Below, piece by piece: positions 1-64,000 of a stretch of DNA of 64,000 nucleotides; position 1 is the stretch's first letter, and each line of letters starts with the position of its first letter. The DNA comes from Limnobaculum xujianqingii (GTDB taxonomy: Bacteria > Pseudomonadota > Gammaproteobacteria > Enterobacterales > Enterobacteriaceae): assembly GCF_013394855.1 (NCBI RefSeq), contig NZ_JABMLK010000001.1, forward strand, positions 806,001 through 870,000, given 5' to 3'. The notes beneath the pieces are model-generated. The model did not search any database. It was not told where the DNA came from and was given only the letters and a program-made list of their open reading frames with translations. The position numbers and the translations under genes are program-made.

Positions 1-2
1 AG

Positions 3-320
3 GTTGAAATACCTGGCTCTGTAATGAATGAAATGAGAGATAATGGGGTTCTCCCTGGTCAAGCTATTGCATCACATCAATTAGGAACAACTCTTCCTAT
101 TGGTTCTGACAACAAACCAGTTACACCAGAGCTTTTGGATACTGAGTTACTTCACAGAATCGCTGCTATGCTAGATAACGCCGCCAAGCAAGCTGGCAAG
201 CGCTGGACTATAGTACAGTTGGTTGACGCTGTTGCACTTGTGTATAACTTCCTGATACAGGAAGAGAATGTTAATGATGAAAAGATAGAACGGACATTAC
301 GATTAGTAGTGAACCGTTAA
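3..320 (+). CDS. hypothetical prophage protein, probably 5' partial
   Basis: I do not recognise this protein. The reading frame is open to the left edge of the window, and the first ATG at position 24 has no ribosome binding site in front of it, so the gene probably starts before the window. The visible part is about 105 residues, soluble, with a helical acidic C-terminus and no membrane segment. It precedes the accessory membrane-protein gene on the same strand by 32 nt, so the two may be co-transcribed in the region between early and lysis genes of the Mu-like prophage. Confidence 0.5.
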   Translation, partial: VEIPGSVMNEMRDNGVLPGQAIASHQLGTTLPIGSDNKPVTPELLDTELLHRIAAMLDNAAKQAGKRWTIVQLVDAVALVYNFLIQEENVNDEKIERTLRLVVNR

Positions 321-352
321 TAATTATAACGAAGGTATCAGGAGGCTCAGGC

Positions 353-895
353 ATGAGCGGAAATCAAAATATTGAAGATTTAGCAAACCAAATAGCCAGT
401 ACTTTAGAAAGTCTCCCTAACGACGGCAAAGAACGCCAGATGACGATTACCATTGGTGGTAATAATCACGGTACTGTTGTTATGGGGTCGAATATCACTA
501 TAAACCCACCACCTGAACGTGTCCGTGAGCCCCAAGATATGAGCACATCTGAACTACAACAGTTACGTGAAAATTGGCAAGTAGAAGTACGTTCAGCATT
601 TTGGCGAAAATGGTTCAACACCCCATCACTAATAGTTTTTGCCTTACTCATTGCTATGTTAGGCATGATTTTGTGGCCAATATCAGAATTTTCAGCTAGG
701 GGTATTGCTTCTGCATTATTACAAAATAACGAGACTAATATTCTAACTTTCCCTGTCGTTATCGGTTTTGCCTCTCTACTACTGGCATCAGGCATCTGGT
801 TTGACCGAGTAAGAAAAGTTGAAGATCGTTTAATTAAAGAAAATAAAGAACAGATTGACAATATTAACGTTATTTTGCGCCGCAGAGGCTATTAA
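353..895 (+). CDS. hypothetical two-pass membrane protein (prophage accessory)
   Basis: Unrecognised 180-residue protein. A strong AGGAGG-type site precedes the ATG. Residues 1-50 are polar, with a Gly/Asn-rich strand around GGNNHGTVVMGSN (35-47). Two hydrophobic helices follow at about 92-110 and 130-150, and the C-terminus is charged and helical. A soluble N-terminal domain on a two-helix anchor is seen in inner-membrane accessory and superinfection-exclusion proteins, but no family was identified. It lies upstream of the lysis genes and directly before another unknown gene, so an accessory (moron) role is inferred. Confidence 0.6.
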   Translation: MSGNQNIEDLANQIASTLESLPNDGKERQMTITIGGNNHGTVVMGSNITINPPPERVREPQDMSTSELQQLRENWQVEVRSAFWRKWFNTPSLIVFALLIAMLGMILWPISEFSARGIASALLQNNETNILTFPVVIGFASLLLASGIWFDRVRKVEDRLIKENKEQIDNINVILRRRGY

Positions 896-908
896 TAAGG
901 ATATTAAA

Positions 909-1355
909 TTGGATGATTTAAAACAGGTTTTTCACCAAATAAAGTTAAAAGTAATAGCATCTGATGAGTTTTGTGGAGCATACCTTCACGCTTGGGATGC
1001 TGAAGTGTATCCGTTATTACATGAAGATATGGATACTGAGTTAGAGCAACCGCTAGAAGTATATGATTCAATATTTGATATCCCATCATCTAAAGTTGAA
1101 GTTGTTTTAAATTATATGAATCTTGCTTACCTGAGAAAGAAAGCACTGACGTTTTATGGGCTCGAAAAGGTATTTGGTGGTCAATATGATGAACAATATG
1201 GCCGGGGTGTGTTAGTCGATATTTGTCGATATCTGTATTTATCTGATTGCTTTTGTGAATCATTTTGGATTGGGCTTTTGGCTGAAGGCAAACACCCTGC
1301 CGAGGCCGGTTTTTTAACCCGTCCATTCAATAAATCTGAAATTTTATTGTCGTAG
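909..1355 (+). CDS. hypothetical prophage protein
   Basis: Unrecognised 148-residue protein. The best start is a TTG at 909 preceded 7 nt upstream by TAAGGA; the open frame extends further upstream but would overlap the previous gene without a better ribosome site. It is acidic at the N-terminus, lacks membrane segments and is rich in aromatic residues, with several cysteines in the last third. It follows the two-pass membrane protein by 13 nt, suggesting a two-gene accessory unit. Confidence 0.5.
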   Translation: MDDLKQVFHQIKLKVIASDEFCGAYLHAWDAEVYPLLHEDMDTELEQPLEVYDSIFDIPSSKVEVVLNYMNLAYLRKKALTFYGLEKVFGGQYDEQYGRGVLVDICRYLYLSDCFCESFWIGLLAEGKHPAEAGFLTRPFNKSEILLS

Positions 1356-1427
1356 TTCACTGTTTTTAAATGCGACACTGAATAGCTTTTAGTTAATTTC
1401 ATTTGTTATAACAGCTAGGATAAAGCA

Positions 1428-1997
1428 ATGAATAAAATACCCTGTACATTTTTATTATTAGCAACCCTGACATATACGGGAATTGTCGCAGCAACTGATA
1501 TTGTAAAACCACTCAATATTCCAGAGGCAAGAGAGAAAGCAGAATTGACAGTAAATACATTAATGTCACTTGAAAAAAAATTTATGGCTAATGTTCAGGC
1601 TGGTATGAGTGCTCAGCAAATGAAGCAAGAAATATCTCAACCATTATTCACATTACTTGAGCAGTGGCCTCATTCTTATGTTGATGACGGTGATGCTCAA
1701 GCACACTTTCTGAGCTGCCGTGATTCAATTAGTAATCTTCAGAGTGTGGTTTCATCTGTAGTTAAGCCAATGAGTAAAAATAAGGAAACCAATAAAAAGA
1801 GCTTTAATGTTGCATTAGAGCGTTATGAAGAATCAGGCCAAGTTTGTCAGAAAATGCTGAACATGACTGATAAAGAGCTAGCCGCAATTGACAAACAAAA
1901 GCGAGAAGCTAAGTGCACTAAAAAGAGTGTCATTTTTGACGTTGATAAAGGCGAAATGGTTGAGCAACCCAAACCTGCCTACTGTACTAAGTCATAA
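1428..1997 (+). CDS. hypothetical secreted protein (prophage accessory)
   Basis: A 189-residue protein with a clear signal peptide (hydrophobic residues 7-21, likely cleavage after Ala22), hence periplasmic or exported. The mature part is helical and lysine-rich with several cysteines that could form disulfides. Near the C-terminus it contains VIFDVDKGEM, a segment also present in variant form twice in this prophage's gpD baseplate protein. No family recognised. It has its own intergenic leader and is followed by the hairpin at 2049-2072. Probably an accessory gene expressed separately from the late operon. Confidence 0.6.
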   Translation: MNKIPCTFLLLATLTYTGIVAATDIVKPLNIPEAREKAELTVNTLMSLEKKFMANVQAGMSAQQMKQEISQPLFTLLEQWPHSYVDDGDAQAHFLSCRDSISNLQSVVSSVVKPMSKNKETNKKSFNVALERYEESGQVCQKMLNMTDKELAAIDKQKREAKCTKKSVIFDVDKGEMVEQPKPAYCTKS

Positions 1998-2017
1998 TCC
2001 ATCACCAGAAAATAAGC

Positions 2018-2035
2018 TTTAATCTCGGCTAAAAT
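2018..2035 (+). promoter_or_regulatory. putative late promoter, copy A (lysis unit)
   Basis: One of four intergenic copies of TTTAAnCYYSRYTAAAAT. TAAAAT at 2030-2035 would be the -10 element; there is no matching -35 hexamer, as expected for activator-dependent late promoters. It lies 59 nt before the holin start. Transcription starting about 7 nt downstream would place the hairpins at 2040-2089 in the leader. Confidence 0.6.
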
Positions 2036-2039
2036 ACCC

Positions 2040-2089
2040 AAACCCCAGCACCGCCTACTATGGCGGTGTTTTCAATTCTATTGGGGTTT
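2040..2089 (+). promoter_or_regulatory. leader hairpin that can cover the holin ribosome site
   Basis: AAACCCCA at 2040-2047 is perfectly complementary to TGGGGTTT at 2082-2089, which contains the GGGG ribosome binding site of the holin start at 2095. The inner hairpin (2049-2068) brings the arms together. In the predicted leader this fold would hide the ribosome site, so it may delay lysis gene translation. The structure is seen in sequence; the function is inferred. Confidence 0.45.
2049..2072 (+). terminator. hairpin with T tract before holin
   Basis: CACCGCC (2049-2055) pairs with GGCGGTG (2062-2068) around a six-base loop and is followed by TTTT. It can terminate the upstream secreted-protein gene. 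It also lies just after late promoter copy A, so it may act as an attenuator or leader stem. Confidence 0.6.
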
Positions 2090-2094
2090 AAATC

Positions 2095-2463
2095 ATGTCG
2101 TTACTAAAAAGTGTCCGCCAACATCGTTTACTGACCTGGGCGTTAGCCACCGTCATCCTACTCGGCGTTATCGCCGTTCTGTCACCACAGCAGTTACCTG
2201 TCACTCTCTATAAGCTTTCTCTGGTCTCCTTAGCGGCGGTGATCGGGTATCACTTAGACCGGGCATTATTTCCGTATGCCAGCCCCGGTAGTTACTTGGT
2301 TGATAACTGGAAAGCTATCAGTGCTCACCCGATTAACGGAGTGGATAAACTTGAACCTGAATACCCGGTAATTAGTGGTTATCAGCGTATATTCGCCGCT
2401 GTTCTGTTGCGCCGGGCGATTGTCGTCATGGCCGTTATTCTTGGCGTAACATTGGGGCTGTAA
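2095..2463 (+). CDS. putative holin
   Basis: A 122-residue inner-membrane protein with hydrophobic helices at about 14-30, 35-52 and 100-120. Its size and its position directly before the lytic enzyme and the spanin genes match putative holins of Mu-like prophages, which permeabilise the inner membrane at lysis time. It is the first gene after late promoter copy A. The gap to the next gene is 2 nt, so the lysis genes form one transcript. Confidence 0.7.
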   Translation: MSLLKSVRQHRLLTWALATVILLGVIAVLSPQQLPVTLYKLSLVSLAAVIGYHLDRALFPYASPGSYLVDNWKAISAHPINGVDKLEPEYPVISGYQRIFAAVLLRRAIVVMAVILGVTLGL

Positions 2464-2465
2464 TC

Positions 2466-3077
2466 ATGAGAGCCGTTATCTTACTTATCTTACTGATAAC
2501 GGCCTGTCATCCGGTGCTGGCTTCAACAATACCGGCTGATGCGGCCCGTTATAAGCGCGACCTTATCCGTGTTTCCCATGCTGAATGGGGACTGGATGCA
2601 CCGGTAGCCACTTTCGCTGCCCAAATCCATCAAGAAAGCCGCTGGCGCACTGATGCCCGTTCGCCAGTCGGCGCTCTTGGCTTAGCTCAGTTTATGCCAG
2701 GAACATCAAAGTGGATTGCCGGTACCTATCCTGACCGTCTCGACGGTAATCAACCCTATAACCCGATGTGGTCTCTACAAGCTCTGATTATCTATAACCG
2801 ATGGCATTACCAGCGTATCCCCGCGCAGACAGATTGTGACCGCTGGGCCTTTACGCTAAGCGCCTACAACGGTGGCTTAGGCTGGGTTCAGCGTGACAAG
2901 AAGAAGGCAGCAGCTCAGGGGCTTGATGCCAGCCGTTATTGGGGCTCGGTTGAGTATGTTAATGCCGGGCGCAGCGCTGCCAACTTTAAGGAAAATCGGG
3001 GTTATCCAGACCGAATCATTAACCGCTGGCAACCGCTATATCAGGATGCTGGCTGGGGGATTGGTGTATGCAATTAA
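2466..3077 (+). CDS. endolysin: lytic transglycosylase (SLT family)
   Basis: A 203-residue muramidase-type lytic transglycosylase that cleaves the glycan backbone of peptidoglycan. The SLT fold is shown by the catalytic Glu57 in QESRW, the GLAQFMPGT motif at about 72-80, and the later AYNGG motif. The N-terminus is hydrophobic (3-20); LITAC at 10-14 also fits a lipobox, so it may be membrane-tethered or Sec-exported rather than holin-released. It sits between holin and Rz, completing the lysis cassette. Confidence 0.85.
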   Translation: MRAVILLILLITACHPVLASTIPADAARYKRDLIRVSHAEWGLDAPVATFAAQIHQESRWRTDARSPVGALGLAQFMPGTSKWIAGTYPDRLDGNQPYNPMWSLQALIIYNRWHYQRIPAQTDCDRWAFTLSAYNGGLGWVQRDKKKAAAQGLDASRYWGSVEYVNAGRSAANFKENRGYPDRIINRWQPLYQDAGWGIGVCN

Positions 3078-3475
3078 GAACCATCTACCTCATTTTTAGC
3101 GTCATTGCACTGGTGCTGGGTTTCTCCCGTTATTACTACCAACAGGGATTGTCCCAAGGCCAATTGGATTGCGCTCAAGGTAAAGCTGAATCGGCGCAAA
3201 GCCAGTTAAGCCAGTTCGTATCGGCCAGTCAGCAATTGGCCATCAATGCAAACCGAGCCAGCAAAAACCTGTCGGTAAAAATAGCGGCCCAAACGGCTGC
3301 TGACCAACACAGTACCCAGGAGATCCGCTATGTACTTAAAACAGTTACTCGCAATCGCTGTGAGTTTCCTCCTGATGTCATGCACCAACTTGAACAGGCC
3401 AGACTACGAGCCAATCAGGCTGCTACCAGCGGCATTGGCAGTGAGCTGTCTCCCTCTGCCAGCACCGGAGAATAA
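3068..3475 (+). CDS. Rz-like inner-membrane spanin
   Basis: A 135-residue protein with one N-terminal membrane helix (about 4-22) and a periplasmic coiled-coil-like body, the layout of i-spanins that link the inner membrane to an outer-membrane partner for the last step of lysis. It overlaps the transglycosylase stop by 10 nt and holds the start of the Rz1-like gene in another frame. Assignment rests on topology and context. Confidence 0.7.
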   Translation: MQLRTIYLIFSVIALVLGFSRYYYQQGLSQGQLDCAQGKAESAQSQLSQFVSASQQLAINANRASKNLSVKIAAQTAADQHSTQEIRYVLKTVTRNRCEFPPDVMHQLEQARLRANQAATSGIGSELSPSASTGE

Positions 3476-3593
3476 CGGTGATGACGCTATCGTTATTGCA
3501 TTAAAACAGGCTTATGACGGCTATGGCCTGTGTGCCGGACGTTACGTTGAGTTACTTAATTATCTACAGGATTTAGACGATGGACGATATTGA
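3330..3593 (+). CDS. Rz1-like outer-membrane spanin lipoprotein
   Basis: An 87-residue lipoprotein read in a different frame from inside the Rz-like gene. It has a lipobox (LLMSC, Cys18) after a hydrophobic signal and a proline-containing mature region, as expected for Rz1 o-spanins. The start is embedded in Rz and the stop lies 118 nt beyond it, an overlapping arrangement typical of spanin pairs. Confidence 0.75.
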   Translation: MYLKQLLAIAVSFLLMSCTNLNRPDYEPIRLLPAALAVSCLPLPAPENNGDDAIVIALKQAYDGYGLCAGRYVELLNYLQDLDDGRY

Positions 3594-3783
3594 TCGCGCT
3601 AGTGAGCTGGAAACCCAGCAACGGGAACGCGCACTAAAAGCTCGACAGCAGCCTGACACTATTGGTAGCAGCCGTTGCTTTGATTGTGACGACCCCATAC
3701 CTGAAGAGCGGCGTAAAGCATTACCCAGCGTTATCCGTTGTGTGCATTGCCAACAAATTCATGAAATTTGGGGAAGCAAATGA
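3580..3783 (+). CDS. TraR/DksA-family zinc-finger protein
   Basis: A 67-residue protein with a C4 zinc finger (CFDCDDPIPEERR followed by CVHC), the signature of TraR/DksA-like factors that enter the RNA polymerase secondary channel. Short versions are common in Mu-like and P2-like phages, and the P2-like prophage in this window has its own copy. It overlaps the Rz1 stop by 14 nt. A role in tuning host transcription is inferred from the family. Confidence 0.8.
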   Translation: MDDIDRASELETQQRERALKARQQPDTIGSSRCFDCDDPIPEERRKALPSVIRCVHCQQIHEIWGSK

Positions 3784-4091
3784 TTATCGAAGTGAAGTTT
3801 TGGGAAGTGCTATCCCTACTTATGGCATTTATGGGTTTTGTCTTTGCGGCTGGAAAAATCTTGATGGCTCAGGTTGAAAAACGCCTAGATATCCGATTTG
3901 AAGAGCTGGAGAACGCCCGGAAGAAAACAGAAAGCGGCCATATGCGGATGGAGCGTGAGTTTTTGGAGTTCAAAGCCACGTTACCGCTGGAATATGTCCG
4001 TCGTGATGACTTTATACGCAGCCAGACAGTGATAGAAGCCAAGCTGGATGCACTCTATAACCGCTTAGATTCCATCGGTAAACAGAAGTGA
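3780..4091 (+). CDS. small membrane/coiled-coil protein (DUF2730-like)
   Basis: A 103-residue protein with one N-terminal membrane helix (about 8-27) followed by a charged coiled-coil region. The ATG at 3780 overlaps the previous stop (ATGA) and follows GGGAAG. Proteins of this size and layout lie just before the terminase genes in Mu-like phages. The function is not established. Confidence 0.6.
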   Translation: MIIEVKFWEVLSLLMAFMGFVFAAGKILMAQVEKRLDIRFEELENARKKTESGHMRMEREFLEFKATLPLEYVRRDDFIRSQTVIEAKLDALYNRLDSIGKQK

Positions 4092-4111
4092 ACTGAGATA
4101 AGGAGAATGCA

Positions 4112-4420
4112 ATGGACTATCAACGTCACCGCCGTGAAGCAATGCGCTGGAATATACTGCTGATGCTGTATAAATCGCGCCCGTATACCACGAATGAACG
4201 TTTTATTGTGGACGTTATTGGGGCAATTTATCCCGATGTAACCGCGCTGGAGCTACGTCAAGAATTAGATTACCTGGCTGACCGCAAAATGCTGGAGTTA
4301 AACAAACAGCCATCAGGTATCTGGTTTTCCGACCTTACTCGTTTGGGTGTTGATCTGGTGGAATACACCATAGATTGTGGGCCGGGTATCGCTCGCCCCA
4401 TGAAATACTGGAGTGAATGA
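4112..4420 (+). CDS. Mu-like small protein with winged-helix-like fold
   Basis: A 102-residue protein preceded by AAGGAGA. Length, position and sequence (RWNILLML near the N-terminus, then a regular helix pattern and a short beta-like C-terminus) match the small ArsR-like proteins found upstream of the small terminase gene in Mu-like prophages. It may bind DNA during packaging; this is inferred. Confidence 0.55.
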   Translation: MDYQRHRREAMRWNILLMLYKSRPYTTNERFIVDVIGAIYPDVTALELRQELDYLADRKMLELNKQPSGIWFSDLTRLGVDLVEYTIDCGPGIARPMKYWSE

Positions 4421-4422
4421 CC

Positions 4423-4977
4423 ATGGCCAGACGCAGCACTATCGACAAGCTACCGGCTGAGGTTCGTCATTGGCTGGAACGTGCTCTGACAGATAGTAAT
4501 TTCAGTGGCTATCAGGAACTGGAAGAACTGATGCAGGGGAAAGGCTATCAAATCAGCAAGTCTGCGATCTTCCGTTACGGTAAAAAGATTGAAAAACGGT
4601 TTGCCACCATCAAAGCCAGTACTGAAGCTGCCCGTCTCCTGACTGAAGGTGCGTCTGATGACAAAGATGCACGTTCAGAAGCCATTATTGCCCTTGTTCA
4701 AAGCGAGCTATTTGAAACCCTGATCAACCTTCAGGAAGCGGACGAGACTGAAGACAAAGAGAAACGGGTTAACTTGCTGTCTACGGCGGCTAAGAATATA
4801 GCCACGCTCACCCGAGCCAGCGTTAACCTAAAACGTTACCAGGCTGATATTCGCAAAGAGGTTAGAGAGGAACTGCTACGCGAACAAAGCGCCAATCTGG
4901 ATAAAGAAGCTAAAGCCCAGGGGCTGGATGAAAACGCCGTTCAGTTCTGGCGTGAAAAAATCTTGGGGATCAAGTAA
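4423..4977 (+). CDS. DUF3486 protein, likely small terminase (Mu gp27-like)
   Basis: A 184-residue helical protein beginning MARRSTIDKL, characteristic of the DUF3486 family (Mu gp27), which sits just before the large terminase and probably acts as the DNA-recognition subunit in headful packaging. An in-frame ATG lies 6 nt upstream at 4417; 4423 has better spacing to GGAG. The stop overlaps the terminase start by one base. Confidence 0.75.
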   Translation: MARRSTIDKLPAEVRHWLERALTDSNFSGYQELEELMQGKGYQISKSAIFRYGKKIEKRFATIKASTEAARLLTEGASDDKDARSEAIIALVQSELFETLINLQEADETEDKEKRVNLLSTAAKNIATLTRASVNLKRYQADIRKEVREELLREQSANLDKEAKAQGLDENAVQFWREKILGIK

Positions 4978-6584
4978 TGAAGCCGCTAGCCTCAACCTTG
5001 CGCGTTGTTGAATGGGAAGAATTACCATCCCGCGCGCGTGATATTCCCAGTAACTTTAATCCTACGGCTGAAGGTGTGCTAATGGCTCACCAGATTGAGG
5101 TTTTGAAGATTAAAACCTCAATTCTTGCCATACCTAAAGGGCGGCGTACCGGTATTACCTTTGCCTTTGGTTTTGAGGCTGTATTGACCGCTGCATCACA
5201 GAAAGCGATTGGGGGTATGGATGTCTTCTATATCGGTGATACAAAAGAAAAAGGCTTAGAGTTCATTGGGTATTGTGCCAAGTTCTCCCGTGTTATTGCG
5301 GAACAGCAAAGTGCTTCAGTTTCCAGCATCGAAGAGTTCTTATTTGAAGATCAGGATGAGAACGGTAAAACCCGCCATATTACCGCTTACCGGATACGGT
5401 ACTCATCTGGTTATCAGGTTGTCGCACTCTCATCCCGTCCGGCAAATATCCGAGGTTTGCAAGGGCTGGTTATTATTGATGAGGCGGCATTCCATCAGGA
5501 TGTTCAAGGCGTGCTAGACGCGGCTACGGCGCTACTCATTTGGGGGGGGCGCATTATCGTTATCTCTTCCCACAAGGGTAAAAGTAATCCGTTCAATCAG
5601 TTTGTTAATGATATTGAAAATGGCCTTTATGGGCCTGATGCCTCTGTATATCGGGTGACGTTTGATGATGCTGTGGCGAACGGGCTCTTTGAGCGCGTTT
5701 GTTTCATGAAGGGTGAAGCCCCGACAGTAGAAAGCAAGAAAGCCTGGTATACACGAATTCGTAACGCTTATGGCCCCCGTAAAGCGGCGATGCGTGAGGA
5801 GTTAGATGCTATTCCACGTGATGGCAACGGTGTGTGTATTCCGGGTGTCTGGATTGAAAACGCCATGCCACCCAGTCCTGACCGTGTGGTGTTACGCCTG
5901 ATTCTAGATGATGACTTTGCCAAAAAGCCTAATGAAGAACGGAAGTCTTTTGTGGCTGACTGGATAGCGCGTTATTTAGAGCCAGTCATCGAAAAACTGG
6001 ATAAAAACCTACGCTATGCCTTTGGTGAAGACTTTGCCCGTCACCGTGACTTTTCCTCAGTTCTACTGATGGCGGTGTTGCCTAATCTCTATCGTGACGT
6101 GCCACTTATCATTGAGATGCACAAGGTTCCTACCAGACAGCAGGAACAGATCCTTTGGCACTTACTCCACGCTATCCAGCGTTTTTCTGGGGGAATGGAT
6201 GCTACCGGCCCCGGCCAGACATTGGCTGAATATACCGCTGATGAATTTGGTCATGACCGTATTGCCCAGGTCAATTTAAGCCGTTCATGGTATGGCACGT
6301 GGATGCCTAAGATGATCCAAGGGTTTGAGGACGGCATTATCACTTTACCCGCTGACGATAACGTCAAACAGGATATTCACTCCATAGAAGAGATTGACGG
6401 TATTCCTATGCTGTCGTCTGTTCGCAAAGAAGATTTGAAAGAACCCGAGCTCTATCGCCATGGTGACACGGCCATTGCACTGGTTTTAGCCTGGTATGCC
6501 TCCATTGAAATGAATAAAGGCCCGGTCAAGGCCCATTCACGTGGTAAACGGGCAACCACACAACTGTTAAAAGGATACAAATAA
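4977..6584 (+). CDS. terminase large subunit (Mu gp28-like)
   Basis: A 535-residue packaging motor: an N-terminal ATPase powers DNA translocation and a C-terminal RNase H-like nuclease cuts DNA. A P-loop-like PKGRRTGIT is at 53-61 and the Walker B segment VIIDEAA near 164-170. Acidic nuclease-type positions occur in FGEDFARHRD and later GGMDATG. Mu-type terminases package host-flanked DNA by headful cutting, so no cos site is expected in this phage. It is coupled to the portal gene by overlapping stop and start. Confidence 0.9.
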   Translation: MKPLASTLRVVEWEELPSRARDIPSNFNPTAEGVLMAHQIEVLKIKTSILAIPKGRRTGITFAFGFEAVLTAASQKAIGGMDVFYIGDTKEKGLEFIGYCAKFSRVIAEQQSASVSSIEEFLFEDQDENGKTRHITAYRIRYSSGYQVVALSSRPANIRGLQGLVIIDEAAFHQDVQGVLDAATALLIWGGRIIVISSHKGKSNPFNQFVNDIENGLYGPDASVYRVTFDDAVANGLFERVCFMKGEAPTVESKKAWYTRIRNAYGPRKAAMREELDAIPRDGNGVCIPGVWIENAMPPSPDRVVLRLILDDDFAKKPNEERKSFVADWIARYLEPVIEKLDKNLRYAFGEDFARHRDFSSVLLMAVLPNLYRDVPLIIEMHKVPTRQQEQILWHLLHAIQRFSGGMDATGPGQTLAEYTADEFGHDRIAQVNLSRSWYGTWMPKMIQGFEDGIITLPADDNVKQDIHSIEEIDGIPMLSSVRKEDLKEPELYRHGDTAIALVLAWYASIEMNKGPVKAHSRGKRATTQLLKGYK

Positions 6585-8059
6585 TGAGTCAGGGTATTTG
6601 GGTTAGTCCGAATGAATTTGTTTCTTTCTCCGAGCTAAATAGACCATCGAAAGAGGCTGTAGCGACCCGTTCACGCGTTAATGGCTCATTAGGGATTAGT
6701 GGCAAATTACAAAATCCCGATCCTGTCCTGCGTAAAATGGGCAAAAGTATCGAGGTTTATCGTGACTTGACGGCTGATGCTCACGTAGGTGGTTGCGTTC
6801 GTCGCCGTAAGTCAGCCGTTCTTGCCCTTGAACATGGTTTTGATCGGGAAAATGCTAATCCTCAGGTGGTTAATTTTTTAGAAAATGTGCTGGCAAAACT
6901 TCATATGAGAAGCATCATCAGCGGCGCGTTAGATGCTCCATTATTTGGTTATACGCCACTTGAGGTGATGTGGGCGGATGTTGATGATCACCTTGTCCCA
7001 GTCGATGTTGTTGCTAAGCCCGCTGAATGGTTCTTTTTTGACGATGAGAACCGGCTCCGTATGCGTACTAAAGATGATAAAGACGGTATTTTACTACCTG
7101 AGCGTAAGTTTATCTTATTCCGTCAGGATGCTACTTATGAGAACCCTTACGGCATTGCTGATCTGAGCCGTTGTTTCTGGCCAACCACATTTAAACGTGG
7201 TGGTTTTGAGTTCTGGCTGAAGTTTACCGAGAAATACGGTAGCCCGTTCCTAGTCGGTAAACACCCGCGCAATACCCATAACACCGAAGTAGATGCGTTA
7301 TTGGATAGCCTTGAAGCAATGGTTCAGGATGCAGTAGCCGCAATTCCTGATGATAGCTCAATAGAGATTTTGGAAGCTGCCGGTAAAGGTAGTAGTGCTG
7401 ATGTATATGAGCGTTTCTTGATGTTCTGCCGCTCTGAAGTCAGTATTGCTCTGACCGGAACGAACCAGACAACGGAAGCCGATACTACCAATGCCAGTGC
7501 TCAGGCAGGATTAACTGTGACTGAGGATATCAGGGATGCTGATGCGGAGTTAGTCTCTGAAGGCATCAATATACTAGCCCGTTGGACTGTAGAACTGAAT
7601 TTTTCAGAAAATGAAGAAGTACCCGTTTGGTCAATTCGTACACCAAAATCTATTGATAAAACGCAAGCCGAACGCGATCAAATCCTTAAAACCGCTGGCG
7701 CTAACTTTACCAACGAGTACTTTATTCGTGAATATAACCTGAAGGAAGGCGATTTAGGCGAACAACTTCCACCATCAGACGGTATGGGTTATCCCTCATT
7801 TGCTGAAAGTAAATCTCAAAAGCATGACCCGATTAAAGCCGCTGCTGACCAACTTAGCCGAGAGACGCAACCCATTATTGATGGTTGGATTGAGCGTATT
7901 CGCAGTTTTGCGGAGAAGGCTAAAAACATGGAAGAGCTTCAGGAACGGCTATTAGCCGAGTTCGATAATCTGCCTGAAGATGAGCTAGCCCAAGCGATGG
8001 CCAGCGCATTTACCGTGATTAACTTACAAGGTCGTGATGAGGTGAATAATGGCCGTTAA
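6584..8059 (+). CDS. portal protein, DUF935 family (Mu gp29-like)
   Basis: A 491-residue portal, the dodecameric ring at the capsid vertex through which DNA passes. Size, the block around YGIADLSRCFWP, and its place between terminase and F-type minor head protein fit the DUF935 family. The C-terminal 100 residues are acidic and helical. It overlaps the next gene by 11 nt. Confidence 0.88.
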   Translation: MSQGIWVSPNEFVSFSELNRPSKEAVATRSRVNGSLGISGKLQNPDPVLRKMGKSIEVYRDLTADAHVGGCVRRRKSAVLALEHGFDRENANPQVVNFLENVLAKLHMRSIISGALDAPLFGYTPLEVMWADVDDHLVPVDVVAKPAEWFFFDDENRLRMRTKDDKDGILLPERKFILFRQDATYENPYGIADLSRCFWPTTFKRGGFEFWLKFTEKYGSPFLVGKHPRNTHNTEVDALLDSLEAMVQDAVAAIPDDSSIEILEAAGKGSSADVYERFLMFCRSEVSIALTGTNQTTEADTTNASAQAGLTVTEDIRDADAELVSEGINILARWTVELNFSENEEVPVWSIRTPKSIDKTQAERDQILKTAGANFTNEYFIREYNLKEGDLGEQLPPSDGMGYPSFAESKSQKHDPIKAAADQLSRETQPIIDGWIERIRSFAEKAKNMEELQERLLAEFDNLPEDELAQAMASAFTVINLQGRDEVNNGR

Positions 8060-9152
8060 AGGTGTTTTCGGGCAAAAATTTAACCAGCAAAGTGATTACT
8101 TCAAACAGAAGTTGGCTATCCCCAGTGAGCGCTGGGATGATATTTCCAGAGAACAGCACGATCATGGATTTATTGTTGCTGGAGCGACAAAAGCGGCCTT
8201 AGTGAGTGATTTTAAAAAAGCCATGCAGTCGGTCATGGATGAAGGGAAAAGTATCCAATGGTTTCGCCAGAACTTTGACCAAATTGTGGAAAAACAAGGT
8301 TGGAAAGGCTGGACAGGTGAAGGCAGTAAAGCGGGTAAAGCCTGGCGCACCGAAGTAATCTATACCCAGAATCTTAAATCGTCTCACGCCGCTGGCCGTT
8401 ATGAACAACTGACTGACCCAGAGGTGTTGGCTGAACGTCCCTATTGGCGTTATGTGCACCGTTCTAGCCTGAACCCTCGCCCTGAGCACGAAAAATGGAA
8501 TGATTTAGTTTTACCCGCTGATGATCCTTTCTGGGATGAGCATTATCCCCCAAATGGTTTTGGCTGTAATTGCATCGTGGAATCATGCAGTGGGCGGGAT
8601 TTAAAGAAATTAGGTAAGGCTGGCCCTGATATGTCCCCAACTCGAAATACTCAGCTATATACCGATAAAAATACTGGCGAACAGCGCCTAGTCCCTGAGG
8701 GTATTACACCAGGTTTTGATTATGCACCGGGTAAAAGTGCTGCTCAAAATGCCCTTGCTGCTAATGAACAGCAACTCGCTTCATTTGATGCGGCGATTGC
8801 TCGTAAGAATGCAGAGAAATTGATTAATTCAGACGTTTTCTTGTCATTTTTTAATGGTCGAATGAAAGGCAATTTTCCGGTTGCTGTGGTCAACCGACAG
8901 CAGATGACTGAGATGGCAATAAAAAGCCCAGTATTGTCACTTAAACGAAGTGCTGTAATGAAGCTACGGACTCAATATCCCGATTTAAGCCCGTCAGACT
9001 TTCGCCAGCTACAAACCCAGTTAGATAACGCCCAGTGGCAGCAGAACAGTCAGGGTGAAAGGCAAACCGTTGTGAGTATTTCAGGTAAATCGTGGAACGT
9101 TCGAGCGAAGCCAACCGCCTCCGGTACCTATATTGAAATGGATCAAGCATAG
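8049..9152 (+). CDS. minor head protein F (Mu gp30-like)
   Basis: A 367-residue head morphogenesis protein. The family's conserved C-terminal signature is present: HEKWNDLVLPADDPFWDEHY followed by PPNGFGCNC, a cluster of His, Trp, Pro and Cys residues. In Mu, gpF is needed for head assembly and is carried in the particle. The gene follows the portal with an overlap and precedes G by 2 nt. Confidence 0.88.
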   Translation: MAVKGVFGQKFNQQSDYFKQKLAIPSERWDDISREQHDHGFIVAGATKAALVSDFKKAMQSVMDEGKSIQWFRQNFDQIVEKQGWKGWTGEGSKAGKAWRTEVIYTQNLKSSHAAGRYEQLTDPEVLAERPYWRYVHRSSLNPRPEHEKWNDLVLPADDPFWDEHYPPNGFGCNCIVESCSGRDLKKLGKAGPDMSPTRNTQLYTDKNTGEQRLVPEGITPGFDYAPGKSAAQNALAANEQQLASFDAAIARKNAEKLINSDVFLSFFNGRMKGNFPVAVVNRQQMTEMAIKSPVLSLKRSAVMKLRTQYPDLSPSDFRQLQTQLDNAQWQQNSQGERQTVVSISGKSWNVRAKPTASGTYIEMDQA

Positions 9153-9154
9153 TT

Positions 9155-9640
9155 ATGGCCAAAATCACCGTACAACTCGACAGTGCGCCGGTTAATCAGC
9201 TACTGAGCCAGATTGAACAGGCGGGTTTAGACCTGACACCGGTATTTAAAAACATCGGTGAAATCCTTCTTAACAGTACCCGCCGCCGTTTTGAAGTGGG
9301 TATGGGGCCATTAGGTGAACAATGGGCCGCAAATAGTGACGTGACGCTGGCCAATAAGCGGGATACCAGGCCACTGATTGGCGATACCCGCAGCCTGTCT
9401 ACTCAGATTAACTACCAGTCTGATGCTAATCACGTGCTGCTTGGTTCGCTAATGGAGTACGGCGGCACCCAACATTTTGGGGCGAAAAAAGGCCAATACG
9501 GTCAAACTCGGTATGGTGTACCTCTGCCCTGGGGGGATATTGAAGCACGGCCCTACATCGGTCTGTCGTCTGAAGATGAGGAAGATATTATTGATCTGCT
9601 GTCTAACCATTTAGCCAGAGCAGCGGGAACATCAGATTAA
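9155..9640 (+). CDS. virion morphogenesis protein G (head-tail joining)
   Basis: A 161-residue member of the phage virion morphogenesis family (Mu gpG, P2 gpS type), which acts in tail completion or head-tail joining. Recognisable family features are the Arg-rich RRRFEVG region after the first helix, GPLGEQWAANS, and the late GGTQHFGAKKG segment. It is the last gene of the first late unit and is followed by a hairpin at 9651-9689. Confidence 0.8.
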   Translation: MAKITVQLDSAPVNQLLSQIEQAGLDLTPVFKNIGEILLNSTRRRFEVGMGPLGEQWAANSDVTLANKRDTRPLIGDTRSLSTQINYQSDANHVLLGSLMEYGGTQHFGAKKGQYGQTRYGVPLPWGDIEARPYIGLSSEDEEDIIDLLSNHLARAAGTSD

Positions 9641-9650
9641 TCGTCAATTT

Positions 9651-9689
9651 AAGGCTGGCTAAGCCGTTTTCACCTGTTTAACCAGCCTT
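9651..9689 (+). terminator. hairpin after gene G
   Basis: AAGGCTGG (9651-9658) pairs with CCAGCCTT (9682-9689), extended imperfectly inward, and is followed by a T-rich stretch. It separates the packaging unit from the protease/capsid unit, which has its own promoter-like motif at 9810. Confidence 0.55.
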
Positions 9690-9809
9690 TGTCTGTCTTT
9701 GCTCGTTTACATCGCTAAAAGGCTATTATAAATCGATATAGCCCCACTTAAGCCACCGTTCTTATCTACCCTTTACGGTTTCGTTAAATACCTATCTCTC
9801 AGTCTCTTA

Positions 9810-9827
9810 TTTAACCCCGATTAAAAT
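9810..9827 (+). promoter_or_regulatory. putative late promoter, copy B (protease/capsid unit)
   Basis: Second copy of TTTAAnCYYSRYTAAAAT, 58 nt before the protease start, almost the same spacing as copy A to the holin (59 nt). Mu has a late promoter at the equivalent place before gene I. The rest of this 245-nt gap holds the upstream hairpin, a TTGACA at 9844 without a good -10, and a short palindrome at 9849-9861. Confidence 0.6.
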
Positions 9828-9885
9828 CACCAAACCGGATAATTTGACATGGTAGCCATGACTAACAACAGCATGGTGAATATTA

Positions 9886-10938
9886 ATGTCCAAACTTATC
9901 CATATCTTTAAGCCTGGTACCCATCAGCCGATGGAAGGCGAACCTATCTCTTTCACCTTGAAAGACTTTGAAGCCACCGTTCGCGCCTACAATATGGATC
10001 TGCATGAAGCACCGCTGGTTGTTGGCCACCCGAAACACAATAACCCTGCCTATGGTTGGGTAAAGCAAATGATTGCCACACCTGAAGGGCTCTTCATTGA
10101 ACCCCATCAGGTTGATGAGGCATTTGCTGAACTCGTCCGTTCTGCCCGATTTAAAAAGATATCACCTTCCTTTTACGAACCGGATGAACCTAGTAATCCA
10201 GTACCTGGCGTTTATTACCTGCGCCACGTTGGTTTTCTGGGGGCTATGCCACCTGCCGTAAAGGGGTTGAAGGCGATTGAATTTGCGGATGGTGGACAAG
10301 GTATTGTGTGTTTTAACGAAAATCTTAATGAGGATACCAATATGGCTGATGCAGCTAATCCAACCGATAAAAAAGGTTTGCTGGCGCGACTAGTCGCTTT
10401 TCTGACTAAAGAGCTGGGTGAAGAAAAGGCCGCTGAAATCATTACTGAAGAAGGTGCTGCCGCTATTCAGGGTGCCGTGGCGGATGCTGCACCGGCAACC
10501 GTTAAAACTGACCTTCCTGCTGATGCCGGTGCGGATGAAATTTTACCGGAAGTCGCCGCTCAGTTAGTGGCTGTGTCGGAAGAAAATCAGCGATTAAAAG
10601 CAGAAAACGAAGAGCTACTGGAACAAGCGGAAGAGCTGGAAATTGATGGTGAGAGTGCTGATTTTGCCGAAGTGATTCGTCGCAAGGTCAAGCCTAGCCA
10701 CCGTGCAGCCGTTCGAGCCATGCTTAAAGCCGCATCTAAAAAGCGCGGTACCAGTAAGTTGGAATTTAGTGAAGGTGGTAAGAACAAACCGCTTACGCCT
10801 GCTATTCAGGCATTTATTCGTTCTCTTCCTGATGTAGTGGATTTCAGTGAAGTGGCCAGAAAAGGTAATACGCCCCGTAATACTTCCGTCAACCCACTGT
10901 TAGCTGACGCAGAACGCCGCGCCAACCGCAATAAATAG
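9886..10938 (+). CDS. head maturation protease (Mu gpI-like)
   Basis: A 350-residue Mu-like prophage I protein. The N-terminal half is the protease that processes the prohead, and the C-terminal half is a charged coiled coil (roughly 220-250) acting as scaffold. VVGHPKHNNPAYGWV at about 45-59 is typical of the family. An internal in-frame start at 10342 would give free scaffold, as with gpI/gpZ of Mu. The gene is followed by the decoration and major capsid proteins. Confidence 0.85.
   Translation: MSKLIHIFKPGTHQPMEGEPISFTLKDFEATVRAYNMDLHEAPLVVGHPKHNNPAYGWVKQMIATPEGLFIEPHQVDEAFAELVRSARFKKISPSFYEPDEPSNPVPGVYYLRHVGFLGAMPPAVKGLKAIEFADGGQGIVCFNENLNEDTNMADAANPTDKKGLLARLVAFLTKELGEEKAAEIITEEGAAAIQGAVADAAPATVKTDLPADAGADEILPEVAAQLVAVSEENQRLKAENEELLEQAEELEIDGESADFAEVIRRKVKPSHRAAVRAMLKAASKKRGTSKLEFSEGGKNKPLTPAIQAFIRSLPDVVDFSEVARKGNTPRNTSVNPLLADAERRANRNK
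10342..10938 (+). CDS. nested scaffold protein (gpZ-like), internal start
   Basis: An in-frame ATG inside the protease gene is preceded by GAGGA with 7-nt spacing, better than the protease's own ribosome site. It would yield a 198-residue acidic, helical scaffold equal to the C-terminal part of the protease. In Mu, scaffold Z is made in this way from within gene I. Internal initiation is inferred from the ribosome site and the family precedent. Confidence 0.65.
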   Translation: MADAANPTDKKGLLARLVAFLTKELGEEKAAEIITEEGAAAIQGAVADAAPATVKTDLPADAGADEILPEVAAQLVAVSEENQRLKAENEELLEQAEELEIDGESADFAEVIRRKVKPSHRAAVRAMLKAASKKRGTSKLEFSEGGKNKPLTPAIQAFIRSLPDVVDFSEVARKGNTPRNTSVNPLLADAERRANRNK

Positions 10939-10951
10939 GAGTCATTCAGTC

Positions 10952-11320
10952 ATGACAACGTATACCGAACCCAAGCAATTAGCGGATGTGCTCATCGTAG
11001 AAGTTAAGCCTGGATGGACGAAAGACCGGGGCATGATTGCCGCCGATAAGCATTATGAAATTGGTGCTGTACTGGCCAAAGTCTCCGGTAAATATCAGCT
11101 GATTGACATGGCTGGTACCGGTGCGGCTAAAAAAGCCGTCGCTGTGCTGGCTCAGCGTGTTGACACCACCGGTGGTGAACGGCTGGCGGCAATCATTGCC
11201 CGTGGTGCCGCAGTGGCATTAGATGGTCTTGAATGGCCTGAAGGTATTACTGACGTGCAGAAAGCTACCGCGCTCAGTGAGCTTGAATCCCTAGGCATTA
11301 TTGCCAGAGAACAAATTTAA
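10952..11320 (+). CDS. capsid decoration protein (lambda gpD-like)
   Basis: A 122-residue small beta-rich, Ala/Val/Gly-rich protein starting MTTYTEPKQLADVL, matching the head decoration protein D family that trims the expanded capsid at its three-fold positions. It directly precedes the E-type major capsid protein, the same pairing as lambda D-E. Confidence 0.75.
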   Translation: MTTYTEPKQLADVLIVEVKPGWTKDRGMIAADKHYEIGAVLAKVSGKYQLIDMAGTGAAKKAVAVLAQRVDTTGGERLAAIIARGAAVALDGLEWPEGITDVQKATALSELESLGIIAREQI

Positions 11321-11359
11321 TTCCGTTCAGCCGCCTTATATCTCTAAAGGAAAGACACA

Positions 11360-12343
11360 ATGAACTTAGCAGACCTGTTTACCACATCCACTCTAACCAG
11401 TGCGATTAACAAATTACCGGCGGTACCCACCCGCGCCGGTGAGTTAGGCATTTTTGAAGAAGAAGGTATTGCAACCACTTCCGTTATCGTCGAAAGCCGG
11501 GATGGACGATTATTTCTGGTACCCAATATCAGCCGTAGTGACGATCCTACGCCAGTTAAAAGCGATAAACGTAAGCGCCGTACTTTTGAAACGGCCCATT
11601 TACCGACTTCCGATCAATTATTGCCATCCGAATTACAAAATTTTCAACCTTTTGGAGACAGTGATTCAACAGACTATCAGGCACAAGCGATTAACAATAA
11701 GCTGGAAAAAATGAAAAACAGCTTAGAAGTGACCCGTGAATTTCAGCGTATTGGTGCGCTCCGTGGTCGTATTCTTGATGCTGATGGCTCGGTGATTTAT
11801 GACCTATTCTCTGAATTCGACGTGACGCAAAAACGGATTATGGTGCCATTAAATGTTGCTGGTACCGACGTTCGCAAGCTCCTAATGAATGCCAAGCGAC
11901 ACAGTGAGTCAAAACTGACTGGTGCCATGGTGACCGGTTACAAAGCTTTCTGCGGCCCGGACTGGTTTGATGCCTTTGTGGCTCATCCTAATGTTGAAAA
12001 AGCTTATGCCGGTTATCAGGAAGCGGCGGATCGTTTGGGCGGTGATATGCGTAAAGGCTTCACCTTTGGTGGTATTGAATTTGAAGAGTATAACGCCAGC
12101 GTCTCCAAACAGGACTTCTTCCCATCTGACGTTGCTCAAGTTTTCCCGCTAGCCAAAGGCGGTGTTTACAAGATGTATAACGCCCCAGCCAACTATAACG
12201 AGACGGTCAACACGATTGGCTTACCGTTATATGCCAAAGCGGAAGAACGCAGCATGGGTAAAGGCTGGGATTTAGAAGCCCAGGCTAACCCGCTGGCCAT
12301 TTGTACTTACCCTGAAGCCCTTGTTGAACTGAAGATGAGCTAA
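11360..12343 (+). CDS. major capsid protein (lambda gpE family)
   Basis: A 327-residue HK97-fold shell protein of the lambda gpE type rather than the Mu gpT type. Family-like blocks include GELGIFEEEGIATTSVIVE near 30-49, REFQRIGALRGRILDADG in the middle, GPDWFDAFVAHPNV and the C-terminal KAEERSMGKGWDLEAQANPL. A strong AAAGGAAAG lies before the ATG. Together with the D-like protein this gives a lambda-style shell on Mu-style packaging genes. Confidence 0.9.
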   Translation: MNLADLFTTSTLTSAINKLPAVPTRAGELGIFEEEGIATTSVIVESRDGRLFLVPNISRSDDPTPVKSDKRKRRTFETAHLPTSDQLLPSELQNFQPFGDSDSTDYQAQAINNKLEKMKNSLEVTREFQRIGALRGRILDADGSVIYDLFSEFDVTQKRIMVPLNVAGTDVRKLLMNAKRHSESKLTGAMVTGYKAFCGPDWFDAFVAHPNVEKAYAGYQEAADRLGGDMRKGFTFGGIEFEEYNASVSKQDFFPSDVAQVFPLAKGGVYKMYNAPANYNETVNTIGLPLYAKAEERSMGKGWDLEAQANPLAICTYPEALVELKMS

Positions 12344-12353
12344 GGAAACGGTC

Positions 12354-12797
12354 ATGCGCTACTGCACACTGAGTGATTTGGAACGGGCAGTTCCCAAACA
12401 AACGCTAATCCATTTATCCCACGATGATCCAGCATCGGAAAACTATGATGCTGCCGTTTTGGAAGATGCGATCAACTATGCTGAAGAGCTGGCAGATGGT
12501 TATTTAGTCTCCCGTTACCCTCTGCCATTGTCATCCGTTCCGACCATTATTCGTGATGCAGTAGTGTATCTGGCCCGTTACTGGCTTTATCAGCGCCGTC
12601 CTGAAGGGGCGATGCCGGAAGTGGTCAAAGATGGCAAAAAGGATGCCCTGGATACCTTAAGCCAGATCCAGAAAGGTACTATCTCCCTGAATGTCAAAAT
12701 AGACGATACCGTGGTTGAAACCAATGCGCCCAGCGTATTTAGAGTTTCGGCATCTAAACGTCTGTGGGGAAAGAAAACGCTGGAGAAATGGCGATGA
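12354..12797 (+). CDS. DUF1320 protein (Mu gp36-like)
   Basis: A 147-residue helical protein of the DUF1320 (gp36) family, located between capsid and tail genes. MRYCTLSDLERAVP at the start and the VSRYPLPLSSVPTIIRDAVV block are typical. It probably forms part of the head-tail connector. Its stop overlaps the next start (ATGA). Confidence 0.8.
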   Translation: MRYCTLSDLERAVPKQTLIHLSHDDPASENYDAAVLEDAINYAEELADGYLVSRYPLPLSSVPTIIRDAVVYLARYWLYQRRPEGAMPEVVKDGKKDALDTLSQIQKGTISLNVKIDDTVVETNAPSVFRVSASKRLWGKKTLEKWR

Positions 12798-13252
12798 GCA
12801 TCACAATTGACATCTTAGATGGCATTTTAAACCGATTGAAAGAGGTTCATGGCCGGGAGCTGGCGATCGAATATTTTCCTGAGCAGCCAGCTAACTATCG
12901 TCTTAACCATCCTGTGGGTGCGGTACTTATCAGTTATTCCCGCAGTAGCTTTGCGACCAATGAGGCGATAGACAGTACCTGGATGAATCGTGAGATGACC
13001 ATTCCCCTCACGCTGATGTTTCGCCAGTTACACGGTAAAGCCGGTGTTATCGCTTATCTCGATAAACTGCGGTTAACCCTAACCGGCTGGATCCCCCCTC
13101 ACTGTGATGTGCCTCTTAAACCGGTCAGTGAGTCCTTTTTGGCTCAAAACGTCGGCGTGTGGCAATACGCTTTGGATTTTACCACCCAGACTAATCAGAT
13201 ACAGGCTGATATGGGGCTTTCACCCAACTTAGCTTATGAGGATATTCCATGA
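12794..13252 (+). CDS. DUF1834 protein (Mu gp37-like)
   Basis: A 152-residue protein of the gp37/DUF1834 type, a putative tail terminator or neck protein. The ATG at 12794 overlaps the previous stop and is 8 nt after GGAG, better than the upstream in-frame ATG at 12788. It overlaps the following gene (ATGA at 13249). Confidence 0.75.
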   Translation: MSITIDILDGILNRLKEVHGRELAIEYFPEQPANYRLNHPVGAVLISYSRSSFATNEAIDSTWMNREMTIPLTLMFRQLHGKAGVIAYLDKLRLTLTGWIPPHCDVPLKPVSESFLAQNVGVWQYALDFTTQTNQIQADMGLSPNLAYEDIP

Positions 13253-13494
13253 AATTTACACCCTATCTGTATCACGGGCCACAAAGCAGCGTCACTGTGC
13301 GCTTTACTGGCCCTGATGGCACAGAGCAAGAAAAGGACATCATGCTCTATCCGGGCCTTTCTATAGAGTTACCCAGTGAACATGAATATACCCAAACGTT
13401 AATAGCCCAAAAGCTGTTAACACCACTGGCACCTGTCGCTAAAACCGTCAAAGGTGAGGCGAAAACCAAGGAGCAAAAAGACGATGGCCGCTAA
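13249..13494 (+). CDS. small DUF2635-like protein (Mu gp38-like)
   Basis: An 81-residue protein with a beta-rich N-terminal half and a Lys/Glu-rich C-terminal tail, lying directly before the tail sheath gene as gp38-like proteins do in Mu-like phages. It overlaps the sheath start by 11 nt. The function is unknown. Confidence 0.6.
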   Translation: MKFTPYLYHGPQSSVTVRFTGPDGTEQEKDIMLYPGLSIELPSEHEYTQTLIAQKLLTPLAPVAKTVKGEAKTKEQKDDGR

Positions 13495-14905
13495 CTTCTT
13501 ACATGGCGTTGAAACCCTTGAGATTGAAAATGGGCCTCGCGCCATTCGGGTGGTTAAATCCGCTGTTATTGGCTTGATTGGTACTGCACCTTGTGGGCCA
13601 GTTAATGATTTAACCCTGTGTTTGTCTGAAAGTGCCGGTGCCGAATTTGGCCCTCGGTTAAGCAATTTCTCTATCCCATATGCCCTGAAAGCCATTTACG
13701 ATCATGGTGCCGGTACCGTCTTTATCATTAACGTTCTTGACCCAGATAAACACCGTAATGAAGCCACTGGCCATTCAATAACCTTCGGTGTGAATAATCG
13801 GGCTTCTCTGCCTCATGCCGCCATTATTTCTGCTGTCGTAAAAGCGGATAATGTCACTTATGTGGCAGATACGGATTACACCATCAATCTGGTCACTGGT
13901 GAGCTGATCCGAATGACCACTGGCAGTATTCCGGCAAAAGGGACCGTCACGGTGGACTATACCTATGCCGACCCAAGTAAAGTGACACCGGCTGATATTA
14001 TTGGTGCGGTTAATGCGGCTGGAAATCGCACCGGCTTAAATGCGCTCGAAGATGCCTATAACCGATATGGCTTCTTTGCAAAACTCATTATTGCGCCGGG
14101 CTTTAGTACTCTAAATAGTGTCAGTACGGAGCTTATTGCCGCTGCTGATAAATATGGTGCTATGGCATTAATCGATGCACCGATTGGTACCACGCCTAAC
14201 CAAGCTATCAGTGGCCGTGGCCCGATGGGTACGATTAACTTTGCCACCTCAAGCGATCGGGCAATTCTCTGTTACCCACATCTGAAGGTCTATGATTCAG
14301 CGACCAACAGTAACTTTTTAGAACCAATGTCACAGCGCCAGGCCGGGCTTATGGCTGCAAAAGACCTTGAGCGCGGTTATTGGTGGAGTCCGTCCAATAC
14401 TGAGTTTAAAGGTATTGTCGGTGCTGAACGTTCACTGTCTGCTCGTATTGATGATCCAAATAGTGAAGTCAATCTTCTGAATGAAAATGGCATCGTGACG
14501 GTCTTCAACAGTTTTGGTACCGGTTTACGCTCTTGGGGAAACCGATCCGCAGCCTGGCCATCGACGACCCATATGAAGAACTTCATCTCCGTTCGTCGGG
14601 TAAAAGACATCATTGATGAGAGTATCCGCTATTCATCCCTACAGTTTGTGGATATGCCCATCACGCAGGCCGTCATTGATGCCATTGTTGAATCGGTCAA
14701 TCAGTTCTTCAGAAAGCTGATTGGTGATGGTGCACTATTGGGTGGCGAGTGCTGGTATGACGCAGAACGCAACCCTCAAACTCAATTAGAACTGGGAAAT
14801 GTTCTGTTTCAGTACAAGATGACACCGCCACCACCCATGGAGCGCATCACGTATGAGTCAGAGATTACCGGTGAATATCTTGCAGCCCTGAAAGGAGGTA
14901 ACTGA
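13484..14905 (+). CDS. contractile tail sheath protein
   Basis: A 473-residue sheath subunit that contracts to drive the tube through the envelope. The start MAANFLHGVETLEIENGPR is preferred over an upstream ATG inside the previous gene. The C-terminal domain (YWWSPSNTEFKGIVGAE, later GGECWYDAERNPQTQLELG) matches P2 FI-type sheaths, and the same C-terminal layout (GAKCWYDADANT) is seen in the P2-like prophage's FI in this window. Confidence 0.9.
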   Translation: MAANFLHGVETLEIENGPRAIRVVKSAVIGLIGTAPCGPVNDLTLCLSESAGAEFGPRLSNFSIPYALKAIYDHGAGTVFIINVLDPDKHRNEATGHSITFGVNNRASLPHAAIISAVVKADNVTYVADTDYTINLVTGELIRMTTGSIPAKGTVTVDYTYADPSKVTPADIIGAVNAAGNRTGLNALEDAYNRYGFFAKLIIAPGFSTLNSVSTELIAAADKYGAMALIDAPIGTTPNQAISGRGPMGTINFATSSDRAILCYPHLKVYDSATNSNFLEPMSQRQAGLMAAKDLERGYWWSPSNTEFKGIVGAERSLSARIDDPNSEVNLLNENGIVTVFNSFGTGLRSWGNRSAAWPSTTHMKNFISVRRVKDIIDESIRYSSLQFVDMPITQAVIDAIVESVNQFFRKLIGDGALLGGECWYDAERNPQTQLELGNVLFQYKMTPPPPMERITYESEITGEYLAALKGGN

Positions 14906-14907
14906 TT

Positions 14908-15429
14908 ATGGCGGGTTTTCAAGCGCACAGAATTAATAACGCGGCGGTTTATCTTGACGGTAACAGCTATCTGGCAAAAGCATCTGAAGTGGATTTAGGC
15001 AGTGTTAAAACCGTGATGTCCGACTTTAACGGCCTTGGGCTTGTTGGTGTGATTGAACTGCCTGATGGTTTAGATAAAGTGGAGGGAAAGATAGTCTGGA
15101 ACTCCCTTTATCAAGATGCTGTCAGTAAAATTGCTACACCGTTTACAACAGTTTCTCTGCAATGCCGTAGCAATATTGACGTGCATACAAGCCAGGGGCG
15201 AGTTGACCAGTTGCCCCTCGTTACACTCATGACGGTAGCATTCAAAGAATACCAACTCGGTAGTTTTAAACCCCGAGAGGCGACAACGTTTGAAACACCA
15301 TTTAGCGTGACATCAATCAGACAGCTCGTGAATGGGAAAGAGACCTTGATGTTAGATTACCTCACCAATATTTATCGGGTGGATGGTAAAGACCAACTTG
15401 CTAAATATCGGGCTAATATTGGCCAATAG
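14908..15429 (+). CDS. tail tube protein
   Basis: A 173-residue tail tube subunit of the P2 FII type (phage major tail tube family); it polymerises inside the sheath. A perfect AAAGGAGG precedes it. The C-terminal YLTNIYRVDGKDQLAKYRANIG resembles the ending of FII in the second prophage (MIYVVGGVDVLEKHRANCG). It ends in front of a strong terminator. Confidence 0.88.
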   Translation: MAGFQAHRINNAAVYLDGNSYLAKASEVDLGSVKTVMSDFNGLGLVGVIELPDGLDKVEGKIVWNSLYQDAVSKIATPFTTVSLQCRSNIDVHTSQGRVDQLPLVTLMTVAFKEYQLGSFKPREATTFETPFSVTSIRQLVNGKETLMLDYLTNIYRVDGKDQLAKYRANIGQ

Positions 15430-15454
15430 TCAGTATTCACGTTACTGCTCAAAT

Positions 15455-15481
15455 ACCCGGACATGTTCCGGGTGTTTTTTT
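15455..15481 (+). terminator. Rho-independent terminator after tail tube
   Basis: ACCCGGA (15455-15461) and TCCGGGT (15467-15473) form a perfect 7-bp stem with a five-base loop, followed by G and seven T. It ends the capsid-sheath-tube transcript. Its T tract merges with late promoter copy C. Confidence 0.85.
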
Positions 15482-15496
15482 AAACCCCGCTAAAAT
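15479..15496 (+). promoter_or_regulatory. putative late promoter, copy C (tail chaperone/tape measure unit)
   Basis: Third copy of TTTAAnCYYSRYTAAAAT, immediately after the terminator at 15455-15481 and 72 nt before the chaperone start. A terminator followed at once by this motif argues that a new transcript starts here. Confidence 0.6.
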
Positions 15497-15568
15497 AACT
15501 GTCAATCAATAAGCTACAGAATCAGGGCTCAATAGTTTTTCCTTTTAGTTCTCTTCTGGAGCCTGAAT

Positions 15569-15856
15569 ATGAGCAAGAAAGCTGATTTCCTCACTGATAC
15601 CAAAATCCCTTTATTACGTTCTCTTACCCTCGGTACCGGCGAAACCCTAAGTGAACTGGTTATGCGTGTACCTACCCGTGGTGACATGCGTAAAGCCCAG
15701 CGCCATAGCAAAGAACAGGCTGATTCGGAAACCTTTCTGTTTGCTCTTTTGACTGGTCTGACGATGGAAGATATTGATGCACTAACGCTTGCTGATAGCG
15801 CTGAGGTATCAAAAACCTTTCGCCACTTATGTGGAGAATCTACCGACGAGTCCTGA
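15569..15856 (+). CDS. tail assembly chaperone, short form (gp41-like)
   Basis: A 95-residue protein between tail tube and tape measure, the fixed position of tail assembly chaperones that bind the tape measure before tube polymerisation. TLGTGETLSELVMRVPTRGDM at its start is typical of gp41-like proteins. TCTGGAG precedes the ATG. The end overlaps a second frame (15786-16007), which would be reached by programmed frameshifting to give the long form. Confidence 0.8.
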   Translation: MSKKADFLTDTKIPLLRSLTLGTGETLSELVMRVPTRGDMRKAQRHSKEQADSETFLFALLTGLTMEDIDALTLADSAEVSKTFRHLCGESTDES

Positions 15857-16007
15857 AAACTTACAGTCTATCGATGAATGGCTGGTACTCGAATTTCGAT
15901 TGTCACCGGCTGAGATAGATAACCTGAGTTTTGTTGACGAATACTGGCGGTGGTTTGAACTGGCTCAAGAGCGGAATAACCAGCGCATTGAAGCGATGAA
16001 TCAATAA
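15786..16007 (+). CDS. frameshift extension of the tail chaperone (gp42-like)
   Basis: This frame is open from 15786 to 16007, lacks a convincing start codon, and relates to the short chaperone by -2 (or +1). Mu is reported to use a -2 shift at the same gene pair. Within the overlap, GGAGAA at 15833-15838 would allow tRNA-Glu to slip from GAA to GAG by -2; AAA-A (15812) or TTT-C (15818) would permit +1. The encoded extension has conserved-looking acidic and Trp residues and ends just before the tape measure. Confidence 0.7.
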   Translation, partial: RLLIALRYQKPFATYVENLPTSPENLQSIDEWLVLEFRLSPAEIDNLSFVDEYWRWFELAQERNNQRIEAMNQ

Positions 16008-16019
16008 TATAGAGGCGTT

Positions 16020-18857
16020 ATGAGTAATACTATCTCTGTAGGTCTACGCCTGGGAGCGGTGCTTGATAACGCCTTTAGCTCTGTTTTTGGTAATGCCAAT
16101 ACTACCGTTAACCGGCTAGGCCGAACCACTGAAGCCTTATCCCAGCGCCAGCAGCGCCTAGGCCAGATTATGAGCCGGGCTCTGAGCCACCCCACCCGAA
16201 ATATTCAAGCACTGCGTACCCAATATGAGCGCCTGGGCCAATCCCTTGACCGACTAAGAACCAAACAAACCAAGCTCAATGCCGCCATGGCCAAACAAAA
16301 GGCGTTAGCCGATCAGCGCCAGGCCATGGGCGGGGAAATGATGGGCACCGCCGCTGCGGCCTGGGGGAATGCCACCATGCTCAGGGAGAGCGTTGGCCGT
16401 AGTGCCGAACTTAAAGATAGCTTGAGGGATGCACGGATCAAAGGCAGCTTAAGCGCTGAAGATGAAGCTCAGTTAGGTAAAGTCGTTCGAGATGCAGTAA
16501 AAGGCACAAATCAAGGCCATATGGAACTCTCTGTTGGTGTCGGCCAGTTGGTGGAAGGCGGTACCAGCATGGAGGAGATCCAAGCTTATGCTCCATTACT
16601 CGGAAAGGCTGTCACAGGGCTACGAATCAGCATGGATCAAGGTGCCGAGTCATTTCTGGCATTACGTGATATGGGTGTTGGCAGTGAAGAGCAAATGCGC
16701 CAGGCGCTTGATCAACTGATTTGGTCAGGTAAGCAAGGCGGTTATGGCATGGCTAATATGTTTAATGCCATTGGCCAACTCGGTGATGAAATTAAGAAAA
16801 ATAAGCTGGGCATGGATTCCTTGGGGGATATTGCAGCCACCTTACAGATTGGTGATGGCACGATGGGAGCCGAAAATGCCATGTCTGGGCTGAAAGGCTG
16901 GCTGACAGAAATGAACACGGATAAACGTGCTGCTGCGTTTTCCAGTGCCTACAAAACTATCGATCCCAATGCAGAATTCGATTACCAAGCATCCATGAAA
17001 CAAGCTGTTGCTAATGGATATAGCGAATTTGAAGCCAGTATGAAAATTGCCAGTGGTTTCTTAGAGAAGCGACTCGGCGCGGCGGGTATGGCTGAGATGA
17101 ATAAGTACAAGGGAAATGCGGAAAAACAAGCTGAACTCATGGAGAAATTTGGCCTGTCTGAAATATTTAAGGATAACAATCAGGTCAATATGGTGCTGGG
17201 TTACCGGCAGAATAAAGAAGAGTATGACCGTATTCGCGATGGTGGAAAATCTAACGGTGAGTCAGCCGGGACATTACAACAAACCGCTGATTTACGCATG
17301 GATTCCCCTATGGAGAAGTTTAAAGCCTTTGGTAATACCCTAAAAGAGCTCTCCATTACGGTAGGTGATGCATTATTACCGCCAGTCATCCAGTTGGTGG
17401 ATACGCTGATGCCCATTATTGGCAATATTTCAGGATGGATAGCCGCAAACCCTAAGTTGGTTGCCGGTCTTGTCGGAGCCGCTACGGCTGTCGTCGCCCT
17501 TAAAGTGGCCACATTAGGTGCGTCCTGGGGCATGAATTTCTTCGTCAAATCGCCGATGGCCATGTTGAACGTTGCCCTGGCTAACAGCAGTGCCAAGCTG
17601 GAGCTGTTCCGTGCTCGTATGTTGCTAGGTTCAGCCACTGGCACAAGATTCAGTAGTGTATTCCCTGGCATAGCGGCATCAGTGACCACGCTCGGTAAAA
17701 CCTTTGCCAGCGTTGGGCGGATGATGTTCTTAAGCCCTATCGGGTTGGTGATTGGGGCTATTGCCGTGGCCGCTTTGCTGATTTACAAGTACTGGCAACC
17801 TATCAAGGCCTTTTTCAGCGGTGTATTTGAGGGTATTGCCGAAGCCGTTGAGCCTATCGGTGCCGCCTTTACTGAAGTCTTTGGCCCCGTCGGTGAGCTG
17901 TTTAAGCCTCTGGTTGAATGGGTATCCAAAGCCTGGAATTGGGTTAATAAGTTATTTGAGCCTGTTAACTCTACGGCTCAAGAACTGACGAACGCCAAGG
18001 ACGCAGGACGGTCATTTGGTCAGGTGTTAGGCCAAGCCATCAATATTGTGTTACTTCCCTTAAAGCTTATGTTCAAGGCAGTCGGTTTAGTCTCAGAAGG
18101 GATTAAAGCCGCGTTCGCCTGGTCACCGATGGAAACTATCAGAACGGTCTGGGGAAGTATCTCCGGCTGGTTCAGTAGTACCTGGGACACAATCACCGGT
18201 TCTGTTAGCAGTGGTATTCAGAGTGCGTCAGATAAAATCACCAGTTGGTCTCCTTTGGATATGTTCAAAAACCTTTTCAGCAGCGTTTTAAGCTGGTTTG
18301 GTGTTGAACTGCCTGGTTCATTCTCAGCGGCAGGTGAAGCCATTCTGGATGGGCTGATTACCGGTATCACTAGTAAAGCTGCTGCCGTCAAGGACTCTAT
18401 TTTGGGTTTAGGGAGTTCTATCAGTGGTTGGTTCCAGGGCAAACTCGATATTCATTCGCCGAGCAAGGTATTCATAGGCTTTGGTGAAAATATTTCTGAA
18501 GGTGCTGCTATTGGTATCGACAATCAATCTGGGATGGTTGGTAAAGCGGCTCTCGATTTAGCTTCAGCCACGAACATCCCTCTGGCCAGCCCAACCTTAT
18601 CAGCCCCCAACTTACTCAATAATAATGTACCGGGTATTCAGTCTCCGGGTGCCGATGCTATTCGCAGTCAACAATTCGCCAGCTCATCAACAGGAATGAG
18701 CATCACATTTGCCCCTCAGATTACCGTTCAGGGTAATAGTGATGTCAGGTCGCAGGTAAATGATGCGTTAAAGATGAGCTTTAGCGAGTTTGAGAGGCTG
18801 ATGAAAGAGTACGAGCATCGTACTAACCGTAGTGCCTATAAGGGGATTAACGGATGA
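16020..18857 (+). CDS. tape measure protein (P2 gpT-like)
   Basis: A 945-residue tape measure that sets tail length and is injected with DNA. The N-terminal 100 residues are Arg/Gln-rich coiled coil, the middle has Ala/Gly-rich helices, and hydrophobic membrane-active segments occur at about 465-500 and 565-590. YWQPIKAFFSGVFEGI and LFEPVNSTAQEL have counterparts in the P2-like prophage tape measure (FWEPIKAFFSGFF, LFEPIHFSAEAL). The C-terminal DIHSPSKVFIGFGE block is typical of the family. It overlaps the next gene by 4 nt. Confidence 0.9.
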   Translation: MSNTISVGLRLGAVLDNAFSSVFGNANTTVNRLGRTTEALSQRQQRLGQIMSRALSHPTRNIQALRTQYERLGQSLDRLRTKQTKLNAAMAKQKALADQRQAMGGEMMGTAAAAWGNATMLRESVGRSAELKDSLRDARIKGSLSAEDEAQLGKVVRDAVKGTNQGHMELSVGVGQLVEGGTSMEEIQAYAPLLGKAVTGLRISMDQGAESFLALRDMGVGSEEQMRQALDQLIWSGKQGGYGMANMFNAIGQLGDEIKKNKLGMDSLGDIAATLQIGDGTMGAENAMSGLKGWLTEMNTDKRAAAFSSAYKTIDPNAEFDYQASMKQAVANGYSEFEASMKIASGFLEKRLGAAGMAEMNKYKGNAEKQAELMEKFGLSEIFKDNNQVNMVLGYRQNKEEYDRIRDGGKSNGESAGTLQQTADLRMDSPMEKFKAFGNTLKELSITVGDALLPPVIQLVDTLMPIIGNISGWIAANPKLVAGLVGAATAVVALKVATLGASWGMNFFVKSPMAMLNVALANSSAKLELFRARMLLGSATGTRFSSVFPGIAASVTTLGKTFASVGRMMFLSPIGLVIGAIAVAALLIYKYWQPIKAFFSGVFEGIAEAVEPIGAAFTEVFGPVGELFKPLVEWVSKAWNWVNKLFEPVNSTAQELTNAKDAGRSFGQVLGQAINIVLLPLKLMFKAVGLVSEGIKAAFAWSPMETIRTVWGSISGWFSSTWDTITGSVSSGIQSASDKITSWSPLDMFKNLFSSVLSWFGVELPGSFSAAGEAILDGLITGITSKAAAVKDSILGLGSSISGWFQGKLDIHSPSKVFIGFGENISEGAAIGIDNQSGMVGKAALDLASATNIPLASPTLSAPNLLNNNVPGIQSPGADAIRSQQFASSSTGMSITFAPQITVQGNSDVRSQVNDALKMSFSEFERLMKEYEHRTNRSAYKGING

Positions 18858-19714
18858 AACGCTGGGCCATTTTAGGTGATTTTTCATTTGATATTCTGAG
18901 CAGCCCCCATGCCTATGGCCATCGTTCGTCGGTGACGTGGGCAGAACACGCCCTTATTCAAGGTAAGCCAAAACTGGAGTATGTCGGCGACGAACTGGAT
19001 GAGATTACCTTTGAAGTCCTGTTCCATTCCCATCTGGTAAAGACTGAAACTCAGTTACGTTTACTCCGGGAAGCGAAAGAAAAACATGAACCCATGGCGC
19101 TGGTTATGGGGGATGGCGATTATAAAGGGCCGTATGTCATCGCCAACGTTGATACCAACGCCAACACCACCACACCGGGTGGCCGCATTCGCTCTGCCAC
19201 GGTCAGTCTGACATTAAGAGAATATACCGGTGAATTTACCCGTGCGGCACCGGGTGAAGGATTGCTGGGCTCTCTTCTGACCTATGTTGATGCTAAGACC
19301 GGAACTGACCTAAAGAATATGGCTCAGGAAGCGATCGGCTATGCCAAGACCGCCATGAATGTGATTAATGCCGGTATGGATGCCTATCACGAGATTAAAG
19401 AAAATCCACTATCAGTGCTAGGTGCGCTCTCCGAACTGTCATCGATTACCGGTGGTGCTATCGGGCCACTGGAACAGCTATCAGGTTTAGCGGATGTGTT
19501 TAGGGATGGCCAAGAGCTTGTGGATGCCGGTAAACAGGCATTAGATGATGTACGCCAGGCTGTAGATTATCTGAAAGATGACAGTTTATCGATTTGGGAT
19601 CGTCTCGACAGTGCGGCAGACAGTATGGGTAATGCATCAAGTTCATTAGAAAGCGCCAGTTCCAATGCACTAGCGCTGAGCGTCGGCGTAGCCACCCGGA
19701 GACTATTATCATGA
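18854..19714 (+). CDS. tail protein U-like with C-terminal extension
   Basis: A 286-residue protein. The first 130 residues match the P2 gpU tail protein family: short N-terminal strand, LDEITFEVLFH block, GDGDYKGPYVIANV and a final beta strand ending in REYTGEF. P2 gpU is about half this length; here a helical Ser/Ala/Asp-rich extension follows. It lies between tape measure and X as in P2-type tails, where Mu itself has the larger gpN. Confidence 0.75.
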   Translation: MKRWAILGDFSFDILSSPHAYGHRSSVTWAEHALIQGKPKLEYVGDELDEITFEVLFHSHLVKTETQLRLLREAKEKHEPMALVMGDGDYKGPYVIANVDTNANTTTPGGRIRSATVSLTLREYTGEFTRAAPGEGLLGSLLTYVDAKTGTDLKNMAQEAIGYAKTAMNVINAGMDAYHEIKENPLSVLGALSELSSITGGAIGPLEQLSGLADVFRDGQELVDAGKQALDDVRQAVDYLKDDSLSIWDRLDSAADSMGNASSSLESASSNALALSVGVATRRLLS

Positions 19715-19926
19715 CCCAGCAATATCGGTTTCATATCACGACTGAAGGTGAACGTTGGGATCAACTCGCCTGGCGCTATTATGGCGATGCTTATCTTTAT
19801 CCTCAAATCATTGCCGCTAATCGTCATGTGGCCATCACACCCACATTTAAGGCCGGAATAACCATTGCTATCCCGCTGTTGGAAAGCAAACCCTCTTCAG
19901 TAGGAATGCCGCCATGGAAATCATGA
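19711..19926 (+). CDS. tail protein X (LysM-like)
   Basis: A 71-residue protein with a LysM-like fold (EGERWDQLAWRYYGDAYLYP, then IIAANRHV), typical of phage tail protein X at the baseplate. ATGA overlaps with both neighbours show tight translational coupling. Confidence 0.85.
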   Translation: MTQQYRFHITTEGERWDQLAWRYYGDAYLYPQIIAANRHVAITPTFKAGITIAIPLLESKPSSVGMPPWKS

Positions 19927-21053
19927 AAAATAACGTGCCGGTGTCTGATTTTCGGCTTTTATATGAAAAGAAAGACATCAGCAGTGAACTGGCTGCTTAC
20001 CTGATATCGATTACTTATACCGATTTTCTCAGTGGTCAGGCTGATGAGTTGTCTATTGCGTTAGAAAATATTGACGGCCGTTGGTATGGTGAATGGTATC
20101 CCGGCCAGGGTGATGAACTGACCTTTGATCTGGGGTGGTTGGGAGAAGAACGCCGCCAGATTGGCGTTTTCGAGATTAACGACATCGATTTTCAGTTCTC
20201 ACCCAGCACGGTGACCATTACCGCTCAGGCGGTAGGTATCAAGAATTCAGTCAGAACGAAAACTGCCCGTGCCTATGAGAAGATGACGCTGGATAAAATT
20301 GCTAAACAAATAGCAGATCGTCAGGGTCTAACCTTAGTTGGCGCTATTGAACCTATCGCTTTAGACCGGTTGACGCAGCAAGAGTCTGATATTGAGTTTC
20401 TTAAAAAACTGGCTGATGAATATGACTATGCTTTCAAAATTGAAGGCAGTAAGCTAATTTTTCATGCCATTTCTGAGCTTTTACGTCTTCCTCCTGTGGC
20501 CACCTTCAAGTTAACGGATATTTCCGGTGGCCATATTCGTGACCAGATTAAACAGGTACCAAAAGCAGTGGAAGTTAAGTCACACGATCCCGCCAAGAAT
20601 AAGACCATCACTTATGATGTTAAGAACGGTGAAATGACGGCGAAAGACTCTAGCGTTAGCAAGTCAACAACCAGCGCCGACACCATCAAAACCTCAACCC
20701 GTTCGACTTCTCCTGAAGTGGCCACGGCTAAGGCTCAGGCAGAACTGGCAAAAGCTAACCGGGAGCGTACTGGCGGCAATATTGATTTAATGGGTAATCC
20801 TAATTATCTCAGTGGTAACTCAATCAGGCTTGAAGCCGGTGGTGAACTGAATGGTGACTACCTTATCCAATCTGCACAGCACCAATTAGACCGTTCCGGG
20901 GGATGGAATACCGCCCTGGATATCTGCCGCATCCGAGAGGCTGAAATTGTCACTGTCAAAGCGGATAAATCTAAGTCCACATCATCTGCATCCACACCTA
21001 AAAAGAAAGTCGTTATCTATGATGTGAAGAATGGACAAATGGGGAAAAAATGA
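19923..21053 (+). CDS. baseplate hub protein D (late control D / Mu gpP-like)
   Basis: A 376-residue hub protein of the gpD family that forms the base of the tail tube above the spike. The ATG at 19923 overlaps the X stop (ATGA). The N-terminal LSIALENIDGRW and QESDIEFLKKLADEYDY blocks match gpD. The C-terminal part carries two copies of a YDVKNG(E/Q)M segment at about 231 and 366, joined by a Ser/Thr-rich stretch; this duplicated element is unusual and has a cousin in the secreted protein at 1428-1997. Confidence 0.85.
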   Translation: MKNNVPVSDFRLLYEKKDISSELAAYLISITYTDFLSGQADELSIALENIDGRWYGEWYPGQGDELTFDLGWLGEERRQIGVFEINDIDFQFSPSTVTITAQAVGIKNSVRTKTARAYEKMTLDKIAKQIADRQGLTLVGAIEPIALDRLTQQESDIEFLKKLADEYDYAFKIEGSKLIFHAISELLRLPPVATFKLTDISGGHIRDQIKQVPKAVEVKSHDPAKNKTITYDVKNGEMTAKDSSVSKSTTSADTIKTSTRSTSPEVATAKAQAELAKANRERTGGNIDLMGNPNYLSGNSIRLEAGGELNGDYLIQSAQHQLDRSGGWNTALDICRIREAEIVTVKADKSKSTSSASTPKKKVVIYDVKNGQMGKK

Positions 21054-21607
21054 ATCTTGAATATGGCACTGTCTCCGCATGGGACGCTAAAACCTGTCGT
21101 ATCCGGGTTGACCTTCATGAAAATGGGCTGACCTCTTATTGGTTACAAGTCCCACAAGGGTACTCCAAAAAATCAAAGCGCCGTTGTCCTGTCGAACTGG
21201 GTACGCCGGTTGCGATCCTCCTTAAAGACGATGGTGTAGGTGGTGTATTACTTGGCGCTGTTTATTCTGAGGCGGAACCCCCACCTATCGAGGATGATGA
21301 TACTGATTATATGGAATATAAGGATGGCACAAAACTGTCCTATTCCCCCTCAGAACATAAGCTGGATCTCAATATCTCAGCAGGCACTGTGGATATAACC
21401 GCTCCGGCAGGCGTAACGATTAATGCCGCTGCCGGTGTCACTATCAATGCCGCATCAGGTGTAGCCATTAATGCAGGGTCTGGCGGTACAACGGTTATTG
21501 GCGTTGTTAACGTGACGGGTGACGTTATCGCCGATGGTATCTCATTAAAAAACCATACTCATCCGGGCATTCAAACAGGTTCATCATCAACGGGTCAGCC
21601 GCAATAA
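21050..21607 (+). CDS. baseplate assembly protein V (spike)
   Basis: A 185-residue gpV/gp45-type baseplate spike. The N-terminal OB-like domain has KRRCPVELGTPVAILL, and residues about 110-160 are a repetitive beta-helix rich in GVTINAA and SGVAINAG repeats. The end, HTHPGIQTGSSSTG, contains a His pair as in metal-binding spike tips. The second prophage's V ends in a comparable HSHKHSGVERGG. Confidence 0.88.
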   Translation: MNLEYGTVSAWDAKTCRIRVDLHENGLTSYWLQVPQGYSKKSKRRCPVELGTPVAILLKDDGVGGVLLGAVYSEAEPPPIEDDDTDYMEYKDGTKLSYSPSEHKLDLNISAGTVDITAPAGVTINAAAGVTINAASGVAINAGSGGTTVIGVVNVTGDVIADGISLKNHTHPGIQTGSSSTGQPQ

Positions 21608-21612
21608 GTCTT

Positions 21613-21630
21613 TTTAACCTTCATTAAAAT
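21613..21630 (+). promoter_or_regulatory. putative late promoter, copy D (baseplate/fibre unit)
   Basis: Fourth copy of TTTAAnCYYSRYTAAAAT, in the 54-nt gap between V and W and 31 nt before the W start. It would transcribe W, J, I, fibre and fibre chaperone. Confidence 0.55.
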
Positions 21631-21661
21631 CAGTATTTTCCCATCCAGCTATCATAGCCAT

Positions 21662-22033
21662 ATGAAAATACTGAACTCCATTACATCAGCGCATTGGCAA
21701 CCAGAACTGGGTACTCCCGGTTCTGTCGTTGAAGGCTTGTCTGATTTAAATCAGGCCATTCGGGTCATTCTATTAACACCTAAAGGGAGTGACCCACATC
21801 GACCTGAGTTTGGTTCTGATATCAATAAATACATCGACTGGCCAGCCAATCTCATCACGCCTTACCTTGTCCGTGAGTCAGTGGAGGCTATAAAGCGCTG
21901 GGAGCCGAGAGTAACAGTTATTCAGGTTATTGTTGATATAGACAGTTCCAAGGTCACCTTACGCGTTAAATGGAAAGTGGCAGACGGTATAGAAGAAAGT
22001 GAGGTTGCTTATGAGCGAACTAGCACCACCTGA
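21662..22033 (+). CDS. baseplate wedge protein W (gp25-like)
   Basis: A 123-residue protein of the GPW/gp25 family (Mu gp46, P2 W), a lysozyme-related baseplate wedge component. The block LTPKGSDPHRPEFGSDINKY near 38-57 is diagnostic. It overlaps the start of J. Confidence 0.88.
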   Translation: MKILNSITSAHWQPELGTPGSVVEGLSDLNQAIRVILLTPKGSDPHRPEFGSDINKYIDWPANLITPYLVRESVEAIKRWEPRVTVIQVIVDIDSSKVTLRVKWKVADGIEESEVAYERTSTT

Positions 22034-23135
22034 GTTTGTCAGCATTGACCCCAAAGCTATTGAGCTGGATTTGATTGCCCGATATGAAGAGATATCAGGT
22101 AAAAAATTGTACCCGGCTCAGATTGAGCATCTGTTTATTAATCTACTGGCTTATGCCAAAGCCCGTACATTAGCCCGAATTCAGCACACTGGGGAACAGA
22201 TGCTGCCCCGCTTCAGTGAAGCCCCCATTATTGATTACCTGGCGGAGCTGGTTGGCGTTATCCGTTTACCCGCACAGCCAGCACGCTGTACGTTACGTTG
22301 GCAATTCGATGCAGCCATCACCCAAGATATTTTCATTCCTATGTTTACTGTCGTCGGTAATGAAGATGGTAGCGTTTCCTTCAGTACGGATTTGGATGTT
22401 GTTATTCCTGCTGGCTCATTGTCGGCGGATGTTAGCGCAACGTGCAAGGTTGTTGGCCAACAGGGTAATGGGTATCTACCCGGCAAAATCAACAAATCAG
22501 AACGTCTTCTGGATGCCGGTTTATTGGTCAGTAATATCAGTGCTACCGCTGGCGGTGACGATGAGGAAACCACACCGGCGTTACGTGAGCGGATGATGTT
22601 GGCACCAGAAGGTTATACCAGCGCCGGGAGTTATGGCGCTTATAAGTTTCACGCCTTATCCGTTCACCAATCCATTATTGATGTGGTTGTTCTTGGCCCT
22701 GATTTGGATAACCGCATACCGCCAGGGCAAGTTTGGATATACCCATTAACCAAAGATGGGCTTCCAACAGTAGAGCTCATTCAGCTTATTGAAACCAAAC
22801 TCAGTTCTGAGAAAAAACGGCCTATCAATGACCGTGTTTTAGTTAAGGTGCCGGAGATAGTTGAATACGATATTAACGCCGAACTGACGTTGTATCGCTC
22901 CGCTGATGTCACCACAACCGTCAACCTTGCTGAAAAAGCGATAACAACATGGGAAGCCGCAAGAGCGCTGAGGCTTGGGGTTGATATTGTTCCTCATCAG
23001 GTAAGCAAAACGCTCTCTGTGGTTGGCGTATATGACATCACACTGAATAGCCCGACCAAACGCATTGTTAAACCTTACGAATGGGCAGTTTGTACCGCCA
23101 TTCAGGTACTTCCTGTAGGTATCAGCGATGAATAG
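22011..23135 (+). CDS. baseplate protein J (wedge)
   Basis: A 374-residue baseplate J family protein. MSELAPPEFVSIDP at 22011, inside the end of W and preceded by GAGG, is a better start than the upstream frame opening. The TPALRERMMLAPEGYTSAGS block in the middle is the family hallmark. It links the hub to the fibre-bearing part of the baseplate. Confidence 0.88.
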   Translation: MSELAPPEFVSIDPKAIELDLIARYEEISGKKLYPAQIEHLFINLLAYAKARTLARIQHTGEQMLPRFSEAPIIDYLAELVGVIRLPAQPARCTLRWQFDAAITQDIFIPMFTVVGNEDGSVSFSTDLDVVIPAGSLSADVSATCKVVGQQGNGYLPGKINKSERLLDAGLLVSNISATAGGDDEETTPALRERMMLAPEGYTSAGSYGAYKFHALSVHQSIIDVVVLGPDLDNRIPPGQVWIYPLTKDGLPTVELIQLIETKLSSEKKRPINDRVLVKVPEIVEYDINAELTLYRSADVTTTVNLAEKAITTWEAARALRLGVDIVPHQVSKTLSVVGVYDITLNSPTKRIVKPYEWAVCTAIQVLPVGISDE

Positions 23136-23715
23136 CAGCCATATATCGCCCCCATTAGCCGGTGATATTCGTTTTGCAGCTCTCAGTCAGATGGCTGAAG
23201 AGATATTTGATGAACTGGAGCTGGAAGTTGTTCTGGTTTACTTGATTGACCTCGTTAACTCTGCCGTTTTCCCTTTTTTAGCCGAACAGTTCAGCTTATT
23301 GGGCGATGGGTGGGAATTAGTTGAATCTGACGATGCAAAACGCAACCTGATTAAAGGTGCTATCGAACTTCATCGCTATAAAGGTACGCCTTGGGCCGTT
23401 CGTGAGGTCATTAGGCGGTTTGGATTCGGTGAAGTTGAGCTGATAGAAAATATCTATGACTGGACGTTAGACGGCTCCGTTCTGCTCGATGGTTCTCATG
23501 TGTTGGGTGATGGTTCAGCTTGGGCCAGATACCGGATAATCCTAAAAGAGGCCATTACCAACGATCAGGCCGACAACTTACGCAAAGCTATTATCGCTTT
23601 TGCACCTGCCCGGAGCTATTTAGAAAGTCTCGACTACCAAGAGGCGGCATTCCGTCTTGATGGTACCAAATACCTTGATGGCCAATATAACTTAGGGAGC
23701 ATATCCAATGGCTGA
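23128..23715 (+). CDS. tail protein I (baseplate-fibre connector)
   Basis: A 195-residue P2 gpI-type tail protein connecting wedge and fibre. Typical features are the LIDLVNSAVFPFLAEQFSLL region, RNLIKGAIELHRYKGTPWAV and the later VLLDGSHVLGDGSAWARYRI. Overlaps with J and with the fibre gene keep the order J-I-fibre found in Mu and P2. Confidence 0.87.
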   Translation: MNSSHISPPLAGDIRFAALSQMAEEIFDELELEVVLVYLIDLVNSAVFPFLAEQFSLLGDGWELVESDDAKRNLIKGAIELHRYKGTPWAVREVIRRFGFGEVELIENIYDWTLDGSVLLDGSHVLGDGSAWARYRIILKEAITNDQADNLRKAIIAFAPARSYLESLDYQEAAFRLDGTKYLDGQYNLGSISNG

Positions 23716-24709
23716 TTTACCAGAACAGGAACTATGGGAAGGCGTTAGGCAATTAGAAACGTCTGACCGGGCATTAGGTGGCCCTGGTGGCGTTATGAAT
23801 GTGCCATTACGTAACCTAGCTAATAGAACTGCTCATCTAAAAAAGGTTCTAGAAGGTAAAACTGGCGCGGCATCAACAACAACGGCGGGTATTGTTAAAT
23901 TAAGCTCAGCAACGAACAGTGATTCAAATACTGATGCAGCTACTGCCAGTGCCGTAAAGAAGGCATATGATTTAGCTGCGAGTAAATTGAGTAGTATTCC
24001 TTTTGCGACAGTAAATGAGGTACTTGACGGGGAAAGTACAGAGAAAGTTGTTACCCCAAAAACTCTACAGAGCAAAGGTAATTTTTATAGTAATGTAGAT
24101 ATGTTAATTACCAGCAAGATAACCACAGCACAATTTGGCGCTCGTTTTTGGGTGGACCATAGCTCACCATCGGCTTTTACATTGCCTGATATAAGTAACA
24201 TCGTCGGTTGTGGTCAAACAATAACTATATGGAATGTAAAGGATACCAATATCACCATTTCCGTTGGGAACTCATCCAACAGTATATCCATCCCTATGTC
24301 AACGGTAACAACTCTCACGTTAAAACCTACTGAGAGCGCGACCTTCATTGTTGAACAAGCTAAAGTGTGGCACGCAACCGGTGATGCAGTGTTTAAGCAC
24401 TCAATTATGTTTGGCGCAAACCTTGCTCAAAATGGCTGGAAGCGAGAGCCATCAGGGTTGCTCACTCAATGGGGTTCTGCAATCGGGAATAATGGGTTAT
24501 CTAATGTGACGTTTCCAATTGCTTTTTCTAATCGTCCATTCACGATAATTTTTGGTTTTCGAGAGGGGGCCTATCCGTCATATGCACAATCTATAGTATT
24601 GGATGACACTGCAACGACAAATGTAGGTTTTAGATGCAGAACAATGATGGCAACTTCCCCTGTCACAAATTCAGCTAGCGCCTATTTTTGGCGAGCAGAG
24701 GGCATCTAA
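23708..24709 (+). CDS. tail fibre protein
   Basis: A 333-residue receptor-binding fibre. Residues about 50-70 hold a tail-fibre repeat (TTTAGIVKLSSATNS). From about residue 142 the tip module is closely similar to that of fibre H in the P2-like prophage (FGARFWVDHSSPSAFTLPDI here, FGRRVWIDNDSPATFTLPDI there; both continue with QTITIWNVK and SISIPMST-like strands). The extreme C-termini differ, as expected for host-range regions. It is followed directly by its chaperone. Confidence 0.88.
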   Translation: MADLPEQELWEGVRQLETSDRALGGPGGVMNVPLRNLANRTAHLKKVLEGKTGAASTTTAGIVKLSSATNSDSNTDAATASAVKKAYDLAASKLSSIPFATVNEVLDGESTEKVVTPKTLQSKGNFYSNVDMLITSKITTAQFGARFWVDHSSPSAFTLPDISNIVGCGQTITIWNVKDTNITISVGNSSNSISIPMSTVTTLTLKPTESATFIVEQAKVWHATGDAVFKHSIMFGANLAQNGWKREPSGLLTQWGSAIGNNGLSNVTFPIAFSNRPFTIIFGFREGAYPSYAQSIVLDDTATTNVGFRCRTMMATSPVTNSASAYFWRAEGI

Positions 24710-24710
24710 T

Positions 24711-25136
24711 ATGTATAACTATAGTGCAAAAAATAATGCGTTTTACCCGGATTCTGAGCGTTCTACTTATGAGTTTCACAGCGTGTGGCCCGATGACTGT
24801 ATCCCGGTTCCTGACTCTATTTATGACGAATTTGCAGCCGCCGAGCCACCAGCTGGTAAAGTACGTACTGCTAGTGCTGATGGATTACCATACTGGGATG
24901 ATATTCCAGAGGCAACAAAAGAGGAGCTTATCGCTGTTGCTGATGCCGAAAAATCCACTTATTTGGCATTAGCAAATGAGAGAATAGCACCATTGGTTGA
25001 TGCGGTTGAATTTGATATGGCTACGATTGAAGAAGTAGAGCGACTTAAGGCATGGAAAAAGTACCGGATATTATTGATTAGAGTTGATGTAAATACCGTA
25101 CCTAATATTGAATGGCCAATACAACCGGATGCATAA
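24711..25136 (+). CDS. tail fibre assembly chaperone (Tfa)
   Basis: A 141-residue Tfa/gpG-family chaperone that helps fold the fibre tip. The family end block (ERLKAWKKYRILLIRVD then IEWPIQP) is present. The P2-like prophage has a homologue of identical length downstream of its own fibre gene. It is the last gene before the prophage right end. Confidence 0.9.
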   Translation: MYNYSAKNNAFYPDSERSTYEFHSVWPDDCIPVPDSIYDEFAAAEPPAGKVRTASADGLPYWDDIPEATKEELIAVADAEKSTYLALANERIAPLVDAVEFDMATIEEVERLKAWKKYRILLIRVDVNTVPNIEWPIQPDA

Positions 25137-25164
25137 TACTGAAATTCAGTTGCGCCATTGGAAA

Positions 25165-25221
25165 ATGAAAGCGCGTCGATTTATCACAGTAAACATCTGT
25201 CATTTATCGCGCGCGGCTTCA
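25165..25221. other. right end (attR) of the Mu-like prophage
   Basis: Read on the minus strand from 25221, the sequence begins TGAAGCCGCGCGCGATAAAT, matching the Mu right-end terminus (TGAAGCGGCGCACGAAAAAC) at most positions. A second block, GTTTACTGTGATAAATCGA, resembles the next Mu transposase site (GTTTCACGATAAATGCGAAA). The top strand ends in CA, as transposed ends must. Host DNA then begins with AGTAA at 25222-25226, the predicted 5-bp target duplication. The Mu sequence is quoted from memory. Confidence 0.65.
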
Positions 25222-25313
25222 AGTAAGCTGACTTTCTCGCTTCACCATCAATATTTAATAAATGGCAACGAATTAATTTAATCAACTATTTGCAACCTTT
25301 GCTGTTTCCGTTA

Positions 25314-25331
25314 TTGTGATGTACATCACTT
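25314..25331. promoter_or_regulatory. CRP/FNR-type operator before aroH
   Basis: TGTGA-N6-TCACT forms a nearly perfect CRP-like palindrome (GTGATGTACATCAC) 48 nt before the aroH start. I see no TrpR operator of the CTAGT type that controls aroH in E. coli. The rest of the 157-nt host stretch after the prophage end is AT-rich. Confidence 0.5.
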
Positions 25332-25378
25332 CCCGGTATCTCACCGATGAGAAGATAAGATTTAGAGAAAGACAATTC

Positions 25379-26428
25379 ATGAATAAAACCGATGAGCTCC
25401 GCACCTCGCTAATTGACAGCCTGGTGACCCCTGAGCGGCTGGCACAGCTGTTTCCAATTACAGAGGAAGTCAGCACTAATATTACCCGGTCGCGTCAGCG
25501 TATTGAAAAAATTATTCACGGTGAAGACCGTCGATTACTGATTATTGTTGGCCCTTGTTCAATTCACGACGTTGATGCCGCAATGGATTATGCCGAACGC
25601 TTAAACGTTTTGCGTGACCGTTATCAGGATCGTCTGGAAATCGTGATGCGCACCTACTTTGAAAAGCCGCGTACCGTGGTGGGTTGGAAAGGTATGATTT
25701 CCGATCCCCATCTGGACTGTTCTTATCAGGTTAATCAGGGGCTACAACAGGCTCGTGAACTATTACTAAAAATTAGCCAGTTGGGTATGCCAACCGCGAC
25801 TGAGTTTTTAGATATGGTGATCGGGCAATATATTGCCGATTTGATTAGCTGGGGTGCCATTGGTGCCCGCACGACCGAAAGCCAGATCCATCGCGAAATG
25901 GCATCAGCACTTTCTTGCCCGGTTGGGTTTAAGAATGGCACTGATGGCAGTACTAAAATTGCTATTGATGCTATTCGGGCTGCACGTTCCAGCCATATGT
26001 TCCTGTCACCGGATAAATCAGGCCAGATGAGTATTTATCGCACCAGCGGTAATCCTTACGCCCATATTATTTTACGCGGTGGTAAAACGCCAAACTACCA
26101 TGCTGCTGATATTGCTGCTGCCTGTGACAATTTGCGTCAGTTTGATTTGCCGGAGCATTTGATAGTGGACTTTAGCCACGGTAATTGTGAGAAGTTGCAT
26201 CGCCGTCAGTTAGACGTGTGCGATAACATTTGTGAGCAGATAAAAGCCGGTTCTATGGCTGTTGCCGGTGTGATGGCTGAGAGTTTTCTGGTTGAAGGAA
26301 CGCAGAAACTTCAGGCCGGTCAGGCGCTGACTTACGGGCAGTCGATTACCGATCCTTGCTTGAGTTGGGGGGATACGGAGAAGATGGTAGAGAGTCTGGC
26401 GGCGGCGGTGGAGTCGCGGTTTAGTTAG
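25379..26428 (+). CDS. aroH: 3-deoxy-7-phosphoheptulonate (DAHP) synthase, AroH type
   Basis: A 349-residue cytoplasmic enzyme joining phosphoenolpyruvate and erythrose 4-phosphate, the first step of aromatic amino acid synthesis. It is nearly co-linear with the E. coli tryptophan-sensitive isozyme AroH, including MNKTDELRTSLIDSLVTP at the start, RTYFEKPRTVVGWKGMISDP, GARTTESQIHREMASALSCP and the C-terminal TYGQSITDPCLSWGDTE. ATG at 25379 aligns with the E. coli start; upstream in-frame codons lie in the CRP-like site. The Mu-like prophage ends 157 nt upstream, so its promoter region may be altered. Confidence 0.95.
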   Translation: MNKTDELRTSLIDSLVTPERLAQLFPITEEVSTNITRSRQRIEKIIHGEDRRLLIIVGPCSIHDVDAAMDYAERLNVLRDRYQDRLEIVMRTYFEKPRTVVGWKGMISDPHLDCSYQVNQGLQQARELLLKISQLGMPTATEFLDMVIGQYIADLISWGAIGARTTESQIHREMASALSCPVGFKNGTDGSTKIAIDAIRAARSSHMFLSPDKSGQMSIYRTSGNPYAHIILRGGKTPNYHAADIAAACDNLRQFDLPEHLIVDFSHGNCEKLHRRQLDVCDNICEQIKAGSMAVAGVMAESFLVEGTQKLQAGQALTYGQSITDPCLSWGDTEKMVESLAAAVESRFS

Positions 26429-26460
26429 AACTTGATTCTTTAAATCAGTTCCTGCGGATA

Positions 26461-26581
26461 TTCCGGCCGTAGTCATATAGTGCTTATATTACCTATGTGC
26501 CCGGCCGGAAGACCATCTGTACTCGAGTTTGGAGTGTGTCGGGCCTAGCCGGGCTAGGGGCGCTTCGTTGGCTTACGCCAA
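26461..26581. repeat. cluster of three intergenic palindromes between aroH and lplA
   Basis: Three inverted repeats lie in the 236-nt gap between the converging genes: TTCCGGCCG at 26461-26469 with CGGCCGGAA at 26502-26510; a perfect CCTAGCC-G-GGCTAGG at 26544-26558; and TTGGC-TTAC-GCCAA at 26568-26581. The stretch is GC-rich compared with its surroundings. None has a proper T tract, so a dispersed palindromic repeat is as likely as a terminator. Confidence 0.6.
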
Positions 26582-26664
26582 GTCGACCCCAACGCCAGTC
26601 TCTCCCGACAATTACTCCCGTTAAATACCTTTCTTATACCTAAAGAGACATATCTAACCCGCTA

Positions 26665-27681
26665 TTATCTAACAATTTCCGCGATCCAGTCGCCCAGTTC
26701 GGTGAGTTCTTTTTCTTGTTCAGGATATTGTTTTATCAAGTTGAGGCATTGTTGTTTTAGTGCGTCGCTGTGGTAGATGGAGCCCTGTAGGTTTTCGGCC
26801 AGTTGTTCCAACGGTGTCGGGGTCAGGCTGTCGGTGAATATTTGGGTGCGGGTGATGTGGCCTTTTTCTACGTCAAAATGTAGTTCTACTCCGCCCCAGA
26901 CAAAGCGCTGGTCCAGTAAATGGGTGAATGCAGGGGCCTGACCAAAGTTCCATTCCCAACTGCTCTGGCGGGCGAAGGTATCCACAAAGTTTGGTAAATC
27001 AGGTAATGCATCTGGGGAGATATGTTCGGCAATGACTTGCTCACCATAATGTTCAAAGAACGATTTAGTGACAGCGTCACAAATTTGTTGATGGGTAATG
27101 GTTGGCAGAAGCTGTTTCAGGTTAGTTACCCTGCCTCTGACCGAGGTGATACCTTTCGCCTGTAGTTTTTTTATATCCGGATTAAGATAGTTTGCCAGTC
27201 GGGTTAAATCCGCATCCAGCAATAAAGTTCCGTGATGGAATCCCCGATCCATGGTTTCCCGATAGGCCGAACCGGAAACTTTGCGTTCGCCTTCAGCTGT
27301 GTTTACTACCAAATCGTTACGTCCGGAGGCGGTTGCTTCAATACCCAGAGAATTTAATGCGTTAACCACGATGGCAGTAGAAATGGTTTTGTCATACTCA
27401 GGTTTTCCCGCCATAAAGGTAAAACAGGTGTTGCCTAAATCGTGAAAAACCGCACCACCGCCGCTGCTGCGACGGGCTAGTTTAACCTTATCCTCTTCCA
27501 TACGGCGAGTGTTGCACTCTTTCCACGGGTTTTGCGCTCGTCCAATAACGACTGTATCTGCGTTACGCCATAAGAACAGCACTCGCTGTGTAGCGGGCAT
27601 TTGGCGAAAAATACATTCTTCCACTGCCAGATTAAACCAGGGATCGTAAGAATCAGAGATAAGCAGACGCAAAGAAGACAT
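26665..27681 (-). CDS. lplA: lipoate-protein ligase A
   Basis: A 338-residue enzyme that activates lipoate with ATP and attaches it to E2 and H-protein lysines. It is the same length as E. coli LplA and near-identical over long stretches: [40 protein letters not shown] (the lipoate loop) and [11 protein letters not shown] with the catalytic-site Lys. The start at 27681 is the E. coli start; upstream in-frame codons fall in the palindromic operator region. It converges with aroH; in E. coli lplA is elsewhere on the chromosome. Confidence 0.95.
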
Positions 27682-27684
27682 AAA

Positions 27685-27730
27685 CATTATCCATCCGGTA
27701 ATAAGATAATTAATCTTAACATGGATAATG
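27685..27730. promoter_or_regulatory. palindromic operator upstream of lplA
   Basis: CATTATCCAT (27685-27694) and ATGGATAATG (27721-27730) are perfect inverted copies flanking a second small palindrome, TAAGAT-AATTA-ATCTTA. The structure sits directly in front of the lplA start. It may bind a regulator or form an mRNA leader hairpin. No known regulator could be assigned. Confidence 0.45.
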
Positions 27731-27779
27731 CCATTTCGTGTGATTAAGCGGAAAAATTCCCGCTTAATCATCAGGCTAG

Positions 27780-28148
27780 CTATTCACTGATGGCAAAAAC
27801 TCGTAACCGATGACCATCGGGATCCTCTGCGGTAAAGGTATAACCAAAGTCCATCATTTGAGGCGTTTGCAGGATAGATACGCCCTTTTGTTTCCACTGT
27901 TGATAATAGTCGTCAACCGCCTGGTTAGACGCAACGGCGAAACCTAATTCTCCGCTGGCAGTGATTTCACCCGCCTTAGGTTCTACCGTACGTTTAGACC
28001 ATAACCCTAGCAACACACCGGAAGAAAAACGGTACATCGCAAACGTTGGCGATGCTTCAACTGGCGCTTGATCCAACAAATTCTGATAGAAATTGTTGCT
28101 TACCGTTGGGTTATCCACATAAAAGACAAACATATTGGCATCTAACAT
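27780..28148 (-). CDS. VOC (glyoxalase/bleomycin-resistance fold) family protein
   Basis: A 122-residue single-domain VOC protein with paired beta-alpha-beta-beta-beta units: [20 protein letters not shown] at the start and the closing [19 protein letters not shown] block. Such proteins bind metal or small toxic ligands; the substrate is unknown. AAGGAG lies before the ATG. The neighbouring WYL regulator on the same strand, 102 nt upstream, probably controls it. Confidence 0.8.
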
Positions 28149-28250
28149 TTTACTCTCCTTAAGATAAATGAAATCAATGCTACTCTGCTTTAGTTCAGCG
28201 GTGATGTACACATCCTAAGGAGAACCAGTGACAGTTTATGTCAGTAGGGT

Positions 28251-28940
28251 TTACTGGCGGGAAATATTATTTTGACGATACCACTCATTTAATAACGTCT
28301 GGCGACGGCGAGGATATTTATTGCCTGTGGTTTGCAGGTTAGTAATGCGGTCCAGCCGAAAATTGCGGATCTCTTTTCTTAATTCACACCAGGCGACTAA
28401 CAGGCGAATTTGATCGAAAAAACCAATGGCAAAAGGCCATATGGTACGTTCAGTTTGCCGTCCATCCCGATCGCCATAACGAATCACCAGTTTATGTTCT
28501 GCTTCAATCGCCTGACGAATATCCAATACTAACTGCTGGCACAGTAACGATGAGTCTGTTGGCCCAACCAATAGCGGTGACTCATCCAACCGGTAGCGCA
28601 ATGCAGGAGTAACGATGGCGGATATTTTGGCTAACGCTTGTCTGGCTGAACCCGCCAGTTCGCTGTCAGTTCGTTCTGATACCCAACGAGCACCCAACAC
28701 TAAGGCTTCAATCTCTTCAGGAGTGAACATCAATGGTGGTAAGACAAAGCCTTCACGCAGAACGTAGCCAAGCCCCGTCTCTCCTTCGATTTGCGCTCCC
28801 TGAGCTTGCAGGCTGCGAATATCACGATACAGCGTACGTAAACTGATATTAAGTTGAAAGGCCAGATCGGCCCCGCTGACAGGATAACGATGATTGCGCA
28901 GAAGTTGCAGTAATTGAAGCAGGCGTTCTGAACGGGACAA
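28251..28940 (-). CDS. YafY-like transcriptional regulator (HTH_11 and WYL domains)
   Basis: A 229-residue regulator: an N-terminal winged helix (ADLAFQLNISLRTLYRDIRS at about 24-43) and a C-terminal WYL domain that senses a ligand. The start is a TTG preceded by GAAGAGG; no ATG fits better. Regulators of this type are often placed beside VOC-fold proteins, as here. Its target is inferred to be the adjacent VOC gene. Confidence 0.8.
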   Translation of the reverse strand: MSRSERLLQLLQLLRNHRYPVSGADLAFQLNISLRTLYRDIRSLQAQGAQIEGETGLGYVLREGFVLPPLMFTPEEIEALVLGARWVSERTDSELAGSARQALAKISAIVTPALRYRLDESPLLVGPTDSSLLCQQLVLDIRQAIEAEHKLVIRYGDRDGRQTERTIWPFAIGFFDQIRLLVAWCELRKEIRNFRLDRITNLQTTGNKYPRRRQTLLNEWYRQNNISRQ

Positions 28941-28991
28941 AATAACCTCTTCTCTCTTACTGCAACATAATGATAAATAGACGCTGATACA

Positions 28992-29456
28992 TCACAACCG
29001 GCGGGATTGCCAGTAGGCGTTCTTCCAGTATGGGCTGTCCAGTGAAGACGTCATCACCCCTTTACTGGTTGATGCATGTAAAAAGGCACCGTCCGCATCA
29101 TAGATACCAACATGCAGTCCGTTTTCGCCTCTGCCAGTTTTGAAGAACACTAAATCTCCGGGCATCAAATCATCGCGAGAGACTTTAGATCCAACTTCGG
29201 CCTGTAGTTTTGTCGTGCGGGGAAGATTGATATTAAACCGATCGTGGAAGGTTTTATATACAAAACCGGAGCAATCCACACCGCTGCGGGACAAGCCGCC
29301 ATAACGATAAGGTGCGCCTCGCCATTCACGGTGCTGCTCTTTAAGCTGTGCTAATACAAAAATAGGGTCGGAAAGTTTTCCGCTCGGCGGCGGTGTATTA
29401 CTGGAACAACCTGCCAGTACCAGTAAAACCAGAAGCAATAGATATCGTAAATGCAT
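28992..29456 (-). CDS. nlpC: NlpC/P60 family lipoprotein endopeptidase
   Basis: A 154-residue lipoprotein, the same length as E. coli NlpC. A signal with lipobox LAGC (Cys17) anchors it in a membrane. The NlpC/P60 cysteine peptidase domain shows the catalytic Cys62 in DCSGF, His115 in LHVGIYD and His127 in FLHAS. It is predicted to act on peptide cross-links in peptidoglycan. In E. coli nlpC follows btuD; here ltaE sits between. Confidence 0.92.
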   Translation of the reverse strand: MHLRYLLLLVLLVLAGCSSNTPPPSGKLSDPIFVLAQLKEQHREWRGAPYRYGGLSRSGVDCSGFVYKTFHDRFNINLPRTTKLQAEVGSKVSRDDLMPGDLVFFKTGRGENGLHVGIYDADGAFLHASTSKGVMTSSLDSPYWKNAYWQSRRL

Positions 29457-29742
29457 CGGTCTCTCTTCTCCACGCTTTATGCACATAACTTTTTCATAAT
29501 TAGCTTAAAAAACGAGAAAAGACAAGGTTTCAGTGCAGTTTAGTCCATTTAACCGGCATCTTTTGCTAATTAATCGGTTTTGCTGTCGTTTTTGAGAGAT
29601 GAAATGACCATATTGATACACGACCATTAAGCCATCGAATTTCAGATTAACATCGTGTTTTTGCTAAGTGGCTATCAACAGAAACAATCTCACTTCATTT
29701 TTATCTTTTTTGTTACTCAATGAGCGTGATACAAAGGAAGCT

Positions 29743-29748
29743 TATAAT
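29743..29748 (+). promoter_or_regulatory. likely -10 element for ltaE
   Basis: TATAAT lies 35 nt before the ltaE start, without a strong -35. It is in the 327-nt gap between the divergent nlpC and ltaE genes, which is AT-rich and holds no other recognisable feature. Confidence 0.4.
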
Positions 29749-29783
29749 TTTCCTGTTCCTCATTGTTCAGTAAGGTGCCCAAT

Positions 29784-30839
29784 ATGATAGATCTGCGAAG
29801 TGATACCGTGACCAAGCCCGGAAAAGCCATGCGACAAGCCATGGCTGATGCCGCTGTTGGTGATGATGTGTATGGCGATGACCCCAGCGTTAATCAATTG
29901 GAGCAAGAAGCTGCGGCACTATCCGGAAAAGAAGCAGCGCTGTTTTTGCCAACCGGTACTCAGGCTAATCTGGTCGCTCTGTTGACCCATTGCCAACGCG
30001 GTGAGGAATATATCGTTGGGCAGAAGGCCCATAACTATATGTTTGAAGCCGGTGGTGCAGCAGTTTTAGGTAGCATCCAGCCTCAACCTATTGATGCAGC
30101 AGAAGATGGCACCTTACCATTAGAGGTTGTCGCCAGCGTGATTAAACCTGATGATATTCACTTTGCCCGCACCAAACTGTTGTGCCTTGAAAACACCCAT
30201 AACGGTAAAGTACTGCCGCTGGACTATCTCCATCAGGCATGGGCATTTACCCGCAAAAAGAAACTGGCTCTGCATGTAGATGGTGCACGTATCTTTAACG
30301 CCTCCGTCACCATGCGCGTTCCTTTAACCACTCTGACGCAATATTGCGATACGTTAACCATTTGTCTGTCAAAAGGCCTCGGTGCACCGGTAGGTTCCCT
30401 GCTGTGCGGCAACGCAGAATATATTAAACAAGCACGGCGCTGGAGAAAAATGGTCGGTGGCGGTATGCGTCAGGCGGGAATACTGGCTCAGGCAGCGCTG
30501 TATGCTCTGCACCATAATGTAGAACGACTGCGTGAAGACCACGACAATGCACAATGGCTGGCAGAACAGCTGGCTGCTTTAGGTGTGGAAGTGGTTTCTC
30601 CCGGTGCGCAAACCAATATGTTATTTCTGCGTCTTCCCGCTAACGAAGTCAGCCAGTTGGGTCCGTGGATGAAACAGCGCGGTATCTTGATCAATGCCGG
30701 ACCAATCACCCGTCTGGTCACCCATCTGGATGTTTCTCGTGAAGATTTGAAACGTGTAGTGGATTTATGGCGGGAATTTAAGGGAAGAATTACTACTCCA
30801 GGCAGTGGAGATGGTGGCGCGCGGGGAATTTATGGGTGA
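29784..30839 (+). CDS. ltaE: low-specificity L-threonine aldolase
   Basis: A 351-residue PLP enzyme cleaving L-threonine and L-allo-threonine to glycine and acetaldehyde. The sequence opens [23 protein letters not shown] binds Lys197 in [12 protein letters not shown], matching the E. coli position, and HVDGAR supplies the cofactor Asp. It is about 18 residues longer than E. coli LtaE through a glycine-rich C-terminal tail. A clean terminator follows. Confidence 0.94.
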
Positions 30840-30863
30840 TGGGAGTTGAGGTTTGAGTTGATG

Positions 30864-30889
30864 CCGCCTTCGGTGAAGGCGGTTATATA
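30864..30889 (+). terminator. Rho-independent terminator of ltaE
   Basis: CCGCCTTC and GAAGGCGG form a perfect 8-bp stem with a GGT loop, followed by TTATATAT. The remaining stretch to the btuD stop is AT-rich with no feature seen. Confidence 0.8.
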
Positions 30890-31038
30890 TATTTTAAAAT
30901 TCTTTACTAATAATGAGATTAAACTTTCTCTACTCACTAAATAATAGCTGCCTCTCTTAAAATGCATAATACTTCTCAACGTTTATTAATTAGTAAACAT
31001 CTCAAAACTACTCCATATAACAAACTTACTATTTTTTA

Positions 31039-31800
31039 TTAAAAACTTTGATTAATTGGCCTTAACCAACGCTGCTCATTAACCTGAAATAATTCAAAAC
31101 CAATATGAAAGACTTCTTCTAATTGCTGAACTGACATAACTTCAGCGGTCACACCAGCAGCAATCAATCGTCCCTGATAAAGTAACCAGGTTTCGTCAGC
31201 ATGATGTAGTGTGTGGTTCAGATTATGCGCACTCACGATAGCGCTGGCACCCTGTAAACAAAACTGAGAGAGCAAATTATCTAATGCTGCCTGCTGTGCT
31301 ACATCAAGGCTATTCATTGGTTCATCAAGCAGCAAAAGTCGGGCATCCGGATTCAATGCAGGCCAAACTTGTAGAAACACGGCTGCCAGTCGTACTCTTT
31401 GCCACTCTCCACCAGAAAGCTGGCTTAATGGTCGGTTTAATTTATCCGTTAATTCCAGTTGCTCTGCCAGGAACATCACTACGGTTTCAACTTCCGTCAA
31501 TGTCGCTCTTTTAGGCTGATGCAGAGCGATGTATTGAAAAACCTGCATCATCGCCCTGTTGTCTTGTTGCTGACTGAGATAAGCCCGCATATTGGCCAGT
31601 TTTATTGCCGGGCAATGATGAATATTATATTGCTGCAACTCAATAGTACCCTGATAAGGTAATAAACCTGCGATGGAGGCTAACAGAGAACTTTTTCCGG
31701 CACCGTTTGGCCCTATAATATGTATCAACTTTCCTGAGTCAGCCGAAACGGTTATATCGGATAAACGGGAAGAAAGTGAAATATTAGTAAGTTTTAGCAT
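31039..31800 (-). CDS. btuD: vitamin B12 ABC transporter, ATP-binding protein BtuD
   Basis: A 253-residue ATPase of the BtuCD-F importer. Walker [10 protein letters not shown] is at 30-38, the [13 protein letters not shown] signature and the [16 protein letters not shown]alker B region follow, all nearly as in E. coli BtuD. The ATG at 31800 overlaps the 3' end of btuC by 17 nt. There is no btuE between btuC and btuD, unlike the E. coli btuCED order. Confidence 0.92.
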
Positions 31801-32785
31801 GCCGTAATAACATCCAGATAAAAAGCGGTGCACCAATAGTTGAAGTAATAACGCCAATCGGTAACTCGGCAGATGACATGGCTACCCGGGAAGTTAAATC
31901 CGCCATTAACAGAAGCGTTGCCCCGGTCAAAGCGCAACCTGTTAGCAAGTAACGATGGTCTGTAATACCCGCCAGTCTTAAAATATGAGGAATAATTAAT
32001 CCAATAAATCCAATAATTCCTGCCAGCGCTACACTGGTGCCGACTACCCAGGCGATAATCATGACAAAAATATTGCGCCAGACCACTAATGGCACCCCTA
32101 ACTGACGTGCCTGATCTTCACCCAACGAGAGTAAATTAAGTTTATTACCCTGATAAATTAACCAGATCAATGCAGGAACCAGCGCCAGTATCAACCATTT
32201 TTGCTGCCAGCCAATGCCACCAAAACTTCCCATCAGCCAGTACAATAACTGGCGTAAATCCATACTGGAGCTGAAATAAACAGCCCAGGTCATTATGGCG
32301 CTACAGGCAATTCCTAAAGCAAAACCAATCAGCAATAGTCTGGCTCCTGGAAGCAGTTTGCGTCGCGATAGTCCTAACAGAATCAACGTCAGTATTAATG
32401 CGCCCAAAATGGCATTCATACTCAGCAACCAGACGGGCAATAAACCTCCTCCCAGTAAAATAGTCAACACCAGAGCAACACCGGCACCATTAGCAACGCC
32501 TAACAATCCTGGTTCTGACAATGGATTATCGAATAACGATTGCATTACGGCGCCTGACATTGCCAACCCTGCCCCTACGGCTATCGCCGCTAATGTTCGG
32601 GGAAGTCGCAATTGCCAGACAAACAGTTGAGCCTGTTCGCTAAACCATAGCTGAGGGGGTAGCCAGATATCTCCGGCAGACAAGCTGATAATAATAGTGA
32701 TGGCTAAGAGCAGCGCAAACAGACAGAGTTTTATTCTGTCTCTACGCTGTTGCCTTTGTTGAAGCTGAGTAAAACGCAATCCCAT
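31784..32785 (-). CDS. btuC: vitamin B12 ABC transporter, permease BtuC
   Basis: A 333-residue inner-membrane permease of the FecCD/BtuC family with about ten hydrophobic helices; two copies form the B12 channel with BtuD. Conserved blocks are [36 protein letters not shown] and [19 protein letters not shown]. The start at 32785 gives nearly the E. coli length; its ribosome site is weak and a longer form cannot be excluded. In E. coli ihfA lies upstream; here the P2-like prophage is there. Confidence 0.92.
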
Positions 32786-32840
32786 GTCGTTACAGGGTTC
32801 TCGGATAATGAGTATTAAGTGATGATACAAAAGAAAAAGG

Positions 32841-32859
32841 CCGCGTGCGCGGTTTTTTT
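32841..32859. terminator. bidirectional terminator upstream of btuC
   Basis: CCGCG-TG-CGCGG is followed by seven T on the plus strand and by a CTTTTTCTTTT tract on the minus strand. It probably once ended the gene upstream of btuC (ihfA in E. coli) and marks the last clear host feature before the P2-like prophage. Confidence 0.65.
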
Positions 32860-32931
32860 AAGTTAATTAATAAATTGAAATAAAAGGATTTATTTCAACC
32901 ACTGTCCACATATTGACCATCAACAATAATT

Positions 32932-32952
32932 AACCCCCATTCATTGGGGGTT
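32932..32952. terminator. hairpin near the host-prophage junction
   Basis: AACCCCCA and TGGGGGTT form a perfect 8-bp stem with a five-base loop. The T tract after it is poor. It lies in the 150-nt stretch where the attachment site of the P2-like prophage should be. The att core cannot be defined without the other prophage end. Confidence 0.5.
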
Positions 32953-33024
32953 ATTTGTTGCTTGTAAAAAAAAACTAATGATAATCTTCATGCACTAGCT
33001 TCTTGATAAGCAATGGAGAAAACC

Positions 33025-33654
33025 ATGGTAAAAGTATTATGTCCTTTAGTTATTCTGCTGAGTTCTGCAATAACTATGGCGAACGCAGAGCAGCCAACAA
33101 AACAGGATGATTCAGTGTTACTTAAATGTCAGTCAGTAACTGATAACGATTTGCGCCTACAATGCTATGATTCCGCCCTACCGCCAAACAAAAATCCCTC
33201 TGATACTCAAAGTGAAGATGTTGGTAAATGGCAAGTCCGTTCAGAAAGTTCCCCAGTAGATGATTCAGAAAATGTATTTTTAGCTCTTCAGGCTGAAGAA
33301 CCTATAAAAACACAATTCGGTAAAATGACTTACCCTGTCCTCATTTTATCATGTAAAGAAAATCAAACAGATCTAATCATTCAATGGGATTCTTACCTTG
33401 GCCTTGGACAAACTGATGTATTGCATCGTTTAGACAAACAAAAAGCTGAAAGTAAACCATGGGTTAATTCCACTGATAATGAAGCCGTATTTTATCAAGG
33501 GGATACAGTTAAATTTATAAAACAATTAACTAAAGGGCAAAAGTTTTATACACAAGTAACTCCTTATAGCTCAGGAATTGTTAGTGCTACTTTTACCTTG
33601 ACAGGTTTGGCAGCGGCTATAAAGCCCTTACAAAAAGCATGTAAGTGGAAATAA
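33025..33654 (+). CDS. TagO/VasI-family secreted protein (accessory)
   Basis: A 209-residue exported protein with a signal peptide (cleavage near MANA-EQ). LLKCQSVTDNDLRLQCYDSAL at the mature N-terminus and a following beta-rich domain match the VasI/TagO family, best known from type VI secretion loci. No such locus is present; single copies occur near prophage ends. ATG at 33025 has GGAG upstream and is preferred over 33013. It converges with ogr and is closed by a strong terminator, so it is probably a prophage moron, though host origin is possible. Confidence 0.65.
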   Translation: MVKVLCPLVILLSSAITMANAEQPTKQDDSVLLKCQSVTDNDLRLQCYDSALPPNKNPSDTQSEDVGKWQVRSESSPVDDSENVFLALQAEEPIKTQFGKMTYPVLILSCKENQTDLIIQWDSYLGLGQTDVLHRLDKQKAESKPWVNSTDNEAVFYQGDTVKFIKQLTKGQKFYTQVTPYSSGIVSATFTLTGLAAAIKPLQKACKWK

Positions 33655-33661
33655 ATGAAAT

Positions 33662-33688
33662 AAGCCCTGATAAAATTATCAGGGCTTT
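33662..33688. terminator. bidirectional terminator between TagO-like gene and ogr
   Basis: AAGCCCTGATAA and TTATCAGGGCTT form a perfect 12-bp stem, followed by T residues on the plus strand. It separates converging transcripts. Confidence 0.85.
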
Positions 33689-33703
33689 CCATACCGTTTT
33701 AAC

Positions 33704-33946
33704 TTAAATGGCTAAATTTAATTGATTATCAGGTGTATGACTTTTAGGAAAGGCGTCCTTTGGAACGCTGGCACCTGGTACGGGCTTGGTTTCATTAAGA
33801 AAACCATCAATCTCGGTCAATGATGTAAATGAACAACCGCACAACATATTCTGACACTGATGATAGCTGCGGCGAGTCATTTGGCTCAATTCCGTACTGG
33901 TACGGGTTTTTGCTATTGCGCGACAACGCGGACATCTGATCGCCAT
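33704..33946 (-). CDS. ogr: late gene activator Ogr (zinc finger)
   Basis: An 80-residue Ogr/Delta-family activator of P2-like late promoters. The zinc-binding cysteines are at CPRC near the start and at CQNMLC, as in P2 Ogr. It works through the RNA polymerase alpha subunit at TGT-N12-ACA sites, three of which occur in this prophage. It follows D on the same strand, as in P2. Confidence 0.9.
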   Translation of the reverse strand: MAIRCPRCRAIAKTRTSTELSQMTRRSYHQCQNMLCGCSFTSLTEIDGFLNETKPVPGASVPKDAFPKSHTPDNQLNLAI

Positions 33947-34006
33947 AATTCCTTCTCCCCCTCTCTGGCTGCCCTATTAGTATATATTATAACCAGTACC
34001 AGATCA

Positions 34007-35095
34007 CTATTCTGCAACTTCCCCCCAATCAGCCAACCGCACTTCAAGCTCTAAGGATGTGGTAAACCCGCCAGTCCCAATATCATGAACACAGCGCGTT
34101 ATTGTCCATTCACCAGAATCAATAGTTGATTTAAAACCGGTTACCACTGCGGGCTGATCAGGAAACAACTCTGGGCGACCTCTGTCCAGATTAATAGAAA
34201 ATACAGCAGCACCTCTCTGCAACTCAGCCCACTTAGCCGCCGCAGCCCGCTTTGCCGCCTTTTCTGTCGTGTATGTCCTTCGCATCACAAAGACATTACC
34301 TTCTTCACCCGCCATATAATTCCCTTCTTTTGACGTGGATTTGTTTTTGTCTTGTGATGGCGTTTTACTTTTGCGTTTGATGCTTACTTTTTGGGGTTTA
34401 CCAAAATTGAGATCCAGCCAATATGCAGATACACCAGTATATGCATCACGATCAGCAACGCGGAAATTATGGCGATCACCACTGGTTCTGGCGATAGTAA
34501 TTAATGGTAAGGGCTTACCGCTTTGAGATACACCACGCCCTGGAACAATAAACAGAATCATACCGTTTTTAATCGTTGCCACGGCACCCATCATTTTAGC
34601 CATTCGCGTCAGGAAGGATATATCAGACTCATTTGTCTGATCGGCGTGATCTATTTCAATCAATGCTAGCTCTTCACTGACGCCTGCCTGTAATTCGTAA
34701 CGACTGGCTATAGCGGCAACCACATCACCCACTTTGATATCATGCCAGCTGTGATCCCGTTTTACGTTGAATGTTTGACGAAAATCAGCGCTTTTTGCAC
34801 TGATAATAACTTGGTCTGGCGGCCCTCTGTGTGCCACCTCATCAACGGTATAAATACCTTTAAACACTAACGGTCGATTATTCCAGCCAAGTGACAATGA
34901 TAATTTCGCGCCTCTCGGCGGCAATTCCACTTTTCCGTCAGTATCATCCAGTGTTAGCTCCAGAGTATCCGCTTCGAACTCGCGATTATCTATTAGCGAC
35001 AATGAAATAAGCCGACTATTTAAAGCGGTACTTTCTTCACCATCAATCAGAATTTCAAATGCCGGTACGGGCGAGTAGTCATTATCAATCAGCAT
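34007..35095 (-). CDS. baseplate hub / late control protein D
   Basis: A 362-residue gpD family protein at the tail tube-baseplate hub. ESDISFLTRMAKMMGAVATI is a family block. AAGGTG precedes the ATG. In P2, D follows U in the same operon; here D points the other way from FI-U, so it needs its own promoter, provided by the Ogr site at 35162-35179, 75 nt upstream of its start. Confidence 0.9.
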   Translation of the reverse strand: MLIDNDYSPVPAFEILIDGEESTALNSRLISLSLIDNREFEADTLELTLDDTDGKVELPPRGAKLSLSLGWNNRPLVFKGIYTVDEVAHRGPPDQVIISAKSADFRQTFNVKRDHSWHDIKVGDVVAAIASRYELQAGVSEELALIEIDHADQTNESDISFLTRMAKMMGAVATIKNGMILFIVPGRGVSQSGKPLPLITIARTSGDRHNFRVADRDAYTGVSAYWLDLNFGKPQKVSIKRKSKTPSQDKNKSTSKEGNYMAGEEGNVFVMRRTYTTEKAAKRAAAAKWAELQRGAAVFSINLDRGRPELFPDQPAVVTGFKSTIDSGEWTITRCVHDIGTGGFTTSLELEVRLADWGEVAE

Positions 35096-35129
35096 ATATC
35101 ACACCTTATTCATAATGACACATCGTCGC

Positions 35130-35145
35130 CACATGCGCGCGCGCG
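35130..35145. repeat. alternating purine-pyrimidine (CG) tract, D side
   Basis: A 16-bp strictly alternating tract ending in an 11-bp GC run, between the Ogr site and the D start. Similar tracts lie at 45099-45112 and 53009-53018, each beside an Ogr site. Confidence 0.7.
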
Positions 35146-35161
35146 GGCAATGCCTGTTAGT

Positions 35162-35179
35162 TGTTATACGCCCCTGACA
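35162..35179. promoter_or_regulatory. Ogr binding site between D and FI
   Basis: Exact match to TGT-N12-ACA with extended symmetry (GTTGT...ACAAC). The centre is 75 nt from the D start on one side and 82 nt from the FI start on the other. One symmetric site may activate both divergent late transcripts. Confidence 0.75.
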
Positions 35180-35252
35180 ACCTTAACCAATAGCGCCGAC
35201 TTAACTTGCAAAGCAACATAACAATGAACCGAATCACAGGAGCGTAACTTTT

Positions 35253-36443
35253 ATGGCTACTAATTATCATGGCGTAACCGTCCGTGAGACTACTGATTTA
35301 AGCACCATTATCAACGATATTGATTCAGCCGTGATCGGCGTGGTCTGCGTTGCTGACGATGCAGATCCCGAAACTTTTCCGTTAAATGTGCCGGTATTGC
35401 TAACCCGCGTGGCTAACTTCCTGGGTAAAACAGGTAAAACCGGCTCATTATTCACTACACTAAAGGCAATAGCCGATCAGTGCAGCCCTCAAACTATTGT
35501 CATTCGCGTACCTGATGCCGCTAATATCACCGTGACGGAAGGTCAGACAGCACCGACTCAAGACCAGTTAATCATTGGTGGTTCTGACGAAAATGGCCGT
35601 TTTACCGGCATGTACGCCCTGCTTTCTGCTGAAATGCGCGTGGGTGTTCGACCGCGAGTGCTAGCCGTTCCTGGCTATGATACTCAGCCCGTTGCGGCTC
35701 AACTCGGTGTTATCGCTGAGAAACTACGTTCATTTGGCTATATCTCCGCCAATGGCTGTAACACAATCGCGGAAGTGAAAGAATACAGAGAGAATTTTTC
35801 ACAACGTGAACTGATGGTCATCTGGCCTAATTTCATTTCCTACAGTACTGCGGAAGGTAAAAACATTTCTGTCCCTGCACCGGCCCACGCCGTAGGAATG
35901 CGGGCAAAAATTGATGCCGATATGGGCTGGCATAAAACGATCTCAAACGTGGCCGTTAACGGCGTTTTGGGCTTAGACCGTGATATCTATTTCACTCTTC
36001 AGGGTACTGATACTGATGCGGACGAACTAAACGCCGCCAGTGTAACCACACTGATTAAACAAAATGGTTTTCGCTTCTGGGGATCTCGTACCTGCGATCG
36101 TGAAACCTACTTTTTTGAAAGCTATACGCGAACCGCTCAGATACTGGCTGATACCATTGCTGAAGCACACTTCTTCTATGTTGATAAACCACTGACACCT
36201 TCACTGGTGAAAGACGTTATTGATGGTATCAACCGCAAGCTAACTGCATTAGTAACTGCTGGCCGCCTGTTGGGTGCTAAGTGTTGGTATGACGCGGACG
36301 CCAACACGGCAGAGACGTTGCGATCCGGTCAACTGACTATCAAGTACAACTATACCCCTGTTCCACCGCTTGAGCATTTAAGCCTGGTGCAGGAATTTAC
36401 TGACGAATATCTGGCGGAGTTCGCCAACGCAGTCAACAGCTAA
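35253..36443 (+). CDS. tail sheath protein FI
   Basis: A 396-residue P2 FI-type contractile sheath protein, the same length as the P2 protein to within a residue or so. ATNYHGVTVRETTDLSTII at the start and RFWGSRTCDRETYFFESY in the middle are diagnostic. GGAGCG lies before the ATG. First gene of the FI-FII-E-T-U unit, which is inverted compared with P2. Confidence 0.93.
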   Translation: MATNYHGVTVRETTDLSTIINDIDSAVIGVVCVADDADPETFPLNVPVLLTRVANFLGKTGKTGSLFTTLKAIADQCSPQTIVIRVPDAANITVTEGQTAPTQDQLIIGGSDENGRFTGMYALLSAEMRVGVRPRVLAVPGYDTQPVAAQLGVIAEKLRSFGYISANGCNTIAEVKEYRENFSQRELMVIWPNFISYSTAEGKNISVPAPAHAVGMRAKIDADMGWHKTISNVAVNGVLGLDRDIYFTLQGTDTDADELNAASVTTLIKQNGFRFWGSRTCDRETYFFESYTRTAQILADTIAEAHFFYVDKPLTPSLVKDVIDGINRKLTALVTAGRLLGAKCWYDADANTAETLRSGQLTIKYNYTPVPPLEHLSLVQEFTDEYLAEFANAVNS

Positions 36444-36452
36444 GGGGCGATC

Positions 36453-36968
36453 ATGGCACTTCCACGTAAATTTAAATATTTCAACGGCTTTGTTAATGGT
36501 GATAACTACATGGGACTGATCCCTGAGGTCGAACTGCCAAAGCTCAGTAAAAAAGTTGAAGACTATCAGGCTGGCGGAATGCCAGGCGCTATCGCCGTTG
36601 ATCTTGGTTTTGATTCCGGCGCGCTGGACATGGGTATTACGCTTGGCGGCGTCGAAGCTCGTTTATTAAAAACATGGGGAAATGCTACTGCTGATGGTAC
36701 GCAGTTCCGCTTTGCAGGTTCAATTCAGGACGAAGCTACTGGTGAGGCTGTTGCTTGTGAAATTCAAACCCGTGGCCGTTTTACCGAGTTGGATCCTGGT
36801 TCAGCTAAAGCCGGTGATGATACATCACAAAAATACACCTTAAAGAATACCTATCTCAAGCTGACGATTGCGGGAGAAGAGATCATTGAGGTTGATTTAC
36901 TCAACATGATTTACGTGGTTGGCGGTGTTGATGTGCTTGAAAAACACCGCGCGAACTGCGGTCTATAA
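36453..36968 (+). CDS. tail tube protein FII
   Basis: A 171-residue P2 FII-type tail tube protein. ALPRKFKYFNGFVNGDNYMG at the start and the MIYVVGGVDVLEKHRANCGL ending are typical. It follows FI by 9 nt. Confidence 0.93.
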   Translation: MALPRKFKYFNGFVNGDNYMGLIPEVELPKLSKKVEDYQAGGMPGAIAVDLGFDSGALDMGITLGGVEARLLKTWGNATADGTQFRFAGSIQDEATGEAVACEIQTRGRFTELDPGSAKAGDDTSQKYTLKNTYLKLTIAGEEIIEVDLLNMIYVVGGVDVLEKHRANCGL

Positions 36969-36993
36969 CCTTATCAAAGGAAACTGATTAATT

Positions 36994-37332
36994 ATGAATA
37001 AGTTAAATACTCAGCATACTGTCACGCTGGTTCGCCCTATCCCACGTAAAGGCGGTGATATTAAAGAGGTAGCGCTTACCGCCGTGTTGAGACAGGCCGG
37101 ATCGTTACGTGGGTTGAAAGTGTATGACGTTCTGACATCCAGTTATGACGCCCTATTAGTTTTATTACCGCGAGTAACATCACCGGCACTGACTGAAGAT
37201 GAGATCGCGCGGATGGATACCTGGGATTTCTGCCAGCTATCTAATGCGGTGGCTGATTTTTTGCAACCGAATTCGGAACAGAACGAGACCGAACCGGAAA
37301 CCGCATTATCCAATGCCCCTTTGACCGAATAG
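36994..37332 (+). CDS. tail assembly chaperone E (short form)
   Basis: A 112-residue gpE family chaperone between tube and tape measure. It ends in the zero frame at 37332, but codon 89 onward carries the T TTT TTG slippery heptamer (37257-37263) identical to the one used in P2 to produce E+E'. AAAGGAAA precedes the ATG. Confidence 0.9.
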   Translation: MNKLNTQHTVTLVRPIPRKGGDIKEVALTAVLRQAGSLRGLKVYDVLTSSYDALLVLLPRVTSPALTEDEIARMDTWDFCQLSNAVADFLQPNSEQNETEPETALSNAPLTE

Positions 37333-37460
37333 ACAGCATCATGGCCGATATCGCCGTAGTGTTTCACTGGCGACCGGCTGATATGGACGCCATGACAGTG
37401 ACTGAATTGCTGTCATGGCGTGAGCAGGCGGCTGATCGCAGTGGGAACAATTCATCATGA
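37257..37460 (+). CDS. E' frameshift extension of chaperone E
   Basis: A -1 slip at T TTT TTG (37257-37263) enters a frame that stays open to a TGA at 37458-37460, overlapping the tape measure ATG (ATGA). The product E+E' would be about 155 residues, with an E' part containing VVFHWRPADMDAMTVTELL and LSWREQAADR, typical of P2 E'. Site, spacing and position are as in P2. Confidence 0.88.
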   Translation, partial: FFATEFGTERDRTGNRIIQCPFDRIDSIMADIAVVFHWRPADMDAMTVTELLSWREQAADRSGNNSS

Positions 37461-40297
37461 CAGACCGCAAACTTAATATTCAGGTTGCATTTAGTGCCTT
37501 AAACAATATGGCCCGCCCTGTTTCCGCTGCTCGTAATGCGGCCGCAGGGCTTGCCACACAAATCCGCAGTACCCAAAATAGCATCAAGTCCTTAGAACGT
37601 CAGGCGACCAGTTTTGACCGTCTAACCGCAGCCAGTAGCCGCACAACTAACGAACTGACACAAGCAAAAGCTAAAGCCAGAGAAATGGCTGCGGCTTACG
37701 GCCCATTGAAAGGCAGAACAACAGAACAGGTTGAAGCATTAAAGCAACAACGTGCTGCTATTCGGTCATTGGTTCAACAACAAAACCAACAAAAAAACCG
37801 GCTTGGTCAGCTACGCGCTGAATTATATCGCCATGGTGTATCTGTCGCTCAGGGGAGCCGAGCTACCGACCAAATTAGATTGCGAACCGAACAATACAAC
37901 AGACAGTTAGCTGAACAACAGCGGCGTCTTAATAATGTTACAAGGTCACAATCTCAATATAACCGAACCAAAGAACTTGCCGGAAAACTGACAAGTGGCG
38001 GTATGCGGGCAACAATGGCCGGTGCGGCGACAATAGCCCCTATCGTTGGTACAGTAAAAGCCTATAGCAGTCTTGAAGATTCTATGAAAGGTGTCGCCAA
38101 ACAGGTAGACGGTTTGCGAGACGCTAATGGGCAGCGCACCAATCGCTTTTATGAGATGCAACAAGCGATAAAAGGTGCAAGTGAAACATTACCGATGCTC
38201 TACGGCGCTAATGATTATGCAGCGCTGGTTGAAGGTGGCGCCCGAATGGGTGTTGCTAACAGTAATGATCCGTGGGAGAAGCAAAAAACCGATCTGTTAA
38301 CGTTTGCCAGTACTGCGGCAATGGCCTCCACTGCATTTGAACTGCCCGCAGAGCAATTATCTGAAAGTCTGGGTAAGATTGCTGGTCTTTATAGTATCCC
38401 AATTGCTGAAATAGAATCATTGGGTGATGCTATTAACTATCTCGATGATAATGCGAAATCAAAAGGCGCAGATATCATTGATGCATTACAGCGTATGGGT
38501 GGATTCGCTGATAAGCTTAATTATCAAAATGCGGCAGCCCTTGGTTCTACATTTTTAACCCTTGGCTCCACAGCAGAAACCGCAGCCAGTGCTTCTAATG
38601 CCATGGTGCGTGAGCTGGCTAACGCCATGATACAACCAGATAAATTTCAATCGGCGCTGGACACGTTAGGATTAAGTGCTCAACGTATTGAAAAAAGTAT
38701 GTCTGAAGATGCTATGGGAACAATCATTGGCGTACTTGAGGCAACCAGTAAACTGGCAAAAGAAAAGCAAATCCCCGTATTAACTCAGTTATTTGGAAAA
38801 GAGTTTGGTGATGATGCAGCAAAACTCGCCAATAACCTCCCCGAACTCAGACGGCAAATTGAATTGACGCGGGGAACAGCCGCTAAAGGTTCTATGCGGC
38901 GGGAATCCGATATCAATAAAGACTCACTGTCAGCGCAATGGATGCTACTCAAAGCCAGTGCAGTAAATACATTTACCAGCCTGGGTGAAACATTACGCGA
39001 GCCTCTATTGGAGGCAATGAAATCAGTACAAGATTTACTGAAACGCTTTCGTACATGGATAGAAAATAATAAAGAACTGGCCGGTACGCTAATGAAAATC
39101 GGCGGAGCTATTGGTGCTGCGCTTGTTGCTTTCGGCACGTTGGCGGCAGGGATTGGCGCCGTTCTCGGCCCGATAGCCTCTGTTAAATTAAGCCTGTCAA
39201 CATTACTGGAGGACACCAGTATAGGCAGCTTATTAAGTGGTTTTCTGGATGTTCAAGATCTGCTGGGTGGATTAATCGGGCCTATACAAGCGGTCGGTTC
39301 ATGTTTAAGTTCAGTGTTCGGGCCGATGATTGGTGTTATTGCAGGCATCAGTGCGCCAATATGGGCGTTGATAGCCGTTATTGTTGTAGCAGCTATTGCC
39401 GTTATTAAATTTTGGGAACCTATTAAAGCATTTTTCAGTGGTTTCTTTTCTGGCTTAGTCAGTGGATTACAGCCTGTTATTTCTGCTTTCTCATGGCTAT
39501 CCCCTCTATTTGATTCTATTGGCGCTGCTATTGGTGTTGTTTGGGAATGGTTTACCAAGTTATTTGAACCTATTCATTTTTCCGCCGAAGCACTCGACTC
39601 TTGCACCAGTGCAGGTCAGACATTTGGTGAGCTGGTTGGTAAAGCCCTTTCAGGTTTATTCTCTGTGATAACCAGTGTTGCAAAGGGTATTGGCTGGCTA
39701 CTGGAAAAACTTGGCGCAATTCCCAGTGCTGCCGATGCGGCATTACATGCTGCTAATGCAATGGCGCCAAGCGATTTAAATAAACAATTTATTGAAGCCT
39801 TTGGCAGTAAAAATCAGAAAAAGGACGAACCTCCAAAATCTGACAATAAACCCGTTACGGTAAAACTATCCGGCCCGCAATTGGGAGCATTAAAAGGAAG
39901 TGGTAAAAATAGCAGTAAATCGGGAGGTGGAGGCGGTGGTAACTTCACTAATAAACTGGAACAACGTGACCTTAATAAACTGGGTGATATCGTTTTCAAG
40001 AATGTTCCGCCCTATTTATCACTGCGTGGCGGATATGCTGAACCAATGGTGCAACATGGGCGTTCAGCCGTTTCCCCTTATACTGTCCAGCCACCAGAAC
40101 AGAAAACAAATAGCACTGCAGGATCGTCAGCAGCGTCTATGCCCGTTGTTAGTGATCAATACAATATTAATATTTATATCAATGATGCGGCCAATCTTAA
40201 CGAGGAAAACTTAGCCAAACGTATCAGACAAGAACTTGAAGCGCATCAGGCCAGTATTGATCGTCGTCGCCGTTCATCACTGGTAGATAACAGTTGA
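37457..40297 (+). CDS. tape measure protein T
   Basis: A 946-residue gpT-type tape measure that sets tail length. The N-terminal 170 residues are coiled coil, the central part is Ala-rich helical, and hydrophobic segments occur at about 545-580 and 630-655. A glycine/serine-rich linker (SGGGGGGNF) lies near residue 826. It is one residue different in length from the tape measure of the Mu-like prophage and shares the KAFFSG and LFEPI segments. It overlaps the E' stop. Confidence 0.92.
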   Translation: MTDRKLNIQVAFSALNNMARPVSAARNAAAGLATQIRSTQNSIKSLERQATSFDRLTAASSRTTNELTQAKAKAREMAAAYGPLKGRTTEQVEALKQQRAAIRSLVQQQNQQKNRLGQLRAELYRHGVSVAQGSRATDQIRLRTEQYNRQLAEQQRRLNNVTRSQSQYNRTKELAGKLTSGGMRATMAGAATIAPIVGTVKAYSSLEDSMKGVAKQVDGLRDANGQRTNRFYEMQQAIKGASETLPMLYGANDYAALVEGGARMGVANSNDPWEKQKTDLLTFASTAAMASTAFELPAEQLSESLGKIAGLYSIPIAEIESLGDAINYLDDNAKSKGADIIDALQRMGGFADKLNYQNAAALGSTFLTLGSTAETAASASNAMVRELANAMIQPDKFQSALDTLGLSAQRIEKSMSEDAMGTIIGVLEATSKLAKEKQIPVLTQLFGKEFGDDAAKLANNLPELRRQIELTRGTAAKGSMRRESDINKDSLSAQWMLLKASAVNTFTSLGETLREPLLEAMKSVQDLLKRFRTWIENNKELAGTLMKIGGAIGAALVAFGTLAAGIGAVLGPIASVKLSLSTLLEDTSIGSLLSGFLDVQDLLGGLIGPIQAVGSCLSSVFGPMIGVIAGISAPIWALIAVIVVAAIAVIKFWEPIKAFFSGFFSGLVSGLQPVISAFSWLSPLFDSIGAAIGVVWEWFTKLFEPIHFSAEALDSCTSAGQTFGELVGKALSGLFSVITSVAKGIGWLLEKLGAIPSAADAALHAANAMAPSDLNKQFIEAFGSKNQKKDEPPKSDNKPVTVKLSGPQLGALKGSGKNSSKSGGGGGGNFTNKLEQRDLNKLGDIVFKNVPPYLSLRGGYAEPMVQHGRSAVSPYTVQPPEQKTNSTAGSSAASMPVVSDQYNINIYINDAANLNEENLAKRIRQELEAHQASIDRRRRSSLVDNS

Positions 40298-40308
40298 GGT
40301 AAAAAATT

Positions 40309-40758
40309 ATGCTTGGTATCCGCTTAAATATCATGATGATTCTGGGAATGTTTCCGTTTATGTTGAAAACAGTGCCTTACCAGAATTTAAATCAGGTAAC
40401 AGACTGGCGTCATGTAAAAAATGACCGTATTGGCCGTTCTCCACGCCGCCAGTTTATTGGGACTGGTGATGATAAGATAACTTTGTCTGGTGTTCTCTAT
40501 CCCGAAGTAAGCGGTGGTGACTTATCATTATCGACATTGCGGACTATGGCCTATTCGGGAATGCCCTGGCCGCTGATTGAAGGTACTGGCGTCATTTATG
40601 GAATGTTTGTAATTACCAATATTACAGAAACCCGCACCGAGTTTTTCAAAGATGGTAAAGCCAGAAAAATAGAGTTCAGTCTTTCACTGGAAAAAGCCAG
40701 CGAAGACTTGCGGGAAAAGCTGGCTGACTTTAGTTTGTCGGACATTTTACCATTCTAA
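40309..40758 (+). CDS. tail protein U
   Basis: A 149-residue P2 gpU family tail protein, probably the tail terminator. MMILGMFPFMLKTVPYQNL and GVLYPEVSGGDLSLSTLR are family blocks. GAGG lies before the ATG at 40309; the internal MM at 40333 aligns with the P2 start but has no ribosome site. Confidence 0.9.
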   Translation: MLGIRLNIMMILGMFPFMLKTVPYQNLNQVTDWRHVKNDRIGRSPRRQFIGTGDDKITLSGVLYPEVSGGDLSLSTLRTMAYSGMPWPLIEGTGVIYGMFVITNITETRTEFFKDGKARKIEFSLSLEKASEDLREKLADFSLSDILPF

Positions 40759-40778
40759 CCATACCGGCAAACACAGAT

Positions 40779-40802
40779 ATAAACGGCTATGTCTTCCTGA
40801 AT
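40779..40802 (+). repeat. 24-bp direct repeat, copy 1
   Basis: The 24 bases starting ATAAACGGCTATGTC are identical to 57794-57817. Here the copy lies after U. At the second site it forms the right arm of a hairpin, but here the left arm is degenerate. About 33 nt further both copies meet a shared TTCTTCAGCA. Confidence 0.7.
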
Positions 40803-40846
40803 AAATAAGTGGCCACCACAGTTATTTATATCTATTCTTCAGCAAA

Positions 40847-40870
40847 AAGCCCGCACATGTTTGCGGGCTT
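40847..40870. terminator. bidirectional terminator between U and fibre chaperone
   Basis: AAGCCCGCA and TGCGGGCTT form a perfect 9-bp stem. On the minus strand GGGCTTTTTGC follows, a strong terminator for the V-to-G transcript; on the plus strand it closes the FI-U transcript. Confidence 0.85.
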
Positions 40871-40891
40871 AATTATTTAATTGACTTATTT

Positions 40892-41317
40892 CTAAGGTTG
40901 ATCCGGCCAATCAATGTCAGGTGCTGTAGCAGTGTCTACTCGGGTTAGTAATACTCGGTATTTTTTCCAGGCAGCTAACTGAATTTCCTCTTCATCTGTA
41001 GCTATGCTTAGTTCAACAGCATCAATTAGAGGGGCTATTTTTTCGTTAGCTCTTGCCAGTCGCATTAATTTTTCATTGTCAGCGATTGCTACAAGCTCTG
41101 CCAAGGTTGGTTCTGGAACATCAACCCACATGGGAAGTCCATCATTACCAGCAACACGCATCATTCCGGCTGGAGGAATATCTGTATATAACTGGTAAGT
41201 ATCATCAGACACGCTAACACCATCAGACGGCCAGCCGTGCTCGGAATTAACATAAGATTCCTTCAGCTCAGTTGGGTAGAATGAATTATTAATAGCACTA
41301 TAAATATAACTGGACAT
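40892..41317 (-). CDS. tail fibre assembly chaperone (gpG/Tfa)
   Basis: A 141-residue Tfa-family chaperone, homologous along its whole length to the one in the Mu-like prophage: YSAINNSFYP here and YSAKNNAFYP there, then AWKKYRVLLTRVD and the DWPDQP end. It folds the tip of the adjacent fibre H. Last gene of the V-W-J-I-H-G unit. Confidence 0.9.
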   Translation of the reverse strand: MSSYIYSAINNSFYPTELKESYVNSEHGWPSDGVSVSDDTYQLYTDIPPAGMMRVAGNDGLPMWVDVPEPTLAELVAIADNEKLMRLARANEKIAPLIDAVELSIATDEEEIQLAAWKKYRVLLTRVDTATAPDIDWPDQP

Positions 41318-41320
41318 AAT

Positions 41321-42559
41321 TTAGTATCCTATTGCTCTATAATATGCAGTGCCCGCTGGGTATATATTTCCCATGCTGCTATACGCCCTGAATTGTGCAT
41401 TATTACTCAATACCATTGCAGAAAAAATGCCAGCTGATCCCGGGCTGAAGCCGTTATGGGTCAGCTGAATATTGATACATTTGTTTGGGAATGGGATTGG
41501 AAAACTATTCAAATAACCGGCTTCCACACCGGTATTCCCGCTAGCGTTGCATATTCCCCATTGTTCAATCAGGCCGCTTGGTTGATAGCCCCAGCCGTTT
41601 TCCGTAACGCTCGATCTAAATAACAGCGAATATTTTAATATTCCGTCACCAGTGGCATGCCATGACGAGTTCTGTTCAACAATCATTGTCACACTCTCAG
41701 TCGGCATTAATTTAAAGCTTTTCACTGTGGACATGGGTATTGAAATATTATCATCTGGATTTCCGACAGAAATAGTGACCATAGAGTTTTTCACATTCCA
41801 GATAGTGATCGTTTGCCCGCTACTATTAATGTTACCGATATCGGGTAATGTAAACGTTGCCGGTGAGTCATTATCAATCCAGACTCGGCGACCAAAATCT
41901 TGTAATGTAAACTGGCTAACAGCTTGTTTATTAACTTGAGAATGAAAATATCCTTTCTCTTGTAGTCTTAGAGGGGTTACTGATGCGGTTTTATTACTAC
42001 CTTTAAACGTATCATCTGAGGTAGCAAGCCTCACAAAACCCTTTTGTGTTTCGGTTGCATCAGGATGCGCCCTTGATTCTGAATGCTTTAAAACTAAATC
42101 ATCCACATACTTTCGGGTGGCTAGGACAACAGCCGGATCTATTTTTAATGAGATCTCACTGGTACTGTTAACAATCAAAATCATTCTGACTGCCTGTGTT
42201 CTGCCGCTGCCCTCACTGAGCTGAGGTTTATATGTTTCAGGGCAATTTGCAACGGCGATCAGAATACCATCTTTATCAAATAATCCGATTTCCCGAATGT
42301 ACCAACCGCCAACATCTTCAGGAATAATCTGTTCCGCAATAATCTGATTGGTATTATTAGGATCAATACTCAATGAATTTAATGGTGCTCGGCGTTTTTC
42401 TCCAATCAGTATCGTTTGTGAAGCTGTCGGTGTAGGTATAGATCCACCGCCATCACCTACCGCCATATGAGCAATATCCAGCGTTGTACCTAATGCCGTA
42501 GCATTAGCCAGCTTTGCCGCGCCAAGGTCAGTAAGAATTGCATAAAATTTATTTGTCAT
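41321..42559 (-). CDS. tail fibre protein H
   Basis: A 412-residue fibre. Residues 1-150 are the P2 H-type baseplate attachment domain (YAILTDLGAAKLANATALG, GGWYIREIGLFDKDG). A short repeat (TQKGFVRLAT) leads to the tip module from about residue 223 shared with the Mu-like prophage fibre. It is much shorter than P2 H, so the shaft is reduced. The last 70 residues differ between the two prophages. Confidence 0.9.
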   Translation of the reverse strand: MTNKFYAILTDLGAAKLANATALGTTLDIAHMAVGDGGGSIPTPTASQTILIGEKRRAPLNSLSIDPNNTNQIIAEQIIPEDVGGWYIREIGLFDKDGILIAVANCPETYKPQLSEGSGRTQAVRMILIVNSTSEISLKIDPAVVLATRKYVDDLVLKHSESRAHPDATETQKGFVRLATSDDTFKGSNKTASVTPLRLQEKGYFHSQVNKQAVSQFTLQDFGRRVWIDNDSPATFTLPDIGNINSSGQTITIWNVKNSMVTISVGNPDDNISIPMSTVKSFKLMPTESVTMIVEQNSSWHATGDGILKYSLLFRSSVTENGWGYQPSGLIEQWGICNASGNTGVEAGYLNSFPIPFPNKCINIQLTHNGFSPGSAGIFSAMVLSNNAQFRAYSSMGNIYPAGTAYYRAIGY

Positions 42560-43167
42560 GGGTTTACTCTCATGCTGTCAATAACGTGCACCGCTCCGGC
42601 ATAAAATTCCATGCCAGATACGGAAATTAACTCTGATAAATAGGGGTAAACGGTTATTTCATCACCGAGATAAGCAGCGGCGCCAATATATGCAGGGCCA
42701 GAACTACCCAGACTAATCACCAATCCAGCTAAATGGCGGCTGCATGGCTTTGCGTCATCAATCAGCCTTTCCAATTCTGCATACATTTCATCGGTGATTC
42801 CTGACTCTAACACCCCGACCTCAAGCCGGAATGTGCCGGGCACTTCATTCAATTCCCACCACATAATGACGTTAATCAGAAAGCCTAGCGGCTCCACCGC
42901 TCGACGCAGCGCGCTAACCGTTCCTTTATGACGATGAATAAAATAAGCTTTTTTAATCACTTCACGTTTTGTCTGTTCCAGCCAGTCGAAAGACCAACGA
43001 TCAACAGAAAAAGCCCAGGCGAGATAAGGCAATAATTCAACAGGACAAGTATCAGGATCCCATAATGTACGTAACGGTACGGAAATATCACTAAGTGGCG
43101 CGCACGCCAACGTCATGGCGTGTTCTAATGGTGAAGAATTAGGTGGTAATAACGATTTATTCATCAT
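42556..43167 (-). CDS. tail protein I
   Basis: A 203-residue P2 gpI family protein joining baseplate and fibre. LLPPNSSPLEHAMTLACAP, PYLAWAFSVDRWSFDWLE and KAYFIHRHKGTVSALRRAVE are diagnostic. It overlaps J at its start and H at its end. Confidence 0.92.
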   Translation of the reverse strand: MMNKSLLPPNSSPLEHAMTLACAPLSDISVPLRTLWDPDTCPVELLPYLAWAFSVDRWSFDWLEQTKREVIKKAYFIHRHKGTVSALRRAVEPLGFLINVIMWWELNEVPGTFRLEVGVLESGITDEMYAELERLIDDAKPCSRHLAGLVISLGSSGPAYIGAAAYLGDEITVYPYLSELISVSGMEFYAGAVHVIDSMRVNP

Positions 43168-44068
43168 AACCACCCACTTCTAATTGGTAACTATTGCAGT
43201 ATGCTGCCTGCGTCTTATTCAACACGATATCTTCAGCAGGCTTATTCAGCTCTACACGCTGCACCCCTTCCACATGCAACGCCGCGTGAATAGCTGAAAT
43301 ACGAATATCCCGACCTAAGCGGCGCTGAGCATTGATATAATCAATAAATTGTTGTTCCGCTGCCTGTCTTATTGGCTCGGCCTCTGGCCCAGGATAAAAA
43401 TACAAAATTGCGTCAACTTCATATTCCACTATCTCAGCAGACTGCGTTGTTACTCTGTCGGCTACTGGCCTAACTTGTTCATCATTTAATACCTTATCAA
43501 CAATGGCTATGAGTTCTGAGCTGGCGGTACCGTTGCCCTCTCTGGATAATACAGATACCGTAACGCAAGCGGGTTGAGGACTGATTGCAGATACATCGGC
43601 CACACGCCCATCAGCCGAACGTCCAAAAAACTCATAAGCAGCGGTCGGCCCTGCAACACTCAGCCCTTCAAATGCCTGTTGTGAACGGGTACGAAAATCC
43701 GCATCTGATTCCATGATGGCAGGAGCAGGAGGAATGACAGCGTTGTTTTCCTCTCTGATAGTAAGGCGCCTTACACTAAAATTGGCGGCCAACTGATCCA
43801 AGTCACTATCAGAAGCATACGCCAGCATAACGGCCCTTGCTGCCTCATTGACACGCTGACGCAGTATCAGCTCTCTATATGCACTTTCCTGAAGGTGTTT
43901 GACCATTGGCTCAGACTCAAGTGTCAGCGTGAGTCTGATAGCTTCCTGCTGCTCTGGTGGATATAGTGCTATTAATGCCGCCTTACGTTCAGCAAATATA
44001 GTTTCATAGTCTAACGACTCAATAACAACAGGCGCTGGCAATTGTGATAAATCAATAATTCCGCTCAT
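43157..44068 (-). CDS. baseplate protein J
   Basis: A 303-residue P2 gpJ-type wedge protein, shorter than the J of the Mu-like prophage. LPAPVVIESLDYETIFAERK at the start and QQAFEGLSVAGPTAAYEFFG in the middle match P2 J. Stop and start bases are shared with W. Confidence 0.92.
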   Translation of the reverse strand: MSGIIDLSQLPAPVVIESLDYETIFAERKAALIALYPPEQQEAIRLTLTLESEPMVKHLQESAYRELILRQRVNEAARAVMLAYASDSDLDQLAANFSVRRLTIREENNAVIPPAPAIMESDADFRTRSQQAFEGLSVAGPTAAYEFFGRSADGRVADVSAISPQPACVTVSVLSREGNGTASSELIAIVDKVLNDEQVRPVADRVTTQSAEIVEYEVDAILYFYPGPEAEPIRQAAEQQFIDYINAQRRLGRDIRISAIHAALHVEGVQRVELNKPAEDIVLNKTQAAYCNSYQLEVGGYDE

Positions 44069-44427
44069 TATTTTGCCATCCTTAAATTTACGTCAGTCAT
44101 AAACGTTGAAAGATCATCTGTTCGGCGAAACGTCATTAGCGCAATATATTGCCCTTTATCATCAATATTGATGTTTATATTGGTCAGTGATACACGCGGT
44201 TCCCACTGATATAGCGCGCTATAAATAGCTGACATAATTTTCAAAACGGTGACAGGGTTGGCGGGCTGGTCTATCAACTCTTGTAATCTGGCGCCATAAT
44301 TACGGCGCATTAATCTCGAACCAATCGGCGTTGTTAAAATATCGCTGATAGACTGTTGTATATGCTCCGCATCGGTAATCATTCGCCCTGTTGATGCATT
44401 CATACCTGCATATCTTTCCTGGCTCAT
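44068..44427 (-). CDS. baseplate wedge protein W
   Basis: A 119-residue gp25/GPW family protein. RYAGMNASTGRMITDAEHIQ and TPIGSRLMRRNYGARLQELI are typical of P2 W. It overlaps V by 4 nt. Confidence 0.92.
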   Translation of the reverse strand: MSQERYAGMNASTGRMITDAEHIQQSISDILTTPIGSRLMRRNYGARLQELIDQPANPVTVLKIMSAIYSALYQWEPRVSLTNININIDDKGQYIALMTFRRTDDLSTFMTDVNLRMAK

Positions 44428-45053
44428 TGCGGGGCATCCGTCAGACTTCCGCCACGTTCAACACCAGAGTGTTTGTGCGAATGAACAACAACGCCATTTG
44501 ATTTAAAGTTGCCACCTGAATGATTAATGTTACCGGTCATCGTGCCACCCTGTTCAATACTCAACGTGGCAGTTGATAGATGGTTGGTACAGATAACTTT
44601 CGGGGTATCGAACGTAATAGATCCAGAGGCTTTGATGGTTGCTGTAGAGGTATTGACCGTAACTGAATCAGAGCTGGTAATAGTGATGTTCTTCACACCA
44701 CTGATTAGCATGCTGCTGCTCTCAGGATTATATTCATACCGAGCACCATCAGGATGCTGAGTAACCTGTGTACCGCTATTAAAATCTGGTGGTTGAAGTT
44801 CATTACTGTACAAACTTCCAATAATGAATGCTTTTGACAGTTCACCTTCAGGGGCTAATAAAATAACCTGTTCGCCCACAGACGGCGCCCACCATGTGAC
44901 AGCGTCACCAGCACGATCAGCGCGCCAACGGATCCAATCGGTGTCATTACCTCCAGTTTTAACCCGTGCAAGATATTTATCAGGGTTCACTTCCGTCACG
45001 ATACCAGTACGAATTAAATTACAGAGTAAGCGGAGAAGTTCAAAATTATCCAT
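44424..45053 (-). CDS. baseplate spike protein V
   Basis: A 209-residue gpV spike, close to P2 V in length. The start at 45053 (MDNFELLRLLCNLIRTGIV) is chosen because the longer frame would run into the Ogr site and the CG tract. Residues about 120-190 form a beta-helix, and the His-containing tip ends HSHKHSGVERGGSLTDAPQ. First gene of the V operon. Confidence 0.92.
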   Translation of the reverse strand: MDNFELLRLLCNLIRTGIVTEVNPDKYLARVKTGGNDTDWIRWRADRAGDAVTWWAPSVGEQVILLAPEGELSKAFIIGSLYSNELQPPDFNSGTQVTQHPDGARYEYNPESSSMLISGVKNITITSSDSVTVNTSTATIKASGSITFDTPKVICTNHLSTATLSIEQGGTMTGNINHSGGNFKSNGVVVHSHKHSGVERGGSLTDAPQ

Positions 45054-45098
45054 TGATGACAACCAAGTTATAAAGATTACACTCAGTTTCACTATGTC

Positions 45099-45112
45099 CG
45101 CGCGCGCGCGCA
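45099..45112. repeat. alternating (CG) tract at the V promoter
   Basis: Thirteen bases of uninterrupted CG alternation plus A, between the Ogr site and the V start, 12 bp from the Ogr site. Confidence 0.75.
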
Positions 45113-45124
45113 ATGAAATGAAAT

Positions 45125-45142
45125 TGTCAGATAACGCTGACA
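45125..45142. promoter_or_regulatory. Ogr binding site of the V operon
   Basis: TGT-N12-ACA within a longer palindrome (TTGTCAG...CTGACAA). The centre is 80 nt from the V start, almost the same as the FI spacing. It occupies the gap directly after the S stop codon. Confidence 0.8.
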
Positions 45143-45143
45143 A

Positions 45144-45788
45144 TCAATCTTGCTGAAGAAAATTAACCACGCTATCAGCAATCCAGTCTATATCATCATG
45201 ACTGAACCCAAGTAATTCACGTACCGGATAACGGGTTTTGGCCTGTTCTGCCACATTATCCACTTCACCATACTGATGAACGCTGGCAATCTGAGATGTG
45301 CGGCCATTAAACCCAACGGTTGCTTCATTAGCTGTTGCAGATGCTTTTAAAAATCGGGCGGTACGAAGACGTCGGAACATCTTTTCAGTACGGGAAATAC
45401 GGCGTTTAGTCTGGCTTGTATTGATTTCAAGATAACGCTGAATATCACGTTTATAAAATGAACGGACAGCGCCACGATCGGTATCAAAACCAGTAATTTT
45501 CCTTGCGTCACCTCGCCCTGTGGTTCTCCAGTTTGTTAATTCTCTTACGCCTTCTTTCCATAGAAATCGCACACCGCCTTGTGTACGTAAAACACGATTT
45601 TTCCGTGGTATATAACTGCCGCCATCTGGATTTTGCTGGCGACCGATGCGTTTTTGATTGCGTTGACGTAAACCATAAGCAAGCTGGCGAGATAATCGCC
45701 GCCGCTGATTCGGCGCCAACTGTTCCACAACATTAGCCAGATAGTTATCAAGCTGTTGAAAAAGTGCGTCAGTATTACTGCTACTCAT
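45144..45788 (-). CDS. tail completion protein S
   Basis: A 214-residue member of the P2 gpS/virion morphogenesis family, longer than P2 S (150) through an Arg-rich central insertion. NQRRRLSRQLAYGLRQRNQK and PVRELLGFSHDDIDWIAD are family blocks. In P2 it directly follows R; here three extra genes come between. Confidence 0.85.
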   Translation of the reverse strand: MSSSNTDALFQQLDNYLANVVEQLAPNQRRRLSRQLAYGLRQRNQKRIGRQQNPDGGSYIPRKNRVLRTQGGVRFLWKEGVRELTNWRTTGRGDARKITGFDTDRGAVRSFYKRDIQRYLEINTSQTKRRISRTEKMFRRLRTARFLKASATANEATVGFNGRTSQIASVHQYGEVDNVAEQAKTRYPVRELLGFSHDDIDWIADSVVNFLQQD

Positions 45789-45791
45789 TAA

Positions 45792-46034
45792 CTAACTACC
45801 CGTATAAGTAACAATTAACCGTGCTTTACCGCCACGATTAGTACGCATACATGCCCTGACTGGTGGATTTACGTTAATAAATCCTGAAAAGATATGGGCT
45901 GGCGCGTCACTTTCTGGCTGACCTGATGAATCACACAGATAGGCAATCCCCGTCATAACCTGAATTAGTGCCGACTGCTTACCATCTGTCACTGGCTGAT
46001 ATTCGTCAGTCAGCTCAATTTCTACTGTTGCCAT
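45792..46034 (-). CDS. small decoration-like virion protein
   Basis: An 80-residue beta-rich protein (TDEYQPVTDGKQSALIQV, ADAPAHIFSGF, MRTNRGGKARLIVTY) resembling small phage surface proteins that follow a head- or tail-fibre-like gene. The family is not named with confidence. It is part of a three-gene insertion between R and S. Confidence 0.5.
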   Translation of the reverse strand: MATVEIELTDEYQPVTDGKQSALIQVMTGIAYLCDSSGQPESDAPAHIFSGFINVNPPVRACMRTNRGGKARLIVTYTGS

Positions 46035-46049
46035 CTATTAGAACTCCAT

Positions 46050-46328
46050 TTAACCCAATACAAAGTCGGGTGTTGTTGGGTAGACGATATATTGTTGAGC
46101 GGCCAGCGGCACTTCACCACGAATCACATCTACAAAAAATCCATCCTTAGGCGTTGGTGGTGTTACTACATTTCCGTCTTCGTCATACTCTCCATTATCT
46201 TTGTAGAGAGTCCCGCGAACTGCTATTTCTATTCGTAACGTTGGTTGAATCCAGTTACCGGCAGTAAACCATTCCGGACAACATTCGATTGCAGTACGCT
46301 CATCTGGAAATCGTAAATATCTCATCAT
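46050..46328 (-). CDS. hypothetical phage structural-region protein
   Basis: A 92-residue protein starting MMRYLRFPDERTAIECCPEW and containing a PPTPKDGFFVDVIRGEVPL segment. Similar small proteins lie next to fibre-like genes in other phages; the function is unknown. Start and stop overlap the 300-residue upstream gene (ATGATGA). Confidence 0.55.
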   Translation of the reverse strand: MMRYLRFPDERTAIECCPEWFTAGNWIQPTLRIEIAVRGTLYKDNGEYDEDGNVVTPPTPKDGFFVDVIRGEVPLAAQQYIVYPTTPDFVLG

Positions 46329-47227
46329 TGCATGTACTCAATTTGCGGAATGTATCGTGTTCCCCAATCATTAGTTGACCACGGCAATGGAAACCACGCA
46401 TCCCCGTTTGCTGGGTACTCGTCAAACTCACCTGTTGTATACCTAACCCGAATGCCTGCCGCGCCCTGCATTTCAACGAGCAGAAATGAAGCGCCACGAG
46501 TTGCTTCAGTTCCATATGTCAAAATTGTTGATGTTGCTGTATTGCCGTACTCATACTGCCAGCCCCACGGCCATGTCATTGTGTTAGCGACTGATGGGCC
46601 GCTACTGTAAACTGATGTTGTTCCCGAAAATGACGTTGTTTTTGGTGTTGTTTTTTTAGTGATCCAATATTCCCATACATTTAGGTTTTCTATGTAAGCG
46701 TAGTCCGGTGTTGTAATGCGCTCGATAAACGCACGTGAGCTAACAGGGACGATAGAAAAACCACTTGCCACAGCGTTTACATCTAATGGGTCATACGTCC
46801 GGCAATATAAGCCGCTACCGACATTGGTATTGTAATATTTAGCCCCTAATGGCATGACCGTACCCGCAGGCGTAATAACAGGCGATTCCACAATGGTGCA
46901 GTAGTTTCCAACCATTGGAGTAACAATAGTTGTATTGTTCTTAATTAGATTTGTTCGCTGAGGCTCCGGTTCATGCCGCCCAACAGCAACCCCATTAATA
47001 AACTCAAGCGGACATTCGTCAGGGCCAGCAAAATGAATAAGCCCGTCCTTACCCTTATATGCGTGTGAGCTGGCACACATAAACCTCAAACGCCGATCAA
47101 GAACTTCAGTCGTTAAGTCAATTGGTGACAGGTCTGGCTTTCTGGCTGCAATACCCAATACCTGAGCATTAGGGATAATCAACCCCATGCCAGATTGCGT
47201 ACCTAATACCGGTATATTCTTAATCAT
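46325..47227 (-). CDS. putative fibre/spike protein with carbohydrate-binding-like domain
   Basis: A 300-residue protein with no equivalent in P2. An N-terminal part (DRRLRFMCASSHAYKGKDG) leads to EPEPQRTNLI and a late WGWQYEYGNTATSTILTYGT block; that pairing is typical of jelly-roll, carbohydrate-binding-like domains on phage spikes and head fibres. It overlaps R by 4 nt. A surface adhesin role is inferred. Confidence 0.5.
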   Translation of the reverse strand: MIKNIPVLGTQSGMGLIIPNAQVLGIAARKPDLSPIDLTTEVLDRRLRFMCASSHAYKGKDGLIHFAGPDECPLEFINGVAVGRHEPEPQRTNLIKNNTTIVTPMVGNYCTIVESPVITPAGTVMPLGAKYYNTNVGSGLYCRTYDPLDVNAVASGFSIVPVSSRAFIERITTPDYAYIENLNVWEYWITKKTTPKTTSFSGTTSVYSSGPSVANTMTWPWGWQYEYGNTATSTILTYGTEATRGASFLLVEMQGAAGIRVRYTTGEFDEYPANGDAWFPLPWSTNDWGTRYIPQIEYMQ

Positions 47228-47691
47228 GAGCCTTTCACCATAAAACCATCAGCAATCAACTCCCAACCATCAGGCCCGCATTCCATTGATGGCATGGGTT
47301 CTGCCCGATGTTTGATTATCAACTCACCCTTATCACTTCTACTGACGATTGTTGATTCATCAACTTGTATTATGAAAAGAATATCCATTGTTGAATTACT
47401 TAACAGGTCGGCTTCATATGTGATCCCGTTCTGTCTACGGTCAGGATTAAGCAATAAATCCGGCTGGTACTTTCTGGCCCAGGCAAGAATGGGTACGCTC
47501 AGTGAATCAATAGAATCAGGGTAATCCATTACCAATACTTCAAGCGGGTAACGGTATTCAAACGAAGATGACAACTGGCCGGTTGCTACTAAGCGACCTT
47601 TTCTGGTGTAAACCACCAGGCTATCAGGATTATCACGCAGATAAGGTACTGCGGTACTGATAAATTTTCGTAGTAGCTCGGCTTTTAACAT
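47224..47691 (-). CDS. tail completion protein R
   Basis: A 155-residue P2 gpR family protein, the same length as in P2. MLKAELLRKFISTAVPYLRD at the start and YPLEVLVMDYPDSIDSLSVP are diagnostic. It follows the lysis genes as in P2. Confidence 0.9.
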   Translation of the reverse strand: MLKAELLRKFISTAVPYLRDNPDSLVVYTRKGRLVATGQLSSSFEYRYPLEVLVMDYPDSIDSLSVPILAWARKYQPDLLLNPDRRQNGITYEADLLSNSTMDILFIIQVDESTIVSRSDKGELIIKHRAEPMPSMECGPDGWELIADGFMVKGS

Positions 47692-47694
47692 GGG

Positions 47695-48006
47695 TTATTT
47701 ACCTGTTCTCTCATTATCAGCCTGCTGAATGGCTGCTTTATCAGCATTCGCTGAGCCAAGTGCATCCAGTAGCGCATCATTCCAGTTAAGGCTTGCGCCG
47801 TATGTCAGGCGCCCGTCTTTCATTTGCGGATACGGGATCGGTGTGGGTATCAGAAGTTCCGCCGGTAGCCGTGGACAGGGTGCGGGTACGTAAACTGTTC
47901 GCACGGTCGAGCAACCGGCGCTGAACTGAATCAGGCACAAAACCAGCAGCGCAAGAAACACCTTGTAAATCCGCGTGATTATCTGCCCTTCGCTGTTCAC
48001 CGGCAT
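47695..48006 (-). CDS. Rz1-like outer-membrane spanin (LysC)
   Basis: A 103-residue lipoprotein mostly embedded in another frame of the Rz-like gene. The lipobox QFSAGC follows a hydrophobic signal; the mature part is proline-rich (VYVPAPCPRLPAELLIPTPI). AGGAT before the ATG at 48006 supports this start. It is longer than typical Rz1, with a C-terminal helical tail. Confidence 0.8.
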   Translation of the reverse strand: MPVNSEGQIITRIYKVFLALLVLCLIQFSAGCSTVRTVYVPAPCPRLPAELLIPTPIPYPQMKDGRLTYGASLNWNDALLDALGSANADKAAIQQADNERTGK

Positions 48007-48229
48007 ACTGATCCTGTACTTTTTCACGTGCACGATCCTCTGTTATCAAATTAAATACGGTTGTCAGACGCAGTATGTTTCCCATTGCACCGGCACTGAT
48101 ATTGAGTTCATTGACGGCCTTTTGTTCTGCGGCTTTAGCCACCGTTTTTTCATGCCATTGCCAGACGGCTGTCAAGATGGCCAACATAGCTATCAATGAC
48201 ACTGCTGCAGTAAATTTTCCTGTCATCAT
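47786..48229 (-). CDS. Rz-like inner-membrane spanin (LysB)
   Basis: A 147-residue protein with one N-terminal membrane helix (about 6-23), then a helical periplasmic region, as in i-spanins. Its frame contains the Rz1-like gene. It overlaps the endolysin stop by 4 nt. Confidence 0.75.
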   Translation of the reverse strand: MMTGKFTAAVSLIAMLAILTAVWQWHEKTVAKAAEQKAVNELNISAGAMGNILRLTTVFNLITEDRAREKVQDQYAGEQRRADNHADLQGVSCAAGFVPDSVQRRLLDRANSLRTRTLSTATGGTSDTHTDPVSANERRAPDIRRKP

Positions 48230-48564
48230 TTAATGCCGTTATGAGCAAGGCTAAAATGATTGCCATCCGGTTTAGAAAATCGACCGCCCCAGCTACCGCC
48301 AAGACTTTCCCAATACTCACCCAATGGCCGATAGGCAGCACTATCAGTCTGATACTGACCATTGATAAATAAATTGAAGTCTACTGCTAAACGCTGAGTA
48401 TGCAGGCTGTTAGCTATTCCGCTCCCTTTCTTTGCGTTCAATGCCGCTTGCTCTGGGGTTCGGTATGACTCACCAAAAGTCAGGTAATAACCGTTTTCAT
48501 GTGACCACATAATTAGCCTAGCTATCATGACCGTGAATTGCTGTTGTTTTTCACTGAGTGTCAT
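48226..48564 (-). CDS. endolysin: M15-family peptidase (L-Ala-D-Glu type)
   Basis: A 112-residue zinc peptidase cutting peptidoglycan cross-peptides. The zinc ligands are visible: His55 and Asp62 in LHTQRLAVDFNLF, and His103 in DGNHFSL. AGGAGA precedes the ATG at 48564. It replaces the K lysozyme found in P2. It is short, a single catalytic domain without a cell-wall binding part. Confidence 0.85.
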   Translation of the reverse strand: MTLSEKQQQFTVMIARLIMWSHENGYYLTFGESYRTPEQAALNAKKGSGIANSLHTQRLAVDFNLFINGQYQTDSAAYRPLGEYWESLGGSWGGRFSKPDGNHFSLAHNGIK

Positions 48565-48841
48565 TATCTTGTCTCCTGAAAATATGCATAACATTGCCGC
48601 GGGCTGAAAAGATGGCAATACAAAGTGTGATGTTGAGTAATGTTTCAGCCCAATCAACATAAATGTACTGACCGAAAATGATACGAACCACTACTGCAAA
48701 GCAGGCAACCATCAGCACATAAGCCGACCACGATCCCGCAGGCCGATGCTGCGCGCCTTTGCGGCGATACGTAAATAATCTGGCAATAATCAACGTACAA
48801 ATAACCGCATTCAATGCCAGCAGAAACGGACTGCTTATCAT
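48551..48841 (-). CDS. holin-like membrane protein
   Basis: A 96-residue protein with three hydrophobic helices (about 4-22, 36-55 and 62-80) and a basic loop, placed before the endolysin. It is a candidate holin or antiholin partner of the next gene. It overlaps the endolysin by 14 nt. Confidence 0.65.
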   Translation of the reverse strand: MISSPFLLALNAVICTLIIARLFTYRRKGAQHRPAGSWSAYVLMVACFAVVVRIIFGQYIYVDWAETLLNITLCIAIFSARGNVMHIFRRQDNDTQ

Positions 48842-49236
48842 GTTCCATCCCCTTTATTACGGAACCTATCGAAGACTGAACCGCCGTCTTTCGGTTTAGC
48901 GCTGAACATCATCAATACCCTAACCGCCGCCGCTGATGCCAAGGTGGCCCCAATCGGGGCCGCTGCGTGTATCGGCTCACGTAATGCGGCTGACAATAAT
49001 GAGGAAACGATAGAGGCAGTAAACTCAGCACAATAAACACCGGTAATCATAGAGACACCGAATAGAAAGGCCCGCTGCCAGATAGGAAAATCTACTGCGG
49101 ATAGGACAAAAATAACCGAGCCAGCAAACGCCGCTATAATGATGCCTGGATCGATGCCTGGTATCAGTCCTGCCAAAGTAACGCCTGTAATTACACTTGT
49201 TGCAGTGCCGGTACTGATAGTAATTGGTTCAGCCAT
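48838..49236 (-). CDS. putative holin
   Basis: A 132-residue protein with three or four hydrophobic helices and a charged C-terminus, resembling putative holins of P2-like phages that lie after X. Two membrane proteins before one endolysin suggest a holin/antiholin pair; which is which cannot be told from sequence. Confidence 0.7.
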   Translation of the reverse strand: MAEPITISTGTATSVITGVTLAGLIPGIDPGIIIAAFAGSVIFVLSAVDFPIWQRAFLFGVSMITGVYCAEFTASIVSSLLSAALREPIHAAAPIGATLASAAAVRVLMMFSAKPKDGGSVFDRFRNKGDGT

Positions 49237-49242
49237 AATGTT

Positions 49243-49446
49243 TTAATTCCATAATTGCACAATGTCCTCTTGCGCCCGGGGTGCGATATCCGGTAAATAA
49301 ACTATCTGACCTGCTGCTAACATGGGTGAGCCATTGCATAAGCCTGGATTAGCCTCATAAACAGCTTCAGTCACTCCCGCCGTTCTGCCGTAATACCGCA
49401 TACAAATCTCATCGACTGTATCGCCCTGTTGCGCCTGTATTTTCAT
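49243..49446 (-). CDS. tail protein X (LysM-like)
   Basis: A 67-residue LysM-like protein (QGDTVDEICMRYYG, LAAGQIVYLPDI), equal to P2 gpX. It shares bases with the L stop, as in P2. Confidence 0.92.
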   Translation of the reverse strand: MKIQAQQGDTVDEICMRYYGRTAGVTEAVYEANPGLCNGSPMLAAGQIVYLPDIAPRAQEDIVQLWN

Positions 49447-49931
49447 TAAACAAGCTCCGCTATTCCTCGGCTATCTCCCTGAATATCACTGACAGCCCAA
49501 TTAACATCACGCCATAACGTGTCAATTTGTGTTGCCAGCGCCTCCGCATGTTTCTCTCCTTCGCGGGTTGTATCAATATCTCTGTACCCCTCAATCAATA
49601 ATGCTTTTGTCAGGGAATAGACTGCATTCCGGTAACGCCATATTTTGACGGACTCACCATTAATTTTGCTGGCCGGTACTTCACTCAAGGCAGTCACGCC
49701 TAGCTCTTCTTGATTATTTCGCCACTCATTCAGACGATCATTGACATGTGCAACCGCTTCAATAGTGCGCATCATTAACCGGTCAGTCGTAACCTGACCA
49801 TCAAGGCGCATTGCCTTGCGTAATTCACCTAATGAGATTTCAGGCCAGAATGAGTCACTATTTACCTTTGAATCACCATCATTCGGCGTCTCTGTTTCTG
49901 GTCTGACAGGTTCGGTCGCTATCATGCTCAT
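49446..49931 (-). CDS. head completion protein L
   Basis: A 161-residue P2 gpL family protein needed to stabilise filled heads. FWPEISLGELRKAMRLDGQV and LTKALLIEGYRDIDTTREGE are characteristic. The 98-nt gap to M holds no recognisable feature. Confidence 0.92.
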   Translation of the reverse strand: MSMIATEPVRPETETPNDGDSKVNSDSFWPEISLGELRKAMRLDGQVTTDRLMMRTIEAVAHVNDRLNEWRNNQEELGVTALSEVPASKINGESVKIWRYRNAVYSLTKALLIEGYRDIDTTREGEKHAEALATQIDTLWRDVNWAVSDIQGDSRGIAELV

Positions 49932-50029
49932 TAAGCAATCTCCGATAAAGGCAGGCGGTGGACGGCATGAATAACGGGGAATAACCCAATTTCATACCGT
50001 GCCGCCTGGGTGCGCGGGGGCACATTCAT

Positions 50030-50890
50030 TTAAGCCTTGGCTTTACTGTCCTGGGCTTTTTTATTCGTGGTCTTTTTGTCTTTCTTGACCGATTTAGAAG
50101 CAGTAGCTTTCTTGGCTGGCACCTTTTCTGGTGTCTGCTCTGGTTTGCTTTTGGCGGTATCGGTATCAGCAGTTGATGTAACCTGACTATTTTCTGCATC
50201 ATCCTCACCAGAAGTGGCGCGTGTGATTTCTTTGATATCACGCAGCAGATTTTCAATATCACGCTTTACGCCTGCCTTTTGTGGATTTAGCCGCGTTGCC
50301 TCTCGCAGATAACCGATCGCCGTTTCCATTGCTTCAAGGGTTCTGTCCAACCGGAAAGTAAAACCAATGGCCTTACACAGTTTTGATCTGACCGCGTCTG
50401 GCATATCTTCATTCGCTGTCAGGCCATGTAATCCCATTAACAAATCAACACTGACTGTTGATTTAAAAGGATCGGCTTTAAAACCAGCTAAAATCGGATC
50501 ACAAATTTCTTCAGCTAACACGGTGGCCGCTGTACGTTTGTACTGATCCGGCATGGGTAATTTATGACGTAATACATACTCGCCAATTCGCAAGGCTTGC
50601 GCGATATCACCGCAATCAACACACCAAATCATGATCGTGGTCAGCACATCATCAGCCTGGCCGGTATCCGCTGACAGAGTGCCCTCAATCCATGATTGAT
50701 AATTAGGCAGCATCTTTCGCTTTAAATCGGCTTTGGTTGCATTTGATTGCACCTGGCTTAAATCTGTTTTATCCATTCGTAAACGGTACAAAATTTGCTC
50801 ATAAGCAGTACGCTCCTGAAAACCGTCTTCAACTCTGCCACGGCGTTCCGCCATGACCTTATCAAAATGCATTTTTGCCGGTGTTAACAT
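50030..50890 (-). CDS. terminase small/endonuclease subunit M
   Basis: A 286-residue P2 gpM-type terminase subunit that cuts cos. The start at 50890 (MLTPAKMHFDKVMAER) matches P2. TIMIWCVDCGDIAQALRIGEYVLRH is a family block. The last 50 residues are a Lys/Ala/Ser-rich tail absent from the shorter P2 protein (247), possibly a non-specific DNA-binding extension. Confidence 0.9.
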   Translation of the reverse strand: MLTPAKMHFDKVMAERRGRVEDGFQERTAYEQILYRLRMDKTDLSQVQSNATKADLKRKMLPNYQSWIEGTLSADTGQADDVLTTIMIWCVDCGDIAQALRIGEYVLRHKLPMPDQYKRTAATVLAEEICDPILAGFKADPFKSTVSVDLLMGLHGLTANEDMPDAVRSKLCKAIGFTFRLDRTLEAMETAIGYLREATRLNPQKAGVKRDIENLLRDIKEITRATSGEDDAENSQVTSTADTDTAKSKPEQTPEKVPAKKATASKSVKKDKKTTNKKAQDSKAKA

Positions 50891-50938
50891 ATATTTCCCC
50901 TTGCACACCGGCCAGCATAATGCTGGCCGGTTTATTGC

Positions 50939-51973
50939 TTATGGTTGTGCAGCAGTAATACCTTCAATCAGGCACCCAAAGCCATAATCCTCTACAACAA
51001 AGTCATCATTTGACGATTCATAAGTAGCAATACGATTAAGTTCCGGCTCTTCTCGTACCATGCGGCGGTGCGAACCTTCCTGCCAATAGATTGATAAGTT
51101 AGTCCATGACGTAATAAACAGTGTCCCTTCAGGGAAAAATGGCGCAATAAACGTTGGTAAATTGCCGATCTTATTCTCAGAGGCAATAAGTTGACCGGCA
51201 ATTGCCTCCGAGTTTGGATTAGTGGAGCTGACGGCATTGATAAGCGGGAAGTTTCGATTAACCACAATCTGACCACTACAAATTGCAACTAAGTCAGTCG
51301 ATTGTTTATACCATTCATCTAACAACGAAGTTTTTGCATCAAAAACCAATGAATCAAGGTTGCCGTATGCGCCCTTGGCGATCACCTTATTTTCATCATC
51401 ACGACTGGTTACGGTAATATCTTTCATTACCCTCTGAGGCGAAAACTCCCGATATTTTTGCAGCCAGCCCTTACCAACATCTTGTAACAGCGGGTTATTC
51501 GCTAAATCAGACTTTGCTGCACGACTAACACCATTGAAGCCGATCATGATGCGATCTAGCGCCCGTCGATCAATAATTCTATTTGAGATACGCTGTTGAA
51601 AATCTTTAAATTTTGCCCACATATCCAACTGAGCATAAGAAATATAGGTGTCAGTGTTAATTTGCTGACAGAAATAGGTATCATCATCCAATGTATGGAC
51701 AGACCGAGGCTGACGGCGATCAGTCGTAGAGGTATTAGTGCTGGATACTGGGCCGCCAATAGCTAATCCTATTTTTTGTCCCGTTTGTTCAGGCACACCG
51801 GCGATATTAATTTTTTCCAGCATTTCACTCGACAACTGAGTTTTATCTTCCAGTGTCTGCTCAACGCTTGGTGCCAGATTAAAATTCTTAGAGACATGAT
51901 CGACGCTAATGCCGTTCAGTTCGGCCTGTCTTGCCTGATACTGGTCAAACAAGATACGGGTTTCATTACGCAT
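50939..51973 (-). CDS. major capsid protein N
   Basis: A 344-residue P2 gpN-type shell protein with HK97 fold. RNETRILFDQYQARQAELNG at the start and FINSVSS-like proline-rich shell loops appear in modified form (NRNFPLINAVSSTNPNSEAI). It follows the O scaffold-protease and is probably processed by it. Confidence 0.92.
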   Translation of the reverse strand: MRNETRILFDQYQARQAELNGISVDHVSKNFNLAPSVEQTLEDKTQLSSEMLEKINIAGVPEQTGQKIGLAIGGPVSSTNTSTTDRRQPRSVHTLDDDTYFCQQINTDTYISYAQLDMWAKFKDFQQRISNRIIDRRALDRIMIGFNGVSRAAKSDLANNPLLQDVGKGWLQKYREFSPQRVMKDITVTSRDDENKVIAKGAYGNLDSLVFDAKTSLLDEWYKQSTDLVAICSGQIVVNRNFPLINAVSSTNPNSEAIAGQLIASENKIGNLPTFIAPFFPEGTLFITSWTNLSIYWQEGSHRRMVREEPELNRIATYESSNDDFVVEDYGFGCLIEGITAAQP

Positions 51974-52035
51974 AATATAAAATTCCTGTTTCTGTAATTC
52001 AGTGAGTTATCTGTGCCTGGCAAACTATTTCGCCG

Positions 52036-52878
52036 TTAGCATTCCGCCTGGTATTCCTTCGTGGTTCCATCACCACCAGTCGCTGGCGGGCGATGGCTAT
52101 AATGGCGCGCATCTTCCTCAGTCAATTTCTTCTTCAACTCGGTGAAATCAGAACGCAATGTATCCACTTCAGTCTTAAGTTTTGAATTTTCCTGCTCATT
52201 GCTGAGTTTATTCACCTGGTCAATCAAACTGGCCTGGCTTTTCGCAACTTCTTCAACCGCTGAGCGAACCTCTGCATTTTCTTGGCTAAATTTCTGCTGA
52301 CTGCCCTTCATTAATTCAGTCACACGGGAAAACCATGACTTACCTGATTCAGGTTCACTCGGTGCCTGAACAGCTTCAAATTCCATTGTTGACTCAATAG
52401 ACTCAGTGAAAAAACAGGCTTGATCGTGCTTACGTGAGGCCAGTGGATTTACTGCACTGTTAGCACAGAATTGCATCATTTCAGTACCTAAACTGGCAGG
52501 GTTATCCGTGCAGGCTAATCCCATTAAATAGGCTTTACCGGTATCAGCAAAAGAAGGGTGAATTTCTACACTGTGATAAATTTTCTGGCGTTTCTCTTTC
52601 AGTGCCACCAGATCGTCAGTGGCATCGACTTTTGCAAACAGAGCACGGCGACCTGATAACGGGCCATCCGCAATATCATCAGCTTTAAGCTCAATCACAT
52701 CACCATAGGCTTTAAAATCACCACTTGGAGACCAAATAAAATGCTCTAAGTTAATGCGGGCGCCGTACAGCTCAGGGTTATAAGTTTCAGCCATCTGATC
52801 GATATGTTGACGTTCCAACGTACGGCCATCACAAGTAGCCCCCTCAACAGCAACGCGGAAAAATTTGGATACAGGCAT
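52036..52878 (-). CDS. capsid scaffold and maturation protease O
   Basis: A 280-residue P2 gpO: N-terminal serine protease and C-terminal scaffold. SKFFRVAVEGATCDGRTLER at the start and GLACTDNPASLGTEMMQFCA are typical. Its coiled-coil scaffold spans about 190-260. First gene of the O operon, divergent from P. Confidence 0.92.
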   Translation of the reverse strand: MPVSKFFRVAVEGATCDGRTLERQHIDQMAETYNPELYGARINLEHFIWSPSGDFKAYGDVIELKADDIADGPLSGRRALFAKVDATDDLVALKEKRQKIYHSVEIHPSFADTGKAYLMGLACTDNPASLGTEMMQFCANSAVNPLASRKHDQACFFTESIESTMEFEAVQAPSEPESGKSWFSRVTELMKGSQQKFSQENAEVRSAVEEVAKSQASLIDQVNKLSNEQENSKLKTEVDTLRSDFTELKKKLTEEDARHYSHRPPATGGDGTTKEYQAEC

Positions 52879-52967
52879 TGTGTCAATCTCCGAATGTGTA
52901 AACCCGATTCATATAAAAAGTGATCACATCATTCCCCCTGTAAGCGTCCGGCGCAAAACCTTCGAAT

Positions 52968-52985
52968 TGTCGTGCCCTTGCGACA
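52968..52985. promoter_or_regulatory. Ogr binding site between O and P
   Basis: TGT-N12-ACA with extended symmetry (TTGTCG...CGACAA). The centre is 55 nt from the P start and 98 nt from the O start. No second match is seen in this gap, so one site may serve both operons. Confidence 0.75.
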
Positions 52986-53008
52986 ACTGAAACAGATATA
53001 TCAACACC

Positions 53009-53018
53009 CGCGCGCGCG
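53009..53018. repeat. (CG)5 tract at the P promoter
   Basis: Ten bases of CG alternation between the Ogr site and the P start codon, 13 nt before that ATG. Third such tract beside an Ogr site. Confidence 0.7.
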
Positions 53019-53031
53019 ATAGCCTGACGCC

Positions 53032-54750
53032 ATGAATACAAACACACCTGACATTCGTTCAGAAGCAAAGAGCCTTTACTGGCGGGCGTTTAGCATTTCT
53101 CAGATTGCCAATGCAGTCGGAGTCAGTATTAACACGCTCTACAGTTGGCGGCGCCGTGATAAATGGGATGAAGCAACCGTTAAACAGCGGGTGTGTGAGC
53201 GTACTCACGTCCAGTATTTGAGGTTGATCGAGAAGGAAAACCCCACGCCACACGACTTTAAGCGGATCGATCTGTTAGGCCGACAGTTAGATCGATTCTT
53301 CAGGCATGAGCATAAGGACGAAGAGAAAGAGAAGAAGAAAAAAACTATTAAAAACCACTTCACACCGGAGCAAATAGAACAGCTACGAAAAATACTGTAT
53401 GAATCCTGGTATGAGCATCAAAGGCGCTGGTATAAACAGCGGAGCCGCCGTAACCGCTTTATTCTGAAATCACGTCAGATAGGTGGTACGCGCTATGTTG
53501 CACAAGAAAAACTACTGCGGGCGCTGGAAGATGGCGTTAATCAGATATTTCTATCAGCCAGTCGGGCGCAAGCGTTCCAGTTTAAACGCTTCATTCAGGC
53601 AGCGGCTAAACTGGTCGGCGTCGAACTGGTTGGCGGTGATACCATCGAACTGTCAAACGGTGCGATACTGTACTTTCTTGGCACATCAGCAGCGCACGCG
53701 CAGAGCTACACCGGCGATCTGAACTTTGACGAAGTGTTCTGGGTAAGCAATTTTCTGAATGTCCGTAGAGTTGCCGCGGGTATGGCATCACACAGTCACT
53801 TAACCCGTACTTATCTATCAACCTGCTCCAGTGAAGAGCATGAGGCATTTAAATTCTGGTCAGGCGATCTATTCAATGAAGAGAGGCCGAAAGCTGAACA
53901 GATTGAAATTGATACCAGTCATAAGGCACTTAAAAACGGTAAACTCTGTGGTGACAATGTCTGGCGGCAGATTGTCACGATTGAAGATGCGATCAAGCTT
54001 GGTTTCGACAAAATCAGTATTGAGCAGATACAGTTTGAAAACTCTCCGGATGACTATGGCAATCTTTACATGTGTCAATTCTCTTCATCCAAAAAGCGGG
54101 TATTTGACTATAACGCACTGATAAATTGCGGCGTTGATGGCTATAACGATGATGTCTGGCCGGACTGGCGCCCATTCTCTCCTCGTCCATTGGGTAATCG
54201 CCCTGTCTGGGTAAGTTATGATCCTAATGGCAGCAGCGGGAAAGGTGACAGCGGTGGCTTAGTCGTTATTGCACCGCCTTCCGTTCCTGGCGGTAAATTC
54301 CGCACGGTAGAACGCATTCAACTTCGAGGAATGGAGTTTGAGGCACAGGCCAAAGTGATAGAGGAAGTAACAGAACGTTATAACGTGCAGCATATTGCTA
54401 TCGACGGTACAGGGATTGGTGCAGCGGTATATCAGATAGTTATCAAGTTTTTCCCTACTGCGGTTATGTACAACTACAACCCTACATTAAAACGAGCAAT
54501 GGTACTCAAAATGTTGATGACCATTCGAGCCGGTCGCTGGGAATACGATGCAGGCATGATGAATCTGGCTCAATCTTTTATGACTGTTCGAAAAATTGTT
54601 ACACCTGGCGGCATTACCACTTATGAGTCTGATCGCAGTCGCGGCAGCAACCACGGAGATCTAGCCTGGGCTACAATGCAATGCATTTATAACGAGCCTA
54701 TTGGCGTTGAGATCACAGATACAAGCAATAGTTTTGTTGAGGAGTTCTAA
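53032..54750 (+). CDS. terminase ATPase subunit P
   Basis: A 572-residue P2 gpP packaging ATPase. An N-terminal helix-turn-helix (ISQIANAVGVSINTLYSWRRR, residues about 22-42) is followed by a P-loop region (LKSRQIGGTRYVAQE) and Walker B LNFDEVFW. The C-terminal nuclease-like domain includes VWVSYDPNGSSGKGDSGGLV. It is transcribed with Q, divergent from O. Confidence 0.93.
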   Translation: MNTNTPDIRSEAKSLYWRAFSISQIANAVGVSINTLYSWRRRDKWDEATVKQRVCERTHVQYLRLIEKENPTPHDFKRIDLLGRQLDRFFRHEHKDEEKEKKKKTIKNHFTPEQIEQLRKILYESWYEHQRRWYKQRSRRNRFILKSRQIGGTRYVAQEKLLRALEDGVNQIFLSASRAQAFQFKRFIQAAAKLVGVELVGGDTIELSNGAILYFLGTSAAHAQSYTGDLNFDEVFWVSNFLNVRRVAAGMASHSHLTRTYLSTCSSEEHEAFKFWSGDLFNEERPKAEQIEIDTSHKALKNGKLCGDNVWRQIVTIEDAIKLGFDKISIEQIQFENSPDDYGNLYMCQFSSSKKRVFDYNALINCGVDGYNDDVWPDWRPFSPRPLGNRPVWVSYDPNGSSGKGDSGGLVVIAPPSVPGGKFRTVERIQLRGMEFEAQAKVIEEVTERYNVQHIAIDGTGIGAAVYQIVIKFFPTAVMYNYNPTLKRAMVLKMLMTIRAGRWEYDAGMMNLAQSFMTVRKIVTPGGITTYESDRSRGSNHGDLAWATMQCIYNEPIGVEITDTSNSFVEEF

Positions 54751-54752
54751 TA

Positions 54753-55799
54753 GTGAGCCGCAAACATAGACGGGCAACGAAAGCACAGACCGGACAACCA
54801 GAAAACATGAAGACTGAACCGCTGGAAAGTGTTGAAACCTTCAGCTTTGACAGTCCTGTTTCGGTTAACAGAATGAGCGATCTTAATGACTGCTTTGAGT
54901 GCTCTAACAATGGCCGGTGGTATGAACCGCCAATCAGCCCTTATAGTCTGGCTAAAATGCTGGATTCTGCTGCTTATCATTCATCACCATTGTTTTTTAA
55001 GCGCAATGTGATCCTGTCTTGCTACATTCCACACCCATTACTATCCCGACAAGATATGAGCGCCTGGATCCTTGATTACTTGATATTTGGTAATAACTAT
55101 ATGGAAGTCAGGCGCAATCGACTCGGTGATCCTATCGAATTGAAACATAGTCTGGCTAAATATACCCGTAGAGGTGTCGATCCCGATCAGTATTGGTTTG
55201 TTACTCACCATGTACAAGATTTTCCTTTTGAACCAGGCAATATTTGCCAGATCAAAAACCCCAGTATTCATCAGGAAATCTATGGTACACCTGAATATAT
55301 TGCCTCATTGCACAGCGTCAGCCTCAACGGTGAGGCCACCATATTTAGACGTAATTATTACATCAATGGCAGTCATGCCGGTGTCATCGTCTATTTAACA
55401 GACCCCGTAGCTAACAATGCTGATGTTGAAAAACTGAAGCGGTCATTAAAGGATGCCCGCGGGAATGGCGCCTTTAAAAACTTATTTGTCTATGCCGCAG
55501 GTGGTAAAAAGGACGGTTTGCAAATACTTCCCTTCAGCCAGATTGCCGCAAAGGATGAATTCACCGGTATCAAAGATGCAACCCGCGATGATATGTTGGC
55601 AATCCACCGTGTTCCACCTCAATTAATGGGCGTTATGCCGGGTAATGTTGGTGGCTTCGGTGATGTTGAGAAAGCCGCTCAAGTGTTTGCGGTCAATGAG
55701 TTACTACCAATACAGGAAACACTGAAAGAGTTAAATGACTGGTTAGGGATCGAAGTTATCCGATTCAAAGAATATTCACTAACAAAGCCTACAGCCTAA
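54753..55799 (+). CDS. portal protein Q
   Basis: A 348-residue P2 gpQ-type portal. It starts with GTG after GAGG and two bases beyond the P stop. SPLFFKRNVILSCYIPHPLL and PGNVGGFGDVEKAAQVFAVN are diagnostic. Last gene before the cos region. Confidence 0.92.
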   Translation: MSRKHRRATKAQTGQPENMKTEPLESVETFSFDSPVSVNRMSDLNDCFECSNNGRWYEPPISPYSLAKMLDSAAYHSSPLFFKRNVILSCYIPHPLLSRQDMSAWILDYLIFGNNYMEVRRNRLGDPIELKHSLAKYTRRGVDPDQYWFVTHHVQDFPFEPGNICQIKNPSIHQEIYGTPEYIASLHSVSLNGEATIFRRNYYINGSHAGVIVYLTDPVANNADVEKLKRSLKDARGNGAFKNLFVYAAGGKKDGLQILPFSQIAAKDEFTGIKDATRDDMLAIHRVPPQLMGVMPGNVGGFGDVEKAAQVFAVNELLPIQETLKELNDWLGIEVIRFKEYSLTKPTA

Positions 55800-55817
55800 T
55801 CAATATACTCCCTACTG

Positions 55818-55838
55818 AAGCCGCCCTGCGCGGCTTTT
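55818..55838 (+). terminator. terminator after Q
   Basis: AAGCCGC and GCGGCTT form a 7-bp stem followed by TTTTGTCTT. It ends the P-Q transcript. Confidence 0.8.
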
Positions 55839-56004
55839 GTCTTATTTATTTTCAAATCAATTTACAGCGCATCAGCGCGACGCTGAGCAATGCGTCAACA
55901 TAATCACACAAGATATAACATTATCAGTTACGCATCCCAAAAGGCCGTAAAAGTGGGTTATTTCTCACATTTGGCATATTCAATCTTTCGTGCCTCTGCG
56001 CGCG

Positions 56005-56023
56005 CTGGTTCCCCCGCCTCGCC
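56005..56023 (-). other. cos packaging site
   Basis: On the minus strand this reads GGCGAGGCGGGGGAACCAG, differing from the 19-base P2 cohesive end (GGCGAGGCGGGGAAAGCAC) at a few positions. The place, between Q and the early/accessory end, is where P2 cos lies. The whole gap 55800-56239 (440 nt) otherwise holds the Q terminator, an imperfect hairpin near 55867-55894 and an AT-rich leader. P2 sequence quoted from memory. Confidence 0.8.
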
Positions 56024-56239
56024 CGCACGCAAAAGTCATCGTTTTTTGTGCAGTTGTGCAAGCCAAGCAAGTCCTCGCCCTATCTGGGCTTGAAAATGAA
56101 TTGGGACTTAAAAAAATTGTGCGGAATAATGCAAATTTGTATACCTAAAATCGATACGCTAATAACTTGTTTTTACGGGTAAATATAATTATGTTTTAAC
56201 AATTAGTGTACTGTTGTCATTAACGTTCTGGAGAGTGAT

Positions 56240-57010
56240 ATGTCAGGTAAGAAAGGGATTGATTTATGGTTAGAAAGGCTAAGTTATATTGCTCAAATTG
56301 GATTATTGATTGGTGCTGCTTTTACAATCAACTATACAGTTATACCTCTCTATCAATTAGCATCATTGCAAGAGTCCATAGCTATTAAAGAGGTTGAATT
56401 TAAAGAGAAAATAAAAGAGATACAACTAAAGCAAATCCAATTAGACCAAATGGAAGTTAAGGCGAATAATTTTTACAAAGTTATTCGTAAAGACTATATC
56501 AACAAATATATTACAATATTTCACGTTCAATGTGACCCCATCAGATCAATGTTACTTAATAATAACTCTGATAAAAAATCTACTGAAGAACGTGCTATAG
56601 AAGCTATCAGTGTTGATATTAATACTTGTGTTAATGATGAAAAATTCATGAAGGAGATGTCTGATTATTTCACAGAAAAAGATTTTTCTTTATTCAAAGA
56701 GAAAATCACACAAATATCACAACAGGTTGAAAAGAAAAGACAAGAAACACTAAATAATATTAAAACTTACAGAAAAAGAGCCACTATTGACCCCTCAATT
56801 CTCCCAAAAGAAAAAGATTATTCAAAAGATTCGTTTGTGGAAAATTTAGACCGTCTGATGATATCGGTAGGTGTTGACCCTGATTCATTAATAGATGAGA
56901 AATACATAATGGACTCACGTATCAATGACGGGCTATGGGAAGAAGTAAAAAAATACGCTGATGATGTGTACGCCGATTACAGTGAACTAAGAGATATTAA
57001 TTGGATGTAA
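56240..57010 (+). CDS. membrane-anchored coiled-coil protein (accessory, unknown)
   Basis: A 256-residue AT-rich gene with TGGAGAG before the ATG. The protein has one N-terminal membrane helix (about 15-38), a coiled coil (about 43-75), and a charged helical domain with two Cys near 96 and 132. No family recognised. It sits between cos and A, where P2 carries tin and old. There is no Ogr site upstream; TATAAT at 56184 could serve lysogenic expression. A phage-exclusion role is plausible but only inferred. Confidence 0.6.
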   Translation: MSGKKGIDLWLERLSYIAQIGLLIGAAFTINYTVIPLYQLASLQESIAIKEVEFKEKIKEIQLKQIQLDQMEVKANNFYKVIRKDYINKYITIFHVQCDPIRSMLLNNNSDKKSTEERAIEAISVDINTCVNDEKFMKEMSDYFTEKDFSLFKEKITQISQQVEKKRQETLNNIKTYRKRATIDPSILPKEKDYSKDSFVENLDRLMISVGVDPDSLIDEKYIMDSRINDGLWEEVKKYADDVYADYSELRDINWM

Positions 57011-57020
57011 CTATAAGGTC

Positions 57021-57049
57021 TATTACGGCCTAATACATAGGCCGTAATA
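57021..57049. terminator. bidirectional terminator between accessory gene and methylase
   Basis: TATTACGGCCTA and TAGGCCGTAATA form a perfect 12-bp stem with a five-base loop between converging genes. T tracts are weak. Confidence 0.65.
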
Positions 57050-57060
57050 TCAGATTAATT

Positions 57061-57750
57061 TCAATATTCATCATAATTTGACAACGCAGCCATAATTGCT
57101 AACTGCTCATCTGGTGGTAATGCCTTATAGTTTCTCGCCCACCGCTCAGCCTTCCGCTTTATTCTTTGTCTATCTATATAATTCTTTCCAGCAAATTGAT
57201 GCGAATAAACAGCACCCTCACTGAAATTCATCCATAATTTTTCCGTCCTAACCCCACCGCGCGTCATTGACTGGTATTCATGTGTCCGCCATCCTGGTAA
57301 TAAATCGTCGTACATTCTTGAAGGGTAACCAGATAAGATAATATTTACGTTATCCGGCAATAAACGCAGGATTTTCAGCAAATCAACATGATCTTTTTCT
57401 GTATATTCATGACGATAACGGGCGCGACTGGTTCTGGTACAGGGCAAATAGGGCGGATCACAATAAAGCTGAACACGTCCAGCCGTTGAAAAATCAAAAT
57501 ATCTTAGATAATTAACTGCATCAGCCTGAATAAGTTCAACGCGGGAAGCTTCTTTATTATGTATGGTCTCAAAGTATCCTAATGCATGCTCATCAATATC
57601 TACTCCAATATTACGCAGTGCAGGCGGCTTATTCAGCATTACCGCCCCACCGCCTAAATGAGTTTCAATATAAGTATCATGTGGCGCCATTCGACTGATG
57701 ATCGCCTGATATGAACCTGACGCAGCTTTGCTTCCCAAATAACCTGCCAT
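57061..57750 (-). CDS. DNA adenine methyltransferase (D12-like)
   Basis: A 229-residue adenine N6-methyltransferase. The N-terminal YLGSKAASGSYQAIISRMAP and HLGGGAVML form the SAM-binding region, and the catalytic DPPY is in YCDPPYLP at about 97-104. It is compact, with no separate target-recognition domain visible. It may protect phage DNA from host restriction. It lies downstream of A, facing the accessory gene. Confidence 0.85.
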   Translation of the reverse strand: MAGYLGSKAASGSYQAIISRMAPHDTYIETHLGGGAVMLNKPPALRNIGVDIDEHALGYFETIHNKEASRVELIQADAVNYLRYFDFSTAGRVQLYCDPPYLPCTRTSRARYRHEYTEKDHVDLLKILRLLPDNVNIILSGYPSRMYDDLLPGWRTHEYQSMTRGGVRTEKLWMNFSEGAVYSHQFAGKNYIDRQRIKRKAERWARNYKALPPDEQLAIMAALSNYDEY

Positions 57751-57785
57751 AATATTACCTCTGACTATGATTCAACTTTGGTACC

Positions 57786-57817
57786 ACATAGCCATAAACG
57801 GCTATGTCTTCCTGAAT
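57786..57817. repeat. hairpin and 24-bp direct repeat, copy 2
   Basis: ACATAGCC (57786-57793) and GGCTATGT (57800-57807) form a perfect hairpin. The stretch 57794-57817 is identical to 40779-40802. It lies in the 114-nt gap between A and the methylase and could end the A transcript. Confidence 0.65.
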
Positions 57818-57864
57818 GGCCAGAATAGACATAAATGACTGTTCTTCAGCACAGCCACCTATAT

Positions 57865-60375
57865 CTATGCGGTACCCACTCTCAATCTACTAATTCGATC
57901 CATCAATGCAGCCCCCCGTGCCCGCGGTTCCTGCTGGCCCGCATATATACAACCATCACTCCGCGCACGGTAATACCGGCCATCAATATCCACTTTATGA
58001 CCGGCTGCCAGCCGTCTGACTTCATGTTGGGATAATTGCCAACCTAATGACTGAGCAAACTCTTCAATTTTCACCCTCAGTTCCGCAGCCTGTTGGCTAA
58101 ACGCCAGGTTACAAGCCTCTTTATTACGTGGAGTTGAAGACGAACAGATGATTTTTTGTTGGTCTGGCGGCTGATTTCTCACCCTTCGGAGTAATGCGCG
58201 CCGCTCCTTATCGCTCATTTCATCGAAATCAACAGCTGACACAGTCATTTCTGACTCTGATGTGCTGTCAATTTGTTCTACTGGCAGCTCTTTTTTGATT
58301 ATTTTTTGGTCGCCCGTAGAGTTATTGACAGAACTCCAAGGGCCGCGTTGCGGCGGTAAAGGGCCAAGAGCCTCCAATGCTTCAGCGCTTTGCGCTTCAC
58401 GCTTCTTCGTTTGTTTCGCTCGGATCTTCCACTTGGTTGTGCGGGTACAGATACGTGAGGTAATACCAAGGCGCGGTGAAAATACACCGTAAATCTTTTC
58501 CGATGTTTCGCCGTAAGTGTTTAATTCTTCCGATTCTTCATATGCAAGCCGCACTGTGTAACGATCCCGTGGAATTAACACGCCGCCTTGTTTTTCAATA
58601 TAAGAAGCGAAACAGCCAACATCAGCGGCAGCCAGAACAGCATCCATATCTGAATCACTGAGCAGTTTTTTACCTGGCCTGAATATTCCCGCCTCTTTTT
58701 GAATGGCAACAAGCTGATTATTAAGTTTTCTCAACTCACGCCAGACCGTGACGGGTGGTTGGCCGAATGGTTGAAACTGGCGGATATTATGCTGTGACGC
58801 CCATGCCATAGCATACTTGGCGGTATCTTTTAGCGGCTTTCCTGTTTCTGTGTCCAGCTCACCGTCCAGCGCATAGCCATCAATATTTTTTGAAATATAT
58901 TTAGCCACATACGCGGTAGCCGACCCCTTAGTAGGATCCAGTTTTTTAGACTTAAAGCGGGCACCGGTGCGGCGGCCTAATTCCTGCCGATCTTCAGCAA
59001 TAAAGTAATCACGCAGGATTTTAACGGTTTCTTTTAGTTGCTCTGGAGGCATGAACAGCAATACATGCCAATGCGGCGTCCCGTCATGATGTGGTTCCGC
59101 CACTCTAAAACCATACGGCCGTAGCCCCTGACGTTTAAGAGCAGAAGTCGCTCTGCCCCATGTCAGACATAAATAGCGTTGCCCCTGCCTTGTTGAGGTG
59201 TGGTTCCATTTTGGATTGTGGTGACCGCTCTGAATATTGCTGTGGTATTTGGATGGACATGTGATCGTTAAAAAAACGCCTATATCCCCACGGGATTGGG
59301 CGATCAGTTCTACACCTGCCATTCTGTTCATTAATTCATGACGGCGTATAGCGCGATTACTCACGCTGGCGTTGACCATATCCTCAAGGCTGACCACATT
59401 ATCATCATCGTCAACCAGTTCATGTGACTGATAAAAGCTACGATTCTTGCGGCGCTGCTCCTGCCATTGACTCAGGGCGTCAAAACTAACATAAGCCATC
59501 CGTTTCTTATGAATAACTCCGGCAGCTCTAAACTGATTTTCTCGCCACTCACAGCGTAAACGCCAAAGCTTTCGCCCCCACCAGTCAGGGTTAGTAATTC
59601 GCAATATTGAGGAATAACAGAGGCGGCGATCAAACGCTGAATTTAATGATCCCCACTCTGGCGGAGTGACCCGCAAAGCAAACATTTCCGTGCCTAAATG
59701 CTGATAAATCCATAACAGATCGTCGTCTGGCATTTCTGACGGTCTGGTTTCCATTGCTGAGCATTCGGTTTCAAACATTTCCCCTAATCGCCCTGCTATC
59801 TCATACGCAGCGGCAATGACCTCTTTTTTGCTGAATTCAGCAAGATGCGGCCAACGGCGGAAATAATACGCAGCAAGTTCAGAAGAGTGACCGCTGTTGA
59901 CGGACTGCTGGCGGCGAACTCGATCAAGGCGCAGCAATGCTTTCTTCACGGTTCCCATGATGAAAGCATTGACGTGTTTTTGATCTCGGTTATCACGCAA
60001 CCAGTTTATTTTTGGCAACAGAGCCTGCCGGATAAAAAATGGTTGTTCATTGAAGTGCTGCTGAATACCTTCCAAAGTTTCAGGCCAGCGCTCCATCTGA
60101 TTATGATGAGCGGTCTTCTCTTCCAGCGCTTGTCGCTTGATTCTGTCTATCGCTGCCAGCCCTAAAGGCTGGTAATTCTTATTCAGTTTTTCAAGGTGTC
60201 GAGCTACTAAAGGACTGACACCTGTAACTTCAGGCGTCTTTATTTCATCATCTGCTGCTAAATCTACGACTTTACGTGGTTGATTCCACTGATATACATA
60301 CCTGGTATTGTCAACAATACCAGGGTACGGAGCTGGCTCAGATGGGGCATAACGACCGCGAGAATCAATAGCCAT
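57865..60375 (-). CDS. replication initiator A (rolling-circle endonuclease)
   Basis: An 836-residue P2 gpA-type HUH endonuclease that nicks the origin and starts rolling-circle replication. The HUH motif is PHWHVLLF (His435, His437), and two tyrosines one helical turn apart are Tyr489 and Tyr493 in AYVAKYISKN. The start MAIDSRGRYAPS at 60375 lies just after the previous stop; longer in-frame starts overlap that gene. The nick site in P2 lies inside A and was not located here. Confidence 0.9.
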   Translation of the reverse strand: MAIDSRGRYAPSEPAPYPGIVDNTRYVYQWNQPRKVVDLAADDEIKTPEVTGVSPLVARHLEKLNKNYQPLGLAAIDRIKRQALEEKTAHHNQMERWPETLEGIQQHFNEQPFFIRQALLPKINWLRDNRDQKHVNAFIMGTVKKALLRLDRVRRQQSVNSGHSSELAAYYFRRWPHLAEFSKKEVIAAAYEIAGRLGEMFETECSAMETRPSEMPDDDLLWIYQHLGTEMFALRVTPPEWGSLNSAFDRRLCYSSILRITNPDWWGRKLWRLRCEWRENQFRAAGVIHKKRMAYVSFDALSQWQEQRRKNRSFYQSHELVDDDDNVVSLEDMVNASVSNRAIRRHELMNRMAGVELIAQSRGDIGVFLTITCPSKYHSNIQSGHHNPKWNHTSTRQGQRYLCLTWGRATSALKRQGLRPYGFRVAEPHHDGTPHWHVLLFMPPEQLKETVKILRDYFIAEDRQELGRRTGARFKSKKLDPTKGSATAYVAKYISKNIDGYALDGELDTETGKPLKDTAKYAMAWASQHNIRQFQPFGQPPVTVWRELRKLNNQLVAIQKEAGIFRPGKKLLSDSDMDAVLAAADVGCFASYIEKQGGVLIPRDRYTVRLAYEESEELNTYGETSEKIYGVFSPRLGITSRICTRTTKWKIRAKQTKKREAQSAEALEALGPLPPQRGPWSSVNNSTGDQKIIKKELPVEQIDSTSESEMTVSAVDFDEMSDKERRALLRRVRNQPPDQQKIICSSSTPRNKEACNLAFSQQAAELRVKIEEFAQSLGWQLSQHEVRRLAAGHKVDIDGRYYRARSDGCIYAGQQEPRARGAALMDRISRLRVGTA

Positions 60376-60385
60376 TACATATATC

Positions 60386-60745
60386 TCAGAATGGGAGTTC
60401 ATCATCAAAAGAATCTGATGAATCCAGCATTTGAGTACAGATCTCATGACGGATACTTAACATTACATAACCTGCCGCCCATTTCGACAAATCAGTAATA
60501 TGAGTAATTTGCACCGTAATCTCTTCGCCGCTAAATCCTTGCTTCACATCGATCCACGGGAAACTTCCGTACTCACGCAAAGTCAGTAAGTCACCCACTC
60601 GATAATCTCGGTCAGCGCGGCGAAACTCCGCGCTTTTCTCTCCCATAGCTACCGCATGAAAATATTCTGAATTAATCTTCAGCGCGTGTGTTACTGGTTC
60701 CCTTTCTTTCGGTGCTGCACATGATTTATTTTTCGAATTTTTCAT
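60386..60745 (-). CDS. DUF3850 (ASCH/PUA-like) protein
   Basis: A 119-residue protein with the DUF3850 domain (HALKINSEYFHAVAMGEKSA, FRRADRDYRVGDLLTLREY), a PUA/ASCH-like fold thought to bind RNA or modified nucleotides. Common in phage early regions; role unknown. It precedes A by about 10 nt. Confidence 0.8.
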   Translation of the reverse strand: MKNSKNKSCAAPKEREPVTHALKINSEYFHAVAMGEKSAEFRRADRDYRVGDLLTLREYGSFPWIDVKQGFSGEEITVQITHITDLSKWAAGYVMLSIRHEICTQMLDSSDSFDDELPF

Positions 60746-60747
60746 TT

Positions 60748-61641
60748 TTATTTATCTCCAATTGAAAAAGTAATTGGTATGTAATCCGGATGGTGCGGCA
60801 ATAAACAAAAAGACACTGATGTTTTCTTTTTCTGTGGGTATATACCTATCAATTCCTTTACCGCTTTACGGCTTCCAGCTTTCGCGGCTGATGAGCGGCG
60901 GGCTTCAACCTCATAAAATGTAAAGTCAAGATAAACTTCTCTGGTTTCTGGGGTATTGCTATTGGAGAGAACGATATAAGCACCACGCTTAGCCGCCGCA
61001 ATTAGCGCAGCATTCAGGCGTTGATGATCTGCATTGATAAACGCTTTTGTGTGATAGGTTGTAAAATTTGCTGTTTTAGACGTTGGAATGTACGGCGGAT
61101 CGCAGTAAATCACGTCTCCCTCTCCCGCCATACCAATAATTTTTTCAAAGTCAGTGCAATGCAGGCTGGCTTTTGCTAACTTCTCAGCAAAGTTCAACAT
61201 TTCCAAATCAGGAAAATATGCACTTTTCAACTTACCAAAAGGCACATTAAACAGGCCGCTTTGGTTGTATCTACACACACCATTGAAGCAATGCCGATTT
61301 AAATAAACAAAAAGTACAGAACGCGTAAAGTTTTTACCCGCGCGTCTTGAATTATTAAATATCCTCCTGTTATTTAAATATTCATGTTGTTCTGCACCAT
61401 CAATAAAAAATTGAGCCAGCAACGTCATAAAGGCTTTTGGGTTTGCTTTTAGAAAATAATAAGCATTGATTAGATCGGGATTAATATCATTTAAGATATA
61501 TGACTCATAATCTGTATTAATAAAGACATTGCCCGCACCTACGAAAGGCTCAATTAATCTCTTTCCTGTCGGAAGATATTTTTTAATTTCGGTAATAATG
61601 GAACCTTTACCACCTTGCCATTTTAAAAAAGAACGATTCAT
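60748..61641 (-). CDS. Dam-type DNA adenine methyltransferase
   Basis: A 297-residue D12-class adenine N6-methyltransferase resembling Dam (GATC). FLKWQGGKGS at the start, EPFVGAGNVF for SAM binding, and DVIYCDPPYIP as the catalytic motif. Larger than the second methylase at 57061, with a target-recognition region between motifs. AAGGA precedes the ATG. GATC specificity is inferred from the family. Confidence 0.9.
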   Translation of the reverse strand: MNRSFLKWQGGKGSIITEIKKYLPTGKRLIEPFVGAGNVFINTDYESYILNDINPDLINAYYFLKANPKAFMTLLAQFFIDGAEQHEYLNNRRIFNNSRRAGKNFTRSVLFVYLNRHCFNGVCRYNQSGLFNVPFGKLKSAYFPDLEMLNFAEKLAKASLHCTDFEKIIGMAGEGDVIYCDPPYIPTSKTANFTTYHTKAFINADHQRLNAALIAAAKRGAYIVLSNSNTPETREVYLDFTFYEVEARRSSAAKAGSRKAVKELIGIYPQKKKTSVSFCLLPHHPDYIPITFSIGDK

Positions 61642-61659
61642 ATCCGAATCCTTATTTTA

Positions 61660-61800
61660 TTAATCGTATTTTTTATTTTCTGGACTATTAATAAAATCGC
61701 GCTCTTCCTTCCATTCATAAAAAATAATGAAAGCAATCAACGCGATTAATAAAAAAGCCAGAACAATTACAGTAATGTCCAACCAGCTATCAAAGAACAT
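61660..61800 (-). CDS. small single-pass membrane protein
   Basis: A 46-residue protein: one membrane helix (about 8-28) and a charged tail. The ATG at 61800 is preceded by GGAGG at good spacing. No family recognised; small membrane proteins occur in the early region of related phages. Confidence 0.55.
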   Translation of the reverse strand: MFFDSWLDITVIVLAFLLIALIAFIIFYEWKEERDFINSPENKKYD

Positions 61801-62026
61801 TGCCTGGCCTCCATTTCCTATAATGCTTTTGCAAACATTCATGTGTTTCCTGACAGGTCACACACCGAGTTACGCCGGTAATAGCTAGGCGGCGCGCTTC
61901 TGGTATTGGGCGATCACAATCTTCACAAGCATCTAAAGAAACGCCGCCATGTGCGCGGGCGGCTGCAATCTGACTTTCAAGCACTATTGCCTGTCGTTCC
62001 TGAGCTAAATCAATTTCATCAGCCAT
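61790..62026 (-). CDS. TraR/DksA-family zinc-finger protein
   Basis: A 78-residue protein with a C4 zinc finger (CEDCDRPIPEARR, then CVTC) of the TraR/DksA type. GGAGG lies 7 nt before the ATG at 62026. The Mu-like prophage has a counterpart with the same finger. Confidence 0.85.
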   Translation of the reverse strand: MADEIDLAQERQAIVLESQIAAARAHGGVSLDACEDCDRPIPEARRLAITGVTRCVTCQETHECLQKHYRKWRPGNVL

Positions 62027-62028
62027 AA

Positions 62029-62253
62029 TCAAACCTCCGAGCCTGATGCAACCTTGTGGAATGAATCGGCTTCATCACGGATAATTGCAGCAATATCCGC
62101 CGGTGATTCATCAACAATAAAATTGGCAAGGCGCTCAAGGCGTTCCGCTACCAGTGCGGCATAATTACGCCGCTCATCTTTTCTGGCCTCATTAAATAAT
62201 GAGGTTAGATCCTCGCTATTTGGCTTATTCACCTGATTATTAATAGTTGGCAT
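62029..62253 (-). CDS. DUF2732 family protein
   Basis: A 74-residue helical protein (LTSLFNEARKDERRNYAALV, VAERLERLANFI), typical of DUF2732 proteins in P2-like early regions. Function unknown. Confidence 0.75.
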   Translation of the reverse strand: MPTINNQVNKPNSEDLTSLFNEARKDERRNYAALVAERLERLANFIVDESPADIAAIIRDEADSFHKVASGSEV

Positions 62254-62345
62254 GTGTCTGCTTCCTTAAATTTGGGTAATAGAAACCCCTGACTTTTCAG
62301 TCATAATTAATTAAATAGCGTTGTTAATAATTAACGGTTAATTAC

Positions 62346-62558
62346 TTAGCGATTAATTCCGAACAATTTAAACCACAATGAACGGCGTTTATTGCCACAC
62401 ATAAAAGGTTTATCCCTTCCCGCAATAAACTGCACATTACTGACCTTCGGTTGGAAGAACTGGCCGTCAGGTGTTTCCAGCCAGCCGCGAGAATGATGGC
62501 AATGAGTCACTTCCTGACCATGCCGTAACATACTTGATAATGATGGACATTTGTTCAT
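62346..62558 (-). CDS. filamentation-type protein (DUF2724/Fil-like)
   Basis: A 70-residue protein with a conserved pattern: HSRGWLETPDGQFFQP in the first half and RRSLWFKLFGI at the end, similar to Fil-like proteins of phage 186 relatives, which cause host cell filamentation. Assigned from pattern memory. Confidence 0.6.
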   Translation of the reverse strand: MNKCPSLSSMLRHGQEVTHCHHSRGWLETPDGQFFQPKVSNVQFIAGRDKPFMCGNKRRSLWFKLFGINR

Positions 62559-62635
62559 TTGACTCCCCCGTGATTACTATCTTTGTACTAACTAACATTA
62601 TTAAACCCGCTATATAGCGGGCTTAGTGATGCTAA

Positions 62636-62845
62636 TTACTTTTCATCAATAACAGCATTTTCAATTGATGCTGGCTCAATATCTGATTCGTCAAACCAAA
62701 CACTCACCGCGCGACCATCATTGGCCTGATAATGAATGTAATATTGGTTTTCTGTCATGGCGTAATCTGCACGGCCTTTTACATGACCTTCTTCGCCACT
62801 AACCTTAATTTTTACTATTGCTCCTAATGGATACTTGAACGACAT
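62636..62845 (-). CDS. hypothetical early protein (SH3-like)
   Basis: A 69-residue protein with a small beta-barrel look (YPLGAIVKIKVSGEEGHVKG, then YYIHYQANDGRAVSVWF). Similar short proteins occur in phage early regions; no function known. Confidence 0.5.
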   Translation of the reverse strand: MSFKYPLGAIVKIKVSGEEGHVKGRADYAMTENQYYIHYQANDGRAVSVWFDESDIEPASIENAVIDEK

Positions 62846-62883
62846 AATATTTCCTTTTTTGGTTGATATTGATTTGGCTGATT

Positions 62884-62938
62884 GCGGTGCCTTTGGCCTC
62901 TGTCCATGCTTTTAAAAGAACTCCACCAAAGGCACCGC
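62884..62938. repeat. 13-bp inverted repeat downstream of cox
   Basis: GCGGTGCCTTTGG (62884-62896) and CCAAAGGCACCGC (62926-62938) are perfect complements around a 29-nt loop holding TTTTAAAA. In the leader of the early transcript this makes a strong stem-loop. No T tract follows on either strand, so simple termination is unlikely. Confidence 0.7.
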
Positions 62939-62960
62939 GCTCAGTTTTTCACTAAATGCA

Positions 62961-63287
62961 CTATTTACGGGCTTTAGAACTCTTTGTGCAGGCTGAAGCT
63001 ATAGGTTTGCTCTTCTTCGGTTTTGATGTCGTAAATAATCTATCTTTCCATGCATGCCAATCTGGATCCGCCGTTGCGGCAAGGTGTTCAGCAAACGCAT
63101 CCCATTCCGCCTTATGAATATAAATCTCACCTTCTCCTGATGGGTTTTCTGGATTTTTCATGCGGATAACTGGCAACTTTCCAGCTTGTACCATTTGTCT
63201 GACTGCTTTTGGTGTTTTACCGATATAGCTGGCAAAAAACTCCACAGTGACAAGATTGGATGATGTGCTATCTGCAATCTCTAACAT
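62961..63287 (-). CDS. Cox-like excisionase/repressor
   Basis: A 108-residue P2 Cox family protein. The winged-helix segment VTVEFFASYIGKTPKAVRQM at about 13-32 binds DNA; Cox represses the lysogeny promoter and directs excision. The C-terminal Lys/Ser-rich tail is longer than in P2 Cox (91). GAGAGGA precedes the ATG. Divergent from C. Confidence 0.82.
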   Translation of the reverse strand: MLEIADSTSSNLVTVEFFASYIGKTPKAVRQMVQAGKLPVIRMKNPENPSGEGEIYIHKAEWDAFAEHLAATADPDWHAWKDRLFTTSKPKKSKPIASACTKSSKARK

Positions 63288-63344
63288 TTGTTATCCTCTC
63301 GCTTTACCGCCCATAGTGCGTTGGGGTGTCTTAGGGTTTGATTG

Positions 63345-63364
63345 AGGTGCTTAATGAAGCACCT
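63345..63364. promoter_or_regulatory. palindrome in the cox-C switch region
   Basis: AGGTGCTT-AATG-AAGCACCT is a perfect inverted repeat in the 100-nt cox-C gap, 24 nt before the C start. A related GGTGTCTTA lies 20 bp upstream. It is a candidate operator, or an RNA hairpin followed by TTTT. Confidence 0.5.
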
Positions 63365-63387
63365 TTTAATTGAAGGATAGTGCTTAC

Positions 63388-63690
63388 ATGAGAACCTTGT
63401 CAACAGATTATGCAAAAAAATTACTAACATTGAGGAAAGCTGAAGGTGTAACTCAGAAGATATTTTCTGAAATCACAGGCTTAGCTCTTGGCACGATAAA
63501 AAAGTATGAAACCGGCCAACAGATCGCTGGTATCGCTGTAGTTGAAAGAGTGATAAACATTGAAGAGTATAAAAAATACACTATGTGGCTATTACTCGGT
63601 GAAACATCACCAGAATCAGGGCAAATAGCCCCGATAATCGATGAAGATGAATCAGAACAAGACAGTAAAAAAATAGGTCAGGCCGAATAG
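63388..63690 (+). CDS. C-type lysogeny repressor
   Basis: A 100-residue repressor, nearly the size of P2 C (99). The helix-turn-helix is VTQKIFSEITGLALGTIKKY at about 20-39. GAAGGA precedes the ATG at 63388. It would repress the early promoter and maintain lysogeny. A paralogous reading frame follows 128 nt downstream. Confidence 0.82.
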   Translation: MRTLSTDYAKKLLTLRKAEGVTQKIFSEITGLALGTIKKYETGQQIAGIAVVERVINIEEYKKYTMWLLLGETSPESGQIAPIIDEDESEQDSKKIGQAE

Positions 63691-63818
63691 TAATTTATTT
63701 AATTTCAGCTTCTGTAATGTATTAAGACAGATATCTCTTAATATTAAATTGTTGTAACTGTTTTTACCTATACCATGCGTTTTATAAGTAAATTGTAATC
63801 AACAAAAGAGAGATATTT

Positions 63819-64000
63819 ATGTCTATAAGATCGATTAATTACGCGGAAAAACTGAAAGCAATTCGTATCGCTGAATATATGTCACAGGAAGAGTTTTCAT
63901 TATCAACTGGAATGGATATCAGTGTTAATAAGGACTATGAAGACGGAGGAGGATTACACGATCCTTTGGTGATTGAAAGATTAATACTGATGGATAACAT
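63819..64000 (+). CDS. second C-like helix-turn-helix protein, 3' partial
   Basis: An ATG preceded by AGAGAGAT opens a frame running off the window (60 codons visible). SINYAEKLKAIRIAEYMSQE and the following EEFSLSTGMDIS align with the N-terminal half of the C repressor just upstream, including the YAEKL/YAKKL start and the spacing of the helix-turn-helix, so it looks like a diverged duplicate. The gap before it holds TTAAGA...TCTTAA at 63723-63742. Integrase is expected beyond it. Confidence 0.65.
   Translation, partial: MSIRSINYAEKLKAIRIAEYMSQEEFSLSTGMDISVNKDYEDGGGLHDPLVIERLILMDN

Follow-up and report, generated by a model that had tools for sequence, protein, structure and literature searches.

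Probable Mor-type late promoters of a Mu-like prophage in Limnobaculum xujianqingii, with predicted transcription starts inside RNA hairpins

Four copies of an 18-bp motif stand ahead of late units of a Mu-like prophage in a 64,000-nucleotide stretch of the Limnobaculum xujianqingii genome (hereafter the window). That these four sites are promoters is near certain, and the protein with which the phage switches on its late genes very probably binds at the motif. We consider it probable that the copies are operators of Mor-driven late promoters whose starts lie inside hairpins that gate translation. The dyad, the -10 box, their fixed spacing, the Mor gene and the positions of the start codons can be read directly in the DNA, and we infer the binding of Mor to the dyad and the exact +1.

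The scenario that we favour is as follows. A Mor-family protein dimer would bind the TTTAA-N6-TTAAA dyad and, substituting for a -35 element, bring the host sigma-70 polymerase to a weak NANNNT -10 box 22 nt downstream, with transcription beginning about 35 nt past the dyad. Each start would lie within, or just past, the 5' strand of a hairpin. Because of this position, RNA arriving from the upstream unit would fold, hiding the ribosome site or the start codon and in some instances perhaps ending transcription, and RNA started at the promoter, without the 5' strand, would be translatable. At the baseplate gene W, the start codon would be the predicted +1 itself. The features concerned are listed in Table 1.

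Table 1. Late promoters of the prophage in the window, their predicted hairpins and the genes that follow (d+n, n nt past the dyad)
Feature	Positions	Strand	Basis or remark
Operator dyad, late promoter 1 (lysis unit)	2018..2033	+	Exact motif; equivalent gene position in prophage B
Promoter 1 -10 box, TACTAT	2056..2061	+	Offset d+23-28; in loop of a 7-bp perfect hairpin
Promoter 1 predicted +1	2068	+	Inferred from -10 spacing
Hairpin AAACCCCAGCACCGCC..GGCGGUG..GGGGUUU over holin ribosome site	2040..2089	+	Predicted, read-through RNA only; fold -26.1 kcal/mol, z -5.7 (RNA from 2068: -1.3, z +0.6)
Holin, first gene of late unit 1	2095..2463	+	PF13272 E 2e-41; phrog_1528 holin
Operator dyad, late promoter 2 (head protease unit)	9810..9825	+	Exact motif
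Promoter 2 -10 box, CATGGT	9848..9853	+	Offset; predicted +1 at 9860
Head maturation protease (Mu I position)	9886..10938	+	phrog_976 E 3e-84
Intrinsic terminator, T-run overlapping operator 3	15451..15481	+	Sequence; fold -20.3 kcal/mol, z -5.2
Operator dyad, late promoter 3 (tail chaperone/tape measure unit)	15479..15494	+	Exact motif
Promoter 3 -10 box, CAGAAT	15517..15522	+	Offset; predicted +1 at 15529
Tail assembly chaperone	15569..15856	+	PF10109 E 3e-17
Operator dyad, late promoter 4 (baseplate W unit)	21613..21628	+	Exact motif
Promoter 4 -10 box, TATCAT	21650..21655	+	Spacing one nt shorter; same in prophage B
W/gp25 baseplate gene, ATG on predicted +1	21662..22033	+	PF04965 E 4e-11; index 34
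11-bp hairpin UCAGUAUUUUC/GAAAAUACUGA burying W start codon	21630..21674	+	Predicted, read-through RNA only; fold -13.6 kcal/mol, z -5.5

Occurrence and specificity of the operator motif

An earlier note on this DNA had placed ungapped copies of the motif at 2018, 9810, 15479 and 21613, and zero mismatches were found at precisely these positions, all on the + strand. The invariance of 12 of the 18 positions among the copies, the intergenic placement of all four and the spacings of 59 and 58 nt between copies A and B and their genes were borne out on recheck. The terminator claimed ahead of copy C proved strong (Table 1), though it was missed by a consensus terminator scan, whose sites were no more numerous than in shuffles. 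The dyad symmetry also stood, the form given for it, TTTA-N8-TAAA, being better described as TTTAA-N6-TTAAA, of 16 bp.

The motif is specific to prophages rather than equally common in host DNA: the 4,761,652-bp genome holds seven exact matches, six of them in two Mu-like prophages, with four in the window (prophage A), two in prophage B (C1:2.78-2.81 Mb) and one elsewhere (C2:1688512). The remaining two late sites of prophage B carry one mismatch and occupy the same gene positions (lysis and protease). With at most one mismatch, 11 matches were found in the whole genome, eight inside the two prophages, and at two mismatches the motif gave 26+27 matches against 15+11 for a reversed-pattern control. 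In a sample of 198 genomes of the family, 10 had exact copies; the three genomes of the window's genus, its own included, have four, six and seven, and the other seven have one or two each (eight in total), approximately the level of the reversed control (six in five genomes). Under a looser definition (at most three mismatches), the window held 11 matches against 5.4 expected, and since 2 of 100 shuffles reached this number, the loose pattern is merely mildly enriched.

In both prophages, the four sites are co-oriented and stand ahead of late units with a -10 box at a fixed distance, and the genome scan found no motif in the early operon of prophage A even at two mismatches. Both findings speak against a motif that serves a repressor or some other DNA-binding protein in place of an activator, as does the different Mor recognition helix that three phages with TCAAA operators have in common; that reading is very improbable, even though the site is palindromic and the early region encodes a small HTH-like protein (protein 5; 20.4 bits, below its cut-off).

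Promoter architecture and the Mor activator

Passages of two publications describe the Mor site as two 5-bp inverted repeats flanking a G/C-rich hexanucleotide, centred at -43.5 (PMC4390567, PMC4287176). The element of the window and its relatives has this form (16 bp, two 5-bp inverted repeats, GC-rich 6-bp spacer), and its centre is predicted near -42.5 from the fixed -10 spacing, with no -35. In the window plus relatives (108 sources, L088-L103 left out), a NANNNT -10 box lies 23-28 nt past the dyad, and at 30 nonredundant protease sites A occupies d+24 and T occupies d+28 in 90% each. At nonredundant sites outside the training set, the box occurred at offset 24 in 50 of 102, compared to 1-9 of 102 for each of 25 alternative offsets; repeating the test without five pre-protease sites contained in the set gave 48 of 97, compared to 0-9 of 97. 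Just ahead of the element, where Mor/C promoters have a proximal UP-like A/T tract, the bases showed only a modest preference for A, at positions -4 (0.75 bit) and -3 (0.28 bit).

The analysis relied on homologous upstream regions because a de novo dyad search, which succeeded in AT-rich loci, found little in GC-rich ones. A tblastn hit was obtained at 78 protease loci, 76 starting within 15 residues; after removal of rows that lacked a start, had fewer than 100 nt upstream or repeated a 40-mer, 47 plus 13 remained. The dyad was absent from the stretch searched in 13 of the 60 kept rows, five of which have it further upstream, one (L068) a half-site and seven none.

The earlier reading of the motif as a promoter stands, but the -10 box lies 22 nt past the dyad (21 at W) and not within the motif. 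Ordinary sigma-70 promoters with the motif-end TAAAAT as -10 would account for a five-of-six match to TATAAT, and TTTAA could be a remnant upstream element; nevertheless, the 18th motif base is G in 87% of the relatives' protease promoters (TTAAAAG), with loss of the key -7 T, the consensus promoter scan listed no promoter at the motif sites, and conservation at d+24 and d+28 would be left unexplained, making this explanation exceedingly improbable. TAAAAT as a simple -10 was rejected because its final T becomes G in relatives.

The Mor/C-type activator gene that the earlier note expected upstream of the window was found 8 kb upstream, in the early region and on the strand opposite to the late units (PF08765, 103.5 bits). 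Its product matches in sequence the PDB chains 1rr7 (Mu Mor, E 3.6e-9) and 9l0x (Mu C, E 8.9e-7) and a PHROG late transcriptional activator (E 2.6e-34). As in Mu-like transposable phages, GemA (114.8 bits) and Mor are accompanied by an ATPase (AAA_22, 68.4 bits) and a DDE transposase, the latter with an rve score of 24.9, below its cut-off of 32.6. Mor hits occurred in 18 of 21 relative records, a single one in each. The dyad, the Mor gene and the fixed-distance -10 in relatives therefore point to Mor-type late promoters, and reading by a Mor/C-type activator, as originally suggested, is the best-supported interpretation. Around five other Mor-family genes of the genome (besides those of A and B), no same-code promoter was found because no dyad precedes a long frame: 11 stretches including their surroundings hold eight near-consensus dyads with an A/T-spaced hexamer, none then followed within 20-110 nt by a start codon opening at least 60 codons.

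The cargo genes of prophage A, between the early region and lysis, gave no Pfam, PADLOC or firm PHROG match; the 353-895 product had weak hits alone (LptF_LptG below cut-off, a PHROG at E 8e-4). The best phage match of the capsid protein, among 50 records listed of 1119, has 41% identity over 98% (42% over 79%), and all 1119 records are below 60% identity.

Predicted start-site hairpins and leaderless starts

Folding predicts that read-through RNA pairs across +1, masking the ribosome site or start codon, and that RNA started at +1 does not; translation would be affected accordingly. The opening energy decreased from read-through to +1-started RNA from 11.6 to 4.7 (site 1), 11.5 to 2.7 (site 2), 10.2 to 5.7 (site 3) and 11.9 to 0.9 kcal/mol (site 4, W), a predicted masking loss of at least 4.5 kcal/mol at all four window sites. 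Across relatives, 38 of 70 sites had a predicted drop of at least 4 kcal/mol. Of the 52 leadered sites, 29 passed this test and 23 failed, compared to 13 passes among 250 control starts; of the 18 leaderless sites, 9 passed and 9 failed, compared to 38 passes among 250 leaderless controls. Fold z was -2.00 for windows from d+13 and +0.42 from d+34 at leadered sites (n=52), and -1.56 from d+1 and +0.65 from d+34 at leaderless sites (n=18), the mean structure loss in these classes being locked to the predicted +1. The 50 nt preceding the start codon had z -2.10 at 48 promoters, compared to -0.22 at 494 ordinary gene starts. Covariation lent no support in the Burkholderia-type protease hairpin (19 sequences), which was 80.9% paired with zero both-side changes, no better than shuffles. 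In a second hairpin group, five sequences had both partners of a single pair altered, with a covariation score reached by 50 of 500 shuffles.

The hairpins of such Mor-type promoters might instead be mere terminators of the preceding unit that overlap the starts, with no translation gate, which we regard as unlikely. Several end in T-runs (for example, ggcggtatgtttttttc in L062), GCGTC-TTTTTT abuts the -10 in L065, and the GenBank Mu record annotates a predicted terminator inside Mu Pm. However, no T-run follows the 3' arm at window W, Mu Plys, PI, L058, L139-L140 and the Burkholderia-type protease sites, at window W, Plys and PI the ribosome site or AUG lies under this arm, and the mean structure loss is locked to the predicted +1. 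Some hairpins with T-runs may act mainly as terminators.

The start codon falls on the predicted +1 at 18 of 79 sites, window W among them, where no Shine-Dalgarno was seen. The 79-site set required A24 and T28; window W, with its shorter spacing, was a manual addition, and this filter excluded the W sites of L038 and L087. A first sorting by any ATG at d+34-36 gave 22 leaderless sites, four of which open no long frame, and the tests were repeated with 18. Leadered starts were sought at d+50-81 only, and nine of the 79 sites, having no assigned start, were dropped from class tests. An unrestricted listing of long-frame ATGs also gave d+24 (3), 27 (6), 39 (2), 40 (1) and 41 (1), with positions 42 to 53 empty. 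Leaderless mRNA of the lambda cI type likewise has its start codon at +1 without a Shine-Dalgarno; unlike cI, the genes concerned here are late and structural (protease or W), and the distance from operator to ATG is fixed.

Comparison with Mu and T4

The promoters Pm, Plys, PI, PP and Pmom of Mu share the 16-bp dyad with two 5-bp arms and a GC-rich hexamer, and Mu also has a -10 without -35, a PF08765-family activator and promoters before lysis and protease. The group differs from Mu in its dyad sequence (TTTAA/TTAAA), in a predicted centre one nt nearer (-42.5 versus -43.5), in a single Mor-family hit per relative record, where Mu has Mor plus C, and in its predicted leaderless starts. The parallel drawn earlier with Mu promoters before lys and I holds for the lysis and protease sites, the only two whose positions match those of Mu promoters; the other two precede the tail chaperone and W, whereas Mu PP lies inside gene N.

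The four annotated Mu late promoters all have NANNNT at the equivalent place. The gate is apparently common in part to Mu. With Mu +1 positions deduced from the dyad and -10 and not from a map, hairpins are predicted across +1 at Plys (-13.9 to -4.6 kcal/mol) and PI (-14.7 to -3.1). Structure is partly retained at Pm (-8.3 of -14.9 kcal/mol) and at Pmom (-8.5 of -13.4 kcal/mol), where the loop rather than the stem contains the ribosome site and start of com; PP has no masking hairpin.

In T4 gene e, as passages of a review describe, long upstream transcripts mask the ribosome site, and late mRNA is unmasked because the late promoters sit in the hairpin 5' strand; e, soc, 49 and I-TevI are the four T4 genes named there with such control (PMC3014915). 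The same pattern appears in the predictions, with the ribosome site or AUG base-paired in the long RNA but accessible when RNA starts at the promoter, which suggests T4-lysozyme logic in an unrelated phage group with a different activator, T4 late promoters needing gp55 and gp33. Compared to four genes in T4, the gate is predicted here at all four prophage late promoters and at the relative sites counted above. A search by title, with most subscription journals outside its coverage, found no report of a start-site RNA gate in Mu-like phages, and we regard the predicted leaderless late starts and start-site RNA masking as new points.

It is an even chance that, in Mor/C late promoters from this group to Mu, the DNA of the -10 and +1 also supplies the 5' strand of a hairpin masking the first gene, and that leaderless late mRNA in part of the group carries this lock a step further; if the gate is common to the group, activator-driven RNA alone would be translated because of this double use. 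The results provide a sequence code by which to recognise late promoters in a group of Mu-like phages represented here mainly by prophages and metagenome contigs, and they yield a specific prediction on phage Mu, checkable in lysogens already at hand. They suggest that lysis and capsid genes may be doubly protected, by the activator and by RNA folding.

Predicted operator dyad and −10 spacing

All four copies of the 18-bp motif reported in the earlier note were recovered at their positions without a mismatch, and their reading as late promoters of the Mu-like prophage (prophage A) is the best supported one, Mor-type late promoters being a known kind. Each contains a 16-bp dyad, TTTAA-N6-TTAAA, as the predicted Mor operator (d+n denotes the nth base after it). 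Capsid-protein relatives were collected (51 loci plus 3, plus 80 kept of 522), and dyads were sought in 108 sources, window included. Upstream of the head protease, the dyad was found at 47 unique sites (30 nonredundant); the nonredundant sites carried A at d+24 and T at d+28 in 90% each, C at d+23 in 80% and G at d+29 in 70%. Thirteen more protease rows had no dyad in the stretch searched, five of them having one further upstream and L068 a half-site. A scan with a matrix built from the dyad alone, the −10 left out, yielded 102 nonredundant sites that had not been used for training. Both A24 and T28 were present in 50 of these, compared with 1–9 sites for such a pair at each of the remaining offsets between 14 and 39; after removal of five sites still before a protease, the counts were 48 of 97 and 0–9. 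From the fixed spacing of A24/T28, the −10 (NANNNT) is placed at d+23–28 and +1 at about d+35, and from this predicted +1 the dyad centre would lie at about −42.5. For phage Mu Pm, two papers give a centre at −43.5 and two 5-bp repeats flanking a G/C-rich hexanucleotide (PMC4390567, PMC4287176). NANNNT likewise occupies the corresponding position in all four annotated Mu late promoters.

The genome carries another Mu-like prophage of this kind, prophage B (C1:2.78–2.82 Mb, L012–L014). Its late region is about 70–77% identical to that of A, and the motif precedes the same four genes, two copies being exact and two having one change. As A and B differ in their upstream cargo, they are continuously similar only from 2014 onwards (4 nt ahead of copy 1), with no more than short, weak matches to the left. 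Outside both prophages, the genome holds one exact motif match; this and two others with one mismatch all lack a −10 at promoter spacing. At the genus-prophage sites examined and at the other two sites of B, the −10 is present with this spacing or with a spacing shorter by one base.

Four cargo genes without firm family matches occupy 24–1997 of the window, between the early region and the lysis unit, and the N-terminal stretch of the last (1428–1997) appears by eye signal-peptide-like. The cargo before the lysis genes of B includes PDC-S32-like and RmrA/HTH-like proteins (weak PADLOC matches). A similar repeat of ~170 bp flanks A on both sides (L009:7722–7890 and window 26439–26614); both copies match one place near B, and the repeat is possibly a dispersed intergenic host element. 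In a same-genus genome, W-type and lysis-type promoters 2.9 kb apart (G003:C12:21859 and 24719; L030, L032) may be what a deletion has left of a related prophage.

The probable Mor-family activator

Beside the Mor-family gene of prophage A, upstream of the window and on the opposite strand, lie genes for GemA, an AAA ATPase and a transposase (weak rve match). In sequence comparison, this Mor matches PDB chains of both Mu Mor and Mu C. A PF08765 match was present in 18 of 21 relative records searched, exactly one in each, three of them weak (26–33 bits). Whereas phage Mu has two PF08765-type activators, Mor and C, each matching record here has one, and in this phage group a single Mor-type protein is probably the direct late activator. 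In three phages (L049, L057, L068) the right arm of the dyad reads TCAAA instead of TTAAA, and these share a Mor recognition helix unlike that of the other aligned Mor proteins; that the arm tracks the helix is suggestive only, and the three may be one lineage.

Elsewhere in the genome, identical dyads at C1:354693 and C2:1258664 each lie ~2 kb from a Mor-like gene (C1:356723 and C2:1260691, equal score), perhaps as a duplicated element. Near a further Mor-family gene (C1:639651, L185, 72 bits), the dyad operator code was sought and not found.

Positions of the promoter-associated features and members of the predicted leaderless class
Feature	Position or loci	Remarks
Motif copy 1	2018	lysis/holin
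Motif copy 2	9810	protease
Motif copy 3	15479	tail chaperone
Motif copy 4	21613	W
W gene of the window	ATG 21662; −10 21650–21655	leaderless class
Mor-family protein gene	C1:797714–798133	upstream of the window, strand opposite to its late genes; PF08765, 103.5 bits
Leaderless W genes in relatives	L108, L120, L122, L130, L133, L141, L143, L148
Leaderless proteases in relatives	L040, L049, L054, L057, L058, L108, L137, L139, L140

Start codons and folding of read-through RNA

Of the 79 nonredundant sites, 18 have a long frame that begins at d+34–36 and 52 have one that begins at d+54–79, the latter (leadered) class having been looked for at d+50–81 only; nine have no assigned start. An ATG list without distance limit contained a few at d+24–27 and d+39–41 and none at d+42–53, and protease starts set by homology had none between 37 and 50. 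In the d+34–36 class, the ATG would coincide with the predicted +1, making these genes leaderless.

Folding was assessed with a sliding 50-nt window across each site, with z relative to dinucleotide shuffles. RNA starting upstream of +1 was more structured than shuffles, and the structure was gone when RNA started at +1. At leadered sites z moved from −2.00 (start d+13) to +0.42 (start d+34) and mean folding energy from −13.7 to −4.8 kcal/mol, and at leaderless sites z moved from −1.56 (start d+1) to +0.65 (start d+34). The 50 nt 5′ of the start codon gave z of −2.10 for 48 promoters versus −0.22 for 494 ordinary gene starts of the same loci. The energy needed to open the ribosome site dropped by 4 kcal/mol or more at 29 of the 52 leadered sites versus 13 of 250 control starts, and at 9 of 18 leaderless sites versus 38 of 250 controls. 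Folding predicts cheaper opening in promoter-started RNA at all four window sites. At site 1, AAACCCC and the GGGG in the ribosome site of holin form an outer stem, while the −10 makes up the loop of an inner stem; at W, the AUG is buried in an 11-bp stem. Perfect stems of 5 bp or more with the −10 as their loop are present at 14 of the 79 sites (10 of them with 7 bp or more), versus 0–7 for loop positions other than 23–24.

In phage Mu, the predicted masking structure is lost from RNA starting at the inferred +1 of Plys (−13.9 to −4.6) and PI (−14.7 to −3.1) and partly lost at those of Pmom and Pm; none is predicted at PP, which lies inside a gene. In the predicted Pmom transcript (L090, AF083977), the loop of a ~10-bp stem contains both the start and the ribosome site of com. 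Long stems with the −10 as loop, like window site 1, also occur at lysis promoters of the GC-rich relatives L120, L131, L134, L135 and L148 (cacacgccgcc/ggcggcgtgtg in L134 and L135). A degenerate inverted motif copy (2075–2092, minus strand, two mismatches) lies just 5′ of the holin start, overlapping the 3′ side of the predicted masking hairpin, and also occurs in prophage B.

Basis for the predicted start-locked masking

In 19 protease sequences, which we take to be of Burkholderia type from a guess at the host, the stem was 80.9% paired with zero compensatory changes, no better than shuffles. In the five-sequence L061 set, it was fully paired with one compensatory pair, equalled by 50 of 500 shuffles. 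The outer stem of site-1 type in L087 gained one pair through changes on both sides. At some sites, T-run-bearing hairpins may mainly end the upstream transcript. About half of the sites failed the 4-kcal/mol test. The case for masking therefore draws on folding statistics that change at +1 and on T4 gene e as a precedent (PMC3014915), and not on covariation. The literature searched describes start-locked masking for T4 gene e, and no description was found for Mu-like phages. Such masking, with leaderless variants, is predicted for each of the four late units of prophage A, as a variant on the known kind of promoter.
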